Source of the DNA: Ditylenchus dipsaci
Lineage: Eukaryota; Nematoda; Chromadorea; Rhabditida; Anguinidae
DNA: 64,000 nucleotides
Assembly (NCBI GenBank): GCA_004194705.1
Contig: SADC01000883.1
Location: forward strand, 1-64,000
Direction: 5' to 3'
Position numbers and translations under genes: made by a program. How positions within the stretch are numbered: the stretch's first letter is position 1; every line of letters starts with the position of its first letter. Shown in pieces: positions 1 to 64,000 of this stretch. A model generated the notes under the pieces. That model ran no database searches and had not been told where the DNA came from. It was given only the letters and a program-made list of their open reading frames with translations.

Positions 1-1247
1 TTAGAATTGTCTGGTAGCCGATTTAGTGCCTTCAGTGTAAAAATAAGTTTCTTATTGCCTGTAAGATAGTTTACATTGGTTCCCCCAGGCAAAAAATTGA
101 ATTTTTGTCCGAATTTATTTTTTAAACACTAATTTTATTAAGTCAGAAAAAGTCCAAAAACATCTTTTTTATTTTTTTTTAGCGTAAAACAATTTTGAAA
201 AAAATTTGTCGGGTTGAAGGGCTTGTTTATCATACGTTAGAGTCAGAGGTGGAAACTAGTTATAGCAGCTTGATACCCAATATGCTTTTTGTTGCTATGA
301 TTGTATCTTGGATATTGTTTATTGGGGATAAACTTACTAATTGACCTTTTCTGCTATTTGATATCATAAAGTAATGTAATACTTTGGTGAATAACTTTGC
401 TGACCAGCAAACATTAATGTGTAGAGTTCTCTCTTTGCTCTACACTACTTTTGTTCTGCTCTTTGAGTGCAGAGACGGTTGGTGTACAAAGAGTCACAAG
501 AACTACAATCTACAACAAGCATATATAGAAAGGGGGGGGGCAATTGTGTCATATTCACTTTTTTTTATTTTTATGTGCTAAAAAATACATGACAGTTTGA
601 CCTCTTCCTATTGTGCCCTTATGGAATTCATAGAGTTGTGGGCTGACTCACAGTTGTGGAATGTCTTGGAAACCTAAAATTTTTGAATAAAGGCTTAGGC
701 TTAGCCGAAAAGCCTAAGCATCACAAAGAAAGAATTAGACTAGACAAAGAAATAAACTAGCGACGCAACAAACTGGTACTCTCTTCAGGTCTCTTGCAGT
801 GCCAGTTTAACAATAGTAATATATGTTATATGAGTTGAATTTACCAAATTTAAGTTAAAACTTTTGTCAAATTTTAGATCCTTTCGAGACAAAAACATTT
901 AAATTTATTTTTATTTGAAAACTGTTAAAATCTAAACTTAGGACACTTTTTACAGGAAGATGCTGGAGATGAATACGAAATAAATAGTTTTTGTCTCTAG
1001 AAGTGAGTTAAAGGTTGGTAAAAATAGAGCAGAAAAAACAGTGTGTGCACCCGATGAACCCATTGAATCTGTGACTATATGAGATATTAATCGGTAAAAA
1101 ATGTTAAGGGGTCAACATAGGGTCATTTGCAAAAAAAAATTTAGAGCCAAGATTCCAAAGACAAGTTGAGCTTTTAGCAAATTGTCTACAATAGAAGCGC
1201 CTTTTATGTGTAACGCACGGATTGCCTCCTTTAAAATTCATATATAA
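1..1247. other. AT-rich stretch without a recognisable gene
   Basis: No open frame here has coding character and no splice-paired exon was found. A short motif near 80-100 (TTCCCCCAGGCAAAAA) resembles the CCTTGGTCCCCC ends of the MITE family at 27.9 and 35.7 kb, so this may be decayed repeat. The 5' part of the BEL/Pao element that starts near 1.4 kb should lie here if intact, but no gag, protease or reverse transcriptase similarity is visible. Confidence 0.5.
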
Positions 1248-1432
1248 GTGTGTGGAGGCCTCAAAAATTTCGAGGCCACATTTCGACTCACCCCCAAGAT
1301 TTCGAATTTTTTGAAGGGGTTAATAAAAATCGAGTCCTGGTCTCAACAAATTTGTTTACAGTGTCCTTTTGTCTTTTTTGAACAGCGCTTTGCCCGCTGG
1401 AAGCAAAAATCGATTTTTCTGCAGAAAACACC

Positions 1433-1660
1433 GTGCCGCCAAGACTTTTAGTCTTGGATGCTCATGAAAGAACATTTCATGCAATTCAGTTTGGCACACT
1501 GTGTAAACTCAGGGAGGAAATATTGGGTGCCTCAAAGGTCGAAAGTACCGTTAAAAATATAATTGCCGGTTTTTGCCGGGCCCTTGCAAAAAGATCGACG
1601 GAAACCGTTCAGCTGGTTAAAATATCCCGCTTTTACCGGTCTATCGGGTCACCCGATTCG
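1433..1660 (+). pseudogene. BEL/Pao Pol remnant: zinc-binding pre-integrase (H2C2) domain
   Basis: An open frame of about 80 codons contains the pattern HE, then FHA, then TL..LRE, then TVKNII, followed by a decayed cysteine region. This is the layout of the H2C2 domain that precedes the integrase core in BEL/Pao and Gypsy Pol proteins. The frame shifts by one near 1620-1645, after which a THIGTDYF-like motif appears, matching the conserved start of the BEL/Pao integrase. The start codon of the open frame is arbitrary because the domain is internal to a polyprotein. Upstream Pol domains are missing. Family assignment is from remembered motifs. Confidence 0.72.
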
Positions 1661-2235
1661 AACCATTCACCCACATAGGGACAGATTATTTTTGGACCCT
1701 TGAGGGTAAAAACACACAGGATCACGAAAATGTATGGTGTAGTTTTCACTGTTAAGTTACCAGAGCAATACACCTAGAAATAGCCAGGGATGCCTCTGCG
1801 GAGGCATTTATTGACTGTTTCTTGGTATTTTCGGCAGGCGCCGGACGCCGAAATCGTAATATCGATAACGGCGCCCAATATGTGGCCGCCGCTAAGGTAA
1901 TAAACCTGCATGGGCTAAAACCCTCAGACCGTGACCCTAACATCCTTTTTGGTAAGCCACCAGATAACTTGGCGGTTTATCACTGAAAAAGCCCCTGGAA
2001 AGGGGGTATTACGAAAGGATGGTAGCGCTGGTTAAATATCACCTGAAAAGGGTAATAGGGCGTTCGACAATTGACTATGCCCGACTGCAAGTGCTTTTGC
2101 ACAAGTCGAGCATATCGTGAATTGTCGGCCCATAACTCATGTGTCGGACAACCTAGAGGAAGTCCGACCTCTTCGACCATCGACCTTTTAGGTCAGGGAC
2201 CTGGATCTGCCCCCCTCACCGAAGGAAGTCGGGAA
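1645..2235 (+). pseudogene. BEL/Pao Pol remnant: integrase catalytic core, frameshifted
   Basis: Read across three frames, this stretch shows the BEL/Pao integrase core in order: THIGTDYF (about 1670), VTRAIHLE with SAEAFI (1756-1815), a decayed DNG motif (near 1860), APWKGGYYERMV (1990-2025), and a CRPITHVSDNLEEVRPLRP block (about 2123-2185). The enzyme would join element cDNA to host DNA. At least three frameshifts and several stops make it inactive. It is continuous with the domains on both sides, so this is one decayed Pol gene. Confidence 0.82.
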
Positions 2236-2439
2236 GATCCCGAGTACTTACCAGAAAAAAGTACCCGTAACACCCTTAATCGATTGTTGGGGGAGAGGTC
2301 GGAACGGTTAGATAAGTTTTTGGGCCGCCTTTTCGCAGGAGTATCTGACCTCCTTGCGAGAAAGAGCCGCAGAAATTATTCCCGTTCCGGGTTAACCGAC
2401 CCCCGGTAGTGGGGGAGGTGGTGCTGATAATGGAGGATT

Positions 2440-2754
2440 TGACCCCACGGAACTGTTGGAAAATGGCTCGTGTGGTCGAACTTCATCCGGGTCGAGACGG
2501 TCAGGTTCGGACAGTCAGTTTACGACTTCCGAATGGACACATCTGGCGCCGTCCCCGGTGCTGCTAATTCCGCTAGAGACAGCGGGGGAAGATATGGAAG
2601 AGGCCCTGGAAAACGGTCCACGAAAACTCCGGGTAGCCCACCTTATCATGCCCAACCCGTTGTTTCGGCTGAGCTACAGCCGAAAAAACGGTATAATCTA
2701 AGAAAACCTATGAGAAGGGTTAATTATTTCGAAATAATTTCGAAAACATTCTAG
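2440..2754 (+). pseudogene. BEL/Pao Pol C-terminus (DUF5641-like), two frameshifts
   Basis: From 2457 the frame reads WKMARVVELHPGRDG, then VRTVSLRLPNGHIWRRP. It shifts by one base to PVLLIPLE and shifts again to end in a basic KKRYNLRK tail. This is the diagnostic C-terminal domain (DUF5641) of BEL/Pao Pol, found just after the integrase. The stop near 2752 probably marks the true end of Pol. It confirms the family of the upstream remnant. Confidence 0.83.
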
Positions 2755-3049
2755 AAAATTACCCAATTCAGGACAAAGAAACTCAAAAAGTCATACCCTA
2801 ACAAAGGGATAATAAAATTATTTAATAAATATGCAAATGACTTTTTAAAAGTTTTTAAAATCAAAAGTTTTTAATAACACCCTAACAAGAAAGGGCTAAA
2901 TGCTTTGGGCTGGCAAAATTGCTAGGCGATCCCAACAAAGGGTTGATAAAAGTTTTCAACTTGTAAATATTCCAAAAGTCATAACAAAGGAGTCCAACAA
3001 TTTTGTGTTGGCCAACCAACAGACTGCTGGGGCATTGTGTGAGATTGCC

Positions 3050-3056
3050 TATAAAA
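3050..3056 (+). promoter_or_regulatory. Possible TATA box between Pol and envelope-like remnant
   Basis: TATAAAA lies 0.3 kb after Pol in a gene-free spacer (2755-3270) with a start-site-like pyrimidine tract downstream. It could be the promoter of a long terminal repeat or of a subgenomic envelope-like transcript. I could not find a matching second copy in the window, so LTR borders are not called. Confidence 0.3.
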
Positions 3057-3413
3057 GATAGTGTTGGAGGAGTATCTAATTACTTCCTCGCTTTTAACAC
3101 CAATCTTAATAGCTTATACATCTCTCTCCCTTTGCCCTTTTCAAAAAAAGGACGCCTAACCCCAGGGTGAAAATGACCCTTTAGTGACATGTTTTCCACC
3201 ACTCTTTGGGTTGGACTTGGCTTTTCCAAGTGATTTCTGTAAACAAATCACTTGGGCCGCACACATCTTAACCCTTGATGGGCTATTTCAATTTAATTTA
3301 TTATTACCCGTTTTTGGGTTGTAATTTTAGTCCTATTTGGGAGTGGTCTGATCCTCCTCTCCGAAAAAATCGGCGGCCACGCAATAACCTCCCGTTTTAC
3401 CTGGGTTTGGCCA

Positions 3414-3832
3414 TAATTTTTATTTTTAAAGCCCAATTTGGGGACGCAATGGACATACAACGTCTCCGGACCGAATTCGGTTCGGAGCACGGCCATCCCG
3501 CGGACTAAGCCTATTATGGGTAAAATTCCAGGTGGTTGGGCTAAAAAGCTCAAGATTTTTACCCGACCCGTGGGCAAGCTTTTTAGAAGCCTGAGGGACC
3601 GGTTGCATCGGTAGCTCTTTTTTGGGCTATCGTGGATATCCGACCTCTTGTTTGAGGCCGAGGACGACCCCCAGTGGGAAATTCTCCTTGGATCGGTTGT
3701 TCTAGCAGTGGCACTAATTGCTGCTTGCTTTCGCTTATTGGAAGCAAAAGAAGGTAGCGCCGCTCACCCACCACTGGAAACCCGCGCTTCAAAAATCCTT
3801 TGAAGAGCAGGTTGAATACGAAACGATCCACT
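3414..3832 (+). pseudogene. Envelope-like remnant with C-terminal membrane anchor
   Basis: One frame is open from about 3414 to the TAG at 3614 and continues after it to the TGA near 3801. It contains a tryptophan-rich stretch with an N-glycosylation-type sequon, a basic linker and then, around 3690-3745, about 20 hydrophobic residues (WEILLGS followed by a Val/Ala/Leu/Ile run) and a short polar tail. This is the shape of the C-terminus of a type I membrane glycoprotein. Some nematode BEL elements carry an envelope-like third gene after Pol, and the position here fits. The in-frame stop and missing N-terminus indicate decay. Similarity to a specific glycoprotein family was not established. 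Confidence 0.45.
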
Positions 3833-4173
3833 CACCGATTACACACCCGGCGAGACCGGACAGATCTACCGGTGTTGGACAAATCTCTAATCAGGTCTCT
3901 CGAGCTAATGGGACGCGTTCAAGCACCGGTTGAACGCGACCCAGCGCTCGGAATTAATGTAAAACCATAATACCGGAAAATTTTACCCCGTTTTTTGAGG
4001 GTTTTTACATGTTATTAATCACCATTTTATTAATTTTAGGCATAATTTTGGCTTATTTTTATCGACCTACAGCAAGATGGCTCCACCGCGCTCACAGACG
4101 ACTAACTGCCACCAGCTGAGTTGGAGAAGATCTTCATATTCCCGCTAGGTCAGCGGTCTCTCCAGACCTCACC

Positions 4174-4401
4174 ATGGAGGATTTGAAGTTGGACCAAGCA
4201 GCTGAAGCCATGGAGCAAGTGGTTGAGAAGGACCCTAATGGTCAGCTGGGTTGTGTTCCTGAGTTACCCCAAAAGGGCTCTGAAAATTTTAAAGAGGTTG
4301 GTGCCTCATCAAAAAACCAGACTGGCCAACCAGGTTCAACAGAACCGGTAGAAAGCCTGGAGCCCGCTCAGGGATCATCTAGCACCACAAAAGTGGTCTA
4401 A
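4174..4401 (+). CDS. Short charged open frame of unknown function
   Basis: A 75-codon frame starts with an ATG in a good context (CACCATGG) and encodes a Glu/Gln/Ser-rich hydrophilic protein with no membrane segment. Base composition is closer to the preceding retroelement than to the AT-rich flank. It may be the start of a gag-like frame or the tail of the envelope-like region. Basic residues follow in another frame (4430-4600), so it may continue after a frameshift. I do not recognise it. Confidence 0.3.
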   Translation: MEDLKLDQAAEAMEQVVEKDPNGQLGCVPELPQKGSENFKEVGASSKNQTGQPGSTEPVESLEPAQGSSSTTKVV

Positions 4402-6020
4402 ATGGCAATAAACCAGCTCTGAAAAGGAGCAAATCCCGAAAAAGGGTAAAAAAGTTAGGGTTTCTAAGCCGGAGAGGTTTTGACACCCCCTATTTCAAAA
4501 AGTCCTCGACAGGACCCTAAAATTCTAACAAGCCCAAGTTTCGGCCACACCCACGTATTCGTAGGCTTTTAGCGCGGAGGGATTGTGGCCGATAAAAGCG
4601 TGATGCGGCTGAGATGAAGCTCGTCACCGAACGGGCAAGAACCTACAAAGGGATTTGAGAAACAATTTTTCTCAAAATCCAGCCTTGAACAACAAAATTT
4701 GGTCGCAACGTTGCACCAAATGAATGGCGTAATCAGGCAGGTATGCCATTAATAACTTCTTCAGCCATACTACCACCCCACAAGAGTCCTCTATTTTGAC
4801 ACGCCAATTTCAGGGGGTTTCCGAACTATAATATGAGAAACCCTTGATTGTGCAAAATGTGGAATTTTGCACAAGCTAGGCAAAATTTTCGAAAACTTCG
4901 CTCAATTTGGGCCGAATTTCGGAAACTTCTCTCACATTTTGCCCACCTTAGGGTATTTTCCACCATTTGGGCAGAACTTTTGCAATTTCCCTATAAGAGG
5001 TGGTTTTTTCAGGCCGCAATAGATTCAAATTCTAAAGTTCGGTAGAATTAATTCTCTACGAAAACTTGCCTGAAAAAAGGAATTATTTGAAAATAAAAAT
5101 TTTTTGGAGTGTCTAACTCTAACAAATTCAAACTCGTCACTATCCACACACTACAAAAAATTACTCTAATTTCACTAATTATTCCTAAAAAAAGGAAAAC
5201 ATTTTATTGAAACCCCCTAAGAGGCTAGGTTTTTAGCAAAAATTTTAATAAAAAGCTCACTCCCACCCCTTTTCAGGGTTATTTATTAAAACGTTTCTAA
5301 AAAACTCATCACCTAACCTTTTGCTCGATAGGTTATGTCACCCTGTACGGGGCTATATGAAGGGATGCCTAAAATTAACATCATTAATCACAATATTTAA
5401 TCAAAATAATTAAATACTCGCCTTTCTCAAAAAAATCTAAAAATCAAATAATTTACTTAAAATTTCACTCCAACTACACTCAAAACACACAAAAAGGCAT
5501 TAGGCCAAATTATGGTGGTAATTTTGCTATTTTAAAACCACCATAAACCAGTAATATGGTAATTTTGGGCAAGAAATTGTAATAATTGCTCAAAATCACC
5601 ATATTTGGGGTGTTTTTAATAAAAAATGCCTCATAGCCAACAAAATATCCGATATGGATTACTGCCCATTTCAGGGAAAAAATTTATTATAGAAGTTAAT
5701 TTAATTCGTGAGCATGTAAAACATACCCAAAAAGGGAAAAAATTATTTATTTTTGTGAATTGTCTATCGTCAAATGGCTTAACATCATCAAGGATTCCAA
5801 CATTCAACGACACTCTCAGCACAGTCACAGCAACTTGTTTTCTCCTGACTTTAGATACGGGAATAGCGGAGCACGCCAATTCCACCCTTGCAAAGGCTCA
5901 TGCCTGAAAAGGATTCCTCATGAAGCCACGCCTGCTTAGATACACATGGCCTCCACCTTGAGCTGCTTACTTCACCATACACGCCTGCCACAGCTACTTG
6001 CAATGACTTTGCAGCGTCCC
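4402..6020. other. Decayed retroelement tail and AT-rich DNA, no gene seen
   Basis: 4430-4740 keeps the GC content of the BEL/Pao region and may be its end; 4840-5010 has several TTTTGC/GCAAAAT runs. From 5050 the sequence is AT-rich with a small inverted repeat (ACCACCATA near 5541 and TATGGTGGT near 5511). No coding exon or terminal repeat pair was recognised. Confidence 0.4.
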
Positions 6021-6031
6021 CCAGCAAGTCT

Positions 6032-6728
6032 TTTGGTTAATGGTAAAAAATTCTGTCTCTCTTCTTAGTTGATGCTGTCTTCCTTTGCTCTGGCCTCAGG
6101 TATCTTCTCTGTTTTGTTCCTTTTTCAGCCTTGGTTTACTAGGTTTTTGCTTTTATAGCTTATGTGCGAGCAGCACGTCAATCATGATTAGTGTAGCCTG
6201 GATCTTCTCTCTTTGTTCCTTTTTTTCAGCTCTCGGTTTTAAAAATTCTGGCTCTCTTCTTGGTTTATGCTGTCATCCTCGCTTTGGCTTAGGTATCTTC
6301 TCTCTTTTGTTTGCCTTTTTTTCAGCTCTCGGTTTTAAAAATTCTGGCTCTCTTCTTGGTTAATGCTGTATCCCTCGCTTTGGCCTTAGGTATTTCTCTC
6401 TTTTTGTTGCTTTTTTTCAGCTCGGTTTAAACCGAAGACTGAAAAAAAAGGAACAAAGAGAGAAGATACCTAAGGCAGAGCGAGAGATGACAGCATTTAA
6501 CCGAGAGCTGAAAAAAAAGGAAACAGAGAGAAGATCCTAAGGCAGAGCGAGAGATGACAGCATTCAACAGAGAAGAGAGCCAGAATTTTTAAAACGGATA
6601 CGGACGATTTATCACACGATTTAAACCAAGGCTGAAAAAGGAACAAAACAGAGAAGATACCTGAGGCCAGAGCAAGGAAGACAGCATCAACTAAGAAGAG
6701 AGGCAGAATTTTTTAACCATTAACCAAG
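6032..6728. repeat. Long palindrome of ~700 bases with internal tandem units
   Basis: The left arm from TTGGTTAATGGT at 6032 is complementary to the right arm ending ACCATTAACCAA at 6728. The centre is near 6424 (CGGTTTAAACCG). Each arm contains diverged copies of a unit of about 110 bases (GGTATCTTCTCTC, then CTCGGTTTTAAAAATTCTGG). Open frames of Phe/Leu/Ser inside are translations of the repeat. No clear target duplication was found at the ends. Confidence 0.8.
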
Positions 6729-6739
6729 GGCTACATCGA

Positions 6740-7970
6740 CTGGTGGATGCTTAGCAACTAACCTCTTACACACTTGTTGCCACATCAAGGCCGCGGTTTT
6801 GCCTCAACCTCTTCAATCTCGAGGCCGGGAGTGTCGCGGATGCGATTTAAAGAAAGCTTCACCATTGAGAGTAGCTTAATTAGAGTAATTTGTTATTTTC
6901 GATTTGGATGCGTTTTTCCTAATTTTTGGGTTTTGCTTGGGCAAAGTTATAGTTTATTGAACAGCAAGTTGTTTTGCTGAGTAATACCTTTTGAGGGGAA
7001 ATATATTTTATGTCCCCCATCTGGGATTGTTATTTTGTTGATAGTAAAAAATTGTTTTTGGCCTGTGCCAAAATATTGGTAAATAGAGGCCTTTGTGAAT
7101 AGCACAAAGGCCGATTGGGTCAGGGGGACAACTGCCCATCTTGTCTATATCAGCAAAACTGATATGGCAACATATGGGCAGATTTCTCCGACTGGAATAT
7201 TCCAGATAGCCGCATATTTTCGGCCAGCTTGTGCTGGCGAAAATATGGTAGGCTGAAACTGGTTGTATCTTGTAAGCCCACCCCTGCGAGGGTAAATGAG
7301 GGTATAATATCCCGATCCAGTGATCGGGGTTCACAAATCATAATTTTGCCGTCAAACGAGCTCTTTTTCTCAAGAGTTTGAACCTGAGTGCCTTTTATTT
7401 CGCACTTCATTATTGCATTTGTTGTAATAAGTTTTAGTGCTTGTGTTTTTGGAGTAAATAAAAGTATTTTATTTACTGGAAATTTATCTTAGGGAACTCT
7501 AAAAAGGTTCCCACCCTTTAGCGGCTAGTCGTTTACCCCCGGGTATCGGTTTGCCGAAGGTTGTCCGAAAGGGACTTCCGCCCCCTAACATCTCTGGGTT
7601 GCTTAGAAATAAGCGGCCCCCTAAAAATTTGTCTCTAGCAAGACCCCTAATTACAAAGGCGGGGGTTTTGATTTTGACAATAATTAATTATAGCTCACTC
7701 CCTCTCACACTCATTTTCGATTTTTATTCTCACTCACTCCAATGTTTTAACTCTGACTATCACTCTCACTTGCTTATTTTCTTATTCTTAGTGAGAACAG
7801 AGTGAAGGCTTTCTACTGAAGGCCGAGATCAAAACAGTTTTTAGTTTCGATTGAAGCAATGCACACCTAAATGCAAAAATAAAAGACAGAATAATAACAC
7901 TTATTCATCGAAAACAATGTTTGCTTTGGCCTTTTTGAAGGAAAAGACCTACGGGTTGTTATTCCCTACT
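6740..7970. other. No gene recognised; mixed repeat DNA
   Basis: 7008-7420 is less AT-rich and holds overlapping minus-strand frames of 86-108 codons without recognisable motifs. 7690-7803 holds CTCACTC-type runs ending GTGAGAACAGAGTGA, also seen near 9675, 20430 and 34755, which suggests a short dispersed repeat. Coding use is not supported. Confidence 0.4.
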
Positions 7971-7977
7971 TTTTTAA

Positions 7978-8198
7978 AAGGGACATTGCCGTCTCGACAA
8001 CGGTTGTCCCCCGCCAATTCAAAAAAATTTCCTAATCATTGAACTTGTGTACGGAATTTCTAACACAACTTTACCTAAAATTAAATTCTAGGCTTGTTTT
8101 GTTAGAAACCAAGTTTAAAAATCCATACAGAAGTTGAATGATTAGGCGAAAAAATTTGAATTGGCTGGGGACAATTCAAAACAGGTGGCAATGGCCCT
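7978..8198. mobile_element. Palindromic TTAA-type MITE, left of an abutting pair
   Basis: The ends are AAGGGACATTGCC and GGCAATGGCCCT, flanked by TTAA at 7974-7977 and 8199-8202. The arms pair over most of their length (CCTAATCATTGAAC against a TTGAATGATTAGG copy). It carries no coding sequence. It shares the right TTAA with the next element. Similar TTTAAA-bounded palindromes are known in Caenorhabditis (PAL-type repeats), from memory. Confidence 0.75.
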
Positions 8199-8202
8199 TT
8201 AA

Positions 8203-8429
8203 AGGGGCATGCCACGCTAATAAGAGGTGGTGCCGGGAATTCAAATTTTTTCCTAATCATTGAACTTCTGTACATACTTTTCCACTTGGTTTCTAACAAA
8301 ACAAGGCCTAGAATTTAAATTTTAGGTGTGTTTTGTTAGAAACCAAGTTGAAAAATCCGTACACAATTTATGATTAGGAAAAATTTTTGAATTCCCGGGC
8401 ACCACCTCTTATTAGCGTGGGTATGCCCT
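8203..8429. mobile_element. Palindromic TTAA-type MITE, right of an abutting pair
   Basis: The ends AGGGGCATGCC and GGTATGCCCT are flanked by TTAA (8199-8202 and 8430-8433). The centre contains the shared words TTTGTTAGAAACCAAG and CTTGGTTTCTAACAAA. Other copies of this family are at 25921-26140 and 43885-44117. Two elements meeting at a single TTAA suggests insertion of one at the border of the other. Confidence 0.82.
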
Positions 8430-8671
8430 TTAAGAGCCAGTTTTGCTATTGAAAAAGAATAGGATCAATTGAAAATTGGCCGCCTATATTAGAAAATCTC
8501 CAGCCTTTTGTCGGAAATTCAACGTCTAACTGAATTTATGCCTTATTTTAACATATTTTTTAAAATCTTTGTATCATCATGTAGTCCTCGATCTCAGCTT
8601 CTAACGAGCTGTAGAATTTAGCTGTATATCAATAAAATTGAGACATTTTGTACTTAAAGAAAGTAAGTTTT

Positions 8672-9519
8672 GGTTGCAGTTTCAGAATCCCCCCCACGGG
8701 GACTGATCAGGTGGAGGAGATAACTTCATATTCCGTGTTTCTCGACCCGATTTCATGAGAAAGCCGGCTGTTTTTTTGGTTCTGAGAAAAAAAAATTTTT
8801 TCGAACCACAGGGGGGTATCATGGTTTTTTAGACAAAATTTGAAAAATTTAAATTGGCGCCTTTTGAATTTAAAAGGGATTAAGGGCTGTATAGGGAGGG
8901 AAGGGAATAAAGGGGGCACTTTTATGGCAGAACATTATAAATTTGATTATCTATATTCTTCGGAACTGCCTCACCATGTTTTTCAACTGGGCCGTGGCAA
9001 AAAAAGCTCTATATGCATTTTATGGTCAAGAGTACTTCTCGGAATCATGTCTAAGGTAAGTGTGTGCGCGCATCTCTAACTCTCAAGCCCCCTGCGCCCC
9101 GAAGGGGGCGCAGGGTAGTTGGAGTTGAGATGCGCACCCACATACCTTAGACACAAATCTCTCGAAAGTGACTCTGGATGCATGAAAAAGCATGCATACC
9201 AGAGTTTATTTATGCGGTAGGCCCCAGTATTCAAAACTATGTTCAAATCTTCTTGTTAGTGGGCCTGTGTGATTAGTGCCCCCTTTTATCCCTTCCCCTC
9301 CCTATACAGCCCTTAATCCCTTTTAAATTCAAAAGGCGCAATTTAATTTTTCAAATTTGACTAAAACCATGATACCCCCCCTGTGGTTCGAAAAAAAAAT
9401 TTTTTTCTCAGAACCAAAAAGCAGCCGGCTTTCTCATGAAATCGGGGTCGAGAAACACGAATATGAAGTTATCTCTCTCACCTGATCAGTCCCCGTGGGG
9501 GGGATTCTGAACTCAAGCC
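8672..9519. mobile_element. GGTTG-ended inverted-repeat element, copy 1
   Basis: The outer ends are GGTTGCAG and CTCAAGCC, followed by a shared CCCCCCACGGGGACTGATCA. The arms pair inward to a core with AGGTAAGTGTGTGCGCGC, CGCCCCGAAGGGGGCGCAGG and a partner arm ending CATACCTTAGACAC. No protein is encoded. No clean target duplication is visible, unlike its relatives at 13624-14515 and 44262-45125. Confidence 0.85.
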
Positions 9520-10552
9520 AATCATTTAACTTTTTATATATGAAATTTTTTAGCTCATTACAAAGCTGAGGTGCGGAGCTACATCGTGGTGTGACAATGA
9601 AAAAATTTACGTTCAAATAGTAGAAAATTCACTTTTAAAATTAGGCGGCAGATTCCCGACAAAATGTCTTCTATGACTCTCACTCTCATTCTCACTCCCA
9701 AAAATCAGAGTGAGTACAACACTGGTTATATACTACAAAAAATGTTTTGGGTGGCCTGATTTAGCAAAAACGGGCTGCCAATTTGAAATGAGCAAGAAGA
9801 ATTCGGCTCTTGCATTCAGTTTTTTTTGAAAGAAAATAGGATAAAATAGTTGAAATAGCTAAGCTTTTCAATTGTCTATGGGACACTGTCAGCTTTCCGG
9901 TCAAGGAACGGGCATAAATAACAGTCGTGCTTTCTATTTCATTTTCAGCATGTTGTAAAAACTAAAAAATATTTACATTCCGGAAGGTGAAGGAATAATA
10001 AAGGACCAAGCAAAAAGCTGCAGAAACAAATTTTTCGAAATTGCTATAGTTTTTTAATACCACTTATGGAATTCGCAGGAGGACAGACTTTAAGCGGGAG
10101 GATTTTGATGGAAAAGAGGATTTTCCAAACCTTACAAGGGAACATATGGCAGTGACGATGCGATATTGAAAACCCTATATCCCATTCAATAGAGCTTTTA
10201 AAATGCGTGCTTCTTGTTTCACCTAGAGATCTTTTTCTGCTAAAAGTCGATTTCGGGGTAGAAAAATAAATAATGTGTTTGAAAGTTGAGCATAATTTTT
10301 CAGCGTATATCTTACAACCCCAAGTGCACCCAAGTATGAATTCATTAGCCGTAGAACAAGGTGATGCATGTCCAGAAAACCCCTTTCACCGCTAAGCGTC
10401 CAAATACCCTCAGCATTTCTACAAAAAAATAAGTTCTAATAATAAGCGCAACACCCCAACTCTCACCCCTCGGTTTTAATACTCTTTGGAAGGTTGTGCA
10501 CTTGGATTGCGGTCAGCATATATATATGATCACCACTGCAAAGAATTTAAGG
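9520..10552. other. Intergenic DNA without a supported feature
   Basis: The stretch is AT-rich with CTCTCACTC-type repeat words near 9675. No open frame with coding bias, splice-paired exon or inverted repeat longer than about 15 bases was seen. Confidence 0.4.
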
Positions 10553-10613
10553 TTCGGTAGTCTAGTGTTAAGCGTCTCGAGGATGCTATCAAGTTCAATT
10601 CCTCGTGGTTGTT
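10553..10613 (+). pseudogene. tRNA-like relic with A- and B-box
   Basis: A GGTAGTCTAGTG-TTAAGC block resembles the tRNA D-arm (A box) and AGTTCAATTCC resembles the T-arm (B box) at about the right spacing, followed by a T-run. The anticodon region is shortened and the acceptor stem does not close, so this is a pseudogene or SINE-like remnant. It sits 45 bases before the transposon at 10658. Confidence 0.5.
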
Positions 10614-10657
10614 TTTAAATTTTGTTTCTCCAATTTCTTTTCATTCTTCGCTTTTAA

Positions 10658-11935
10658 CGGGCAAGCTCACGCCCGTCATTTTTGATTTCAAACTGTTTGA
10701 ATTTCCGGACACCACCTTTTCATATGAAGACAAAATAAATTTTCATAAAGTTTCAATTCAAATATTTTCACGGTGTTTTTAAATCGTTTCACAGTTTTTG
10801 TCTTCTTTTTATCGTGTTATTTTTTGTAAGCTCTTCTTTGGAGTTTCTCCGAGTATGCGAGAAATTTTCGCTTAGGATTTTAACTATTCCGAGATTGTTT
10901 GCAGCAAATTCAAAATAGTATGCCCTGTGTGCAAGAAAAAAATTGGTCAAGACAAAGGTGTGCGTATTTCGCTTGTTTTTTTTCGCTTGTTGCTTTATAG
11001 AGTTCGAGGATCTCCTTTGCTTCGCAGTCGAGTTCATGTCTGCTTCCCCAATTTTTCTATGGATGATCTTGTGCGTGATGGTAATCACATCATTGCTGTC
11101 ATGGAATTTGCTAAGATCATCAGGCCGGAGATAGTTCAAATAGCCGACAATGAACCTGTCCAAGAAGAGCCAATTGTGGCAGAACCTGAAGATGAAGAGA
11201 TTAGTTATTTGAGCAGTACAAGCAATCCAACTCCAGCCAAAGAGCGTACAAGGCAAGAGAGAAAGTTGACGAAGATCAAGGAGCGCTTGAAAACGTAATT
11301 TTAAATTTTACGTATGCTTACAAATTAAAATACTTAACTTTTAAAGGAAGAAGTTACAGAAGCAGATGTGGATCAACAAGACAAAAGCCCACAGCCCAAA
11401 GGGAACACTTCGACTAATTGCTGCAGCCAACATGGCACCTATGGAATATCCTGTATGATACTATTTCTATGCGAATATTTATGTTTGGGTTCAGGATCTT
11501 TCAACGTTTCTTGATGTTGCTGGATTCGCAGTCTTCAGCTCGACCACATTTCAAAGGCAGTAGATAAAGAGAATAGTAGATAAGGTTGTCAAGAGAAGAA
11601 AACAACATTTGGCACTGCCTAACTAACTAGACATGTAAAGGCTGAATGATGGCTTCAATTTGGACAATCGGTTTGATCTAGAAGAAGAGGAAGAATCAGA
11701 TTTCAACTATTAAGACAATTGAATCAATGACTTACCATTTGCTGTTGTTGTACAAGATGATAAATATTTTGCGTGCAGGTCACGAAAAAAAGCAGACCGA
11801 AAACTGCGAGACGATTTAAAACACCGTGAAAATATTTGAACTGGAAACTTAATTTATATTTGTTTTGTCTTCATATGGAAATGTGGTGCCCGGGAATTAT
11901 ATGAAATTGAAAATGACGGGCGTGAGCGTACTCCT
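10658..11935. mobile_element. 1.28-kb TTAA-type transposon carrying a small gene
   Basis: Terminal inverted repeats of about 150 bases start CGGGCAAGCTCACGCCCGTC on the left and close as GACGGGCGTGAGCGTACTCCT on the right; the word ATTTTCACGGTGTTT lies deep in both arms. TTAA precedes the left end (10654-10657) and TTGA follows the right, read as a mutated TTAA. The ends resemble the TTAA palindromes at 8.2, 25.9 and 43.9 kb. The interior holds a three-exon gene (10905-11713) rather than a recognisable transposase, so it is probably non-autonomous. Confidence 0.8.
10905..11713 (+). pseudogene. Transposon-borne three-exon gene, acidic protein with CPVC motif
   Basis: Exon 1 (10905-11294) follows a TTTGCAG acceptor and contains VCPVCKKK, which could be half of a zinc site, an acidic stretch and a basic tail (RQERKLTKIKERLK). 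The intron 11295-11348 (54 bases) keeps the frame into exon 2 (11349-11452, ending in MAPMEYP). The intron 11453-11494 (42 bases, TTCAG end) leads to exon 3. Exon 3 has three in-frame stops (near 11561, 11618 and 11633), yet the same frame continues to an acidic end (EEEEESDFNY) and TAA at 11711-11713. It was therefore a real protein that has begun to decay. Function is unknown; it could be a captured host gene or an accessory transposon protein. No DDE motif is visible. Upstream exons may be missing. Confidence 0.6.
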
Positions 11936-11939
11936 TTGA

Positions 11940-13220
11940 AGCACCCCGTCTCTTCCTTATCATGGAAATTCAGAAGGTTTAAAAGGCATTTCTGTACCAC
12001 TCCTTGTTCGCTCAATTTTTTCGAAATTTCTAGTTTTGGTCGTATTTGTGTATTACCTAAAATGTGGGTGTTTTCTTTCTTGAGCATACAGTTTTTTATT
12101 TTCATCACAGTACCACCACACATTCCATATCATTCTGCGCAGAATGAAGTGAGCTTTCTTATGGTAATAATCATTTTTGCAAATCGGTCAATTTTTGTGG
12201 AAAAATTCACATTTAACACAAACGCCTTATTTATCAAAACAAACATTTTTAGATAAAAAGCTATTTTTCACTAACTCAAAGTGCCCTCGGTACGCTTTTC
12301 ATTACGATTTCGGGAAGCGCAACAAATTGCGAGCAAAATGATTAAAAACTTTTTAAAAAAAGCCGGGTTACAAAAAGTTAGTCATTGAGACAAAAATGTA
12401 TACATACTGAAATTTTAAAGTTTTTTGACATTCATTATGTTTAGGACGTTTTTCAGCACAAATTCTTTGTCGTTCGAATTGAACCATATATACTGTTTGA
12501 CGCAGAATTAAGTGTTTTTTTTGCTTATAATGCTGTTTTCGCTTATAATGCTTCCTGCTTGGCTTTATATTTTTGTGGAAAAATTAGCTTCAGAACAAAC
12601 GTGGAGCTTTTCAAAACAACAATTTCAGATAAAACCCTATTTTTTAAGTATTTTAAATGTCCTGCGGTGCGTTTTTTATAACGGATTCAGAAAGCAGCAC
12701 GAATTTCGAGTAACATAGCAAAAAAATAATGATAAAAAACCGGGTGACAAAGAGTTTTCTTTTGAGACAAAAAAGCGTGTGCACTAACTTTACAACAACT
12801 TTTTGGTATCTTTTTTTCTTTCGGGGTTTTATAGAAGAATTTCTTGAATACTTAAACTGAAAAATTTAAATTTTTGACGAGAAATTAACTGGGCTTTCAT
12901 ATAGTGCTATTGGTTTTTGCATGTAAATTGATTTTTACTGACAAAAGTTGACAATAAAACAAAAATACTTTTCTTTAAAACAGAAGTTTTTTTTAATAAA
13001 AAAGCTATTTTTTCCAATTTGAATATGAATGTGTGAAATAAGGGAAGTGAGTGCGCGCATCTCTAACCAACCAAGCTCTCTAACCCATCCTCCGTTTTTT
13101 CACTATTCTGCGTTCTTTCTTCGCATCCATCATGAACCGATTAAATTATCTAAGGTTTGGAAATCCCCTTTTCCAGTCAAAATACCACCTTTAAGTCAAT
13201 ATTTAAAAAATATGTAAAAC
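11940..13220. repeat. Two diverged direct repeats of ~300 bases in gene-free DNA
   Basis: 12140-12420 and 12500-12790 share a series of words in the same order: CGCAGAAT, TTTTGTGGAAAAATT, AAAACAA, AGATAAAA, GCGTTTT or CGCTTTT, AAAAACCGGGT or AAAAGCCGGGT, and TTGAGACAAAAA. They look like an ancient tandem duplication or two repeat copies. 13040-13075 holds a fragment of the GGTTG-ended family (GAGTGCGCGCATCTCTAAC). No gene was seen. Confidence 0.5.
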
Positions 13221-13228
13221 TTTTTGTT

Positions 13229-13379
13229 TTACTTTACGATTACTGAATTTACTGTGTCCGAATTCTGCGTTTTTTCCTCGTATTCATCATCTAAATACTG
13301 CAATTGTTCTTCATATTTATCCTCTGTAAACTTGTTAATTCTGGCGACGAGCTGTCGTTTTGAGCAGAACTTGTTTGAG
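13229..13379 (-). CDS. Possible terminal exon of the minus-strand modular gene
   Basis: After an ATTAAG acceptor, two overlapping minus-strand frames look coding: one Ser-rich (SSAQNDSSSPELTSLQ) and one acidic and coiled-coil-like (EDKYEEQLQYLDDEYEEK) that runs to TAA at 13229-13231. A single base change in frame would join them. It lies downstream, on the same strand, of the repeated exon modules at 17.5-43.8 kb and could be their 3' end. No AATAAA signal was seen, and the link to the modules is inference. Confidence 0.4.
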
Positions 13380-13623
13380 CTTAATCAAAAATTTTAATGA
13401 AAAAAATTAATTGAAATAATGTTTAATTAATAAATAAGCATTGATTGAAATAAATAAAAAGCTGACCCTACCGGAGTATATACCCCCCCCTCCAAATATT
13501 TTTTTGAACTTCTTCAAAACACTATTTTAACCATTTTAAAGCATTTCCTACGCGTTAAACACGATCAAATAGGTGTTTTCACCTAATTTTCTTTATAAAA
13601 TGTCAATTTTCAGAAAAAAATTT

Positions 13624-14515
13624 GGTTGCAGTGACGAATCCCCCCACGGGGACTGATCAGGTGGAGGAGATAACTTCATATTCGTGTTTCTCGACCCCGA
13701 TTTCATGAGAAAGCCGCGCTTTTTTTTGATTCTGAGAAAAAAATATTTCGAACCACAGGGGGTATCATGGTTTTTTAGTAAAAATTTGAAAAATTTAAAT
13801 TGGCGCCTTTTGAATTTAAAAGGGAATAAGGGCTGTATAGGGAGGGGAAGGGAATAAAAGGGGGCCACTTTTATGGCAGAACGTTAAAAATTCAAAATTT
13901 TTGTATTATTCGCCTGCATCACCATGTTTTTCAACTGGGCCGTGGTAAAAAGAGACTCTATACACATTTTTTGATCATGAGTGCTTCTCGGAATCGTGTC
14001 TAAGGTAAGTGTGTGCGCGCATCTCTAACTCTCAAGCCCCCTGCGCCCCGAAGGGGCGCAGGGTAGCTTGGGGGCTTGGAGTTGAGATACGCACACCCAC
14101 ATACCTAGACACAAATCACTCGAAAGTGACTCTGGATGCATGAAAAAGCATGCATACCAGAGTTTATTTATGCGGTAGGCCCAGTATTCAAAACTATCTT
14201 CAACATCTTCTTGTTAGTGGTCCCTGTGTGATTAGTGGCCCCTTTATTCCCTTCCCCTCCCTATACAGCCCTTATTCCCTTTAAAATTCAAAAGGCGCCA
14301 ATTTAAATTTTTCAAATTTTGACTAAAAAACCATAATACCTTCAAAACTATGTTTTGCTTTTGATACCCCCTGTGGTTCGAAATTTTTTTTTCTTAGAAT
14401 AAAAAAAACGCGCGGCTTTCTCATGAAATCGGGGTCGAGAAACACGAATATGAAGTTATCTCCTCCACCTGATCAGTCCCCGTGGGGGGGGGTTGGTGGA
14501 TTCTGAACACAAGCC
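13624..14515. mobile_element. GGTTG-ended inverted-repeat element, copy 2, with 8-base TSD
   Basis: The element is bounded by GGTTGCAG and CACAAGCC and flanked by the direct repeat AAAAATTT at 13616-13623 and 14516-14523. The arms contain CCCCCCACGGGGACTGATCA and TTTCTCGACCCCGATTTCAT and meet around a GCGCCCCGAAGGGGCGC core. The 8-base duplication together with the GG/CC ends fits hAT, Merlin or Mutator-like insertion; the data do not separate these. It is non-coding. Confidence 0.9.
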
Positions 14516-14894
14516 AAAAATTTACGGTAAAATCACTATTTTTAAGGTATTTTACCAGGGTTGCCATCTCAAAAATTAAAAAAAAAGAACATTTTAAAAG
14601 AAAAAAAAGATTTTAGGTTAAAAAAAAGGACATTTCCTCAAAATCAGCTAAAATCAGGTTCAAACAGTTTTTTTCTGCATTTTTACGGCGACCAGACATT
14701 TTCTACTATAATGAAAAATGTCGGACATCCCCCCTACTAAAGGAATGTCCGTCTGTCTGTGTGTCCGGACAAAAAATTTGGCATTTGAAAATCATATCTT
14801 TTCGAGACCAAAAATATTTTTCGTTTGTAGTATATCGGGTTATATAAGCATTGTGTCAGTCTTAGATTTGTGCGGTGGTGAGCGGTCGTGTCTG

Positions 14895-15183
14895 CCCAAG
14901 TATTTGGATCAGTCCTTTTGTATTGGTTTGTCTGGTTGTATTGGTTCAGCTGGTTGAATCAGTCCAATTGGATGGATCGGTCCAATTGTATTCAACCAGC
15001 TGAACCAATCCAAACAGATGGATCAATACAATTGGACCGATCAATCCAATTGGATTGATTGAACCAGCTGAAGCAATACAACCAGATGGATCGATACAAT
15101 TGGACCAATCCATCTAATTGGACTGATTCAACCAGCTGAACCAATACAACCAGACAAACCATACAAAAAGACTGATCCAAATA
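14895..15183. repeat. Near-perfect palindrome of CAATACAATTGGAC-type units
   Basis: CCAAGTATTTGGATCAGTC at the left is complementary to GACTGATCCAAATACTTGG at the right, centre near 15039. Internal units (TTGGTTCAGCTGGTTGAAT and its complement) alternate, so smaller hairpins can also form. A further partial unit follows to 15235. No target duplication is evident. Confidence 0.85.
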
Positions 15184-15609
15184 CTTGGTCCAGTTGTATT
15201 GGTCTGTCCAGTTGAATTGGTTCAGCTGGGGCTAGTTTCTACTATTTCAGATTTATCGCGCTATATTTTCCACTCATTGGTCAATCATCGGTTTTTTTAA
15301 TTGCGGGAAGTCACTGTTGTCAACTCACCAGGTACTGTTTCATATATGGTAATATCCACGTGCTGGCATTATTGCCTAGGTACCCAGATAGTGGTACTGA
15401 GGTAATAGTTGTTCATGAGTGGACAAATCAGGATTGTTATTTCTAATTCAAGTCGCTGTTAATTTCACCGGTCAAATTCTGAGTCAGAGTGAAGATTTTT
15501 TTACCGGACTTTGAAAATCGGTCGAAATCCTTTGGTTGTAATGACGTAAAATGTTCCACGGATTACGGCAATTATGAGAACAGATTCGTGCTCAGCGCGC
15601 AGTGTTAGA

Positions 15610-16109
15610 GGCTAGGATACATTGGCAAAAACGAAACTTGGCAAATGTGGGTTTTGTCAAAACGAATCTTGGCAAAACGAAACTTGGCAAAACGAAAGTT
15701 GGCAAAACGAAACTTGGCAAAACGAAATTTGGCATAACGAAACTTAGCAAAACGAAACTTAGCAAAACGTAAGCTGGCAAAAATCAGCTTGGGGATCAAG
15801 GCAATTTTTTTTGGCATTTTTACAAAAAAAAAATTTTTGTTGAAAAATGCTTAAAACGTGTATATAAATGCTTTTCGAGATTTTTGGGAAAAAATTTTTT
15901 TTTTGCTAAAACACAACAGGGGGGACCAAGGTGATTTTTGACAACTTTCGTTTTGCCAAGTTTCGTTTTGCCAAGTTTCGTTTTGCCAACTTTCGTTTTG
16001 CCAACTTTCGTTTTGCCAAGTTTCGTTTTGCCGACTTTCGTTTTTGCCAAGTTTCGTTTTGCCGACTTTCGTTTTGCCAAGTTTCGTTTTTGCCAAATGT
16101 ATCCTAGCC
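15610..16109. mobile_element. Foldback-like element, TTGGCAAAACGAAAC array, 8-base TSD
   Basis: The ends are GGCTAGGATACATTGGC and GCCAAATGTATCCTAGCC, flanked by GTGTTAGA at 15602-15609 and 16110-16117. Inside each end lie 7-9 copies of a 16-17 base word (TTGGCAAAACGAAACT or GTT variants), inverted in the other arm. The centre (15790-15940) is AT-rich with ACAGGGGGGACCAAGG. Basic frames such as KTKLGKTKVGK are translations of the array. The plan recalls Drosophila FB elements, whose ends are also tandem arrays with 9-base duplications. Confidence 0.9.
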
Positions 16110-17540
16110 GTGTTAGACCTAGAATGACCAGTCTCAATTGTTTTGAAAGAAAAATTTTTGAAAAAAATGTAAGGGTTGGTCCGAGAACTTACTGATCAAC
16201 CCAATATATAGCGGGAAAACAAATAGCGGGAAACTAATGAAAAACCAATTTAAGAAGCTATTATTTGTGATGATTTTGATTGAAATTGTTTTCATTTCAA
16301 GACTTTTCACTTTTCCCCTAATTTTCCTGGAAAACTTGAATTTTTTACGGGAAAATATCAACTCTAGCGAAAACTACACTTTGACAACGACTTTTGTATT
16401 CAAAGAGACCATTTTCATAATCAAATCGACCGTGCGGAATTTGATTCTTTTAGTTTTTACCCACTTTTTCATATATCGGCAAACCACATTATATTAGAAA
16501 GCTCAGTCAAAAAGCTTTCTTATATGCATAAAAAATGCTGAGCTAGATAATTTCACTATCCTAAGAAAAAGTCATCCATTTTTTAGAGAGTCGCCTTGAA
16601 AAGTGGGCTAGTTAAGATGATTACACTTATGTTCGGAGGTCCGATTTTTGCAAAAATCGTGCTAAAACTCTCGGATCGTCCAACCTTACAGTCGCGAATT
16701 CTCATATTCAGCAGAAAAAGTTAGCTTAGGAAGTGTTTTCGGGTCTTCAAAAATCTGATCAGCGTGGCAGTCTCAACCAGTGATGTGTAAACGCGATTTT
16801 TCGCACCGGCTCTGGCTCTGAGCTCTTAGTTTGAAAAAGTTTTATCCGGACCTGGCTCTTGCTCGAGAGCCAAGAGCCAGAGAATTATACATCGCTGGTC
16901 TCAAGGGTACTAGTACTATAAAGGTGTATTTTTATGAATTACCTTCTGTTTATAAGAATTTTTTTCAATCTTCTTCAACTCGACCTTATTTTAAATTTTA
17001 AAGCCTCGACTACAAAATGGTCCACCAAAAGAATTTTTTTAGGAAACAATGAGTACAATAATATTATAGTACCTGTATTCTCTTCGGAGACTTCTTTTTC
17101 ATATTCTGTTTTATTTTTCTTAAATTTTTGAGATTTTTCTTTTTTTTAATCGATTTTTTCGTATGTTGCGCTAAAAATAATTGTATTATAATACAAGAAA
17201 ATATTGTTCATAATGATGTAACTGTCTAAATACTTTTTTGGCATTTACTGGGTATGGTCTAGTTCAGGAGTCCGGAGTCAGGAATAAACTTTAAGTCGAA
17301 TCTGGAGCAGTGGTGTTCACCACACACGAAGTGTCGGCTGAGGCTGACGGCTGAGTTAAAATTTTTGAGCCGGCTAAAGCTGAGTAAAACTTTTCCACCT
17401 CAACCTCTGAGACTGACGACTGAAATAATCGTAAATGAATACCGCTGTGGTGGGTACCCGTTTTAACGCACGGGCTTTTTCTTTTTAGTATTGTTTGATG
17501 ATAATTTTAGTGTTAGATATTTTAATACTTTTATGAACAC
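16110..17540. other. AT-rich DNA, no gene recognised
   Basis: Apart from the small hAT-like MITE at 16778-16897, this stretch shows only AT-rich frames without coding motifs. 17325-17425 repeats GGCTGAGGCTGACGGCTGAG-type words and may be another small repeat. No further F-E-B-D-C module exon was found below 17545. Confidence 0.4.
16778..16897. mobile_element. hAT-like MITE with 8-base TSD
   Basis: The ends CAGTGATGTGTAAA and TTATACATCGCTG are imperfectly complementary and flanked by GTCTCAAC (16770-16777) and GTCTCAAG (16898-16905), a 7 of 8 match. CAGTGATG ends and 8-base duplications are typical of hAT MITEs. The interior repeats GGCTCTGGCTCTGAGCTC-type words. A related right end (TACATCACTG) is at 55466-55475. 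Confidence 0.72.
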
Positions 17541-17544
17541 ATAC

Positions 17545-18995
17545 TCTTGGTAGTTCTAAACTTTTATCATGTTTATTTGTGAACTCTTGTCTTCTTTTTC
17601 TGTAAATCTCTATGGTTTTTCGTGCTTCTTCATCTGTCTCAGCTAAATAAAAAATCGAACATTATGTAAATAGAAGTGTTTGAAGAAGAGCAAATGTTGA
17701 AATTCCAACAATATTTTGGCAGAATAAAAAAAAATTACTTACGATATTTTTGAAAACCAATTTGAAGTAATTCAGTCTCTAGATCGGCTAGAAATTGATT
17801 TTTTTCTGCATTTCGAGTGTGATGTGTCCTGAATTGATCACATATACTATATACCCCCGCACTCAATTGTACTATTTTTCCCAAAAGTCTTAGCAAAACT
17901 GGCGGGATAGCACTGTCCGGGGTAGCCTAAAACTGCGTTTTTTTCGAGGTCTCAAGATGTTTTAGGCCCTAAAACGACATAAAATGTAAATAAATGAAAA
18001 AAAAACATTTTTGAAAAAAAAAGTAGACAATAATGGAATATACTACCTCAGTTAGGGTGGGTGGCCTAGGGTGAACTGGAGTGGGTGGCCTAGAGTAAAC
18101 TTGAATGAGTGGGTGGAACTTTAGAAGGTGGCCTAAGATGAACTTGGGTGGGTGGCCTACAGTCTGAGTGCCCCAAAATATTTTTTATGAAAAATGCCCT
18201 GGAGCTACGCTTCTGGCTGTTTTCTGCCTTTTAAAGTTTTAATGAAGCCTCAAGCTAATTTACAAATTACCGTTATATTCTCAATCTCATCATTTTTAAT
18301 CTTGTTGACATAATATTCTTTGACATTTCTTTCAAGCATTATTAGCTTCAGTTTTTCATTGGCTCATCAAATTCCTTAAATATCTCATCCACAAATTCGT
18401 TGCAATATTCTACAAAAACGGTTTCTATCTTTTTTGTGAAGAGGCATCATCAATTTGATATGTTCCCAATTATCTAAAAATTTTGAATTCTATTTTTGTG
18501 CTCCATCGACTGTGATAAATAGGTAGAGTTACGTTTTGCCCATTTTCGGACAAATGCACATTTGGCAAAACGTTTTGCCAAATTTTGCCTTGGTCTCCCT
18601 GTCGATTTTTTTTTACTTTTTTCAATTTTCGGATCTTTTACGGGTAGACCAGCACACGTTAGGACGGAATCAAACGTGTGGTTTAAACATGTTTTTTGAA
18701 CTTTGAGAGAATTTTTTTTGCAAAAAGTCAACAGGACGGAACCAAAGTAAAATAAATGTTTTGCTTATTCTCGAACATTTGTCTAAAATGGGCAAATTGT
18801 CTATGCACCAATAAGTAACCTATAGTAGACGCGTGGGCAATTGTTATTTGAAAGCCAATTTTTTGGAAAATTTCATCAACTTTTTTGATCTTCGTGACAG
18901 CAAATTTACTATCTAAAGTAATAAATTATTTCAATATGAACAAATAGGCAAAACAGTAACCTTTTCGTACCATTGAATTTCTGACATTTCAAAAC
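17545..18995 (-). CDS. Modular gene, module IV (exons F-E-B-D-C), frame partly broken
   Basis: Exons run right to left: F 18961-18995 (..MSEIQWYEK), E 18820-18912 (FAVTKIKKVDEIFQKIGF..), B 18271-18473 (..VEYCNEF..; ..LERNVKEYYVNK..), D 17743-17828 (LADLETELLQIGFQKY), C 17545-17642 (ETDEEARKTIEIYRKRRQEF). Each has a GT donor and TTTAG/TTCAG acceptor. The F-E intron is 48 bases; E-B holds a 166-base MITE, and B-D holds a tandem repeat. E is open in phase 1-1; F, B and D are each off by about one base, so this copy is probably a pseudogene. The protein is charged and helical, without a signal or membrane segment here. Family not recognised. Confidence 0.6.
18053..18165. repeat. Tandem GGGTGGCCTA minisatellite, about four units
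   Basis: Units of roughly 27 bases containing GTGGGTGGCCTA followed by G-rich GTGAACTTGGA-type sequence repeat with divergence. It lies in the B-D intron of module IV. Confidence 0.7.
18583..18748. mobile_element. MITE with CCTTGGTC ends and GTTAGGACGGA core
   Basis: The left end GCCTTGGTCTCCCTGTC pairs with a right end GACAGGACGGAACCAAAG-like sequence; the core ACGTTAGGACGGAATCAAAC is shared with copies at 27909-28090, 35697-35892 and 50107-50280. It sits in the E-B intron of module IV and has no coding content. Confidence 0.6.
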
Positions 18996-20284
18996 CTAAA
19001 ACAGACTTTTTATATTCGTAAATCATTAGTAAAATTTTCAAGTTCGAGTCAACTTCTAGTAAATTCCAAATAAACTTTTTTGTTTTCGATTGATTTTTGG
19101 CGTCATAAAAATTCTTCAGTGTTTTTTATCACACGGTTTTTTGCAAAAATTTAAAGTAAATACGCTAATGGATAAAAGAAGAAGAAAAGAAGAAGAACTG
19201 CATACAGTCGAACTTTGATATAAGGTCAGTTTTAATCAGGGGTGGTGTATGAAGCAAAGTTACCTTGGATATAAGATCACTTCTATATATAAGGTCACCT
19301 TTCAATCATTCTCATCAATAAAATAACAAGGTCACCCACTAATTTTAGCTGTTTTTTGCCCCGAATTTCCTTTCTTACACAAAAAAGTAAAATGGTGGAG
19401 AAGGGAAACTCACGAAAAAAGACCTTCGGTCACCCTGACTATCCGGAAATAAAGACTCAGTTGTTTTGTTAATCCTTACTCTAAAGCAGAAAAAAATGTT
19501 GGGAAGAATTTTGACACCCTATACAATTGTGAAAAAATGGACATAGTTAATTTATAAGTTGCAACGCGAATTGGTTCAGGTTCAAGTGAGTGGGACAATC
19601 CGCGATCCGCGAATTGACTCGGCCCCAAAAACTAGTTTGGCAGCGATAGAACACTTAAAAAATCAGCACAGCTGAAAAAATCCTTTATAATAAGGTTTGT
19701 CAAATAGACCAAAAAGGTAAATATGGACAAATTATATCATACTTTTACTTTAATGTACTACATTTGACAAAGCTATTACTCTTAATGACACTTCAGCTAC
19801 ACAATGGTGTTAATACTTTCAAAAAAGTTCAAAAAGTAATATAAACTAAGAGAAAAGGTAAAACAAAATGTTTTGCGAAATTAAAGGGGGGGGTGTATCT
19901 CCTTTCCGTATCTGGTCCCACATGGATATCGTTAAAACTGAAGTTAAACCACATTCAGAGGTTGTTGGTTCGAATCCATTTTGGGTTTAAACTTTATTTT
20001 GTCCACAGTTTTTCAGCGATTGAGCTGAATTCATGCTAAAAAATATCGATGGATCGATTGGAAAGATTTCCGGGGTTGCTTTTTTGGTCAGCAACTGTCT
20101 TAAATTCGTGAAATCAGCCAGAAACCATATATTTCGGTTTATACTGCATCTAGCTAGTTTATTACTTTTTGAAGAGTGATAGCCATTCTCCAGGTTCAGA
20201 AATGCGCGAGACTGCTTATGAAAATTCTTCATCTAATAGATATAGACAGTCCATCAAAAATTGCTTCAAAAATTGGGTAGCTTG
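18996..20284. other. Intergenic/intronic DNA with a half Tigger-like end
   Basis: 19203-19230 reads ACAGTCGAACTTTGATATAAG, the type of terminal repeat seen in pogo/Tigger elements, followed by diverged repeats (GATATAAGATCAC, ATATAAGGTCACC). No partner end was found. GGTTCGAATCC at 19968-19978 is a perfect tRNA B-box word, but a matching A box is not clear. No exon was recognised. Confidence 0.35.
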
Positions 20285-20345
20285 ATTTACAAAAATTCTG
20301 GTTTTCGGACGAAAGTCGCTTTGAATTTGTATCTTGGTTGTCGCT
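20285..20345 (+). pseudogene. Tc1/mariner transposase relic
   Basis: A short plus-strand frame reads FWFSDESRFEFVSW, matching the W/FSDES+F motif around the second catalytic Asp of Tc1/mariner transposases. It is followed by stops. No other catalytic motif or terminal repeat is visible nearby, so this is a tiny fragment. Confidence 0.5.
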
Positions 20346-20675
20346 GTAGCTTAGCTGTTGTGGCTGTGGAATCCTGCATGATAATCTATCTCGGTTTGCA
20401 AAACCCTAGTGTTTTGCTGAGCTCACTCCGAGTGAGAATCTCACTGAGAATATCACCAACCCTCACTCAAATGGTTTTTTTCTCACTCACAGCTTGTGAG
20501 GACAAATGTCATTCTCACAACTTTTTTTTAAATCTCGAGGAACCAACCCTTTTGAAGTTTTGTGTTGGTTTTTTTATTTTTGATTTTTTTGAAATGTGAG
20601 TATATAGTATATTGAGAAGGACACTTCTATACTATATACGGTATCTTAATTTTTTCAAATCTCAATATATTTTAC

Positions 20676-23600
20676 CTATTTCCTTGACAAATTCTCCTCT
20701 ATTTTTTTCAGAACTTTTACAATTTGTATTGCCCTTGTTTCGTCATGTGCTGAAAAATAGAAGTATTTAAAAAAAACTATTTTAATTCTTGTGTTTGAAA
20801 TTGAAAGATGGTTAGTATACGCTACCATATATTATAATATTCTTCATTTTTTAGTACTGAAGCTAAGCAAAAATAATTTTAAATTTTTTATTTGATTCAA
20901 AGTCTTGCTCGGATTTATCTTGCAAGTAAGTTTGTGCACACATCTAAAACCTAAGCTTTCTAGGCCCCTTCAAGGGCGCAGGATCCGTAAAAACGATTAA
21001 TCGACATTAACTTAATTTTAGGTGTCAACATATCAAACTGTACCATTCGGTTAATAAATCCTGACAACACCATTTCAAAGTACGTAGTCTATTTACTATA
21101 TAAAATTCCAATTCTATAAATTATATTTTTGGCAAACAGACAAAATTTAATTTAGAGACTCGAGAAACATCAAGCAGATTCGTGATAGCTGGTCTTCGGT
21201 TCGTTTCCACTAGGGCGTAGCTCAAGCCCCCTGCGCCTCTTTCGGGCGTTTTTTGCCGGTTTAGAGATGCGCGCACTCACTTACCTTAGACATAATCCCG
21301 AGCAAGACTCATGATCAAAAAAGCATAAAGAGCTCTTTTTGCAAAGCTCCTGACCAAAACGGGGAAAATACTGAAAAATGACCCGAAACCATAGGCGGGA
21401 CCAAACCAAAAAATGACCAAAAGCCACAGGAGGGACCAAGGCAATCGAATAATTTTTTTTTTCGAAAATGGCCTTCCCACTCTTTTTTGCCGTTTCTGTC
21501 GTTTTTAGGGCATATGAAATACTTAGACCTTAAAAAACTCACTTTTGGCTCTGGCCAAATAGTGTACTCCTGCCCAAAATTATTACTTAAAAATAAGTTT
21601 TGATCACTATTGAAAATCTTGATTTGGGGGGGGGCGGTTGAGGTATATCAAAGTAGGTGCGAGGATTGGGGGGGGGATGTGGTGTTATATCGAAGTAGCG
21701 CCTAATTTCGGCCTATTTTTACATGTTTCTCGAGTCTCCAGATTAGATTTTTTCTCTATGTTCACCAAAATATTGAAATTTCTGCGCTACTAGCAAAAAA
21801 CCTCCGTCTAGAATCTGACCTTTTTAAAACCGCTGTAACTACCCTTTAAAACAACAAGTTTAGGCTTAGGGTGAGCCATCGTACGGAAGTTGTGACTAAT
21901 AAATGTATCACGCACTTTTTCCTGGGTCTGGGACATAAATTTGGGTAATTTTCACTTAAGTTTTGAAAGGAAATTCGTTGGCGTAGGTGTTTGCTAGTAG
22001 GGTCGAAATTTTATGCAGTAAACCGACTATGCTCTACAAGATGGCGTAAGATCGTAAAGTTTAATATGTTCCCTTGTTAGTACGAGCTTTATTTCTGCAT
22101 CTTGTAACATGGTTTTATCTCGAAAATGATCTTTCCCTGATTCTGCATATGGCTGCATTAATACCAATAAGTGACTTCAAAAATACAAAAACCTACGGTA
22201 GTCTCGAAAATCAAGATCCAACATTTTAAATTCTAGTGATTTGGCTTTTTCGTATTTTTCAAGTATTTCGTTTTCAGATAAATGACCTGAAAATGTTTTA
22301 GAATTCCGAACTTAATTTTTCACAATTACCATATTTATTTTCAATTTCAAATTTAGTGATCCAGTTAACGCAATATTTTCTACAAGCAGCCTCAAATCTG
22401 TTAAATCTATCTTTGTATTCAATGTCTATTTCTGCTTCTGGTAGTGGATGCTTATAATGTTTTATAAATTCATTAAGCATTTCTGTTATCATTGTTTTAC
22501 GATTGTTTATTTCATGCTTTTTTGATTTTATATCATCTTAAAATATTCTCGTTAATAGAATTAATTTTTTTTAAAAGCCATATTTCAAAAAATCTGTAAA
22601 ATAGGAAAAACAGCAACCAAATTTTAAGCTGTTATCATTGCACTTAAGGCGGTGAAAATCCTGATTTTTTAAAAAGCTTTAGAAAAGATTTTTATATACG
22701 GTCGAACCTCTATTTAAGAACACTCCATATATAGACAGACTCGATATAAGGACATTATTATTGACAGCGTTTGCTAGTCCTGGTCGATAAAACTACAACT
22801 TATTTAAGGACAGTAAGAAAATTGTGTACAGAATTGGTTAAACAAAACCCTCTGTGTTTTGCCCAAAAATCGTGTTTAAAGACCTTTAAAGCTATTTCAG
22901 GCCCTTACAAAACATGTTTTTAGGACGTGGAAAGGCATTTAAAAAAGGGGAAACAAATACCCTAGAATGATAAAATGGTCAAAATGATCAAAACTCATGA
23001 TCATAATGCATATAAAACTCTTTGGCCTAGCTCCAGTGACCAAAGCGTGGTAAAACACTCTGAATGAAGTAGTTCACCAAGGCCAAACAATAAACACACA
23101 TGTGCTTCTATTAGAGCATATAAGTTACCTCAGTTTAGCTGCAGAAATCAGATAAAAAATTAGGCCGCTAAAGCTTGTTTTGGACCGTAGATATTTCTTT
23201 CCGGATTACATATTTTATTATAAAATTTTGGTAAATTAATTTTTTAATTTTCAAAATATCAAGCTTACTGAAAGATGCGGCGTATGAAAAAGCAATAAAA
23301 ACCCGAAAATTTAGTTGTTGCTTGAATATTTGCGAATCTGTCACGGAGAAGGCGTCATCTGAATAAAAAAACTCTTTACTACAAATAAATACAGGGTGTC
23401 GCAAGAAATTCCTCTTTTTTAATTTTGTCATATCTTGTTATTTAAGCATAATTTCTCCATGCTTTTTCTCTTATTTTTTTATGATGATATATGAACACTC
23501 AACTTAGGTACTCATTTTGACGGGTGTCCAAAAAGTCCCTAAATGAAAGTTTGAGCTTATTGTTCACAGCTAATTTTTTTATGAATCGACCCGAGTAAAC

Positions 23601-24629
23601 ATTTTTGGTATGTGGGTGTGTGCATCTCAACTCCAAGCCCCAAGCCCCCGAAGCGGGCGCAGGAGGCGTGATGGGTTAGAGATGCGCGCACACACTTACC
23701 TTAGACATGATTCCGAGAAGTACACTTGATCATAAAATGCATATAGAGTCTATTTTTGCCACGGCCCAGTTGAAAAACATGGTAAAGCAGCTAAAAAAAG
23801 TGGCCCTGTATTATTCCCTTCCCCTCCCAATACAGCCCATAATCCCTCTTAGCTGCTTTTCTGGTTCTTTTATGGCAAAATTATTGCATAAAAATGGTTT
23901 TTAGACACTCCCAAAAAGTCAATTTTTGGGGGGGGGGGTATATTACAGTAGCGTCAAAATCTCTGTAACTAGAATGTAGCGCACTTCAAAAGCTACGAAA
24001 CCCACTTTGCAAAAAAAACTTTCGAATAATCAGAGTGTTCAGATATGCATTGTGACTAAACACCAATGTATTTAATGAATGATTAATATCCGAAAATCAG
24101 GAAAAAACTCGGATTTTGGCCATTTTTTGAAAAAGCGATTATTATTCTGTGAAAAAAAGTTTTGTAGCTCTTGAACTGCGGTTTAACATGCTTCTTAAAT
24201 GTAATCGTAATGCTAAATATCCAGTCTGACAAGATCACCGATAAGATAAAATTACCAATGAAATTTAAATAAAAAAACTAGAAAATGAGTACCCAAGTTT
24301 GAGTGTCCATATGTCAAAAAATTGATCATACAAATTATTGCATAATATTTTAAGGTGCTTCTCGGAACGTAGGCTTTAAAATAAGAAGAAGATCATACAG
24401 AAATTATGCTTCAATAAAAAGAGACGGCAAAAATCATACTAGGGAATTTCTTGCGCCACCCTGTATGAAGTTCTTTTTGCCGCTAAAAAGCTTTTTTCCC
24501 CCGCTAATTTGATCCTTTTCGGCGATTAGTGCCGAAGAGGCGCAATTTAGCGGCAAAAAAAGCTTTTTAGCGGCAAAAAAGCTTTGCCCTTCAAAAACTA
24601 ACCAATCTTGAACCAGTTCTTAGCAGATG
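20676..24629 (-). CDS. Modular gene, module III (exons F-E-B-D-C), frame intact
   Basis: Exons: F 24603-24629 (SAKNWFKI), E 23269-23358 (FSVTDSQIFKQQLNF..), B 22330-22536 (RKTMITEMLNEFIKHYKH; ..CVNWITKFEIENKYG), D 22197-22286 (LSENEILEKYEKAKSLEF..), C 20676-20749 (HDETRAIQIVKVLKKIEEN). F, E, B and D each begin with two bases and end with one (phase 1-1) and are open throughout. C ends in TAG immediately before its GT, so it may close the protein. The B-D intron is 43 bases. The F-E intron holds a 1.07-kb mariner-like element and the D-C intron an inverted repeat. Each exon aligns by eye to its counterparts in modules I, II and IV. Protein family not recognised. Confidence 0.65.
21125..21775. 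repeat. Inverted repeat with GAGACTCGAGAAACAT ends
   Basis: GAGACTCGAGAAACAT near 21154 is complementary to ATGTTTCTCGAGTCTC near 21723, with weaker pairing outward. Between them are fragments of the GGTTG-ended family (GAGATGCGCGCACTCACTTACC, shortened here) and G-runs. It lies in the D-C intron of module III. Borders are approximate. Confidence 0.55.
23392..24463. mobile_element. Mariner-like element with TA target, nested repeat inside
   Basis: CAGGGTGTCGCAAGAAATTCC at the left pairs with GGAATTTCTTGCGCCACCCTG at the right (shown here to 21 bases or fewer), each flanked by TA. Inside at about 23600-23900 is part of the GGTTG-ended family, and at 23940-24200 the GTAGCG..AAAAGCTACGAAACCCAC words shared with 29.9 and 37.6 kb. 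No transposase frame remains. It interrupts the F-E intron of module III. Confidence 0.8.
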
Positions 24630-24639
24630 CTAAAATGGC

Positions 24640-25915
24640 AGTTATTTTTTTGTTACTGTAATTTTTAGAATTTCCATTTTCGTTTTTAATTACAGTAAGA
24701 CTCCGTACACTGTTGGCCCTCAGGAATGATGCAGAAAAGGGAGGTAAAAGCAGTCCTTCAAATTTCGATACCGAGCACCGACCTCCAAAACTTCGGCACC
24801 AAACAGTGCACAAATCATCGACCAAAAAATTTTCAGCTCCAGCACCGCAGCGGGCACGGCGGTGCCTGTGCTGCACCGGACATTTTTTGTGTATGTTATA
24901 AAATTTATATTAACCCTTTTCTGCCTACGGGTACCAAAATGATACCAGAATTTTTTTTTTGCTGTTTGCTTAGATCCCATTTAGGGGTAAAATATGGGTT
25001 TTATTATGAAAATGTTGTCAAAAGAAAGTGTTTGATCAGTAAAACTTGAGATTTGACATTTTATGTTTACACTGTAAGTCCGTCCACCCCTCTTACAAAA
25101 TCATGTTCTTGGCATTGTGTTTTGGACCAACTCTCAGAAGACTATTCTCAATTTGGAGATCAGCTACAAAATTGAAAGCCCTGAGTTCAATATAAAAAAT
25201 ATACTTTTCGATTTTTTAAATTGCTTCATTTTGATTGTGAAAAAATTCGATTGAAAAAATCGGTAAATTTTGACAAGTTCACAAGAATTTTAGTTAAATT
25301 TCAATTTTTGTATATCAGTGCGATAATATTTTGAAAATCTGTTGTGGAGAAAATTAAGAGCTATAGAACTCACTTTTAGAATAATTTTTTAATGAAAGAA
25401 CGCTTAGATCTAGTGCTTTTTTTAATGTCTAAATCGTAACAAATTTGAAAAAAGTAGTAATTAGAGGAGGGGAGAAATTAGAGGAAATACGGTAAAACTT
25501 TTAGCTATTTTCGACCAATAGTTGTCCAAGGATTTTTGTGTATTATGAAAAAAAGACTTTAAAGACCATGAAACTTGAAAACCACAGCAATTTAGAAATT
25601 TTGAATTCGCGCGGGACCACTTTAATTTTGTCAATAATGTTCTCGAGTTCTTTTTTGTTTGCATGCAAAATTTTTTCAAAATAAAGAACCGTTTACTAGT
25701 CGAGTCCTACGTTGCTCGACATTGACAGATCTGACGACTTATCCTACTTTAACTCCAGAACTTCTTACATGAGTCCGTGTTAAAATTTACTCATAAATTA
25801 ATTTAAATTTTCAATTCACGCAAAAAATTTTTTCGAAAACATTATGGATGAAATTAGGGTGGTCCCGCGCTAATTCGAATTCCGCAAATTTCTGTGCTTA
25901 TCAAGTTTATGGTCC
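24640..25915. other. No gene supported; hAT-like and MITE fragments
   Basis: 24480-24590 is a short palindrome (TTGCCGCTAAAAAGCTTTTT and complement). 24760-24890 is GC-rich with GGCACCGG-like words resembling 55.3 kb, giving overlapping frames on both strands without motifs. 25460-25495 ends in ATTAGAGGAAATACGGTA, a single end of the TA-type MITE family. Confidence 0.4.
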
Positions 25916-25920
25916 TTTAA

Positions 25921-26140
25921 AGGGGCATGCCAAGGCTAATAAGAGGTGGTGTTGGAATTCAAAAAAATTCCTAAACTTCTGTACGAATTTTCAACTTGGT
26001 TTCTAACATAACCACACCTCAAATAAATTTCAAGTATGGTTTTGTTAGAAACCAAGTTGTAGAATCCGTACAAAACTTCAATGATTAGGAAAATTTTCTG
26101 AATTTCCGAACACCACCTCTTATTAGCATGGGCATGCCCT
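25921..26140. mobile_element. Palindromic TTAA-type MITE, copy 3
   Basis: AGGGGCATGCC and GGGCATGCCCT ends are flanked by TTAA at 25917-25920 and 26141-26144. The arms share TAATAAGAGGTGGTG and TTGGTTTCTAACA with the copies at 8203 and 43885. Non-coding. Confidence 0.88.
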
Positions 26141-26286
26141 TTAAGACGTTATTGATATAATTATGGTTGATAAAATTAACCTTTATTTTTTTGAAGTACT
26201 TCTTTTTTTTTATATTCATTATAACCCATTCGCCTTCTTGATTATCGGCTGAATTATAAAAATTACTGATAGTAAATTGTTAAGTG

Positions 26287-26409
26287 CAGAGTGGTCCGAG
26301 AAATTCCTAGGATTTCAAACGGTCATATTTATTCAGAAATCGTTTTTCAAACACCTGTTTTTACAGATCGATTTTCACTCTTCTTCACTCGAATTTCTGG
26401 AGCGCCCTG
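26287..26409. mobile_element. Small mariner-like MITE
   Basis: CAGAGTGGTCCGAGAAATTC pairs imperfectly with GAATTTCTGGAGCGCCCTG, and TA follows the right end. The size (123 bases) and CAGRGNG ends fit mariner-derived MITEs such as 23392-24463. Confidence 0.6.
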
Positions 26410-26713
26410 TAGATACTTTACTTTAAAGAATTTTCGTTTATTTTGAAATCTATATTTACATTTCGACACTTTTGAACCTCAAACTACTAATTGGTCTTTT
26501 TGACCCATCTGAATTTTTTAATTTCTTAATAATGCTCGTTTTACACATTATTTTTTGCTTCAAGCATGTGATACCTCATTTGCAAGCTTATTTATAGCAG
26601 TGTAAATTTTTCCTCGAAAACTTTATCGGCTATGATTTACATCTAAAATTAGTAACTCACTGATTCTTGGTGAAAAAGTAAAATCAAATCCATTTTAAAA
26701 CCCTCCTAAAATC

Positions 26714-27518
26714 GGGAAGGAGTAGATTGCGCCATTTCGATTTGCGCCCATTCAATTTGCGCCAATTCAATTTGCGCCAATTCAATTTGCGCCACTTCAA
26801 TTTGCGCCCTTTTCGATTTGCGCCCTTCAATTTGCGCCCTTTTCGATTTGCCCCTTCAATTTGCGCCCATTTCAAATTGCGCCCATTTAGATTGCCCCTT
26901 TATTCCAATAGGTTCTCATGTCAATATGGTTTTGTTGTCATCAATTGCTGTACTTCATACCGTTTAATCCATTTTTCAATTTGCAATTTTGACGCTTTTT
27001 AGATATTGCTATGGAAGATACAAGCTATACGAACAGAGGAAACGTTCGGCATCTCTGTAATCTCTTTAGTGTCTTTTTGAGCGTTTCTGTATTGATGATT
27101 ATTCCATGTTGTTTGTAAAATATAAGGAATAAGTAATAGAAATCCTCTTTACTTTGTTATTATCTAAAGGGTCGAAAGACCGACTATGATGCATTAGTCC
27201 ATTACTTATCAAGCGTAGAAATTGATTATTTCAACGTGAAAACGAAAACACATGTTGACGTATCAGTTGACATGAGACCTATTGGATAACAGGCGCAATC
27301 TAAATGGCGCAATTTGAAATGGGCGCAATCTAAATGGGCGCAATTTGAAATGGCGCAATCTAAATGGGCGCAATTTGAAATGGCGCAATCTAAATGGGCG
27401 CAATTTGAAAGGGCGCAAATTGAAGTGCGCAATTTGAAGGGGCGCAAATTGAATGGCGCAAATTAAAAGGGCGCAAATTGAATGGGCGCAAATCGAAATG
27501 GCGCAATCTACTCTTCCC
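26714..27518. mobile_element. Foldback-like element, GCGCAATTTGAAATGG array, 8-9 base TSD
   Basis: The ends GGGAAGGAGTAGATTGCGCC and GGCGCAATCTACTCTTCCC are flanked by CCTAAAATC (26705-26713) and its repeat (27518/27519-27526). Each arm holds about ten copies of a 15-18 base word built on ATTTGCGCC, inverted between arms. The 300-base centre (26905-27290) also pairs at its edges (AATAGGTTCTCATGTCAA). FNLRQFNLRP-type frames are array translations. Same plan as 15610-16109. Confidence 0.9.
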
Positions 27519-27585
27519 CTAAAATCACATCCTCCGGAATGCGGAACGCCATAAAAGGCGCGATTTGAAATAACCCAGAAAAGGC

Positions 27586-27855
27586 TCAGTTACCAACAAA
27601 TGTTGATGGCGGCTCTACTTTTTTCTGTAATTTGGTGCCTTGTTTGATATCAAAATGATGCGCAATGCGCATAATCTGCGCTTCTGCTACAGTCAAGTTC
27701 TGAGCTATAGCAAGTAGTATTAGGCATTTATAAGAAGCAACTGAATTTGAAAAATGCTTATTTCTTGCAGGTATTTCGGCCTCGACCTGAGTAAACTTAT
27801 ATATATTTGAAACCTTGTTAAATTCTGCACAATATTTTTTGCTCAGAACAATCAC
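27586..27855 (-). CDS. Coding-like frame between modules II and III, unknown
   Basis: An open frame of about 89 codons with normal composition (KKYCAEFNKV early, later an Ala/Ile-rich helix-like part) follows module II on the same strand. The KYCAEF word echoes the EYCTEF/EYCNEF motif of exon B. It may hold the C exon of module II in another frame, or be a separate exon. Splice sites are not convincing. Confidence 0.3.
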   Translation of the reverse strand: MIVLSKKYCAEFNKVSNIYKFTQVEAEIPARNKHFSNSVASYKCLILLAIAQNLTVAEAQIMRIAHHFDIKQGTKLQKKVEPPSTFVGN

Positions 27856-27908
27856 ATGTGAATAAAAAAGATACGGCCTTATCCAACAAGAGAGGGGGGG
27901 AGGGAGGT

Positions 27909-28090
27909 TTGCCTTGGCCGCCCTGTTTACTTTCTGGTTTTTTTTGGCTCAGGCAAAAATAGTTCAGCTTATGTTAGGACGGATGAGTTTTAAACATGTT
28001 GGAGTCCGTTCTTACATACGCTGGCCTACCCTAGCCTGAAACTAAAGCCTAAAATACAAGAAAAAAATGGCAGGGGCCAAGGCGCCCCTC
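27909..28090. mobile_element. MITE with CCTTGG ends and TTAGGACGGA core, copy 2
   Basis: The left TTTGCCTTGGCCGCCCTG pairs with the right CAGGGGCCAAGGCGCC. The centre has TTATGTTAGGACGGATGAG against CTCCAACATG..GTCCGTTCTTACATACG on the other arm. Related to 18583-18748, 35697-35892 and 50107-50280. Confidence 0.68.
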
Positions 28091-28327
28091 CTCCTTTGCT
28101 ATATTGAGCCAAAGATACGATCAATAAAAAGATGCAAATAACTAAAACAACTCTGAACTGTTACGTGTCCTATAATTGCTCCTTAGAAAAAAGTCGAAAA
28201 AACGAAAGTTTTTCAGTATTTTTTTTCTTCTATCTTGTTCAGCACGAAAATCTGAACAAAACGCTTAAATTAGTACAAACCAGTTTTTCTGTGATGATTC
28301 ACTAATTGAAAAAAATTTACGACTTAC

Positions 28328-28690
28328 GATATTTAGTAAAAGGAATTTCTAACATTTCAAGTTCAAAATTATTGCTTCGATTATTTTTTCTACCTTCGTT
28401 TCTTCAGAAAGATATCCTTAAATTTATAATTATCGTACTTTTTTACATCTCAAAGTACAAGTCTTACCATGATACTTTTCAATTTCATATTTTGCGATCC
28501 AGACAACACAAAACTTGGTCATTGTATCTTGTGATAAAAATCGTTTATCTATGCATTTATTTTCAGAAATTTTATTTTTTATATAGGAGTGTAGAGAACA
28601 TTTCATATCTTTTGATTCTTGGAAGGCTTTTATTAGCTGTTTTTGTGGAAATTTATTTTTCTTTCTTTGTCTCTGGCTGCAGATGGTCAT
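28328..28690 (-). CDS. Modular gene, module II (exons B-D), one frameshift in B
   Basis: Exon B (28468-28690) ends in MTKFCVVWIAKYEIEKYHG, aligned to the B exons at 22.4 and 43.5 kb. Its first codons after the GTAG acceptor are in another frame, and the length is one base off. A 50-base intron (28418-28467, TTTAAG end) leads to exon D (28328-28417, YLSEETKVEKII.., NFELEMLEIPFTKY), open in phase 1-1 with a GTAAGT donor. F and E of this module were not found; weak E-like codons lie near 28745-28815. Confidence 0.58.
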
Positions 28691-28699
28691 CTACATGCA

Positions 28700-31030
28700 C
28701 TTGTATAATTTTTAAAGAGTGTATGCCTGTGTGTGGCATCAAAAAATCACTGATTAGCAGTTTTTTCCTTGAATTTTTCAAAAGCTTTTTTAACAGCATG
28801 GCTGGTGAATCAGGGTACGTAACTCGAAATTTCGAAATAAAGTAAATTTGGCCGGTGAAAATTCAATTAAGTAATTTTTTCAAGTACCATTTTATCAAGT
28901 GCTCATTGCCACTTTTAAGCGAAAAAAAAAAAGATTATAAAATAAAAAGTTATAAAATAAAAAAGATTCGGGGTCGTAAAAAAAGAAAAAATTTTCAAAA
29001 GTATATTTAGTGAACGTTAGAGTGAATAAATGGAGTATATACTCCGCCATGGATGGACCGGGGTAATTACCCCTAGGGTTACTTACTTCGGCTAAAGTGC
29101 ACTATAGGGTCTCCTCTCAATACACACCTGAATGGTGTTTTTTAACGTTTTATCAATTTCAACGTGCAGAAAAATATCTTTTAGAGCGCAGCCGACAATT
29201 AAAAAAACATTTTAACTGAAATTTGACTTTTTACCTTGGGGCAACCAAGGTAAGCCACCCGTAGGGGTAACCTATTTTGCATAAAAATCGACAGCTTCCG
29301 GATTCAATTTGACTACAAATGTACCACAGCCTACTTTCGATATAACACCACTTCGATATACAACCGCTTATCAACGGTCGCAGGAAATTATTTTTCGAGA
29401 TTTGACTTAAGTGATACTCCCGATATAACACCACTAAGTTGATAAAAACCTCATTGAGGGTAGGCCAAATTGCTAGTTCCTTCTTTTTTTTTTTTTAATC
29501 ACATGCGGAACCTTTGTTGTTCAAATTAAAAGAACTTGCCTAAAGAGGAAAACTAAGACGCAAGAAGTTTGAGACCAAGCATTTAGACCTTCTACTTTCT
29601 TTTTTCAGATCTTTGATTGAGAATTCATCGTCTATATTAGTTTGGGTTTTTTTATTGATTTTTTTTAAATACAGAGTGACCGTATGTTTTGAGAAGATTC
29701 AAAATGCTCATAAATTTTTAACTCCATCAAAACAAATTTAAGATTTTTTGATAACTTTGAGTCCGCGATTTTAATTGATCAAAAGATTTATTAGGACTTA
29801 GTGCTTTAACGACATCTCAAGCCAATCTAGTTTGAATTTGTAGCACTCAAGTAACATCTTAGCATTAGGTTGTAGCGCAGATCAAAAGCTACAAAACGCA
29901 CTTTACATAATTTCTTTTTGAATGTAAGAGTGTTGAGATATGATCTTTTGAAAAAAGTGCGAAGCAAAACTCAACTTTTCTTTCGTTTTTTTCACTCAGC
30001 CATGTCACAACACTATACGTACAAAATATGTAAAGAGGGTCTGTAGCTCTTGGTTTTCCCTATATTCGATTGTTGAGATGTTCTCAGCGAAAATTTGAAA
30101 ATCAGTTTTTGATTTAAATGCTCGAAAAATTGAATGACCTGTATTTTGCAAAAAAAATTACATGTTTCATTTGTATAAGCATATCTCAGCACAATTGTTT
30201 AATAAAATCTCTCTCAGTGTGAAACTAGACCGCCGACTCAGGGCTATTAAACGAGCTAAAATTTGTTTTGATATAATTCAAAAGTAAAAATGATATGAGC
30301 GACTCAAATCCTCCCAAAATATAAGTACACCCTGAACTCACTTATTTTATACCATTGATTTGTTGCTATTGTCACACCTAAAGTTTAAAATAGACCAAAA
30401 AAACATTACAAAGACATATCCTAGTAGCGAATAATATAGAATACCCCTCCCCATAATTTTTTTTCTTCACTAAACTTTTTTTGTTTTGTATAATCTGATA
30501 GCTAAGATTGAGAGCTTCAAAATGAGCTATTAACAAACAATATCTGATATAAAAGCATGACTTTTCGGGTTTTTTTATCGAAACTTTTTTTATTTTTCGA
30601 GTAGAAGACAAGTGCTAATGCTAATACTATTTGTGCCAAAATTAACTGAATATTTTGTTTTTTTTAACAAAACCGAAAATGGATTGATCTCTTTTTCGTT
30701 GGATCCGGAATTTCACTTTTTCTGAAACCGAGAACAGAATTTTAGTTTTGTGAAAACCGGAATCAGAACTGGTATTTCACTTCTGTCGAGAATAATAAAA
30801 GAGAAGCAAAAACCTGTTTTTTGTACACACAATTAGTGGTGTTTTACATGCTTTTCATTTTATTTTGATATTCAACACATTGAATTCTCTCAAAGGCTCA
30901 AAATACGCTTTTGAAATTAGCTGAGCACGGTTTTATCACATTTTGGCCGAAATTCCTAGAAACCTAAACCGCAATTTTGGGCTAATTTTAAAGTTTTTCT
31001 CTCGTTACTTTTGTTTTTTTAGCAAACTAG
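28700..31030. other. Transposon-rich intron-like DNA
   Basis: It contains the mariner-like element 29672-30334, a CAGGGTACGTA end at 28813 without a partner, and GATATAACACCACTTCGATA-type Tigger-like words near 29340-29440. No exon was recognised. Confidence 0.4.
29672..30334. mobile_element. Degenerate mariner-like element
   Basis: CAGAGTGACCGTATGTTTTG on the left resembles the complement of CAAAATATAAGTACACCCTG on the right. The interior carries GTAGCGCAGATCAAAAGCTAC and GTGTTGAGATATG, shared with 24.0 and 37.6 kb. TA precedes the left end; the right flank has lost it. No transposase. Confidence 0.6.
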
Positions 31031-31032
31031 CC

Positions 31033-31219
31033 AGGGTACGTAAATTTACTTTTTGAAAAAGATTTGTACTTTTTTACAACCACAAATCTTTTGTATTTTT
31101 AAAATTTTTTGTCAAAATCTTTTTTTCGCTTTGAAATGGCAATAAGCACACTAAAATCCCCTTTTTGACCAAAAATGACCAAATGTACTTCATTTCAAAA
31201 TTTGAGATACGTACCCTGA
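31033..31219. mobile_element. MITE with CAGGGTACGTA ends
   Basis: CAGGGTACGTAAATTTAC pairs with a right end TACGTACCCTG, and a third end is at 28813. A 187-base non-coding repeat lying just before exon C of module I. The target duplication is unclear. Confidence 0.6.
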
Positions 31220-31257
31220 AATGAACAGATTTTATGTGAAAATTAAAAAAAACTTAC

Positions 31258-34200
31258 TCTTGATATGGTTAGAATCCGTATCATATTCATTTTTTATTTC
31301 ATGTCTTCTTTTTTTGTAATCTTTTACTGTTTCTTGGCTTCTTCATCTGTCTCAGCTTTATTAAACACAAATATTAAGTGAAGAAAAAAAGTTATCTACT
31401 AGAAAATTAAGATCTGCTATTTTTAGGCTAAAGTAAAAAACAAACCCCTCTCCCCACTTGGGTAAAGAACAGCACCCTCCCACCCGAATTTCGCCTTGGT
31501 CCCCGAAGCTAATTTTTTGGAGAACTTTTTTGTGTATATGTTTCATTTGCATTTTTAATAAAATTTGTGGTCTTTTTTGCAGGTATTCTTTTTACTGAGT
31601 CCTCCCAAAAGTGTATTTTGACCACTTTCTTGAACTTTCGGGCCCTTATTATGATAGAAAGGTTTCCAGGTGGCGGAAAGACAATTTTTTAAAAAATAAT
31701 TTGACTTTTTGCTTTGGTTTTTCGAGGTACACCACCATACATAGAGGTATTCTACCCCGTTTTGGTAACTGGAGCTGGGCAAAAAGAGCCTTTAAATGCA
31801 TTTTTGATCAAGAGGGCCCTCTTCGGGGCGCAAGGCGCTTGGGGTTGAGATGAAAACCCGCGTTTTTTGAAGGAGTCGCTAAAAGAAAGTTTAGCCCTAT
31901 TTTTAAAAAATTCGAACAAAACATATGAAAACACAAAAAAATCAGTATGCGAGACCAAGGCGAAATTCTTTGGTTTTTTTTACCCGAGTGGGGTAAGGGG
32001 GATAGGGTTGGTGATCTTTACTTGCTCCTTTTTTATATTGCAGATATCTTGATGCTTTGGAGCACTCATACTGTACCCAGCACTGGATTGTACTTTATTT
32101 CTCGCAAAACTCTTGAAAACTGTTTATCTATACTTTTCCACTTTAATATTTTTTTGATATGCCTTAGTCTTTCAAGCTAAATCAGCCGCTGGTGATACAG
32201 TGTAACCGATTATTGGGGGTATAGTGTGTCTTAGCCGATGCTACTCAGTGATTTAACTTTAAAGGGCTGTGTACTTCAGGTCCAGAATACTTGGAAAGTT
32301 GTCTCGAGTGGAAATTCGATGCAATCCGATTAATTTTTAGTTCTCTGGTATAAAAAAGTTGATTTGTCACTGATTTTTGGTCTAATTTTAATTAAACTGA
32401 ATGATGGCATTTTACTACTGTAAATATAAATAATCGTAGCTAATTGCTGGTCAAAGATACCGTATTTCCTCTAATAGGAGCACCGGTGCGCTTATTTTTC
32501 AACCTCCTAAAATCGGGAAAATTTGAGGTCGATCTCGATATTTTTGGGTGAACCTTAAAAATCTGAAACCTGGAATCGGTAGAGCTCGTGACACGGCGTG
32601 TCAAACACGTCAAATGACTAAATCGAGCTTGACGTTCTGTTTTAATGAAAATTCTAGATTATCACGACTACGTGAATTATAATGTGCAAGATAAAAATAA
32701 TAAGCATGTTAGCATGCAAACTGTAGGAAGGCCTGTAAGCATACAGACCTTAAAATAGGCCCAGACCAAAAAAATAACACCTACTGTAACGGCAAGCCAA
32801 TATAGCAAGCAAGAAAACAGACTCACAGAACCCCTCTCTAGAAGCTCCAAAGGAAAATGCAAACTTGCATAATCATTAGAGCCTGCTAAATAAAGAGAGA
32901 GGGTGTAAGCCGGAAAACATAAAACACAATCTTAAACAGAATGTACCTACTAAAGATAGTAGGATTGAAAAACAGAGTTTAAAACCCTACTTCCTAAAGG
33001 ATAATTCTATATAACATAATATAAAATTTAAAAAATCCAGATTAAAAAGAAAGTGAGTGCCGGATAAGGGCCATCGTAGACTTAGCAAATCAAGAGTTAA
33101 ACTCACCAGACGAGTTAAGGGGAGTCACCTCATGGGCGAAAAGCGGCAATACTTTTTTTTGTCACAGATTCACTTCTTTTTGTCACAGATTCACTTTTTT
33201 CTGTCACAGATTTGATTTGTCACAGATTCACTTTTTTCTGTCACAGATTCACTTTTTTTTGTCACAGATTCACTTTTTTTTGTCAAGATTTCCTCATTTC
33301 TGTCCCAGATTTAGCTCAAACCACAGGGGGGACCAAGCACTTACAAAATTGGTCAAAAAAATTTTCTCTCATAACAGCCTGAAAGTTTTTCTATAACGTT
33401 TCTATCATGTTTTAAGCATTTTCGCCAAAAATTATTTTTTCCGCAAATTTTTGCCTTGGGGAACCAAGGTCCCATTTCAGGCTCCTGAAAACTTTGGACT
33501 ACCTTGGTCCTCCAAGGCAAATTTTTGCGGAAAAATAATTTTTGGCGAAAATGCTTAAAACATGATAGAAACGTTATAGAAAAACTTTCAGGCTGTTATG
33601 AGAGAAAATTTTTTTGACCAATTTTGTAAGTGCTTGGTCCCCCTTGGTGTTTGAGCTAAATCTGGGACAGAAATGAGGAAATCTGTGACAAAAAAAAGTG
33701 AATCTGTGACAAAAAAAAGTGAATCTGTGACAGAAAAAAGTGAATCTGTGACAAATCAAATCTGTGACAGAAAAAAGTGAATCTGTGACAAAAAGAAGTG
33801 AATCTGTGACAAAAAAAAGTTTTGCCCGCGAAAAGCTGAGTGAACGTACTACGATCGTGCCAGAGAGAATTTTTTTTAGCAGAGAATTATTAAGAAATAA
33901 CTTTTTTAAGTTAGCAACTTGACTCTGCCAAACCGATAAATTCGAACTTTTAATTTTTCAACTTTTTACATTTATAACTGAGCTTGATTTTTTCAATTCG
34001 AAAGAGCAAACTCAGAGCTTTCCTGTGGTATCAAAAAAATCGAACACAGCTTACCTAAGCAAAGTTTTAACCAAAAACAGAAAATGTTAAAAAAACAAAA
34101 AATTTTGAATTCAAAATGTTTTTTTAAAACGAATTTGTCTCTATACGAAGATCTCGATCTGGTCTTTTGACGTGTTTGACGGCTCTAGGTGAATTGAACC

Positions 34201-37200
34201 TCTACAAATTGAACCCGGTAAATTGACCCTCCGGTAAATTGAACCTCCAAATTTGTCTTAAGAGGATTGTTATCAAAACTAATTATATTTTTCGGTGTTG
34301 GTAAATCACTTTAGGAAGAGGAACCATCTCGGTGATAGGTAAGTCCCACGAAAGTATTAGGTCGCCCCATAATACGGGGTTGAACTAAGATGTGATAGTA
34401 ACTAGCTTGCGCCACCACGATCTCATCTAGATGGTGTTACTCAGGTGTTAGTTTACCAGAATACGCAAATATTCAGTTAGTGATATGCAGCTGAAGTTAT
34501 ATATGACCACTTGTAACAAAAAAATTTCACTTTTTCGGGCCTTAAAACCTCTTTTCTGGACTAACTCGAACATCCTGAAGATGGTTTGATAGTGCTAGAA
34601 TGCCGTTTTGTAGGTATTTCTTGAGCTTTGGTAAAACCAGTTTTGCTAAAATCAATTTTTGTCCAATACTCAAAAAATACCGTTTCAGCATGCCCGAATT
34701 AATCCAGAAAACAGGTTTTGGAATCCGAGAAAAATTTTGAAAAAATTCACTCTTAGTCTGCCTCTCACTCTCACTGTATCGGCATTACCAATTTGGTAAT
34801 AAGAATTACCGTATAACCTCTTTTAATCTCGCAGGGGTTATTTTTCAACCCCCGAAAAATTTTGAAAATTTGAATCAAAAATGGCGTTTACTCTGAAATC
34901 CTGGTCAAGAAAATGGGGGGGGGGGTGAGTGGATGATTAATAGAGGTTATACGGTAAAAGCCAAAAAAATCCAGCCAAGACAAATTTTAGAGTTCAATTT
35001 ACCGGAGGGTCAATTTACCGGGTTCAATTTGTAGAGGTTCAATTTACCTCCGCCCGTGTTTGACACGCCGTGGTGAGAGTTAAGAAAAGGCAATAAACAG
35101 CTTTGCAAAATATTAACTCTACCCCGAGATCCAGACCCTCAAAGTTTGCTCTTATTAGAGCGGTGCTCCTATTAGAGGAAATACGGTAGTAATACGTAAT
35201 TTTCTGAACTGACGCCCTTCCGTGCAATTTCGTCAGCTTTAAGTATGGCATCAAAGTCGGAAACGACACACGCCACGCCTAGATACAGCCACTAGACCAA
35301 TATTTCCTGTTCTCATGATCGTTCTCATGAATGGCCTGAATAACCATATTCTTCATCAAATGTCAAAGCGATCAAGCATGAGTGCAAGGATGTGCTTTTT
35401 AGAATATTTCATTCAATGCGTTCCATTTAAGTTCCTAGATTAGAGAATGAAAAATAAATCAGTTCCCTAAAAGGTTTTTTTGCCGTTATCCCGACCACCT
35501 TGATTTTGCATTTTTTGTGCTCAATACTTTCATTCCAACTTAGTAGCGGAAGCCCATAGATGGAGCCGGGCCCACACCTATGGGCTTCCGCTCAGCCGCT
35601 TTTGGAAGTCTACTCATAAGCCCACCTCCCACCCTACCTTCCACCACCTAGGGTATGGGTAGATTCGGCCCTATTCCTCAATGGGGTGTTTTTTTCGCCT
35701 TGGTCCCCCTGTTTGTTTTTTTGTGATTTTTTAGGCTTTACAATAAGGCAATGGTTGGCGAGCGTATATTAGAACGGACTCAAACGTATTTTAGACTCAT
35801 GATTAAGTTCGTCCTAACATACGCTTGCCTAGTTTGCCTGAGCCTAAGGCTGAAAACTCACAAAAAACAACATCAGGGAGGACCAAGGCAAAACCCTCGC
35901 CCCCCCCCCTCCCCCCATTGAGGGATAGGGCCGTAGATTCTATGAGTAGATTCCAAAAGCGGCTGAGTGGAAGCCCATAGGTGTGGGCTTATGGTGGGGG
36001 GGGGTTTTAGATTCCCTACAAGACCGTGGTTTGGTGTGTGATAGGTAGTGTGGGAGGTAGGGTGGGAGGTGGGCTTATGGGTAGAATCCAAGGCAGCATA
36101 GCGGAAGCCCATAGATGTGGGCCGACTCCGGCTTTGGGCGGGCTCTGCTATTAAGTTGGGAAATAAAAGTATTGAGCGCAAAAATGCAAAATCAAGGGAA
36201 AAGAACCATCAGATTACATCGACTGTCCGTTTAAGAAAAAATTTCAGATATTCCGGACCTAAATACACAAGCCTGGGGTGGGGCGGTAGTATTCCTACTA
36301 GTGTCCTTTTTCTAATCAACCGATAAAATACCAATTTTTTAAATGAAAAACTGGCTGTTTTTGCCCTGATGCTGCCACAGTAAGCGTACGCCAGTGGCCG
36401 CGTACGGCTTTGTACAGGCCTGGGAAAAAGTGCGATCCCACGATATCCTTGCAAGTCGGCGCTCTAACCATTTGAGCTATCGGGTCGCCCAGGCCTGTTT
36501 CTTATTTCTCTGCTATCTGCCTCCCTTACACAACCCATGGTTGACATTACAATCTATTTACTCTTAGGGTAGTCATGTAATGTGAATTTCTAACACAAAA
36601 AATGCATTTTAATTATTTTTGGGCAATGAGTAACAAAAAAATTTTGAAAAAAAATCAGCTTGGGGACAAAGGCAAATATTAAACTTTTTGCAAAAAAAAC
36701 AACAGGGGAGACCAAAGCATATTTTTTTCGAGGGCCACACCAACACATATAGAGCCACTTTTTGCATACTGGTCCCCTCTCTTAGGTGATTTCACAGGAG
36801 CCTCAAAAATCCTTACCACCTGTGACGTAAACAACGTAATCTAAGTTTTCAAGGTTAAAAGAAAAAAATGCTTGTCAACTTCTCAAAACATATAAATCTA
36901 CTTTATTAAAAATTTTATAAAACTAGCTAATGCAGCATTTGCTAAAAACAATCTCTAAACTACTAAAATGCTTAGCCGCAAAAAAAATTACTCACGATAT
37001 TTTTCAAAATCTGTTTCAAGTAATTTAGTCTCTAGCTCGACATTATCATTTATCTCTTGCTCTATTTCTAGATTCATTTGTCCTGAATTGAGAGTGAAAT
37101 TATCAAATTAATTTCTAGTTTACCAAGTAATTTTATTTAATGGTTTAATTCCAATTTTAACGATGGAAGAATAAGGCTATTTTAATTCTGACCGTCTATT

Positions 37201-40200
37201 AGATTGAAGAAAAGTTTCTTTGCGACTTACAAGAAGACTTTTTCGAATATTAATGTGACCTTTTTTAATAAATTTCGCTGCCTATTTAACTTATTTTTTT
37301 CCCACACGTAGGCAATATTACATAATTTTTTGCTGTCAAATATAGAGGTGAAATAGTATGGTTCATTAAAAAACGCAGTCAAAAATGATGTATGATTTCA
37401 GTCAGCCAAATCATTTTTTCTAGTCACATGACGGAAAGTTTACTCTTGTTTAAAAGCCCTAACTTTGCCATTGAAGACGTATTTTTCGGTTAAAAAAATG
37501 CTTATTTTTTGGCTTTGAAAAAATAATATAAAAAATGTAGCATTTTGACAAATTTACAAGTGTTCTCATCGTTTTAACTGGTCGAAAATATGATTGAAAT
37601 TTGAGTGTTACAACAAAATCTCAGCATTTTTCTGTAGCGTAGTTCAAGAGCTACAAAACCCATTTTACAGAATGTTTTTTTTTAAATCTTAATGTTGAGA
37701 TATGCTTTTTTAACAAACAAAAAATGAACAAAGTCCAAGTTTTCTTAACTTGTTTTGTCATTTTTAAGGATATTGCTTTTTTCTTTAGGCCATATCTCAA
37801 CACTCATATGTTAGAAAGTAATTCTGAAAATTAAATTTCGTAGCTCTTTATTCGCGCTACAAAATATTGTTGAGAGGCTGTACGAAGTTTCGTAACAGGA
37901 CAATTTCGTAACAGCGAATTTTCGTAACAGCCAACTTTCGTAACAAATTGTTTTCGTAACAAATATTTTCGTTACAAACATTTTCGTAACAGCGAAATTT
38001 CGTAACAAACTCTTTCGTAACAGCGAATTTTCATAACAAACTTTTTCATAACAGCTTATTCCAGGAAGTGGCAACGGTGGAATAGGACTCGGCAAGGTGG
38101 AGCCAAGCGTCATTACAAGGTATTTGACTTCTCATTTTTCTTCACCACTGATCCCGATGTTTATTTTCTAGATTCTGCGTGACAACATTCGGGGGTCACG
38201 AAGCCTGCTATCCGTCGTCTGGCACGTCCAGATGGAGTCAAGCACATCTCTGGCCTTATCTACGAAGAAACTCGCAGCGTGCTGTAGACCCTCGAGCACG
38301 TGATTTGCGATTCCGTGTCCTACACCGAGCACGCCAAACGCAAGACAGTATGTTTATTTGCCTTACTTATTAACCTCTTTCAAATACATATGAGATACTC
38401 TGAACTTTTGCGGTCCCACTCGTCAGAACCCTGAGGGTCCTAGGCATTTCTTGACCTGAAAGTTTTTTTTCAGTTTTCACATATTTTAACGCTATTTTGT
38501 CCGCCACAATTGCCAGGACCTTTAGAGTTTTGGCAATATTTAAAGCTTCTGTTGCTAATTACAACGGTTACTTCCGCATATTACTCACTCAAAGTTTCTC
38601 ATCTCATTGGTTTATCGTCTCTACTTTAGGTCACCGCCATGGATGTGGTCTATGCTCATTACGGCTTTTGTGGGTGAATCGCTGCTGCAATCCAGAAATT
38701 CTCCTCACTCTCTATTGTTTACATTATGGACCTTTCGTTATTGTTACTCCAAAAGCACTCTCTAGTGCTCTCTTGTTTTCAAATAAAGAATTCCGTTTGA
38801 GTAAGTATGGTAAATAGTGTTGTGAAAAGTCGAATTTGCATCAGTTTATCTGATGAGGAGGGTTATTTGTTGGACGTGTTTTGACGGAATCTTCTCTTAG
38901 TTATCTTCAGCTTGGTTTTCTGTAAGTTTTCGTACTTGACAACTAAGACCACGACATTATGATTTTTCGGTTATCGTATGGTTGGTGTATGACTGAAATA
39001 AATTTCTATTGATATTTTCCGACCAAGTGGGTCTCCTCTTGTTTGCTTGGGGTGTTCAAGCCAAAAGAATTTCACAGTGATCAAACCCCCCAAAATTTCA
39101 GGTATGTTATGTTACTCATAGAGTTTTTTTAACATATCCAAGATTCAGAAAGCTTTGAGAGCAAAAGAAGTTTTCACGTACTGGACAACCACATAAGCGA
39201 AGACAATATCTAAAAGATTTTAGACATTGAAGGCGAGATCAGAACTATTAAAGGCGCATTTTTTACTAATTCGAAAAACATGTTTAAATGACTTCTAAGT
39301 GATTTTTATATGCTTAAAACGATAAGAAAGTTATTTTCTAACACTTTTTCACATAAAAATTGATTTTTTCAAGAAAAATTTTTTGACCGAATTTGACTTT
39401 TTGCCTTGGTCCCCCAAGGCAATCCAACCTGAAAGGGTACCTGGATACCCCAAAAAGATGGAATTTGACATAGTTTTGTTAACTGAGACCTACCGCGTAA
39501 AGAAACTCTGGTATGCATACATGTTATATGCATCCAGAGTCACTTTCGAGTGATTTGTGTCTAAGGTATGTGGGTGTGCACATCTCAACTCCAAGCCCCT
39601 CCATGCATCCAGAGTCACTTTCGAGTGATTTGTGTCTCAGGTATGTGTGTGTGCGCATCTCAACTCCAAGCCCCCTCCATGCATCCAGAGTCACTACCGA
39701 GTGATTTGTGTCTCAGGTATGTGTGTGTGCGCATCTCAACCCCAAGCAACCAGGGGGGGGCGCAGGGGGCTTGGTTGGTTAGAGATGCGCGCACTCACTT
39801 ACCTTAGACATAATTCCGAGCAAGACTCTTGATCATACATGCATAAAAGACTCTTTTTGCCCAGCACCAGTGACCAAAACGGGTAGAATACCTTAGTACA
39901 AGGTGATTCACCTTGGTCCCCCAAGGCAAAAAGTTAAATTTTAGTCAATTTTTTTTTTCAAAAATCAATTTTTTATGTGAAAAAGTGTTAGAAAATAACT
40001 TTCTTATCGTTTTAAGCATATAAAAATCACTTAGAAGTCATTTAAACATGATTTTCGAATTAGTAAAAAATGCGCCCCTCAGCTAAACAAGTTCCAGATA
40101 AAGACCACTGAGAACATATAGGGATGATTGAGGGTGGATTACAAAAATGAACTAAGAATAAGGAGAGACGGCATAGTTAGTGAAAATTTGAAAACTGAAC

Positions 40201-43200
40201 TAAGTATACGAGAAGTTTCTTACGAAAAATTACTGTTACGAAAGAGTTTGTTACGAAAATGCGCTGTTACGAAAATGTTTGTAACGAAAATGTTTGTTAC
40301 GAAAATGTTTGTTACGAAAACAATTTGTTACGAAAGTTGGCTGTTACGAAAATTCGCTGTTACGAAATTGTCCTGTTACGAAACTTCGTACAGCCTGTTG
40401 AGATATTTCATTTTTAAAAGTCAAAACTTTAATCAAAATACTTGTAGACTTGTGAAAATAAATCTGTTTTTTTTTCAATTAATTTTCACTACTAAAGATG
40501 AGCAATTGTTAAAACTAATAAGTACGTTTTGAGTAAAATATTCAGGCCAAACATGCATTTCAGACAATCATGAATTTTCTTTTTTTCGATCTAAAAGATC
40601 TCTTAAAAATCCAAGAAAAATACAAAAAAACGACTGAAATATCTCTACGATATTTCCCACATATACAGGGTGTCCCAAAACAACCTGCAATTTTTGAAAA
40701 ATTTTGATTATGATATTTTCTATTGCTGTTATTATTTAACAGCGCTATGACCACCGAAGTAAAGAAAAATAAATGTGTTTGTTCTTAGGGTAACTCCCAG
40801 GTAGCTTGTCAGGGATTTTTCTGGGAAAATTGTAGGGGCAAGGAGCTACCTACATAAATTTTTTAAAACTTTGCAGGTTTTTTTGGATCACCTTGTACTG
40901 CTTCAAAATTTGAAATCGTCTTCTTGGCATTGCATTTTTGACTTTATTTTCTTAGTGGTTAGGAAACTTTCGGCTCAAAAGGTAGCTGAGAAAATGAGCT
41001 AAGTTTTGGGTGGTAATTAGTCTAGGTAGCAGAAGCAAATAATAGGCCAAAAAAAGTCCAACCCAATAAAAAAACCAATTTTAAAGCTTAAAAATTAATT
41101 TTTAAAAACTGACGAAATCTGGAAATTTCAATTATCACAACCAGTTTTCAATAATTTTTCATAATGAAACCATCTATTGTACCCCCAAATATGACCATTT
41201 CAGCACAAAAAAATTAGATGTTTTGGCCAAAAATAAATTCGGGCAAGAATGGGTTAAAAATATCCAGATGCTGTTCCAAATTCACTAAAGTGAATTTCTG
41301 AAAAAGCTGTCTTGGCACTTCTTTAGTTCTCCCCCGCCCTTCCCATATTCGAATTTTCTGAAAAGTAACCCAAATCACCTCCCAAACTATTTCTTCCTGC
41401 TTATCACGCTACAAAAAGCACTTGTAAACACTGTCTGAATAAAAAAAAGTTTCCTCCCACGCCTCATGTACAAATGGGATTATTAGGGTATTTTTCACTA
41501 AATTTCATCCCCTTGCAAGTCAAATAAAAATAAATATCACAGATTTTAGGGCTTCACACAGCTTCTACAATTAGATAATTCAAACAGCGCCTATTTGAAT
41601 AATCAGATATTTCAAAAAATTATATTACGCCAATTAAGAGGGTTCGCCAATCGCTGATTTTGTTTATTATACGTTTTGGCAATTGTATGATTCATTTTTA
41701 GTCTACTTAGCTAATTTATGTTTTAGCATAGTACCTATTTCGACAATATTTCAAGCAGTTGATCAAGTTACTTTAGCAGTTGATCAAACTTCCTAACCCT
41801 AGATAAATTTGGCCGTGCGTCTACCTTGTTGTTTTTACACAGAAAGTGAATTTAACCCTTAAACTGCAGCAAGGTTTTATGTTTTTTCAGGTTTAAAAAC
41901 CTGTTTTCTGAACTAATTCGAGCATTCAAAAGATGGTTTGACAGTAGTAAATGCCGTTTACAGAGTATTTTTCGGTTTTCGTAAGATCGCTCTGATGACA
42001 GAAGGTGTACGGTAAATTCGTCCAGACAATCTTGAAAAAAATAAACCATGCTATTCTGCCCAAAATTGTGTGCTGAAAACGGTTTGTTAAGACCAAAATC
42101 CTGTTCTCACCATCCAAAATCTCAATACCCTGGCCAGGTACTCACTCCGATGTAGTCAACCCTAAATTTGAGGGAATTTTTTCGAATGGGCGAACAAATA
42201 GTTTTATGTTGCCTAAAGCAGTCTTCTGAGTACGTTGGAAAAAATAAAATGTTGGGGTTTTTCCCCAACATTTTCAGGCTGTACCCAAGTTGTCCAGCTG
42301 GACGTCCACCTGGAGGATGGGGAACTACCTCAGTTTTTTTAGGTGTTAATATATCAAAACTAGTTTTCGCTCTTTAGAAATCGTTCTAAGCACCTACTTT
42401 TAATAAAGATAGCATAATTTGTTTGCCTATTCCAAATAATTCTCTAAAACTTAAGGTCGACCACCTTGGAGTAGGGAAACAGGGTGAGATTCTGGTTAGT
42501 ATCGAGAATCTGATTAGTTAAAACAGCATTTTGGGAAATGGTTTATGAACAATTTTTTAAAAAACCATTGCCTAAAGGATCATTGCCGAAAGGGACCGTT
42601 GTTAAAAGACCATTGCCGGAGATGGCAATGGTCCTTTATTGTGTGAAAAAAGCTTGGGGGACCGAGGCAAAATTTTTTGAAGGGCCCGCAAACATATATA
42701 GATTCGGATTAATTCGGACAACAAAACAGAAAGTAAGCGAAGCTATTTCACCATGAAAAAAACACAACAAAGAGTGCAAAAAATAGTTGCTTTTTTTCAC
42801 CAATAGTTTTTAAAAATAGTTGACGATGCCTTGTTCCCACAAGGTATCGTCAGAACTTGACGAGTTTTTGCGTTGGCGAGTATTTTGCGTTAGCGAGTTA
42901 TAGCGTTGGCGACTCGGTTGCTGCTCCCAAAAAGAGCAGAGACATGATGGGTTAGAGATGCGCGTACTCACTTACCTGCGACATAATTCTGAGAAAGATT
43001 CTTCTTTTTAGCCCAGCTCTAGCAAAGAAAATTTGATAAATCTCCCGAAATTGACCCTAAAATGTCTTAAACTGATCATGTAGACCTGTGGGGTGGGAGG
43101 CAATATTTTTTGACAAAATTCAAAATTTTTCAAAATATTTTGTTTATCGCGTGAGAAGAAAAGTTTTTGTGATCACTTTTCACAAAATCTGAGTATGGGG

Positions 43201-43804
43201 AAACTTAAGAAGTACCAAATAATGAAGTAAATGTCATTTAGTTGCCCGGTGACTTGGCTATAGAAAAAAATATCTCTCGAAGACATAATAATTTCAAAAA
43301 ATATGAGCAAATAAAAAAGTGATACGAATTTGCAGACCCTGTAGATTTTACTGTGCACTACAAATTACCTACCTTCATATTTCTTGTCGACCTCATCACT
43401 AACAACCTTTTGAGCATAATATTTTTTGACGTTTTTTTCAAATAGCATTATCTCAAATTTGTTTATTGGCACAGCAAGTTGATGCAGCAGCACTTTTTTA
43501 AATTCGGTACAATATTCTACAAAAACATTCTTTATGAAATTCTTGCGAGGAGGTACCATATATTCTATTTGTCCGCAATCATCTTAAATCTTTTTATTAC
43601 ATTTCTGTGATAGAAACAAAAAGTTACCTAAAGTAGACGCATAAGAAACAGCTAATTCAAAGCCAATTTTTTTCAAAATTTCATTGCCTATTTCAGAATC
43701 TGTGACACCAAATCTATTATCTAAAGCTATGATTTATTAAGGTTGAAAAAACAGCAAGCAATTACCTTTTTTGTACCAATCGATTCCTGATACTTTTGAA
43801 AACT
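31258..43804 (-). CDS. Modular gene, module I (exons F-E-B-D-C), introns swollen by transposons
   Basis: Exons: F 43766-43804 ([12 protein letters not shown]), E 43628-43720 ([18 protein letters not shown]..), B 43373-43582 ([19 protein letters not shown]; ..[12 protein letters not shown]), D 36996-37082 ([18 protein letters not shown]..), C 31258-31355 (ETDEEAKK.., one base lost). F-E and E-B introns are both 45 bases with TTTAG/TTAAG acceptors. B-D (6.3 kb) and D-C (5.6 kb) are filled with mobile elements. F, E, B and D are all open in phase 1-1, so they can be joined or repeated without loss of frame. The product would be hydrophilic and helical, about 175 residues per module. Not recognised; coiled-coil scaffold-like proteins are one possibility. 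Confidence 0.65.
31437..32005. repeat. Inverted-repeat element with CCTTGGTCCCC arms
   Basis: CCCACTTGGGTAAAG..GAATTTCGCCTTGGTCCCC (31467-31505) pairs with GAGACCAAGGCGAAATTC..ACCCGAGTGGGG (31950-31995). The interior includes a shortened GGTTG-family core near 31830 (GGGGTTGAGATG). No coding support. Confidence 0.6.
33145..33827. mobile_element. Foldback-like element, GTCACAGATTCACTTTTTT array, 9-base TSD
   Basis: GGCAATACTTTTTTTTGTC and GACAAAAAAAAGTTTTGCCC ends are flanked by GCGAAAAGC (33136-33144 and 33828-33836). Seven or so copies of a 19-20 base word (GTCACAGATTCAC plus T-run) are inverted in the other arm. The rest of each arm is almost identical to the centre near 33490, so the whole element folds into one hairpin. 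It is nested in the CACGG element. Confidence 0.92.
34181..35054. mobile_element. Foldback-like element, AAATTGAACC array, 10-base TSD
   Basis: CGTGTTTGAC is duplicated at 34171-34180 and 35055-35064. It lies within the right terminal repeat of the CACGG element, which becomes a perfect match to the left one once this insertion is removed. The ends (GGC..GCC) are followed by four variants of a 15-17 base word (AAATTGAACCC, AAATTGACCCTCCGGT) inverted in the other arm. A smaller MITE sits inside at 34809-34954. Confidence 0.92.
34809..34954. mobile_element. TA-type MITE, CCGTATAACCTCT variant
   Basis: CCGTATAACCTCTTTTAATC and GATTAATAGAGGTTATACGG are complementary and flanked by TA. A variant of the CCGTATTTCCTCT family; a similar pair lies at 55533-55687. 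Innermost layer of the nest at 32.5-35.2 kb. Confidence 0.75.
35545..36125. repeat. Composite inverted repeat with GCGGAAGCCCATAG units
   Basis: GCGGAAGCCCATAGATG occurs near 35546 and again near 36100. CACACCTATGGGCTTCCGCTCAG (shortened) near 35570 is complementary to sequence near 35960. Within it, 35697-35892 is a MITE of the CCTTGGTCCCCCTG family (centre GTCCTAACATACG). The region is C- and G-run rich; Pro/His-rich frames are repeat translations. Confidence 0.6.
36423..36490 (-). pseudogene. tRNA-like element bounded by CAGGCCTGGG
   Basis: On the minus strand GGGCGACCCGATAGCTCAAA starts like a tRNA, with an A box (TAGCTCAAATGGTTAGAGC) and a TTGCAAG loop that would place anticodon GCA. 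The anticodon stem does not pair and the T-arm (TGGGATCGCAC) is poor, so a working tRNA is unlikely. CAGGCCTGGG flanks both sides as an inverted pair, suggesting a tRNA-derived mobile unit. Confidence 0.5.
38069..38677 (+). pseudogene. Histone H4 pseudogene with two introns
   Basis: H4 is the core histone that pairs with H3 in the nucleosome. Exon 1 (38069-38119) carries GLGK and AKRHYK with one base missing in the GKGGAK part. Intron 38120-38171 (52 bases, TTTTCTAG). Exon 2 (38172-38347) carries [25 protein letters not shown] and [10 protein letters not shown], with a small deletion near LRDNIRG, an AAG-to-TAG stop after SVL, and one codon lost. Intron 38348-38629 has a TTTAG end. Exon 3 (38630-38677) reads VTAMDVVYA then YGFCG and TGA, with six residues deleted. 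The N-terminal tail is missing. Most animal H4 genes lack introns, so the source was an intron-bearing variant copied through DNA, not reverse-transcribed mRNA. Confidence 0.9.
39253..40076. mobile_element. Inverted-repeat element nested in the H4 carrier
   Basis: GGCGCATTTTTTACTAATTC pairs with GAATTAGTAAAAAATGCGCC; the arms of about 180 bases also share TTTTTGCCTTGGTCCCCCAA. The centre has three direct copies of about 75 bases (ATGCATCCAGAGTCAC..AGGTATGTG..CATCTCAACTCCAAGC) from the GGTTG-ended family. No target duplication was identified. Confidence 0.75.
40666..40895. mobile_element. Mariner-like MITE with TA target
   Basis: CAGGGTGTCCCAAAACAACC and a right end reading GGTTTTTTTGGATCACCTTG pair and are flanked by TA (40664-40665 and 40896-40897). 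CAGGGTGTCCCAAAA is a classic mariner-type end. 230 bases, non-coding. Confidence 0.82.
42050..42350 (+). repeat. Dispersed repeat also present at 50825-51045
   Basis: Shared words in order: GTTAAGACCAAAAT, TCTCAATACCCTGG, TTGCCTAAA, ACTCTGAGT/CTTCTGAGT, ATTTTCAGG, AAGTTGTCCAGCTG, and GGAGG. The two copies have the same orientation and are roughly 75-80 percent alike by eye. Part of the start also resembles 34545-34640. Identity of the family is unknown. Confidence 0.55.
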
Positions 43805-43884
43805 CTAAAATTAAAACTCTAAAATAATTGAACTCTAAAATAAAATAAAACTCTAAAATAATTGAAAACTCTAAAATTCTTTAA

Positions 43885-44117
43885 AGGGGCATGCTCACGC
43901 TAATAAGAGGTGGTGCCCGGAAATTCAAATCTTTTTTCTAATCATTAAACTTTTGTAGGGATTCTTCAACTTGGTTTCTAACAAAACGAGGTCTAGAATT
44001 TGATTTTAGGTGTAGTTTTGTTAGAAACCAAGTTGAAGAATTCGTACAGAAGTTCAATGATCAGGAAAAAATTTTGAATCCCCGGGTACCACCACTTATT
44101 AGCGTGGGCGTACACCT
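43885..44117. mobile_element. Palindromic TTAA-type MITE, copy 4
   Basis: AGGGGCATGCTCACGCTAAT and a right end GCGTGGGCGTACACCT are flanked by TTAA (43881-43884 and 44118-44121). The centre has TTGGTTTCTAACAAAAC and its complement. It lies 80 bases upstream of exon F of module I. Confidence 0.85.
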
Positions 44118-44261
44118 TTAAGCAGGAATGTTGAACAAAAGACTATTTCTTAAAAATTAGAATTTACAATTTTCCGTAATTTTTTATTCAAATAATTGTT
44201 TATCTTACGAAAGAGGAACCTTGACTGTGATTTTTTGATGTGCACATTATGCACATTATTG

Positions 44262-45125
44262 GGCTTGAGTTCAGAATCCCCCCCACGGGACTGATCAGGT
44301 GGAGGAGATAACTTCATATTCGTGTTTCTCGACCCCGATTTCATGAGCAAGCCGCGCGTTGTTTTGTTTCTGAGAAAAAATTTTTCGAACCACAGGGGGT
44401 TATCATGGTTTTCTAGCCAAAATTTTGAAAATTTGAATTGGCGCCTTTTGAATTAAAAAGGGAATAAGGGCTGTATTGGGAGGGGAAGGGAATAAAAGGG
44501 GGCCACTAATCACACAGGGGCCACTAACAAGAAGATGTTGAAGATAGTTTTGAATACTGGGCCTACCGCATAAATAAACTCTGGTATGCATGCTTTTTCA
44601 TGCATCCAGAGTCACTTTCGAGTGATTTGTGTCTAAGGTATGTGGGTGTGCGCATCTCAACTCCAAGCCCCCAAGCCCCCTGCGCCCCGAAGGAGGCGCA
44701 GGGGCTCGAGAGTTAGAGATGCGCGCACACACTTACCTTAGACATGATTCCGAGAAGTACTCTTGACCATAAAATGCATATAGAGTCTTTTTTTACCACG
44801 GCCCAGTTGAAAAATATGGTGAGGCAGGCGAAGAATACAAAAATTTTGAATTTTTAACGTTCTGCCATAAAAGTGGCCCCCTTTTATTCCCTTCCCTCCC
44901 AATACAGCCCTTATTCCCTTTTAAATTCAAAAGGCGCCAATTTAAATTTTTCAAATTTTGACTAAAAAACAATGATACCCCCTGTGGTTCGAAAAATTTT
45001 TTTTCTCAGAACCGAAAAAACGCGCGGCTTTCTCATGAAATCGGGGTCGTGAAACACGAATATGAAGTTTTCTCCTCCACCTGGTCAGTCCCCGTGGGGG
45101 GGGGGGTTGATTTGTCACTGCAACC
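44262..45125. mobile_element. GGTTG-ended inverted-repeat element, copy 3, with 8-base TSD
   Basis: The ends GGCTTGAG and CTGCAACC are flanked by CATTATTG at 44254-44261 and 45126-45133. Relative to copy 2 the whole element is inserted in the other orientation (GGCTTGAG end first). Arms contain CACGGGACTGATCAGGTGG and a CGCCCCGAAGGAGGCGCAGG core. Non-coding. Confidence 0.92.
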
Positions 45126-45179
45126 CATTATTGTTGATCGTGCCCGAGTTGCTGACAAATCTGGCTCCCCAGCTCCGAA

Positions 45180-45550
45180 GGTCCACAAAACGTGGTAGAA
45201 GCTGGCGCCGGCGCTAACTTTGAACTCGGCGGAGCGTCGGCTAAGCGCCTGCGCCGTAAGCGCCGGCGCTCCGCCGGCGCTTGAACATACCTGATTATTC
45301 AATACTGCTTTTCAAAAAATTATTATACTCTGCGTTTATATTTAATAAAATCCGCACTGTAGTTTTTCAAGCAGTGAAGTTAAAGAACAGTGAAAAAGAA
45401 TGATTATTAACGGTATCCGAGATAACCACTTCTTAAGCGCCGGTATAAGCGCCGGCTAAGCGCCGGCGCTAACTTTGAACCCGTGAAGCGCCAGCTAAGC
45501 GCCGGCGCTTAGCTGGCGCCGGCGCTAACTCTAAACGCCGGCGTTTAAAC
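45180..45550. repeat. GC-rich GCGCCGGCGCTTA repeats
   Basis: Two clusters (45205-45290 and 45435-45545) of self-complementary GCGCCGGCGC and CTAAGCGCC units sit in AT-rich DNA. They can form strong hairpins. Flank words (AACTTTGAAC, TTTAAAC) recur between units. Possibly the inside of a hAT-like MITE; ends not defined. Confidence 0.6.
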
Positions 45551-45559
45551 AATCTTGGT

Positions 45560-47515
45560 TGGGGGCCAAAAAAGATTTTGGCTCCTGCAAACACCAAGTT
45601 TTGGCTCCTACGCCTAGAGCTTTTTGGTGACCAAACCTTTTCTGAGCATTTTTATGCTTAAAATGGTCACTGAAGGCTTACACTACAACATAGAAATAAA
45701 ATTAGAAAACTTTTATACACAAAATTTTAAAAACACAGCCGGATTATGAAACTTAAAAGTCACAGCTTAAAAAAGCCATGCCGGTATTCACGGCTTTATG
45801 ATTAGCACTTTTTCCAATTTTTTTTATTAGAAAGTATCGATTTTTTTTCATGTTGCAGTTCATGCCTTTTACTACCATTCTTCCTACCCCAGATATAACG
45901 GCCCTTTTTTCGAGCCAATTTGGCTAGCCAACAAAGAAATTTGACAAAGCTTAACACCGATATAGCGGCACCCTTAATACAACAGCACCTCCAGCTGGTC
46001 CCTAGGGGTGCCGTTATATCCAGGTTCCACTGTTTCACGAAGATTTTTCGGTTCTGTCGACTTCGCGATAACAAGAATAGACTATTAATATATTAACAGG
46101 TCGAAAATAGCCACCCGCTTGATTAAAAATACGCCACCAACACAAAAACTCCGTCAAAACCAAGTGTGTGGCGATTTGTTTTATTTTGTGGTTGGTGTAT
46201 TCCGTAAGTGTTTCATTAAAATACAAAAGATTTACTAGATTCAATAATGATTAAAAAATTTGTCTGCTTACCTGTAAAAAGCAGCTGTATGGTTAATAGC
46301 TTTCGGAAAATTGCATGCAGGTTATGCCCACACAAGTGAAACTGCTTCATTACAATTCTTAAAAAAATAAAGGATTAGTTAGCTATTAAAGGACCACGGT
46401 TTTTGAACGCAGCCGCATTTTCGAAATTTGGATTTAAGGGACACCTTTTTACTTCGACAATATTCAACAATTACGCATCTAGAGTCACTTTCGAGTTATT
46501 TTTGTCTAACAGAATAACCTCACATAGTGTCCATGGCCTATTGACAAACAGCATATACCATCCGTTAGATTTTTGAAAATCCTTATTAGACTTTAAAAAC
46601 GGTATCGCTCACGGCTCCGCTTTTCAATGTACTTAACCATTCAAAATATATAAAAAAATATGTAGTAACTTTCGAGTGATTTGTGTCTAAGGTATGTGGA
46701 TTTGCATCTCTTGTGTGGATGTGCTCTATTTGAAATGAAAAACACTACTAAAACATGGTTTCTAATCAGGGGATTAATTAGAGGATCAATTCAGGGAATC
46801 AATTATAATCAATTAGAGGGGTTGGTCATTAGAGGGTAATTGCAATGAGAGAAAATACGGTAGTGAGAGAAGAGGTAAAACAGCAAAAAATACTTTGTTA
46901 AAAACCAGTCACAAAACCAGTTTAAAAAAAATTCAGAAAACTTGGAAAAAAAGACTATGAGGCAAATATTAATATTATTTTTGAGCAGTTAGGATATCAA
47001 ATAATTTGTATAAACTGATAACTAAAAAATATTTTTGATTTTAAAATTCAAGTATGTTTAAAGCTAAAGCTAGCCTGCGAAAATTATACTTTTTTCCGTA
47101 GGCCTGATCGATGACAGCTCTATTGAAAGGCGAATCAATATTTCTCTGCTTCTCTACTTTATCTGGATGATATAGTACAGTCAAGGCTCCATAAAATTTT
47201 TTTTGCTCACGCCTGTGTCATGGCTAAGTCCTACGCTTTTTATGTCTTGATTTTTTGGTTGCCAATATTGTTTTTAATTGTTTTTTACTAGGCTTGATTT
47301 TTTAAGGGTATGGATTCGGGATCGGGATTTGAAAAGGTTTCGAGATCCCTGTCAGAAAAAAATGGGAAAACCGTCTTAATTCGGGATGTTTTTTTTTATC
47401 AGTTACTGTAGATTCGAACTGCATTTTCAAACTGAAAAGTGAAAACTGTAAAATTCAGCCATTATACAAAAAACTATCAAACAACAGTTGTTTATAACTT
47501 TTTTCAAATATTCGT
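45560..47515. other. Mostly gene-free, with Tigger-like ends
   Basis: 45885-46030 holds GATATAACGGCCC and a minus-strand CAGTGGAACCTGGATATAAC, typical of pogo/Tigger terminal repeats. 46784-46855 ends in a degenerate GAGAAAATACGGTA. Apart from the candidate exon at 46272-46357, no coding signal was seen. Confidence 0.4.
46272..46357 (-). CDS. Candidate first coding exon of the modular gene
   Basis: The minus strand has a TTTTTTAAG acceptor, an ATG at 46350, an open run (MKQFHLCGHNLHAIFRKLL..) and a CAG/GTAAGC donor. The exon ends with one base of a codon, the same phase as all F, E, B and D exons, so it could splice to F of module I 2.5 kb away. The link is inference from phase and strand only. 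Confidence 0.33.
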
Positions 47516-47517
47516 TA

Positions 47518-47926
47518 CCGTATTTCTTATAATAGTATGCCCGGACTTATATTTCTCAAACCACCCGAAATCCGAAAAAGTTTTGGGTGCTCAACCAAAA
47601 TCTAAAAGGCAAAATCAGAAGAGCTAGTGAAAGTTAAAAAAGCTTTTCAAAATATCGACTCTGCTCCGAGACACAGACTTTCACGGTTTAGGCCAGGGCT
47701 CTCAGATTTCTTTGTCCGAAAAAAAGACATTCGAGTGAAAAAAGGTATTTTGCCCATTTTTGAAGAAAAAGGGTAATTTTATCCAGTGCTTATTGCGATT
47801 TTAGCGAAAAAAAAAAAGACTTTGAGTGAAACCCTAAAAAATAAAAAAATTGGTGTCTCAAAAAGAGGATTTTTTTTAAAAAGGATGTCTTAGAGAGAGG
47901 GTGTGCTGCTATTAGAGGAAATACGA
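47518..47926. mobile_element. TA-type MITE (CCGTATTTC ends), internally expanded
   Basis: CCGTATTTCTTATAATAGTA and CTATTAGAGGAAATACG mark the ends. The 47640-47695 part matches other copies (CGACTCTGCTCCGAGACACAG). About 170 extra bases with A-runs follow before the right end, so it may hold a second insertion or have diverged. Confidence 0.6.
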
Positions 47927-48097
47927 TGACTGTAAAATTTTTCGTACATAATATAAGAACTTTCACGGTTATTAAAGTACAGTTAATGTAAAAATTTTTC
48001 CTATTTCGTAGGTGAAATTGGTATGTGGTTAAGTGCTTCCGGCCATTTGATCCTGTTTCAGCGTAAAGTATTAATCAATCAATCTTCCAGAAAATAT

Positions 48098-48590
48098 GCT
48101 TTATTCCAAAAAATGAACAAATAAAGGGCTATTTTTGCACAAAAAATGACAACAAAATGCAAAAATGATAACTTTTTCTTAATAACTTTTTCTTCTTCCC
48201 CTCAGCGTTCTTACTCCCCTCAACGTCCTCTTTTTGAGGCACCATAACTTTTTCTTATTCAGGGCATTTTCATGATGTTTATCTAAAGTGTTATATCGAA
48301 TTTAAAATCTCAGATGAGGGGCTTTCTTATAAGGTATTACATAATCCGGCGATGATTGCAAGAGTCGCATCAACAGTGGTATTTATGAAAAAAGGCTTTT
48401 CAGAACTTGACTTTTTCTCATAAAAAACCATTTTTTCGAAATTTTTGACCGACTGACCAAAATAAATTTTATGCTGTCAGAAAGCCCTATTCATTAGCTG
48501 TCAAAAAGAAAAAGTTATCAAAAAGTTATCATTTTTGCATTTTGTTGTCATTTTTGTGCAAAATAGCCCTTTATTTGTTCATTTTTTTCT
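48098..48590. repeat. Inverted repeat with TGCAAAAATGATAACTTTTT arms
   Basis: ATTCCAAAAAATGAACAAATAAAGGGC on the left (shortened; 48110-48131) pairs with GCCCTTTATTTGTTCATTTT near 48568. The arms, about 90 bases, also share GACAACAAAATGCAAAAATG. 48640-48850 carries the TATCTCAACACTCAG words of the mariner-type interior in reverse. Non-coding. Confidence 0.7.
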
Positions 48591-49326
48591 TTATTCCCCG
48601 ATAACTTTTTCTTCTTCTTAATTTTCGAATGTAAGAACTTTGAGATATGGCTTTATGAAAAAGATCAAGAATAACCAAATGCCAATTTTTCCTAACTTTT
48701 CGAATTTCTACATTTTCTAAAGAAATTGATCTTTTTCAAACAATCATATCTCAACACTCAGATTTTGTAAACAATTTCTGTGAAATGAATTTTGTAGCTC
48801 TGGAACTGCTCCGTAACATTGTTCAAGATGTTGTTGCATTGCTCGACACTTTTGACCACTTAAAATGACGAAAATGGTGGGCGGAGGTGAGTGCAGAGAT
48901 TTTCCTTTGTCAAATTTGGATGGACCACATTGCAGAGGCGGAATTCCAAAATTTTTTCTATAAAAAAGCAGATTCTTTGAATGGAGAAGAAAGTGAAAGA
49001 AGAGAGCTTTCTTTTCATATATAACATGCTATATGGATGATTCATTCTGATCAATAAATTTATTCATTGAAAAGTAGTTCGCGAACTTATTCCCCAACCT
49101 GATATTTAAAAAACAAAAATAGTTGAAGACACTCGCAACAAGAAAAAACAACCAAAGTTAATATAATAGTTTTTTTCATTTTCGATTAGTTGCTGGATTG
49201 TTCGAACTTCTCGGTAGATTTATAAACGAATCAAAATACGTATTTGTATATAATTCATTCAAGCTATTCAGAAAGCCATTTTTTATTTTGTAAAGTTTGC
49301 GTTAACCGAATAGGCTGTGTTTTTAA

Positions 49327-50026
49327 CACGGGAACGGCTGTACGTCCTGATGGTATGTCGTTGTGCAAAATTTCACGCTGAACACGATTGTGAAAAAAAA
49401 TTGAAAAAAAGTAACTCTAGGGTGGTCAGCGGCCTTTGTGAACCATCAATGTCACGATTTTTGCCTATGCCACTTCAAAGAGGTAAAACATGCCACTGTT
49501 TGAATATATTTTTTATATTTCATGTGCAAAAGAAAGCGCAGATTGCGAGCTTTCAAATGACATATCGTAGGGGTATTTGAAACAATCGAATGAAAAAAAT
49601 CGTGGAAGTATTTATGACCATCATATGAAAACTTTTTGGCTCATAGAAACCATTGTGTTTTTTTTTCAAAAACGTTGTTCGTGTAAAAATATGTACAAAA
49701 AGTGTTAAAACGCCATTTTGAGTTAATGGTTGATACTATTCGACAGAGCAAGAAAAACTGCACCAGATAGTGCTTTAAAGTAATCTGCAACCAGGCATTT
49801 TGAGTGTTCAGCAAACGTTCAAAAGTATATACCAAAAGGCATCTTGACCTGAAACTTCTAGGCAGGTTTCACCTCTTTGAAGTGGCATAGGCAAAAATCG
49901 TGACATTGATGGTTCACAAAGGCCGCTGACCACCGCAGAGTTACTTTTTTCAATTTTTTTCACCATCGTGCTTAGCGTGAAATTCTGGACAAGGACATAC
50001 CATCAGGACGTACAACCGTTCCCGTG
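49327..50026. mobile_element. TTAA-flanked palindromic element, CACGGGAACG ends
   Basis: CACGGGAACGGCTGTACGTC and a right end GACGTACAACCGTTCCCGTG are complementary and flanked by TTAA (49323-49326 and 50027-50030). The arms are about 175 bases (CCTTTGTGAACCATCAATGT in both). The 360-base centre has no coding motif. The TTAA target suggests piggyBac-type mobilisation. Confidence 0.85.
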
Positions 50027-50029
50027 TTA

Positions 50030-51660
50030 AGAGTGAAAGGCTCTTCTGTGTAAATATAGAACCATTTTTGCTGAAAACTTAGGCTCTATTAAAAAATCGG
50101 GACATTTTTTTCCTTGGTCCTCCCTGTTAATTTTTTGCATGCTTTTTAAGCTTCAGGCTTAGGCAAGGGTATGTCAGCGTATTTTAGGACAAACTCTAAT
50201 ATGTTTCTCTCACACCGAGAAACATGTTTAAGCCCTTCCTAACGTATGCCGACCTAAAAATAAGACACTCATAGAAGTTAACACAATTGATTCTAACATA
50301 AATTGATTCAAATCCATTGATTTATAAACAATTGTTTTTAGAGAAAATGAAGCTGACTTAATTTTTTATGACACTTGCGACTACTGTACTGAATCCTGAA
50401 AATGGGGTGAGTACCACTCGGATAGGTTGATATCCACCAAAATGTCCTCAATTTTTTTAGTAAAAATAAAAAATAACCCGGTTTTTCCAACCTTTAAATG
50501 TCATGTGGGATTCGCTTCGATAGGACCAAAGTGCGATTTTTCCTACCAGGATCCCAAAAACTGGGGTGGATTCTCCTCGTCCGGTGGATATCTACTTGGA
50601 TTGCCTAAAAAATTAAAATTTTGTCTAAATAAAAAACAGACCATATTTTCTAATTAAAAATTGGGTCAGTAATTAGGTTCGTTAGGACCAAAATCACAAT
50701 TCCACCAATTCCAGACCTAAAACCTGGGGTGAAGGTTTCTGGTCAAGTGGATATTCAAGTGGAAAATAAAAATTTCTTAAAAAGCAAATAAACATCCTAT
50801 TTTTGACAACTTTAAATTGTGTGAGAATTTGTTCGTTAAGACTAAAATGTTGTTTTGACCATGCAGAGTCTCAATACCCTGGGTAGGTAGGCGCTCCGAG
50901 GTGGTTTTTTTTCGAGATTGGCAAACAAACAGTTTTTCTTGCCTAAAACGATACTCTGAGTGAAAAAAATGGTTTTCTGTCGCCAAATTTTCAGGTTGCA
51001 CACAAGTTGTCCAGCTGCCTGACCACACGGAGGGAGGGCAATTACAGTTGAAACTCGATTTAACGAAACTCGACACAGCGAATATTTGAGGTCAGAAGTT
51101 CGTTCCCACCTAGGTTCCGACACTTTTTTTACCTTTATTTTCAAAAAATTTAACCAGTGTCCCAAATATCGCAAGGATTCCGATTTTGCCGATCATTTTT
51201 TGGAAATCCACAATTTCTTCTTTAAGAAAGCAAAAACTCGATTTAACGAATTTCGGTTAACAGAGAAAGTAGTTATATAACGCGTTTTGTGACATGAATC
51301 ATGACGATGAGGGTTCGATCCCGGGTAGCGGTATCGAATTCTCATTCCTCTAACCTCCCCCTGGACACCTCCTTATTAGGCGCCCAGGGGGAGGGTCAGT
51401 TACGGAGGGGGTGTTATTTGGGGGTGGCGAGGGGTGGTGGGGTAGTTAACACTAATATTTGTGTCTTTTTGCAGACACATTACGAAATATCCGCGCTGGG
51501 AGCTTCCAAATTCTACAAGGGATACCTAATTGATGTTTAAAAAATTTCGCGGTCTTTTTTTTCGAAATAAGAACGGGTTTGTTTACGTGGCGGGACCAAG
51601 TTTGACCGGCCCAACATTTTTGCCGTCATTTTGCCGATGACGAAATTCGTCAACTGGCCA
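50030..51660. other. Repeat-rich, no gene recognised
   Basis: 50107-50280 resembles the CCTTGGTCCTCCCTG MITE with a GTATGTCAGCGTATTTTAGG core. 50430-50760 repeats a unit of about 180 bases (GGACCAAA, CTGGGGTG, GTGGATAT). 51046-51070 is a Tigger-like end (CAGTTGAAACTCGATTTAAC). 51320-51332 holds GGGTTCGATCCCG, a tRNA B-box-like word. Confidence 0.45.
50825..51045 (+). repeat. Dispersed repeat, partner of 42050-42350
   Basis: Same ordered words as the copy at 42.1 kb (GTTAAGACTAAAAT, TCTCAATACCCTGG, AAGTTGTCCAGCTG). It ends at a Tigger-like terminal motif (51046-51070), which could be its true border. Confidence 0.55.
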
Positions 51661-52309
51661 AATGAGTCGTGGTGGTGTAGGTAGGCTGCTCGACGACCCA
51701 ACTTTCATGTCGAGAGTTCGACCCCGGATGGCAACATATATTTTAATCGAGGTTTGATTTTTTGGTAGGGTCTTTCTTTCTGCGGTGAACTATTTACCAG
51801 ATCAAATAAAAATGAAGTGATTAAAATGAATCTAATTAATTAACATCTGTCTGTATTATCAATGTGTCCTAATATTGTAGTTGGTGAAATGTACAACTTA
51901 ATTTTTATGTTGAAAGGTGAATCTCAGATTGAATCCCAACTAAAAACTTTAAAATGGGATTTGAAGGCTAGCGTGGAACTCTTTGTGGAAACCCGGTCTA
52001 CCAAATAGTATACAAGCCGTGGGTGATTTTCCTTGAGACTTTTCCTTTTCGTTCTGGGTTCAACCATCATAATTTAGCTGATTTTGATGAGTAATTACGT
52101 TAATGACTATAGTTATCACCAAATAATAAAACTTAATCACCATATCCCTTTATCACCGATAAAAAAGTTTCCATCAAAAAAATCGCCTAAATTAGAGCAG
52201 AGTTGATTTTGAAATAAATTTTTGTTAAATTTTTTGACCAAGGTTTTTCGCTGTTCGCATCCTACCATGTTTAGACTGAGCCGATTTTTCTGACGTTTCA
52301 AATTACCGT

Positions 52310-52470
52310 AAATCTTCTAATTAAAGCCCACCTTCTAATATAAGCCCACCTTCTAATATAAGCCCATGTCCCCACGAGGGTTGAAAAATATAAGCCCACC
52401 TTCTAATACAAGCCCACCTTCTAATACAAGCCCATGTGGCCGCAGGTTCGAAAAATATAAGCTCATGTAA
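52310..52470. repeat. TA-type terminal repeat with AAGCCCACCTTCTAATA tandem units
   Basis: TACCGTAAATCTTCTAATTA is the end type of the CCGTATTTCCTCT MITE family. It is followed by five copies of a 17-18 base word (AAGCCCACCTTCTAATA). The other end was not found. It stands 70 bases downstream of a transposase-like frame (52538-52819), which may be its autonomous partner. Confidence 0.5.
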
Positions 52471-52537
52471 AAAATTCAAGAAAAAGTCTTATACAACGAT
52501 AGCAATAGGCGTTTATTTCAAGTTGGTCAAACAAAAA

Positions 52538-52819
52538 TCAATGCTCAAACAACAAAGGTTCATCATCGTTAAAATTTTTTAAATAAGTGTTTTCGTCTTC
52601 TTCAATTCCAGCGTCCTCGAAGTCAAAGCGGCCATCTCTTGCTTGCTGCTGCGCTCTTATCTTTCTTAGAAGGTCTAGTCCTTTTAATCCGATAGATCCA
52701 CTGGATTTGAAGCAAGAAATTCTGAAGTCACCGGAACCATCAGTTGGAGTTGTGATAGCACATGCTTTAAATAGAAAAAAAAGCTGATAATAAACGCACC
52801 CAAAAAAGCAAACCTTCAA
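52538..52819 (-). pseudogene. Transposase-like C-terminal fragment (possible pogo/Tc5 type)
   Basis: After a TATTTAAAG acceptor-like site (about 52763), the frame reads CAITTPTDGSGDFRISCFKS, then a basic helix and an acidic end (DEPLLFEH) with a stop. The DGS..D.RI.CF pattern recalls the C-terminal part of some DDE transposases of the Tc1/pogo group, from memory and uncertain. The position next to a CCGTA-type terminal repeat fits a transposon 3' end. The 5' part is missing. Confidence 0.4.
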
Positions 52820-53592
52820 AAGACTTCACAATCGTCTCTTTTGAAATTTTCTTTCACGCTTTCACTAGTTACCAAACCGCAGAAATGTCTTGAGATAGTG
52901 CAGTGTGTGAATTTTTGGGCTTCCCAACTCGGTGTTAGCAAAATGTTAAATCGTACAATGGACCTCGTGTAATGGGTAGGCTATTATTCAACAACCCAAG
53001 TTTCATGATGAGGTTTCGATCACAGGTGGTGACAAAACTTTTTATCTGGGTCCGATCTCGAATTCTAGGGTTTTCCAGGGTTCTGGTCAGATCAGCTAGG
53101 TAGGAAATGGTTCGTTATTTTTGGTTGCAAAAATAACCGCCTCTTCTGTCAATCTGCCGTGGCAGTGGCTGAATTGTTGGATAACCTTATTTTCATGGTG
53201 ATTGTTCGGTCCCGGCTTGTAACAAAATCTTTAAACCGAAGGAACAATCCCTAATTGTTCTGTCATAGATAGCTCGGATTTGACTGGCCCAATGAAAAAT
53301 ACTTCGCCATATAAGCTGTAAAAATAGCCTCTCTGCCTCACCAATGTGTCTTAATACTATAGTTGGTCAAATGTACAGCTTAATTTTTATGATGAGGATT
53401 GAATCTCGGATGCTAAGCAAAAAATTTTTTATAGGATGCGGAGCCTAGCAATTAGAAAGCCCGGTCTACCCAATAATATAGAGACAATGTCTGACTTTAC
53501 TGTGCACGTTTTTTTTTCTTGTAAATTGAATGATAGTAACTAAGTTTATTTTCATGACTGATTATGTGAATCACCATAGTTATCACCATATA

Positions 53593-53769
53593 CCATATTC
53601 TCTCTAATAGAACACTACTCGATATTCGAACACCACCACGAATAGAGCACAGCCCCTTAGGGCCAAAACTAGTGGGTGAACCATCTTTTATTGCTTTTTT
53701 TAACCTGAATTCAAAAAATTTAAAAGGTTGAAAAATAGAGCACCATGGTGTTTTATTAGAGAGAATACG
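53593..53769. mobile_element. TA-type MITE, CCATATTCTCTCTAATA variant
   Basis: TACCATATTCTCTCTAATAG and TATTAGAGAGAATACGTTA form the ends. The interior has GAACACC and AGAGCACC words in inverted order and GGTTGAAAAATAGAGCACC, typical of the family. 177 bases. Confidence 0.7.
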
Positions 53770-55319
53770 TTAAGGAAACTCAATCACCATATCTGTGTAT
53801 GACCGATCCGAAAAAGTTATAATAAAGTAGGCATAAAAATCGAAGCACAGTAAGTTTTGAAATGAAAATTTGTTAAATTTTTGAGCACAGGATGGCGACG
53901 TAAGATGTTTAGACCATGGCAAATTTTTCTGTTATTTTAAGCTGTGCTAAAAGCAGTAACTTCAAAAGTAAGTCGTGATAATAAGGTAATCCAATAACTT
54001 AGATTTAAAATATTATGATGAAACCCTCCCCTATATGGCGCCAGTAATTAGTACGTTGATGGTTCAATCCTCGGCGGCGAATAATTTTTATTATTGTTGT
54101 TTGGATTAGACGCTGCCACTCCAAGTTTATTTTGCCCAAGTCAAGCAATATATCCCTGTTGCTTAATTTTCCCGGGGTCCATTCGGATTAAGTTCAGGTC
54201 AAGTGGAAAAAGTGTCGGCATTTTTGCTTTATTAATAGCCATCTATTTTGCCAATGTGTCATAATTGTCTAGTAGGTGAGGTGTATTTGTTAAGAGTTTT
54301 TCATTAGTACAGCAGGAACTATAAGCTATTTTCTAGTTCGACTGCCACATGTGCTCTACTAAACTCTTTCTCTCCGATAAATGACCGTCTAACCTATCAA
54401 TGTGTTTTGTTGACGTAGTAGGCTGATTTTGATAATGGTGTTCTAACCTTGGGTGGCAAAAAAATCTTTTAATCGTAATTTAAAGTAAAACAGTTTGGCT
54501 TCTCAGGGGTGCGGGTCGAACAGGTCGCTTACGAAATGTTATGGCTGTATGAAAAGCCGCCCATTCTAGCACTGTGGGTTTCATCTATGTAAATAGTCTG
54601 TCCGTCCGTGTATCTATAACCATTTAGTGCAACTGAATAACTGACCTTTCATACATGTGAGCTTTAGTTGACTAACATATATTCTCTGCTAAGTGGGCAG
54701 AGTCTCCCTCTCTAATAAACAGTGACCCTGTCTGATAACCAGGGTTTATCTCCACCAATTCTATTTATTCATCAACGCTTTTAGTGACTTTCTACAGTCA
54801 GAATTTCGTGGGGAACAAGATAGAAATTCTTTCACACCAAAATCACTTCAGTAAAGCAAGGTGGCTAGCAAATGTTTGACCCGGAAAGAAATAAGTACTA
54901 TTGAGAGGTAGGATTTCAGTATTATTTAGGAACTGACATTTTTTGCGATTTCAATTCACATTATTTCATGCAATCGTATGCTGAAAATGACGGCAAGAAG
55001 CCTGACTACATTTTGAGTGTAAGGTTGCAAATGATTGTGTAAATTAAAATTGGGAAAACACATCAGTTCCAGGACACTACCTAAAAGTACTGGGATTGTT
55101 CTATTGAGGATTTTATCAAATTGGACATGGTTCAATGTTTTTTTGAATTTCAGCTAATACTTTATAGTAACTTTTCATCTGTATGATAGATCAAATGAAA
55201 GCCCAGAACCTTGGCTACATTTTGACACTAAATTTGTAAATAAAAGGAGATTATAATAAGGTCCGCAGCCGGTGGTAGTCGAACCCGGATTAAAAAAAAT
55301 ATTCAAATTTCAGTAAAAA

Positions 55320-55477
55320 ATAGGCAGCGGTGCCAGCGAAAAAATCGGCACCGGCACCGGTGCGGCACCGGTGCCGGTGCTTTTTGGTTAAAATTTGGCA
55401 CCGGCACCAGCACCGGTGCCAGCAAAAACTTGGCACCGGCACCGGTGCCCGCACCGGTGCTTTTACATCACTGGTTA
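55320..55477. repeat. GGCACCGGTGCC repeats with hAT-like right end
   Basis: Nine or so overlapping GGCACCGGCACCGG/GGTGCC units are palindromic. The right end TTTTACATCACTG matches the hAT-like MITE end at 16778. The left end is GCAGCGGTGCCAGCG without a clear duplication. 55533-55687 is a CCGTACAACCTCTATTAATC MITE variant. Confidence 0.6.
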
Positions 55478-55689
55478 CGTTACACGAAGAGTTTACCTGT
55501 GGCAGAGCTTACTGAAAAGTACGGCCATTTTCCGTACAACCTCTATTAATCCCTCTCACCCTTTAATAACCCACAGTCTTGTTTCTTGTCTAGGATTTTA
55601 GAGTAAAGGTAATTTTTTATTTACAATTTCAAAATTTTCATGTAGTTGAAATCAATACACTACGGAGAATTACTGGAGGTTATACAGTA

Positions 55690-56375
55690 TGTAATCATGA
55701 ATTTGACAACGGAAAAAACTTCAGAAAGCTTTTGCATTTTTCTAAGAACACGAAATGCAGATCAAAAAATTTACTAGGTCGCAGCTTGAATTTAACTAAT
55801 GTATACCCCTGTAATTTCTGTTTTCCTGACTCCTGTTGATCACTGTTTATTTTTCGATTATTTCGATAGCTCTTTAACTGTAGGTGTAAGCATGCGCGTT
55901 TGTTTTTTCATATCGCCTTGCTGGACTAAAATAATCGAATAAACTTCAAAAGCAGCTTTTATTACCCACATTCAGTAATTTATTGACTGAATGTGTTCGG
56001 AACGCGATTTATCTCACTTTTCGTGGACCTTTTGTGGAGATCTTGGTGTCATTGAATAGCCCTTTCATTGTAGATAGAGGCATGCTTGTCGGATTTTTCA
56101 TATCTCCCTACTGGACGAAAAATTGGGGCCGGAAGACTTTTTGCAATTAGATTTGGGGTTTGCTGTGAATAAAATTGAGATTTCGCCCCCTTGAAGTTGA
56201 AAAGTGGAGGTTTTATGTGAAAATATCAAAAATATTTGAATTGGCGCCAATTTTCTGGCAATACCGCCAGGCCTACTAGCCTTCGTAATGAAACTTCTTG
56301 TGATATTTTTTTTTTCGGACTATGCTTTTAGTAAACCCTGTTATTGCCAATTTGTCGCATTTTTTTCACATTCCC
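55690..56375. other. No supported feature
   Basis: Moderately AT-rich. Two related stretches (55880-55925 and 56065-56110: GCATGCNNGT.. CATATC..CTACTGGAC) hint at a direct duplication of about 185 bases. No exon or inverted repeat was found. Confidence 0.35.
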
Positions 56376-56379
56376 CCAA

Positions 56380-56820
56380 ACCATCAGGATAGGTTCTGAA
56401 CCACGTGGTTACCCCACAACTATCAGTATGAGGCTCGATTCATGGGGCTCGAAACAACAGGAAAGTACTCCAACCACCACGACGGAGCCCAAACTTTGTG
56501 GATACCCTTCAAACACCAGGATAGGGATCGAATCACATTCATACCCTTCAACAACCAGGAAGAGGCTCGAACTACCAGGAAAGTACTCTAACCGACAGGA
56601 TGAGGTCTAAACCACATGGATAAGCCCTAACCACCAGGACGGGACCCAAACAACGTGAATGCCCTCAAAGATCAGGACGGGACCTAAACCACCAGGATAG
56701 GGCTCGAACCATCAGGAAAGTACTCGAACCGCCAAGATTGGATCCGAACTACTTAGAAACCCCTTAGCAACCAAATGAGGCACGAACTACCTGGATGCCC
56801 CTAACCATCAGAAACGTAGA
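56380..56820 (+). repeat. Minisatellite of ACCACCAGGA..CTCGA units
   Basis: Diverged units of about 25-35 bases alternate AACCACCAGGATAGGGCTCG, ATCAGGAAAGTACTCGAACC and related words across 440 bases. The inverted copy at 63730-64000 and another at 59100-59235 (GTGGTTCGGGCTCCATTCT) show the same array on the other strand. Confidence 0.75.
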
Positions 56821-57356
56821 GAAGGAAAGTGGGCGGTAATTTTGTAGGCCAGAAGGGGGGGGGTAGTGGATATACAGGTAGGGGTAATAAGAGGAGTATG
56901 TGATGGATTAACACATACCTACCATTAAAATTTCAAAATAGGGTACAGGTGCCGATAGGCCCCTTTGAAAACTAGTTATAAAATGTTTCGATATGGAAGC
57001 CCTGTGTTAACCAGCAATCGAAATTGTTTACTCCTAATTTTGTACTAGCTAAACCAATATCAATAGAAAAAGTTGCAAAATATTGCTAATGAAGTCAAGT
57101 GTCGATATAACGGCACCCTGTGGACCGGTTATAGGTGTCGTTGTATGGGGATATTTTTTTCACTGCATTTTTCGATATCCAGTAGAGAACAAACAACAAA
57201 GAGCAAAAACAGAGATAACAAAAAACGGTGATACTAGAAATGAGCAAATTTTTCACAACTCCTTTTAAAATTCCAATTTAGTTTGCAAAAACTAGGCTCA
57301 AATCTGAATTTTTTTTTGATCAAAACAGAAGAGTTCCGTTACATCGGGACTAGTTT
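56527..57356 (+). repeat. Left arm of a long inverted repeat (~830 bases)
   Basis: The sequence from ATCGAATCACATTCATACCC to CATCGGGACTAGTTT is complementary to 63180-64000 with only a few percent difference. It includes GATATAACGGCACCC (Tigger-like), GATGGATTAACACATACC and a run of G. High identity indicates a recent origin. Because the right arm runs into the window end, the true outer border is unknown. Confidence 0.9.
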
Positions 57357-57479
57357 AATTGATATTTAATTAACTTTTTAATTACTGAAACAGCAAAACA
57401 GTAGTGGTTCACCTCAAAAATTTAAAAAATGAGCAAAAAATTCATGAACCCTTTAAGGCTAGTTTAACGAAGTTACGCT

Positions 57480-57830
57480 CCTACTCAGGGTTTTCAAGAA
57501 TTAAGGCTTTAAGTAGGCTTAGGCTTTCAGGCTTAGGCCAGCGTATGTAAGGCTCCGATTAGGCTCGACGTAGACCAGCGTATGTTAGGGCTGATGCTTT
57601 TAGAATTAAGGCTCTAAGTAGGCTTAGGCTTTCAGGCTTAGGCCAGCGTATGTAAGGCTCCGATTAGGCTCGACGTAGACCAGCGTATGTTAGGGCTCAG
57701 GCTTAGGCTCAGGCTTTAGGCTTAAGCCAGCGTATGTTAGGCTTAGGCTTTAGGCTTCAAGGCGTAGGCTTTAAGGGCTCAGGCTCTTTCAGCGTAAGTT
57801 AGGATGAAGCCTAAGTCTAAGCCTTAGAGT
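57480..57830 (+). repeat. Degenerate TTAGGC array with ~100-base direct duplication
   Basis: GGCTTAGGCTTTCAGGCTTA-type words recur throughout; 57500-57595 and 57602-57697 are nearly identical. CCAGCGTATGTTAGG alternates with them, also found in the CCTTGGTC MITE family. TTAGGC is the nematode telomere repeat, but here it is scattered and mixed, so this is an interstitial array and not a telomere. Confidence 0.7.
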
Positions 57831-58180
57831 CTCAGATCCCGATTTATTTATAAAACTTTGACGTATGAAAATCGGTCGCTAAAAAATGTTGAGAGCTCAA
57901 CAGGGGTCAACATGGGGCTCAACATTTGCCAAAACTTTGCAGAGACAAGATCTCGAATTTCTGCTATTGCCATCTTGTAGAGCTCAAAAGGTTGAGGAGG
58001 GTCAATATCAGATTTGTCACCTCCCCTAAAAAAATCGATATTTTAGTATTTTTCAATAATGTTGACCCCTAAAATGTTGACCCCTCAACACGACCACATT
58101 TACAGCCATTAATAAGAGTGTTGATTTTGCTTGAAGACATTGGAGTTTCAAAAAATTAGATTTGGCTTTAAAAATGACTA

Positions 58181-58326
58181 CCGTATTTTCTCTATTAAAC
58201 GCCCCCTTTTCAATAAACGCCCTTTTTGACTAAATTTTTAGAGCTAAAGTTATTTCTGATTAGCAAATTCAGAGCTTTTGTGGGGTTGAAAAATAAACGC
58301 CTGGAGCTTTTAATAGAAAAAATACG
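58181..58326. mobile_element. TA-type MITE, short copy
   Basis: CCGTATTTTCTCTATTAAAC and TTTTAATAGAAAAAATACG ends with TA on the left. The interior shares AGAGCTAAAG..CAGAGCTTTTG and GGTTGAAAAATAAACGCC. 146 bases. Confidence 0.75.
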
Positions 58327-59476
58327 TTACACATTTTTTTTAACACAGAATACCATCTGTAATATGGAACCCCTTCTGATAGAAGACCCCTCCTGAAGGA
58401 TCAACGAAAATAAAAGACACGTCTCTATTTAAGACTCCCCTTCCCCATGGCTTTGTAAAATGCCTAATTTGTTCACTGTGAACTTAAATTTTTTTAGAGA
58501 AATTAAAAAATCCGTTACAATTTGACTAGAAAAAATAAGTTCTGCGCTCAAAATGGGGTCTAATTTTTTATTTTAAACTTTTTGCGCTGAACTCGGCGCT
58601 AAGTCTGGACTTTTGTCTGCCCTGCAAATTTTCGGAAAGCTGTTTGCTTTTGTAAAACTCTTTCTGCTACTTTCAAAGGATGTCAAGGCTTTTTTTTGAT
58701 ATGACTCTGTATCATAAAAATAAAGTTAAATAAAAGTTGGTGTTTTATTCATTTCATATTAGCAGCCTTTCCAGTAGGGGACCACAGGTAGGTTGTTCCT
58801 GAATTTAGTGAAGGTGAAAACATCTCTCGGTAGAGCCGCTACTTGCGATACACGTTGTTTTGCTGTTATTAGAGTTCTATGCAATAAGTATTAATGTTTC
58901 GCTCACTACACTTATTTTGATATTTTCCGGAGCAGTATGGTCGAAATACACAAGAGCTCTATTCTATTATAAAACCCCTGTCAGGATGTTAAAAAATATG
59001 AACCCCATTTTTTCTATTAGAGAAATACAATAACAACCTTTTATTTCACAAAAAACTTTGTAAATAGCGAATGATGTTGCTTTTTGAATTAATTTTCGAG
59101 TTGGCGGTTTTGGTGTATCTAAGTGGTTCGGGCTCCATTCTAGTGGTTTTGGCTTATCAAAGTGCTTCGAGCTCTATCCTGATGGTTCGGGTGCATCCAC
59201 GTGTTTGGGGTACTTTCCTGGTACTTGGGGGATAATCACTAGGGTTGCGCGCGTTCGTTTAATTTGGCCTAAGCCGTTTACCGCTTAGGACCCGTTTATC
59301 AGATCCGTTTATCATTTACGTTTAATGAAAATGACCCGTTTAAACGGCCGTTTAATCCGTTTAATTTGTTATTTTCCATACTTAAGTGTTCAACCACATA
59401 GAAACATCATTCTCGGACAATTTTATTGACAAACAGAAACGCTCAATAAACAGAAGAGTTAATGAAACGTAAAACA

Positions 59477-59619
59477 CAGTCAAACCACGTATTTACAAAC
59501 CCTCGAATTAACGAAAAATCTAACATAACGAACCTTTATTCGATGCCTATTTGGTCAGCGATTTGCGGGGAGAGGCCAACCCTAGTCTTTAAAGGTTTCG
59601 TTGAGACGAAGTTTGACTG
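59477..59619. mobile_element. Small Tigger-like MITE
   Basis: CAGTCAAACCACGTATTTAC and a right end GAGACGAAGTTTGACTG are complementary at the tips; TA follows on the right. CAGTCAAAC..GTTTGACTG ends are typical of pogo/Tigger-derived MITEs. An open frame of 114 codons runs through it and is not considered coding. Confidence 0.68.
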
Positions 59620-59820
59620 TATTAGTCATCTCCGGATTCTTCGTCATCTGATTTTTTCTTGCTCAACTTCTTTTTCATCAGGCTCTGTGGAAGGCGCAAA
59701 TTTTAACTTTTTTAGGTGCCATTTTCTAAAAAAGGCGATATTAAAAAGGATAAAACCAACCATTAAAACAATAATGGCTAGAATAGAAGAGCGGCCTTGC
59801 CACTAAAACCGAAAAGAATA

Positions 59821-60038
59821 CCGTATTTCTCTAATTACTCACCCATGTAAGTTATTTTTCGGTTCCTCCAAAACCGGGAAATCTCGAGATTATGGGTTCT
59901 TAACCCAATTCTTAAAAGTGGGACCGGTAGAGCTCGCGGTAGTTGAGAAAGCGCAATAGACAGCTTTGCAAAAAAAAATCTGTGGGCTGAGATATAGGTG
60001 CTCAAAGTTGAGGGGGTGAATTATTAGAGGAAATACGG
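59821..60038. mobile_element. TA-type MITE, reference copy
   Basis: CCGTATTTCTCTAATTACTC and TTATTAGAGGAAATACGG are flanked by TA on both sides (59819-59820 and 60039-60040). It is uninterrupted and serves to define the empty site of the nested copy at 32460-35186. 218 bases. Confidence 0.88.
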
Positions 60039-60309
60039 TAAATTCGATAGTGCAGAAATTGATTGTATTGAGACGAAACATATATTTTATGAAAATTAAT
60101 ATTTGAGATTTGTTCATTTGATGGTCATTTTATCTACACAATTGAACGGATTGAACGCCGTTTAGCAGACTCGTTCATCGTTTAATCCGTTTATCTCGGA
60201 CATGTTAATCGTTTCGTTCAATTTCTCATAAAAAAAACCGTTTAATCGTTTAAACGAACGCGCGCAACCCTAATAAACATTAACAGACGTTTTAACTGGT
60301 TTCCTTTAT

Positions 60310-61005
60310 TGGGGCACCATGGTATAATGGGAATGGGAGTACAATCTGGAGAACCAATACAATTAGACAATAATAGATTATTGACTGGAGAAACTGGAGG
60401 AGCGTCTTCTACCACATCAGCAGAGGACTCGACTGGAGCTCGACCAAAGTTGACTTCGGCTGAAGAGACCAACGGCTGGAGGCAGGACTATTCTCGATCT
60501 TTTCCCATTCACCATGGCGTGCACCAATGGAGAACTAGCAGAAACCTGTTCGCTTGCAAGTGGGAGCGCGGACTGGAGGAGCGAATCGAAAATATACGGA
60601 GGGAATCCGTGTGCATCATATGCGGACATCACAGGAGAATCAGTCATGCTGGATCCAGAAAGAGAAGCAGGAGTGACATCTTCATCCCAATCGCTGGTAT
60701 CTGAAAATGATTCCAAGGCTAGGACCAACTCGGTCTCTGAGCCTGGAGTAATATGTGGAGAAACTAATAAATCTGGATTGTCGAGTCATCAGTCACCTCA
60801 ACTGGAAGCTCTGTGACTGGAGTAGACTGGAGAACTATAGAATCTGTTAAGGCCTGCACTCGTGCAGCAACCTCTACCACATCTTGGTAAGACTGGAGGA
60901 ATCCAGAGTTCATAACACCCTGCATTAAACTGGAGAAAAGCGTCTTATGATCAGGAGTAGACTCAACTGATCGCGCACTGGATTTAATAGCTTTAATGGC
61001 ACTAA
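60310..61005 (-). pseudogene. Frameshifted coding remnant, Ser/Pro/acidic protein
   Basis: Three minus-strand frames join end to end with normal codon texture: AIKSSARSVESTPDHKTLF.. with QSYQDVVEVAARVQALTDS (61005 to about 60785), then ALESFSDTSDWDEDVTPASL.. with YDAHGFPPYIFDSLLQ (60780-60450), then EVNFGRAPVESSADVVEDAP (60460-60310). Single-base shifts near 60783 and 60455 break it. GC content is well above the flanks. The word CTCCAGT recurs about a dozen times. I do not recognise the protein; a gag-like or host gene fragment trapped in the inverted-repeat interior are both possible. Confidence 0.5.
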
Positions 61006-61259
61006 CCTTTCAGGAGACATCAATAGAGCAGCTAACTAACAAAAATCCAAAATATAATCTATCTGATCTATTGGGATTATTCGTAGTGTCGCCATGTCAA
61101 ACAAATCTGGATGGGATAAATCGTATTTCGAATTTGCCTTTCAAACTGGGTTATTTAAAGTTGCAGTAGGTTTCGTTCGAAACCTATTGTCTTGACTGGA
61201 ACGCCGTTCGTCAGAACGCAACAATCCTTACACTAACTTGCCACCTACTTACTCTACCA

Positions 61260-61790
61260 GACCACATACTTTTACTAATTTTTTCAAGACAAAAAATGAT
61301 GTGAAAATACAGAAATTATAGTTAAATGAAAGTTTGATGTTTGTTTTATTTGGCTACAGCGGAATGCTTTTTCCTATATGCGAAAACTGACTTCCGCATA
61401 AAAATCTAAGTTATGGCCCTGGGAATGTCAAAATATGTAAATTGTAGTTAGCCAAAATTTTCGAATTTCTTTCTGTTGGGCAGCAGTATCTGCTCCCACA
61501 CAACACCTCCGGGTACACCAAAACAGACTAATGCACTTAAAACTGAGTTATGGGCCTTGAAATGCCAAAAAATTTAAATTATAGTGAACAGCAATTTTCG
61601 AATTTGTTTTGGTCGTTTCTCCTCCCTTTGTTTGTTGTTTGTTTCTCCTCCCATACAACAGCTCCAATCATTTAGAACAGCTCATTTGATAGCTGAAACT
61701 ATGGCAGCGTGCCCTTTCCTATGTACTAACACCTATTTATGTACTTAGAACTGAGTTATGGACCTTGGAAGGCCGGAAAACGATGTTTGC
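61260..61790 (+). repeat. Degenerate tandem units with ACTGAGTTATGG
   Basis: Three units of about 130-200 bases share ACTNANTTATGGNCCTTGGAA, AATTNTAGTNANC and TTTTCGAATTT. They are diverged and non-coding. Confidence 0.5.
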
Positions 61791-61880
61791 CACCGTTAGG
61801 ATTCGAACCTGCATAGTTAACTTTATGTCGTGACGACGGTAGATAACAGCGCTTTAGTATAAGGCGGGAGAAGGATGTCC
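61790..61880 (-). pseudogene. tRNA-like relic (minus strand)
   Basis: The minus strand contains GCAGGTTCGAATCCTAACGG, a perfect B box, preceded by CTGTTATCTACCGTCGTCACGA, which resembles the D/anticodon region of a tRNA. The CACCG acceptor bases are only partly matched upstream. Likely a tRNA pseudogene. Confidence 0.5.
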
Positions 61881-62143
61881 AAAAAGCAAAACATCAATAT
61901 TACTAGTCAAACATTTTGGAAAATTAATTTGAATAGTGCATTAGCCAAGTTCCAGTAAGTTAGCTTCGACCAAATTGTCGAAATTGGCAGATTTTTGCAT
62001 AATTCTAATCATAAAAAAGTTGGCCAATAGACATCTGAAAGTGTTTGGTTGACATTGTTAATGAACTTTAGTGCCGCTCTAAACATAGAGACAGGCAATT
62101 GCACTCAAACCCTTTATTTCAAGTGCTCCACATTGTATACCTA

Positions 62144-62619
62144 CAGGGTGTGTCGAAAAATCAACTACTGCTAAATTCCGAATTCATTTTTATACGGTGT
62201 TTTAAATTAACATTATGATAGTTCTCGCTTGAATTTCTCACGACTGTTTTACAGAATCCTACGTGAAATTAGGAAGTTCTGAAGAATAGGGCCCGAAAAT
62301 TATTCAATTCGGCTGGGGGAGATCCTACCTACCGTATTTCTTCTAATTAAAAAAAGATTTTTCAACCCCTCGAAAATAGGGAAAATTCGCAATCGATCTT
62401 GAGATTTTCGCATGAAAATCCATAATCAAAAAAGCGGAATCGGTAAAGCTTGTGGGAGTTGACAAAATGCACTAAACAACTCTGCAAAATGTTTGCTATG
62501 AGCCAAGATACAGACCCTCAAAGTAGGCAGTGCCGGTTTATTAGAGACAGCCGTTTAATTAGAGGAAATACGGCACGCAAAATTATTTTTAGGTGTTTAA
62601 GTTGTTTTAAAGCACCCTG
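62144..62619. mobile_element. Mariner-like element split by a TA-type MITE
   Basis: CAGGGTGTGTCGAAAAATCA and a right end AAAGCACCCTG, each flanked by TA, enclose 476 bases. Half of that is the MITE at 62332-62573. No transposase. Confidence 0.7.
62332..62573. mobile_element. TA-type MITE nested in the mariner-like element
   Basis: CCGTATTTCTTCTAATTAAA and TTTAATTAGAGGAAATACGG mark the ends. The interior matches the reference copy (TCGGTAAAGCTTGTGG, CAAAATG, CAGACCCTCAAAGT). TA precedes the left end; the right flank reads CA. Confidence 0.8.
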
Positions 62620-63179
62620 TACGAGACAATCAAGTGATAATCTACCAATAATGCACCAATCATTGGAGTAATCTAGTGCAGATAATTTTTTTTTGCTGAA
62701 TTTTTTGTTGAAAGTTGATTTGATAAACTGACAAGATTAGTTCTCCAGGAAAACCTTGCATCATTTCAGTCGTGAACCAAATCAACACAGATTTTGCCAA
62801 ATTTTGATAATTGCACATAAAAGACTCTACATCTTAAAGTGTGCTGACAAAAAATCTCTGTAAAACATTGTTTTCTACTTTTAACGTAAAATCTTTGTAG
62901 CCAGAGAATTAGTTGGTAAACCTTAATTTTCAGTTTTATAACACAAACAGTCAGAAAAACACGAATTAATTACATTTGCTGCTCTCAAACATGGCCAAAT
63001 ACATAGATTAGTTTATAGTAGATCCCCTCACACGAGTAACTCAACAACAAAATATAGCATTAGCATACTCGTTGTAACGACACTCCCTCGCATAATTTTG
63101 GATGACCGACAGAGAAACACGAAAAACGTTTGCCCCGTATAACGACATTCTTGGTATCAAAAAAACGTCCCAAGCAGTC

Positions 63180-64000
63180 AAACTAGTCCCGATGTAACGG
63201 AACTCTTCTGTTTTGATCAAAAAAAAATTCAGATTTGAGCCTAGTTTTTGCAAACTAAATTGGAATTTTAAAAGGAGTTGTGAAAATTTGCTCATTTCTA
63301 GTATCACCGTTTTTATGTATCTCTGTTTTTGCTCTTTGTTGTTTGTTTCTCTACTGGATATCGAAAAAATGCAGTGAAAAAATATCCCCATACAACGACA
63401 CCTATAACCGGTCCACAGGGGTGCCGTTATATCGACACTTGACTTCATTAGCAATATTTTGCAACTTTTCTATGATATTGGTTTAGCTAGTACAAAATTA
63501 GGAGTAAACAATTTCGATTGCTGGTTAACACAGGGCTTCCATATCGAAACATTTTATAACTAGTTTTCAAGGGCCTATCGGCACCTGTACCCTATTTTGA
63601 AATTTTATGGTAGGTATGTGTTAATCCATCACATACTCCTCTTATTACCCTACCTGTATATCCACTACCCCCCCCCCCTTCTGGCGCTACAAAATTACCG
63701 CCCACTTCCTCCTACGTTTCTGATGTTAGGGGGCATCCAGGTAGTTCGTGCCTCATTTGGGTTGCTAAGGGTTTCTAAGTAGTTCGGATCCAATCTTGGC
63801 GGTTCGAGTACTTTCCTGATGGTTCGAGCCCTATCCTGGTGGTTTAGGTCCCGTCCTGATCTTTGAGGGCATTCGTTGTTTGGTCCCGTCCTGGTGGTTA
63901 GGGCTTATCCATGTGGTTTAGACCTCATCCTGTCGGTTAGAGTACTTTCCTGGTAGTTCGAGCCTCTCCTGGTTGTTGAAGGTATGAATGTGATTCGATC
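63180..64000 (-). repeat. Right arm of the long inverted repeat, cut by the window end
   Basis: Complementary to 56527-57356. Small differences (for example TATCTCTGTTTTTGC spacing near 63320 and GGCGCTACAAAATTACC against GGTAATTTTGTAGGCCAG) show slight divergence. The repeat is still matching at base 64000, so the arm is longer than shown. Confidence 0.9.

Follow-up and report, generated by a model that had tools for sequence, protein, structure and literature searches.

Five types of short exon, F, E, B, D and C, recur in this order on the minus strand of a 64,000-base stretch of the Ditylenchus dipsaci genome (the window, on a contig that we call C879), and we could confirm this observation. 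It is best explained, in our judgement with high probability, by a low-copy gene family that is spread over several loci, has so far been found only in D. dipsaci, and encodes a repeated module of approximately 161 residues in five short exons (F about 11, E 30, B 67, D 30 and C 25 codons). The earlier note on this DNA had proposed a modular gene, or a cluster of genes, that is spliced and lies on the minus strand; this core of the proposal is supported, the interpretation as a whole partly so. The family is apparently unrecognised: in the titles and abstract openings of the literature searched we found no description of it. Its products appear to be modular proteins encoded by symmetric phase 1-1 exons. 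C96, C207, C231, C563, C852, C932, C86 and C1309 denote other contigs of the same genome.

Exons of the window

The 17 positions listed previously proved to be the donor-side (3') ends of minus-strand exons. In copy I, exon F (43766..43804) ends in IDWYKK, is bordered by AG and GT and has phase 2..1; it is followed by E (43628..43720), B (43373..43582, open over 69 full codons), D (36996..37082) and C (31258..31355, with an internal frame break). In copy II only B (28468..28648, 5' end not fixed) and D (28328..28416, with an internal frame break) were seen, and no F, E or C. Copy III consists of a short F (24603..24629), E (23269..23358), B (22330..22536), D (22197..22286) and C (20676..20749), the last ending in TAG. 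Copy IV contains F (18961..18995, of a length that is out of phase), E (18820..18912), a B region (18271..18490) with a broken frame and a 5' end that is not fixed, D (17743..17828, frame broken) and C (17545..17642, end out of phase). The F-E-B-D-C order, claimed to recur at least four times, is complete in copies I, III and IV, which have all five types, but not in copy II; there are not four complete repeats.

That the exon types align to each other was borne out at the DNA level. Comparison of the window with itself revealed exon-sized matches between copies I and IV, 69-78% identical, with E values of 1e-18 to 1e-11: 43617-43810 with 18809-19001 (72%), 43384-43609 with 18278-18500 (69%), 36980-37091 with 17727-17837 (78%, exon D), and 31279-31382 with 17565-17670 (75%, exon C). 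The E exon of copy IV also lies in such a match.

The predicted splicing pattern agrees with what had been claimed. Eight of ten tabulated window exons begin with two bases after an AG and end with one base before a GT, the exceptions being C of copies III and IV; B of copy III, read separately, conforms as well. All 11 introns measured in the window start with GT and end with AG. The compact introns, said to be 43-50 bases long, measure 43, 45, 45, 48 and 51 bases (F-E and E-B in copy I, B-D in copies II and III, F-E in copy IV), and the D-C intron of copy IV has 100 bases. The long introns, some of which do contain repeats, as had been suggested for mobile elements, are 732 (III E-B), 1,244 (III F-E), 1,447 (III D-C), 5,640 (I D-C) and 6,290 bases (I B-D). 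Exons occupy 1,829 of the 26,260 bases between 17.5 and 43.8 kb (7%), in keeping with the view that most of the central window is intron. When the other loci are included, 25 of 33 tabulated exons show AG, two bases, one base, and GT or GC; this figure is descriptive and not a test, because the placement of many exons was judged by eye and took the splice sites into account. A GC donor follows exon E in three of the eight tabulated E exons (C96 second module, C207 and C563) and, as judged by eye, also at C932, C1309 and the second module of C563, while the window E exons have a GT donor.

The outer limits proposed for the gene, 13229..46357, fared less well. They fit a candidate first exon that begins with methionine and whose end at 46350 has the suitable phase 1, and a candidate last exon at 13.2 kb that is open up to a stop, but neither is supported by relatives: the search of the genome with these candidate end exons returned only themselves. 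At C563, inspection of 33.0-37.3 kb for a first exon yielded one unconvincing candidate, at 35627.

The same exons at other loci and the evidence for coding

Searches of the genome (226,978,389 bases in 1,359 contigs; the locus counts are lower bounds) and exon profiles identified full or partial exon sets at C96, C207, C231, C563, C852, C932 and C86/C1309. All five exon types occur in the same order and on the same strand at C96, C207 and C563, and the sets at C231, C852, C932, C86 and C1309 are partial. More than one module in tandem was found at four loci, C879, C96, C207 and C563. On the minus strand of C96 the series reads F E B D, C, F E B D, C, followed by weak E and B matches; C207 has C, F E B D and then weak C and B matches; and C563, on the plus strand, has F E B D C followed by a degenerate F/E and by B D. 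C231 carries F, E and B, and C932 carries F, E and part of B. The exons of C852 lie in two places that are 94.5% alike, and C86 and C1309, a pair approximately 96% alike, carry E, B and D. Several of these matches are weak when taken alone, such as the third-module matches at C96 and C207 by profile (E 0.0014 to 10), but in this region the two contigs also share 77-86% DNA identity.

The strongest sign of coding constraint comes from C96 and C207. We estimated dN/dS by the Nei-Gojobori method with bootstrap in thirteen comparisons, and C96/C207 gave 0.19 (0.09-0.37) over 157 codons, a set that omits the first part of B (beyond the C96 frame break) and the first codons of D. Third codon positions take 27 of the 48 substitutions in this pair (p 0.0009). 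Because of the low dN/dS and the third-position excess, the C96/C207 exons are real coding sequence. They align without gaps and are 88% (E), 94% (B after the frame break), 78% (D) and 90% (C) identical; five intron pieces are 69-83% alike, four of them with gaps, thus exon D falls inside the range of the introns and is no better kept than some of them.

The remaining computable comparisons, I/IV apart, gave values of 0.33-0.65: C96a/C96b 0.46 (0.21-0.86), C96a/C207 0.37, C563a/C563b 0.43 (0.20-0.79), C563a/C1309 0.50 (0.30-0.85), C563b/C1309 0.51 (0.25-0.94), C563a/C207 0.65 (0.38-1.07), C563a/II 0.33, II/III 0.43, I/III 0.35, and C852/C852b 0.33, the last from two substitutions; many of these pairs approach saturation, and their alignment at the protein level biases the estimates to low values, so that only C96/C207 and I/IV can be regarded as safe. 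C1309/C86 was not computable, and in seven other comparisons some bootstrap replicates had no value. In four single-exon comparisons among the C563 and C1309 copies the third-position excess was not significant (p 0.058-0.66). For I/IV the ratio was 1.01 (0.60-2.00), with 27 of 80 substitutions in third positions (p 0.51). The earlier note had proposed such a dN/dS check between modules; within the window, I/IV shows no constraint. At the level of the family, where absence of both selection and homologues would have spoken against a gene, we found relatives at other loci and the C96/C207 ratio of 0.19.

Independent evidence for the individual window exons was obtained with exon profiles from which the window copies were left out. 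Profiles from all copies necessarily recover the rows on which they were trained. The profiles were run on the window in six frames, with five dinucleotide-shuffled windows as control. Thirteen of the 17 listed exons were within the top nine rows of their own profile, and eight scored above the best of the five shuffles: E 43628 (E 1e-7) and 18820, B 28468 (E 4e-13), D 28328, 22197, 36996 and 17743, and C 17545, with a narrow margin for D 17743 (8.7 vs 8.6). All three F exons and B 22330 did not rise above the shuffles (for F of copies I and III and for this B exon the score lay within the shuffle range), and E 23269 scored below them; B 43373, B 18271, C 31258 and C 20676 were missing from the top nine. 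The shuffle control is not strict, because two unlisted places also exceeded it: a D-like match at 41116 on the opposite (plus) strand (10.6 vs 8.6 for the best shuffle) and a C-like stretch at 11029-10994 on the minus strand (10.5 vs 9.7). The latter was not accepted, because no D or splice context was seen around it.

These results bear on two other origins of the pattern. In AT-rich sequence, short open stretches flanked by AG and GT could be joined by eye into an exon series that exists by chance, and the failure of the F exons, B 22330 and E 23269 against the shuffles, together with the success of two unlisted places, speaks for this. The restriction of DNA similarity to the exons, the eight exons that exceed the shuffles with outside-copy profiles and the constraint at other loci speak against it, and we consider coincidence extremely improbable; for E, B, D and C as types it is already refuted, while individual exons may still be wrong. 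The exons could instead belong to the gene of a transposable element, as they sit amid repeats and at several loci. About eight loci, a lower bound, are few for such an element, the exons form a multi-exon gene anatomy in fixed order, and no Pfam family scored above its cut-off, which together make a transposon gene hardly more credible than coincidence.

State and extent of the genes

The window locus itself is partly decayed or mis-assembled, as follows from the I/IV ratio and from faults of frame, stop or phase in seven of the 17 listed exons. Frame or length is broken in I-C, II-D, IV-F, IV-B and IV-D, the end of IV-C has a phase fault, and an in-frame TAG stands at the supposed donor of III-C. 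Faults of frame or phase occur elsewhere too, in B of C96, C of C207 and D of C1309. The F-E-B-D exons of copies I and III are open and have proper splice sites.

It is possible, at a probability that we put a little under even, that the window holds a relic of decaying pseudo-exons from a family that is alive elsewhere, a reading compatible with that of the gene family. The seven faulty exons, the lack of visible F, E and C in copy II, the I/IV dN/dS of 1.01 and the richness of the window in repeats agree with it, but copies I and III keep open F-E-B-D series with intact splice sites, a public gene model exists at the locus, and the single-base gaps may be assembly errors. The last point is suggested by the origin of the assembly, for which PacBio RSII reads were joined with CANU and the paper mentions no polishing with short reads (PMC6929663), and by the many short gaps that separate close copies. 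Between copies about 96% alike there are 17 gap openings in 1.4 kb (C1309/C86) and 37 in 3.1 kb (C852/C852b), which may also be natural. In BUSCO analysis of the assembly 133 of 982 genes were fragmented and 312 missing (PMC6929663).

The DNA trees of two exons agree on the relationships of the copies. Copies I and IV group together with support of 0.999 in the B tree (13 copies) and 0.987 in the E tree (11 copies), and copy III groups with C231 (0.975 and 0.949, respectively). Since copies II and III lie between the sisters I and IV, this points to duplication of either a single module or a block of them.

The gene had been described as hidden, which is only partly true: a public model contains four of the listed ends (28468, 22330, 22197 and 20676), three of them as donors, together with a piece of II-D. 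UniProt A0A915EKH3 is an uncharacterized D. dipsaci protein of 120 amino acids, every letter of which is reproduced by five minus-strand segments of the window, 28522-28468, 28416-28394, 22450-22330, 22286-22197 and 20749-20676 (span 20676..28522), ending in TAG. These correspond to the 3' part of II-B (exon 1 of the model), the first 23 bases of II-D (exon 2), the 3' part of III-B, the entire III-D and, as final exon, III-C. The model thus joins pieces of copies II and III from an internal methionine start, and is without F, E and copies I and IV.

The modules may be translated together, as a single long protein, or separately, as several shorter ones. At C96 the one base that closes exon C and the two that open the following F combine in frame, and because of this suggestive joint we give one transcript running through several modules a somewhat better than even chance at loci of the C96 type. 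In the window, shorter or decayed genes are just as possible, because of the broken frames and the TAG that ends III-C. An array in which every F-E-B-D-C module is a gene by itself, with these genes in tandem, would also be compatible with the family reading; it would account for the TAG of III-C, where the public model terminates, and for the frames beyond some C exons, which soon meet a stop. The in-frame joint at C96 argues against such an array, as does the link between parts of II and III in A0A915EKH3 itself, and no start exon was seen between the close C and F of C207, which are 98 bases apart (the C end is out of phase by one here). We hold separate genes to be possible, at a probability appreciably under even.

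The product and the family

Two complete modules of 161 residues each contain 13% Lys, 11% Glu, one or two Trp and two Cys. The AlphaFold model of A0A915EKH3 (11-row alignment) is helical and unreliable, with a mean pLDDT of 48.5. The protein search with the joined exons of copy III returned A0A915EKH3 as the sole match among 62 candidates, and no relative was found among 66 candidates with the C207 protein, or among the 7,995 candidates listed for the two-module alignment, a search that could not return A0A915EKH3 because its length range excluded 120-residue proteins. We infer the restriction of the family to this lineage from these protein searches, which require shared five-residue words, the DNA searches having covered the D. 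dipsaci genome only. None of eight rows scored above a curated Pfam cut-off; the best match, of one row, was to SLIDE (E 0.0014, 19.1 bits vs a cut-off of 24.8). PDB sequences gave two weak matches up to E 10, the better of which (0.0044), to part of ribonuclease HII, we judge to be chance, and there were no Rfam matches at the gathering thresholds.

It is useful to compare the module with two known systems. The nematode polyprotein allergens (NPA, PF16469) are tandem repeats of a helical unit similar in size to the F-E-B-D-C module, and their units end in a basic run, which some C exons of the family likewise carry. None of the eight rows matched the NPA profile, and the NPA matches in the D. 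dipsaci genome are at C314 and C1331 only, which are not F-E-B-D-C loci; we therefore rejected membership of the NPA family. Exon-shuffled animal proteins contain class 1-1 modules, i.e. symmetric phase 1-1 exons whose duplication leaves the frame as it was. The family resembles them in its repeated phase 1-1 exon units (25 of 33 exons), but no common domain was found, and here the module itself is split into five symmetric exons.

The symmetry of the exons in most copies means that gain or loss of an exon or of a whole module would keep the frame. Modules may have multiplied by unequal exchange or block duplication, and repeats, including foldback-type elements, may have swollen some introns later. 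The product would be a charged, mostly helical repeat protein, and we predict, with low confidence, a role as a binding or packing protein that evolves fast and is specific to the lineage. A more far-reaching proposal, which we think unlikely, is that the loci encode long modular proteins restricted to the genus or species, whose five-exon modules undergo duplication and exchange by way of introns rich in transposons, and that these proteins serve the plant parasite as a surface or secreted set which diversifies quickly.

The work points to a protein family that has apparently gone unrecognised in a crop nematode of quarantine status, since open-frame searching misses exons so short and so widely spaced. 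The family suggests a route by which a module of symmetric exons multiplies while its introns gain repeats. It is also a warning that gene models in such genomes, the present one being a chimera of two modules, may misstate the product.

Repeats in and around the family

Foldback-type elements occupy 15610-16109, 26714-27518, 33145-33826 and 37875-40396 of the window; they are built as inverted repeats, the arms of which are arrays of short tandem repeats with units mostly of 15-31 bases. The element at 33.1-33.8 kb has a 91% relative on C231, another contig of the D. dipsaci genome. Copies of a near-palindromic repeat family lie at 8669-9528, 13621-14524 and 44259-45125, they are 86-90% alike in pairwise DNA comparison within the window, and a further copy was found on a contig bearing the five-exon family (C96:20309-21063). 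An inverted pair, of about 830 bases and 96% identical, is formed by 56526-57356 and 63180-64000.

Exon-level observations

The window copies have a GT donor after exon E; a number of copies elsewhere in the genome (C96, C207, C563, C932 and C1309) carry GC in this position. A D-like stretch lies at 41116-41148 on the + strand, opposite to the listed exons, and its profile score exceeded those of the shuffled windows.

A cluster and a possible duplication elsewhere in the genome

Matches to the nematode polyprotein allergen (NPA) are clustered at C314:21357-34593. On contig C852, a 3-kb stretch holding family exons E and B occurs twice (C852:41814-44924 and C852:177237-180416). The two occurrences are 94.5% alike, the likeness running to the ends of the compared piece, and they either arose by recent duplication or reflect a joined haplotype.
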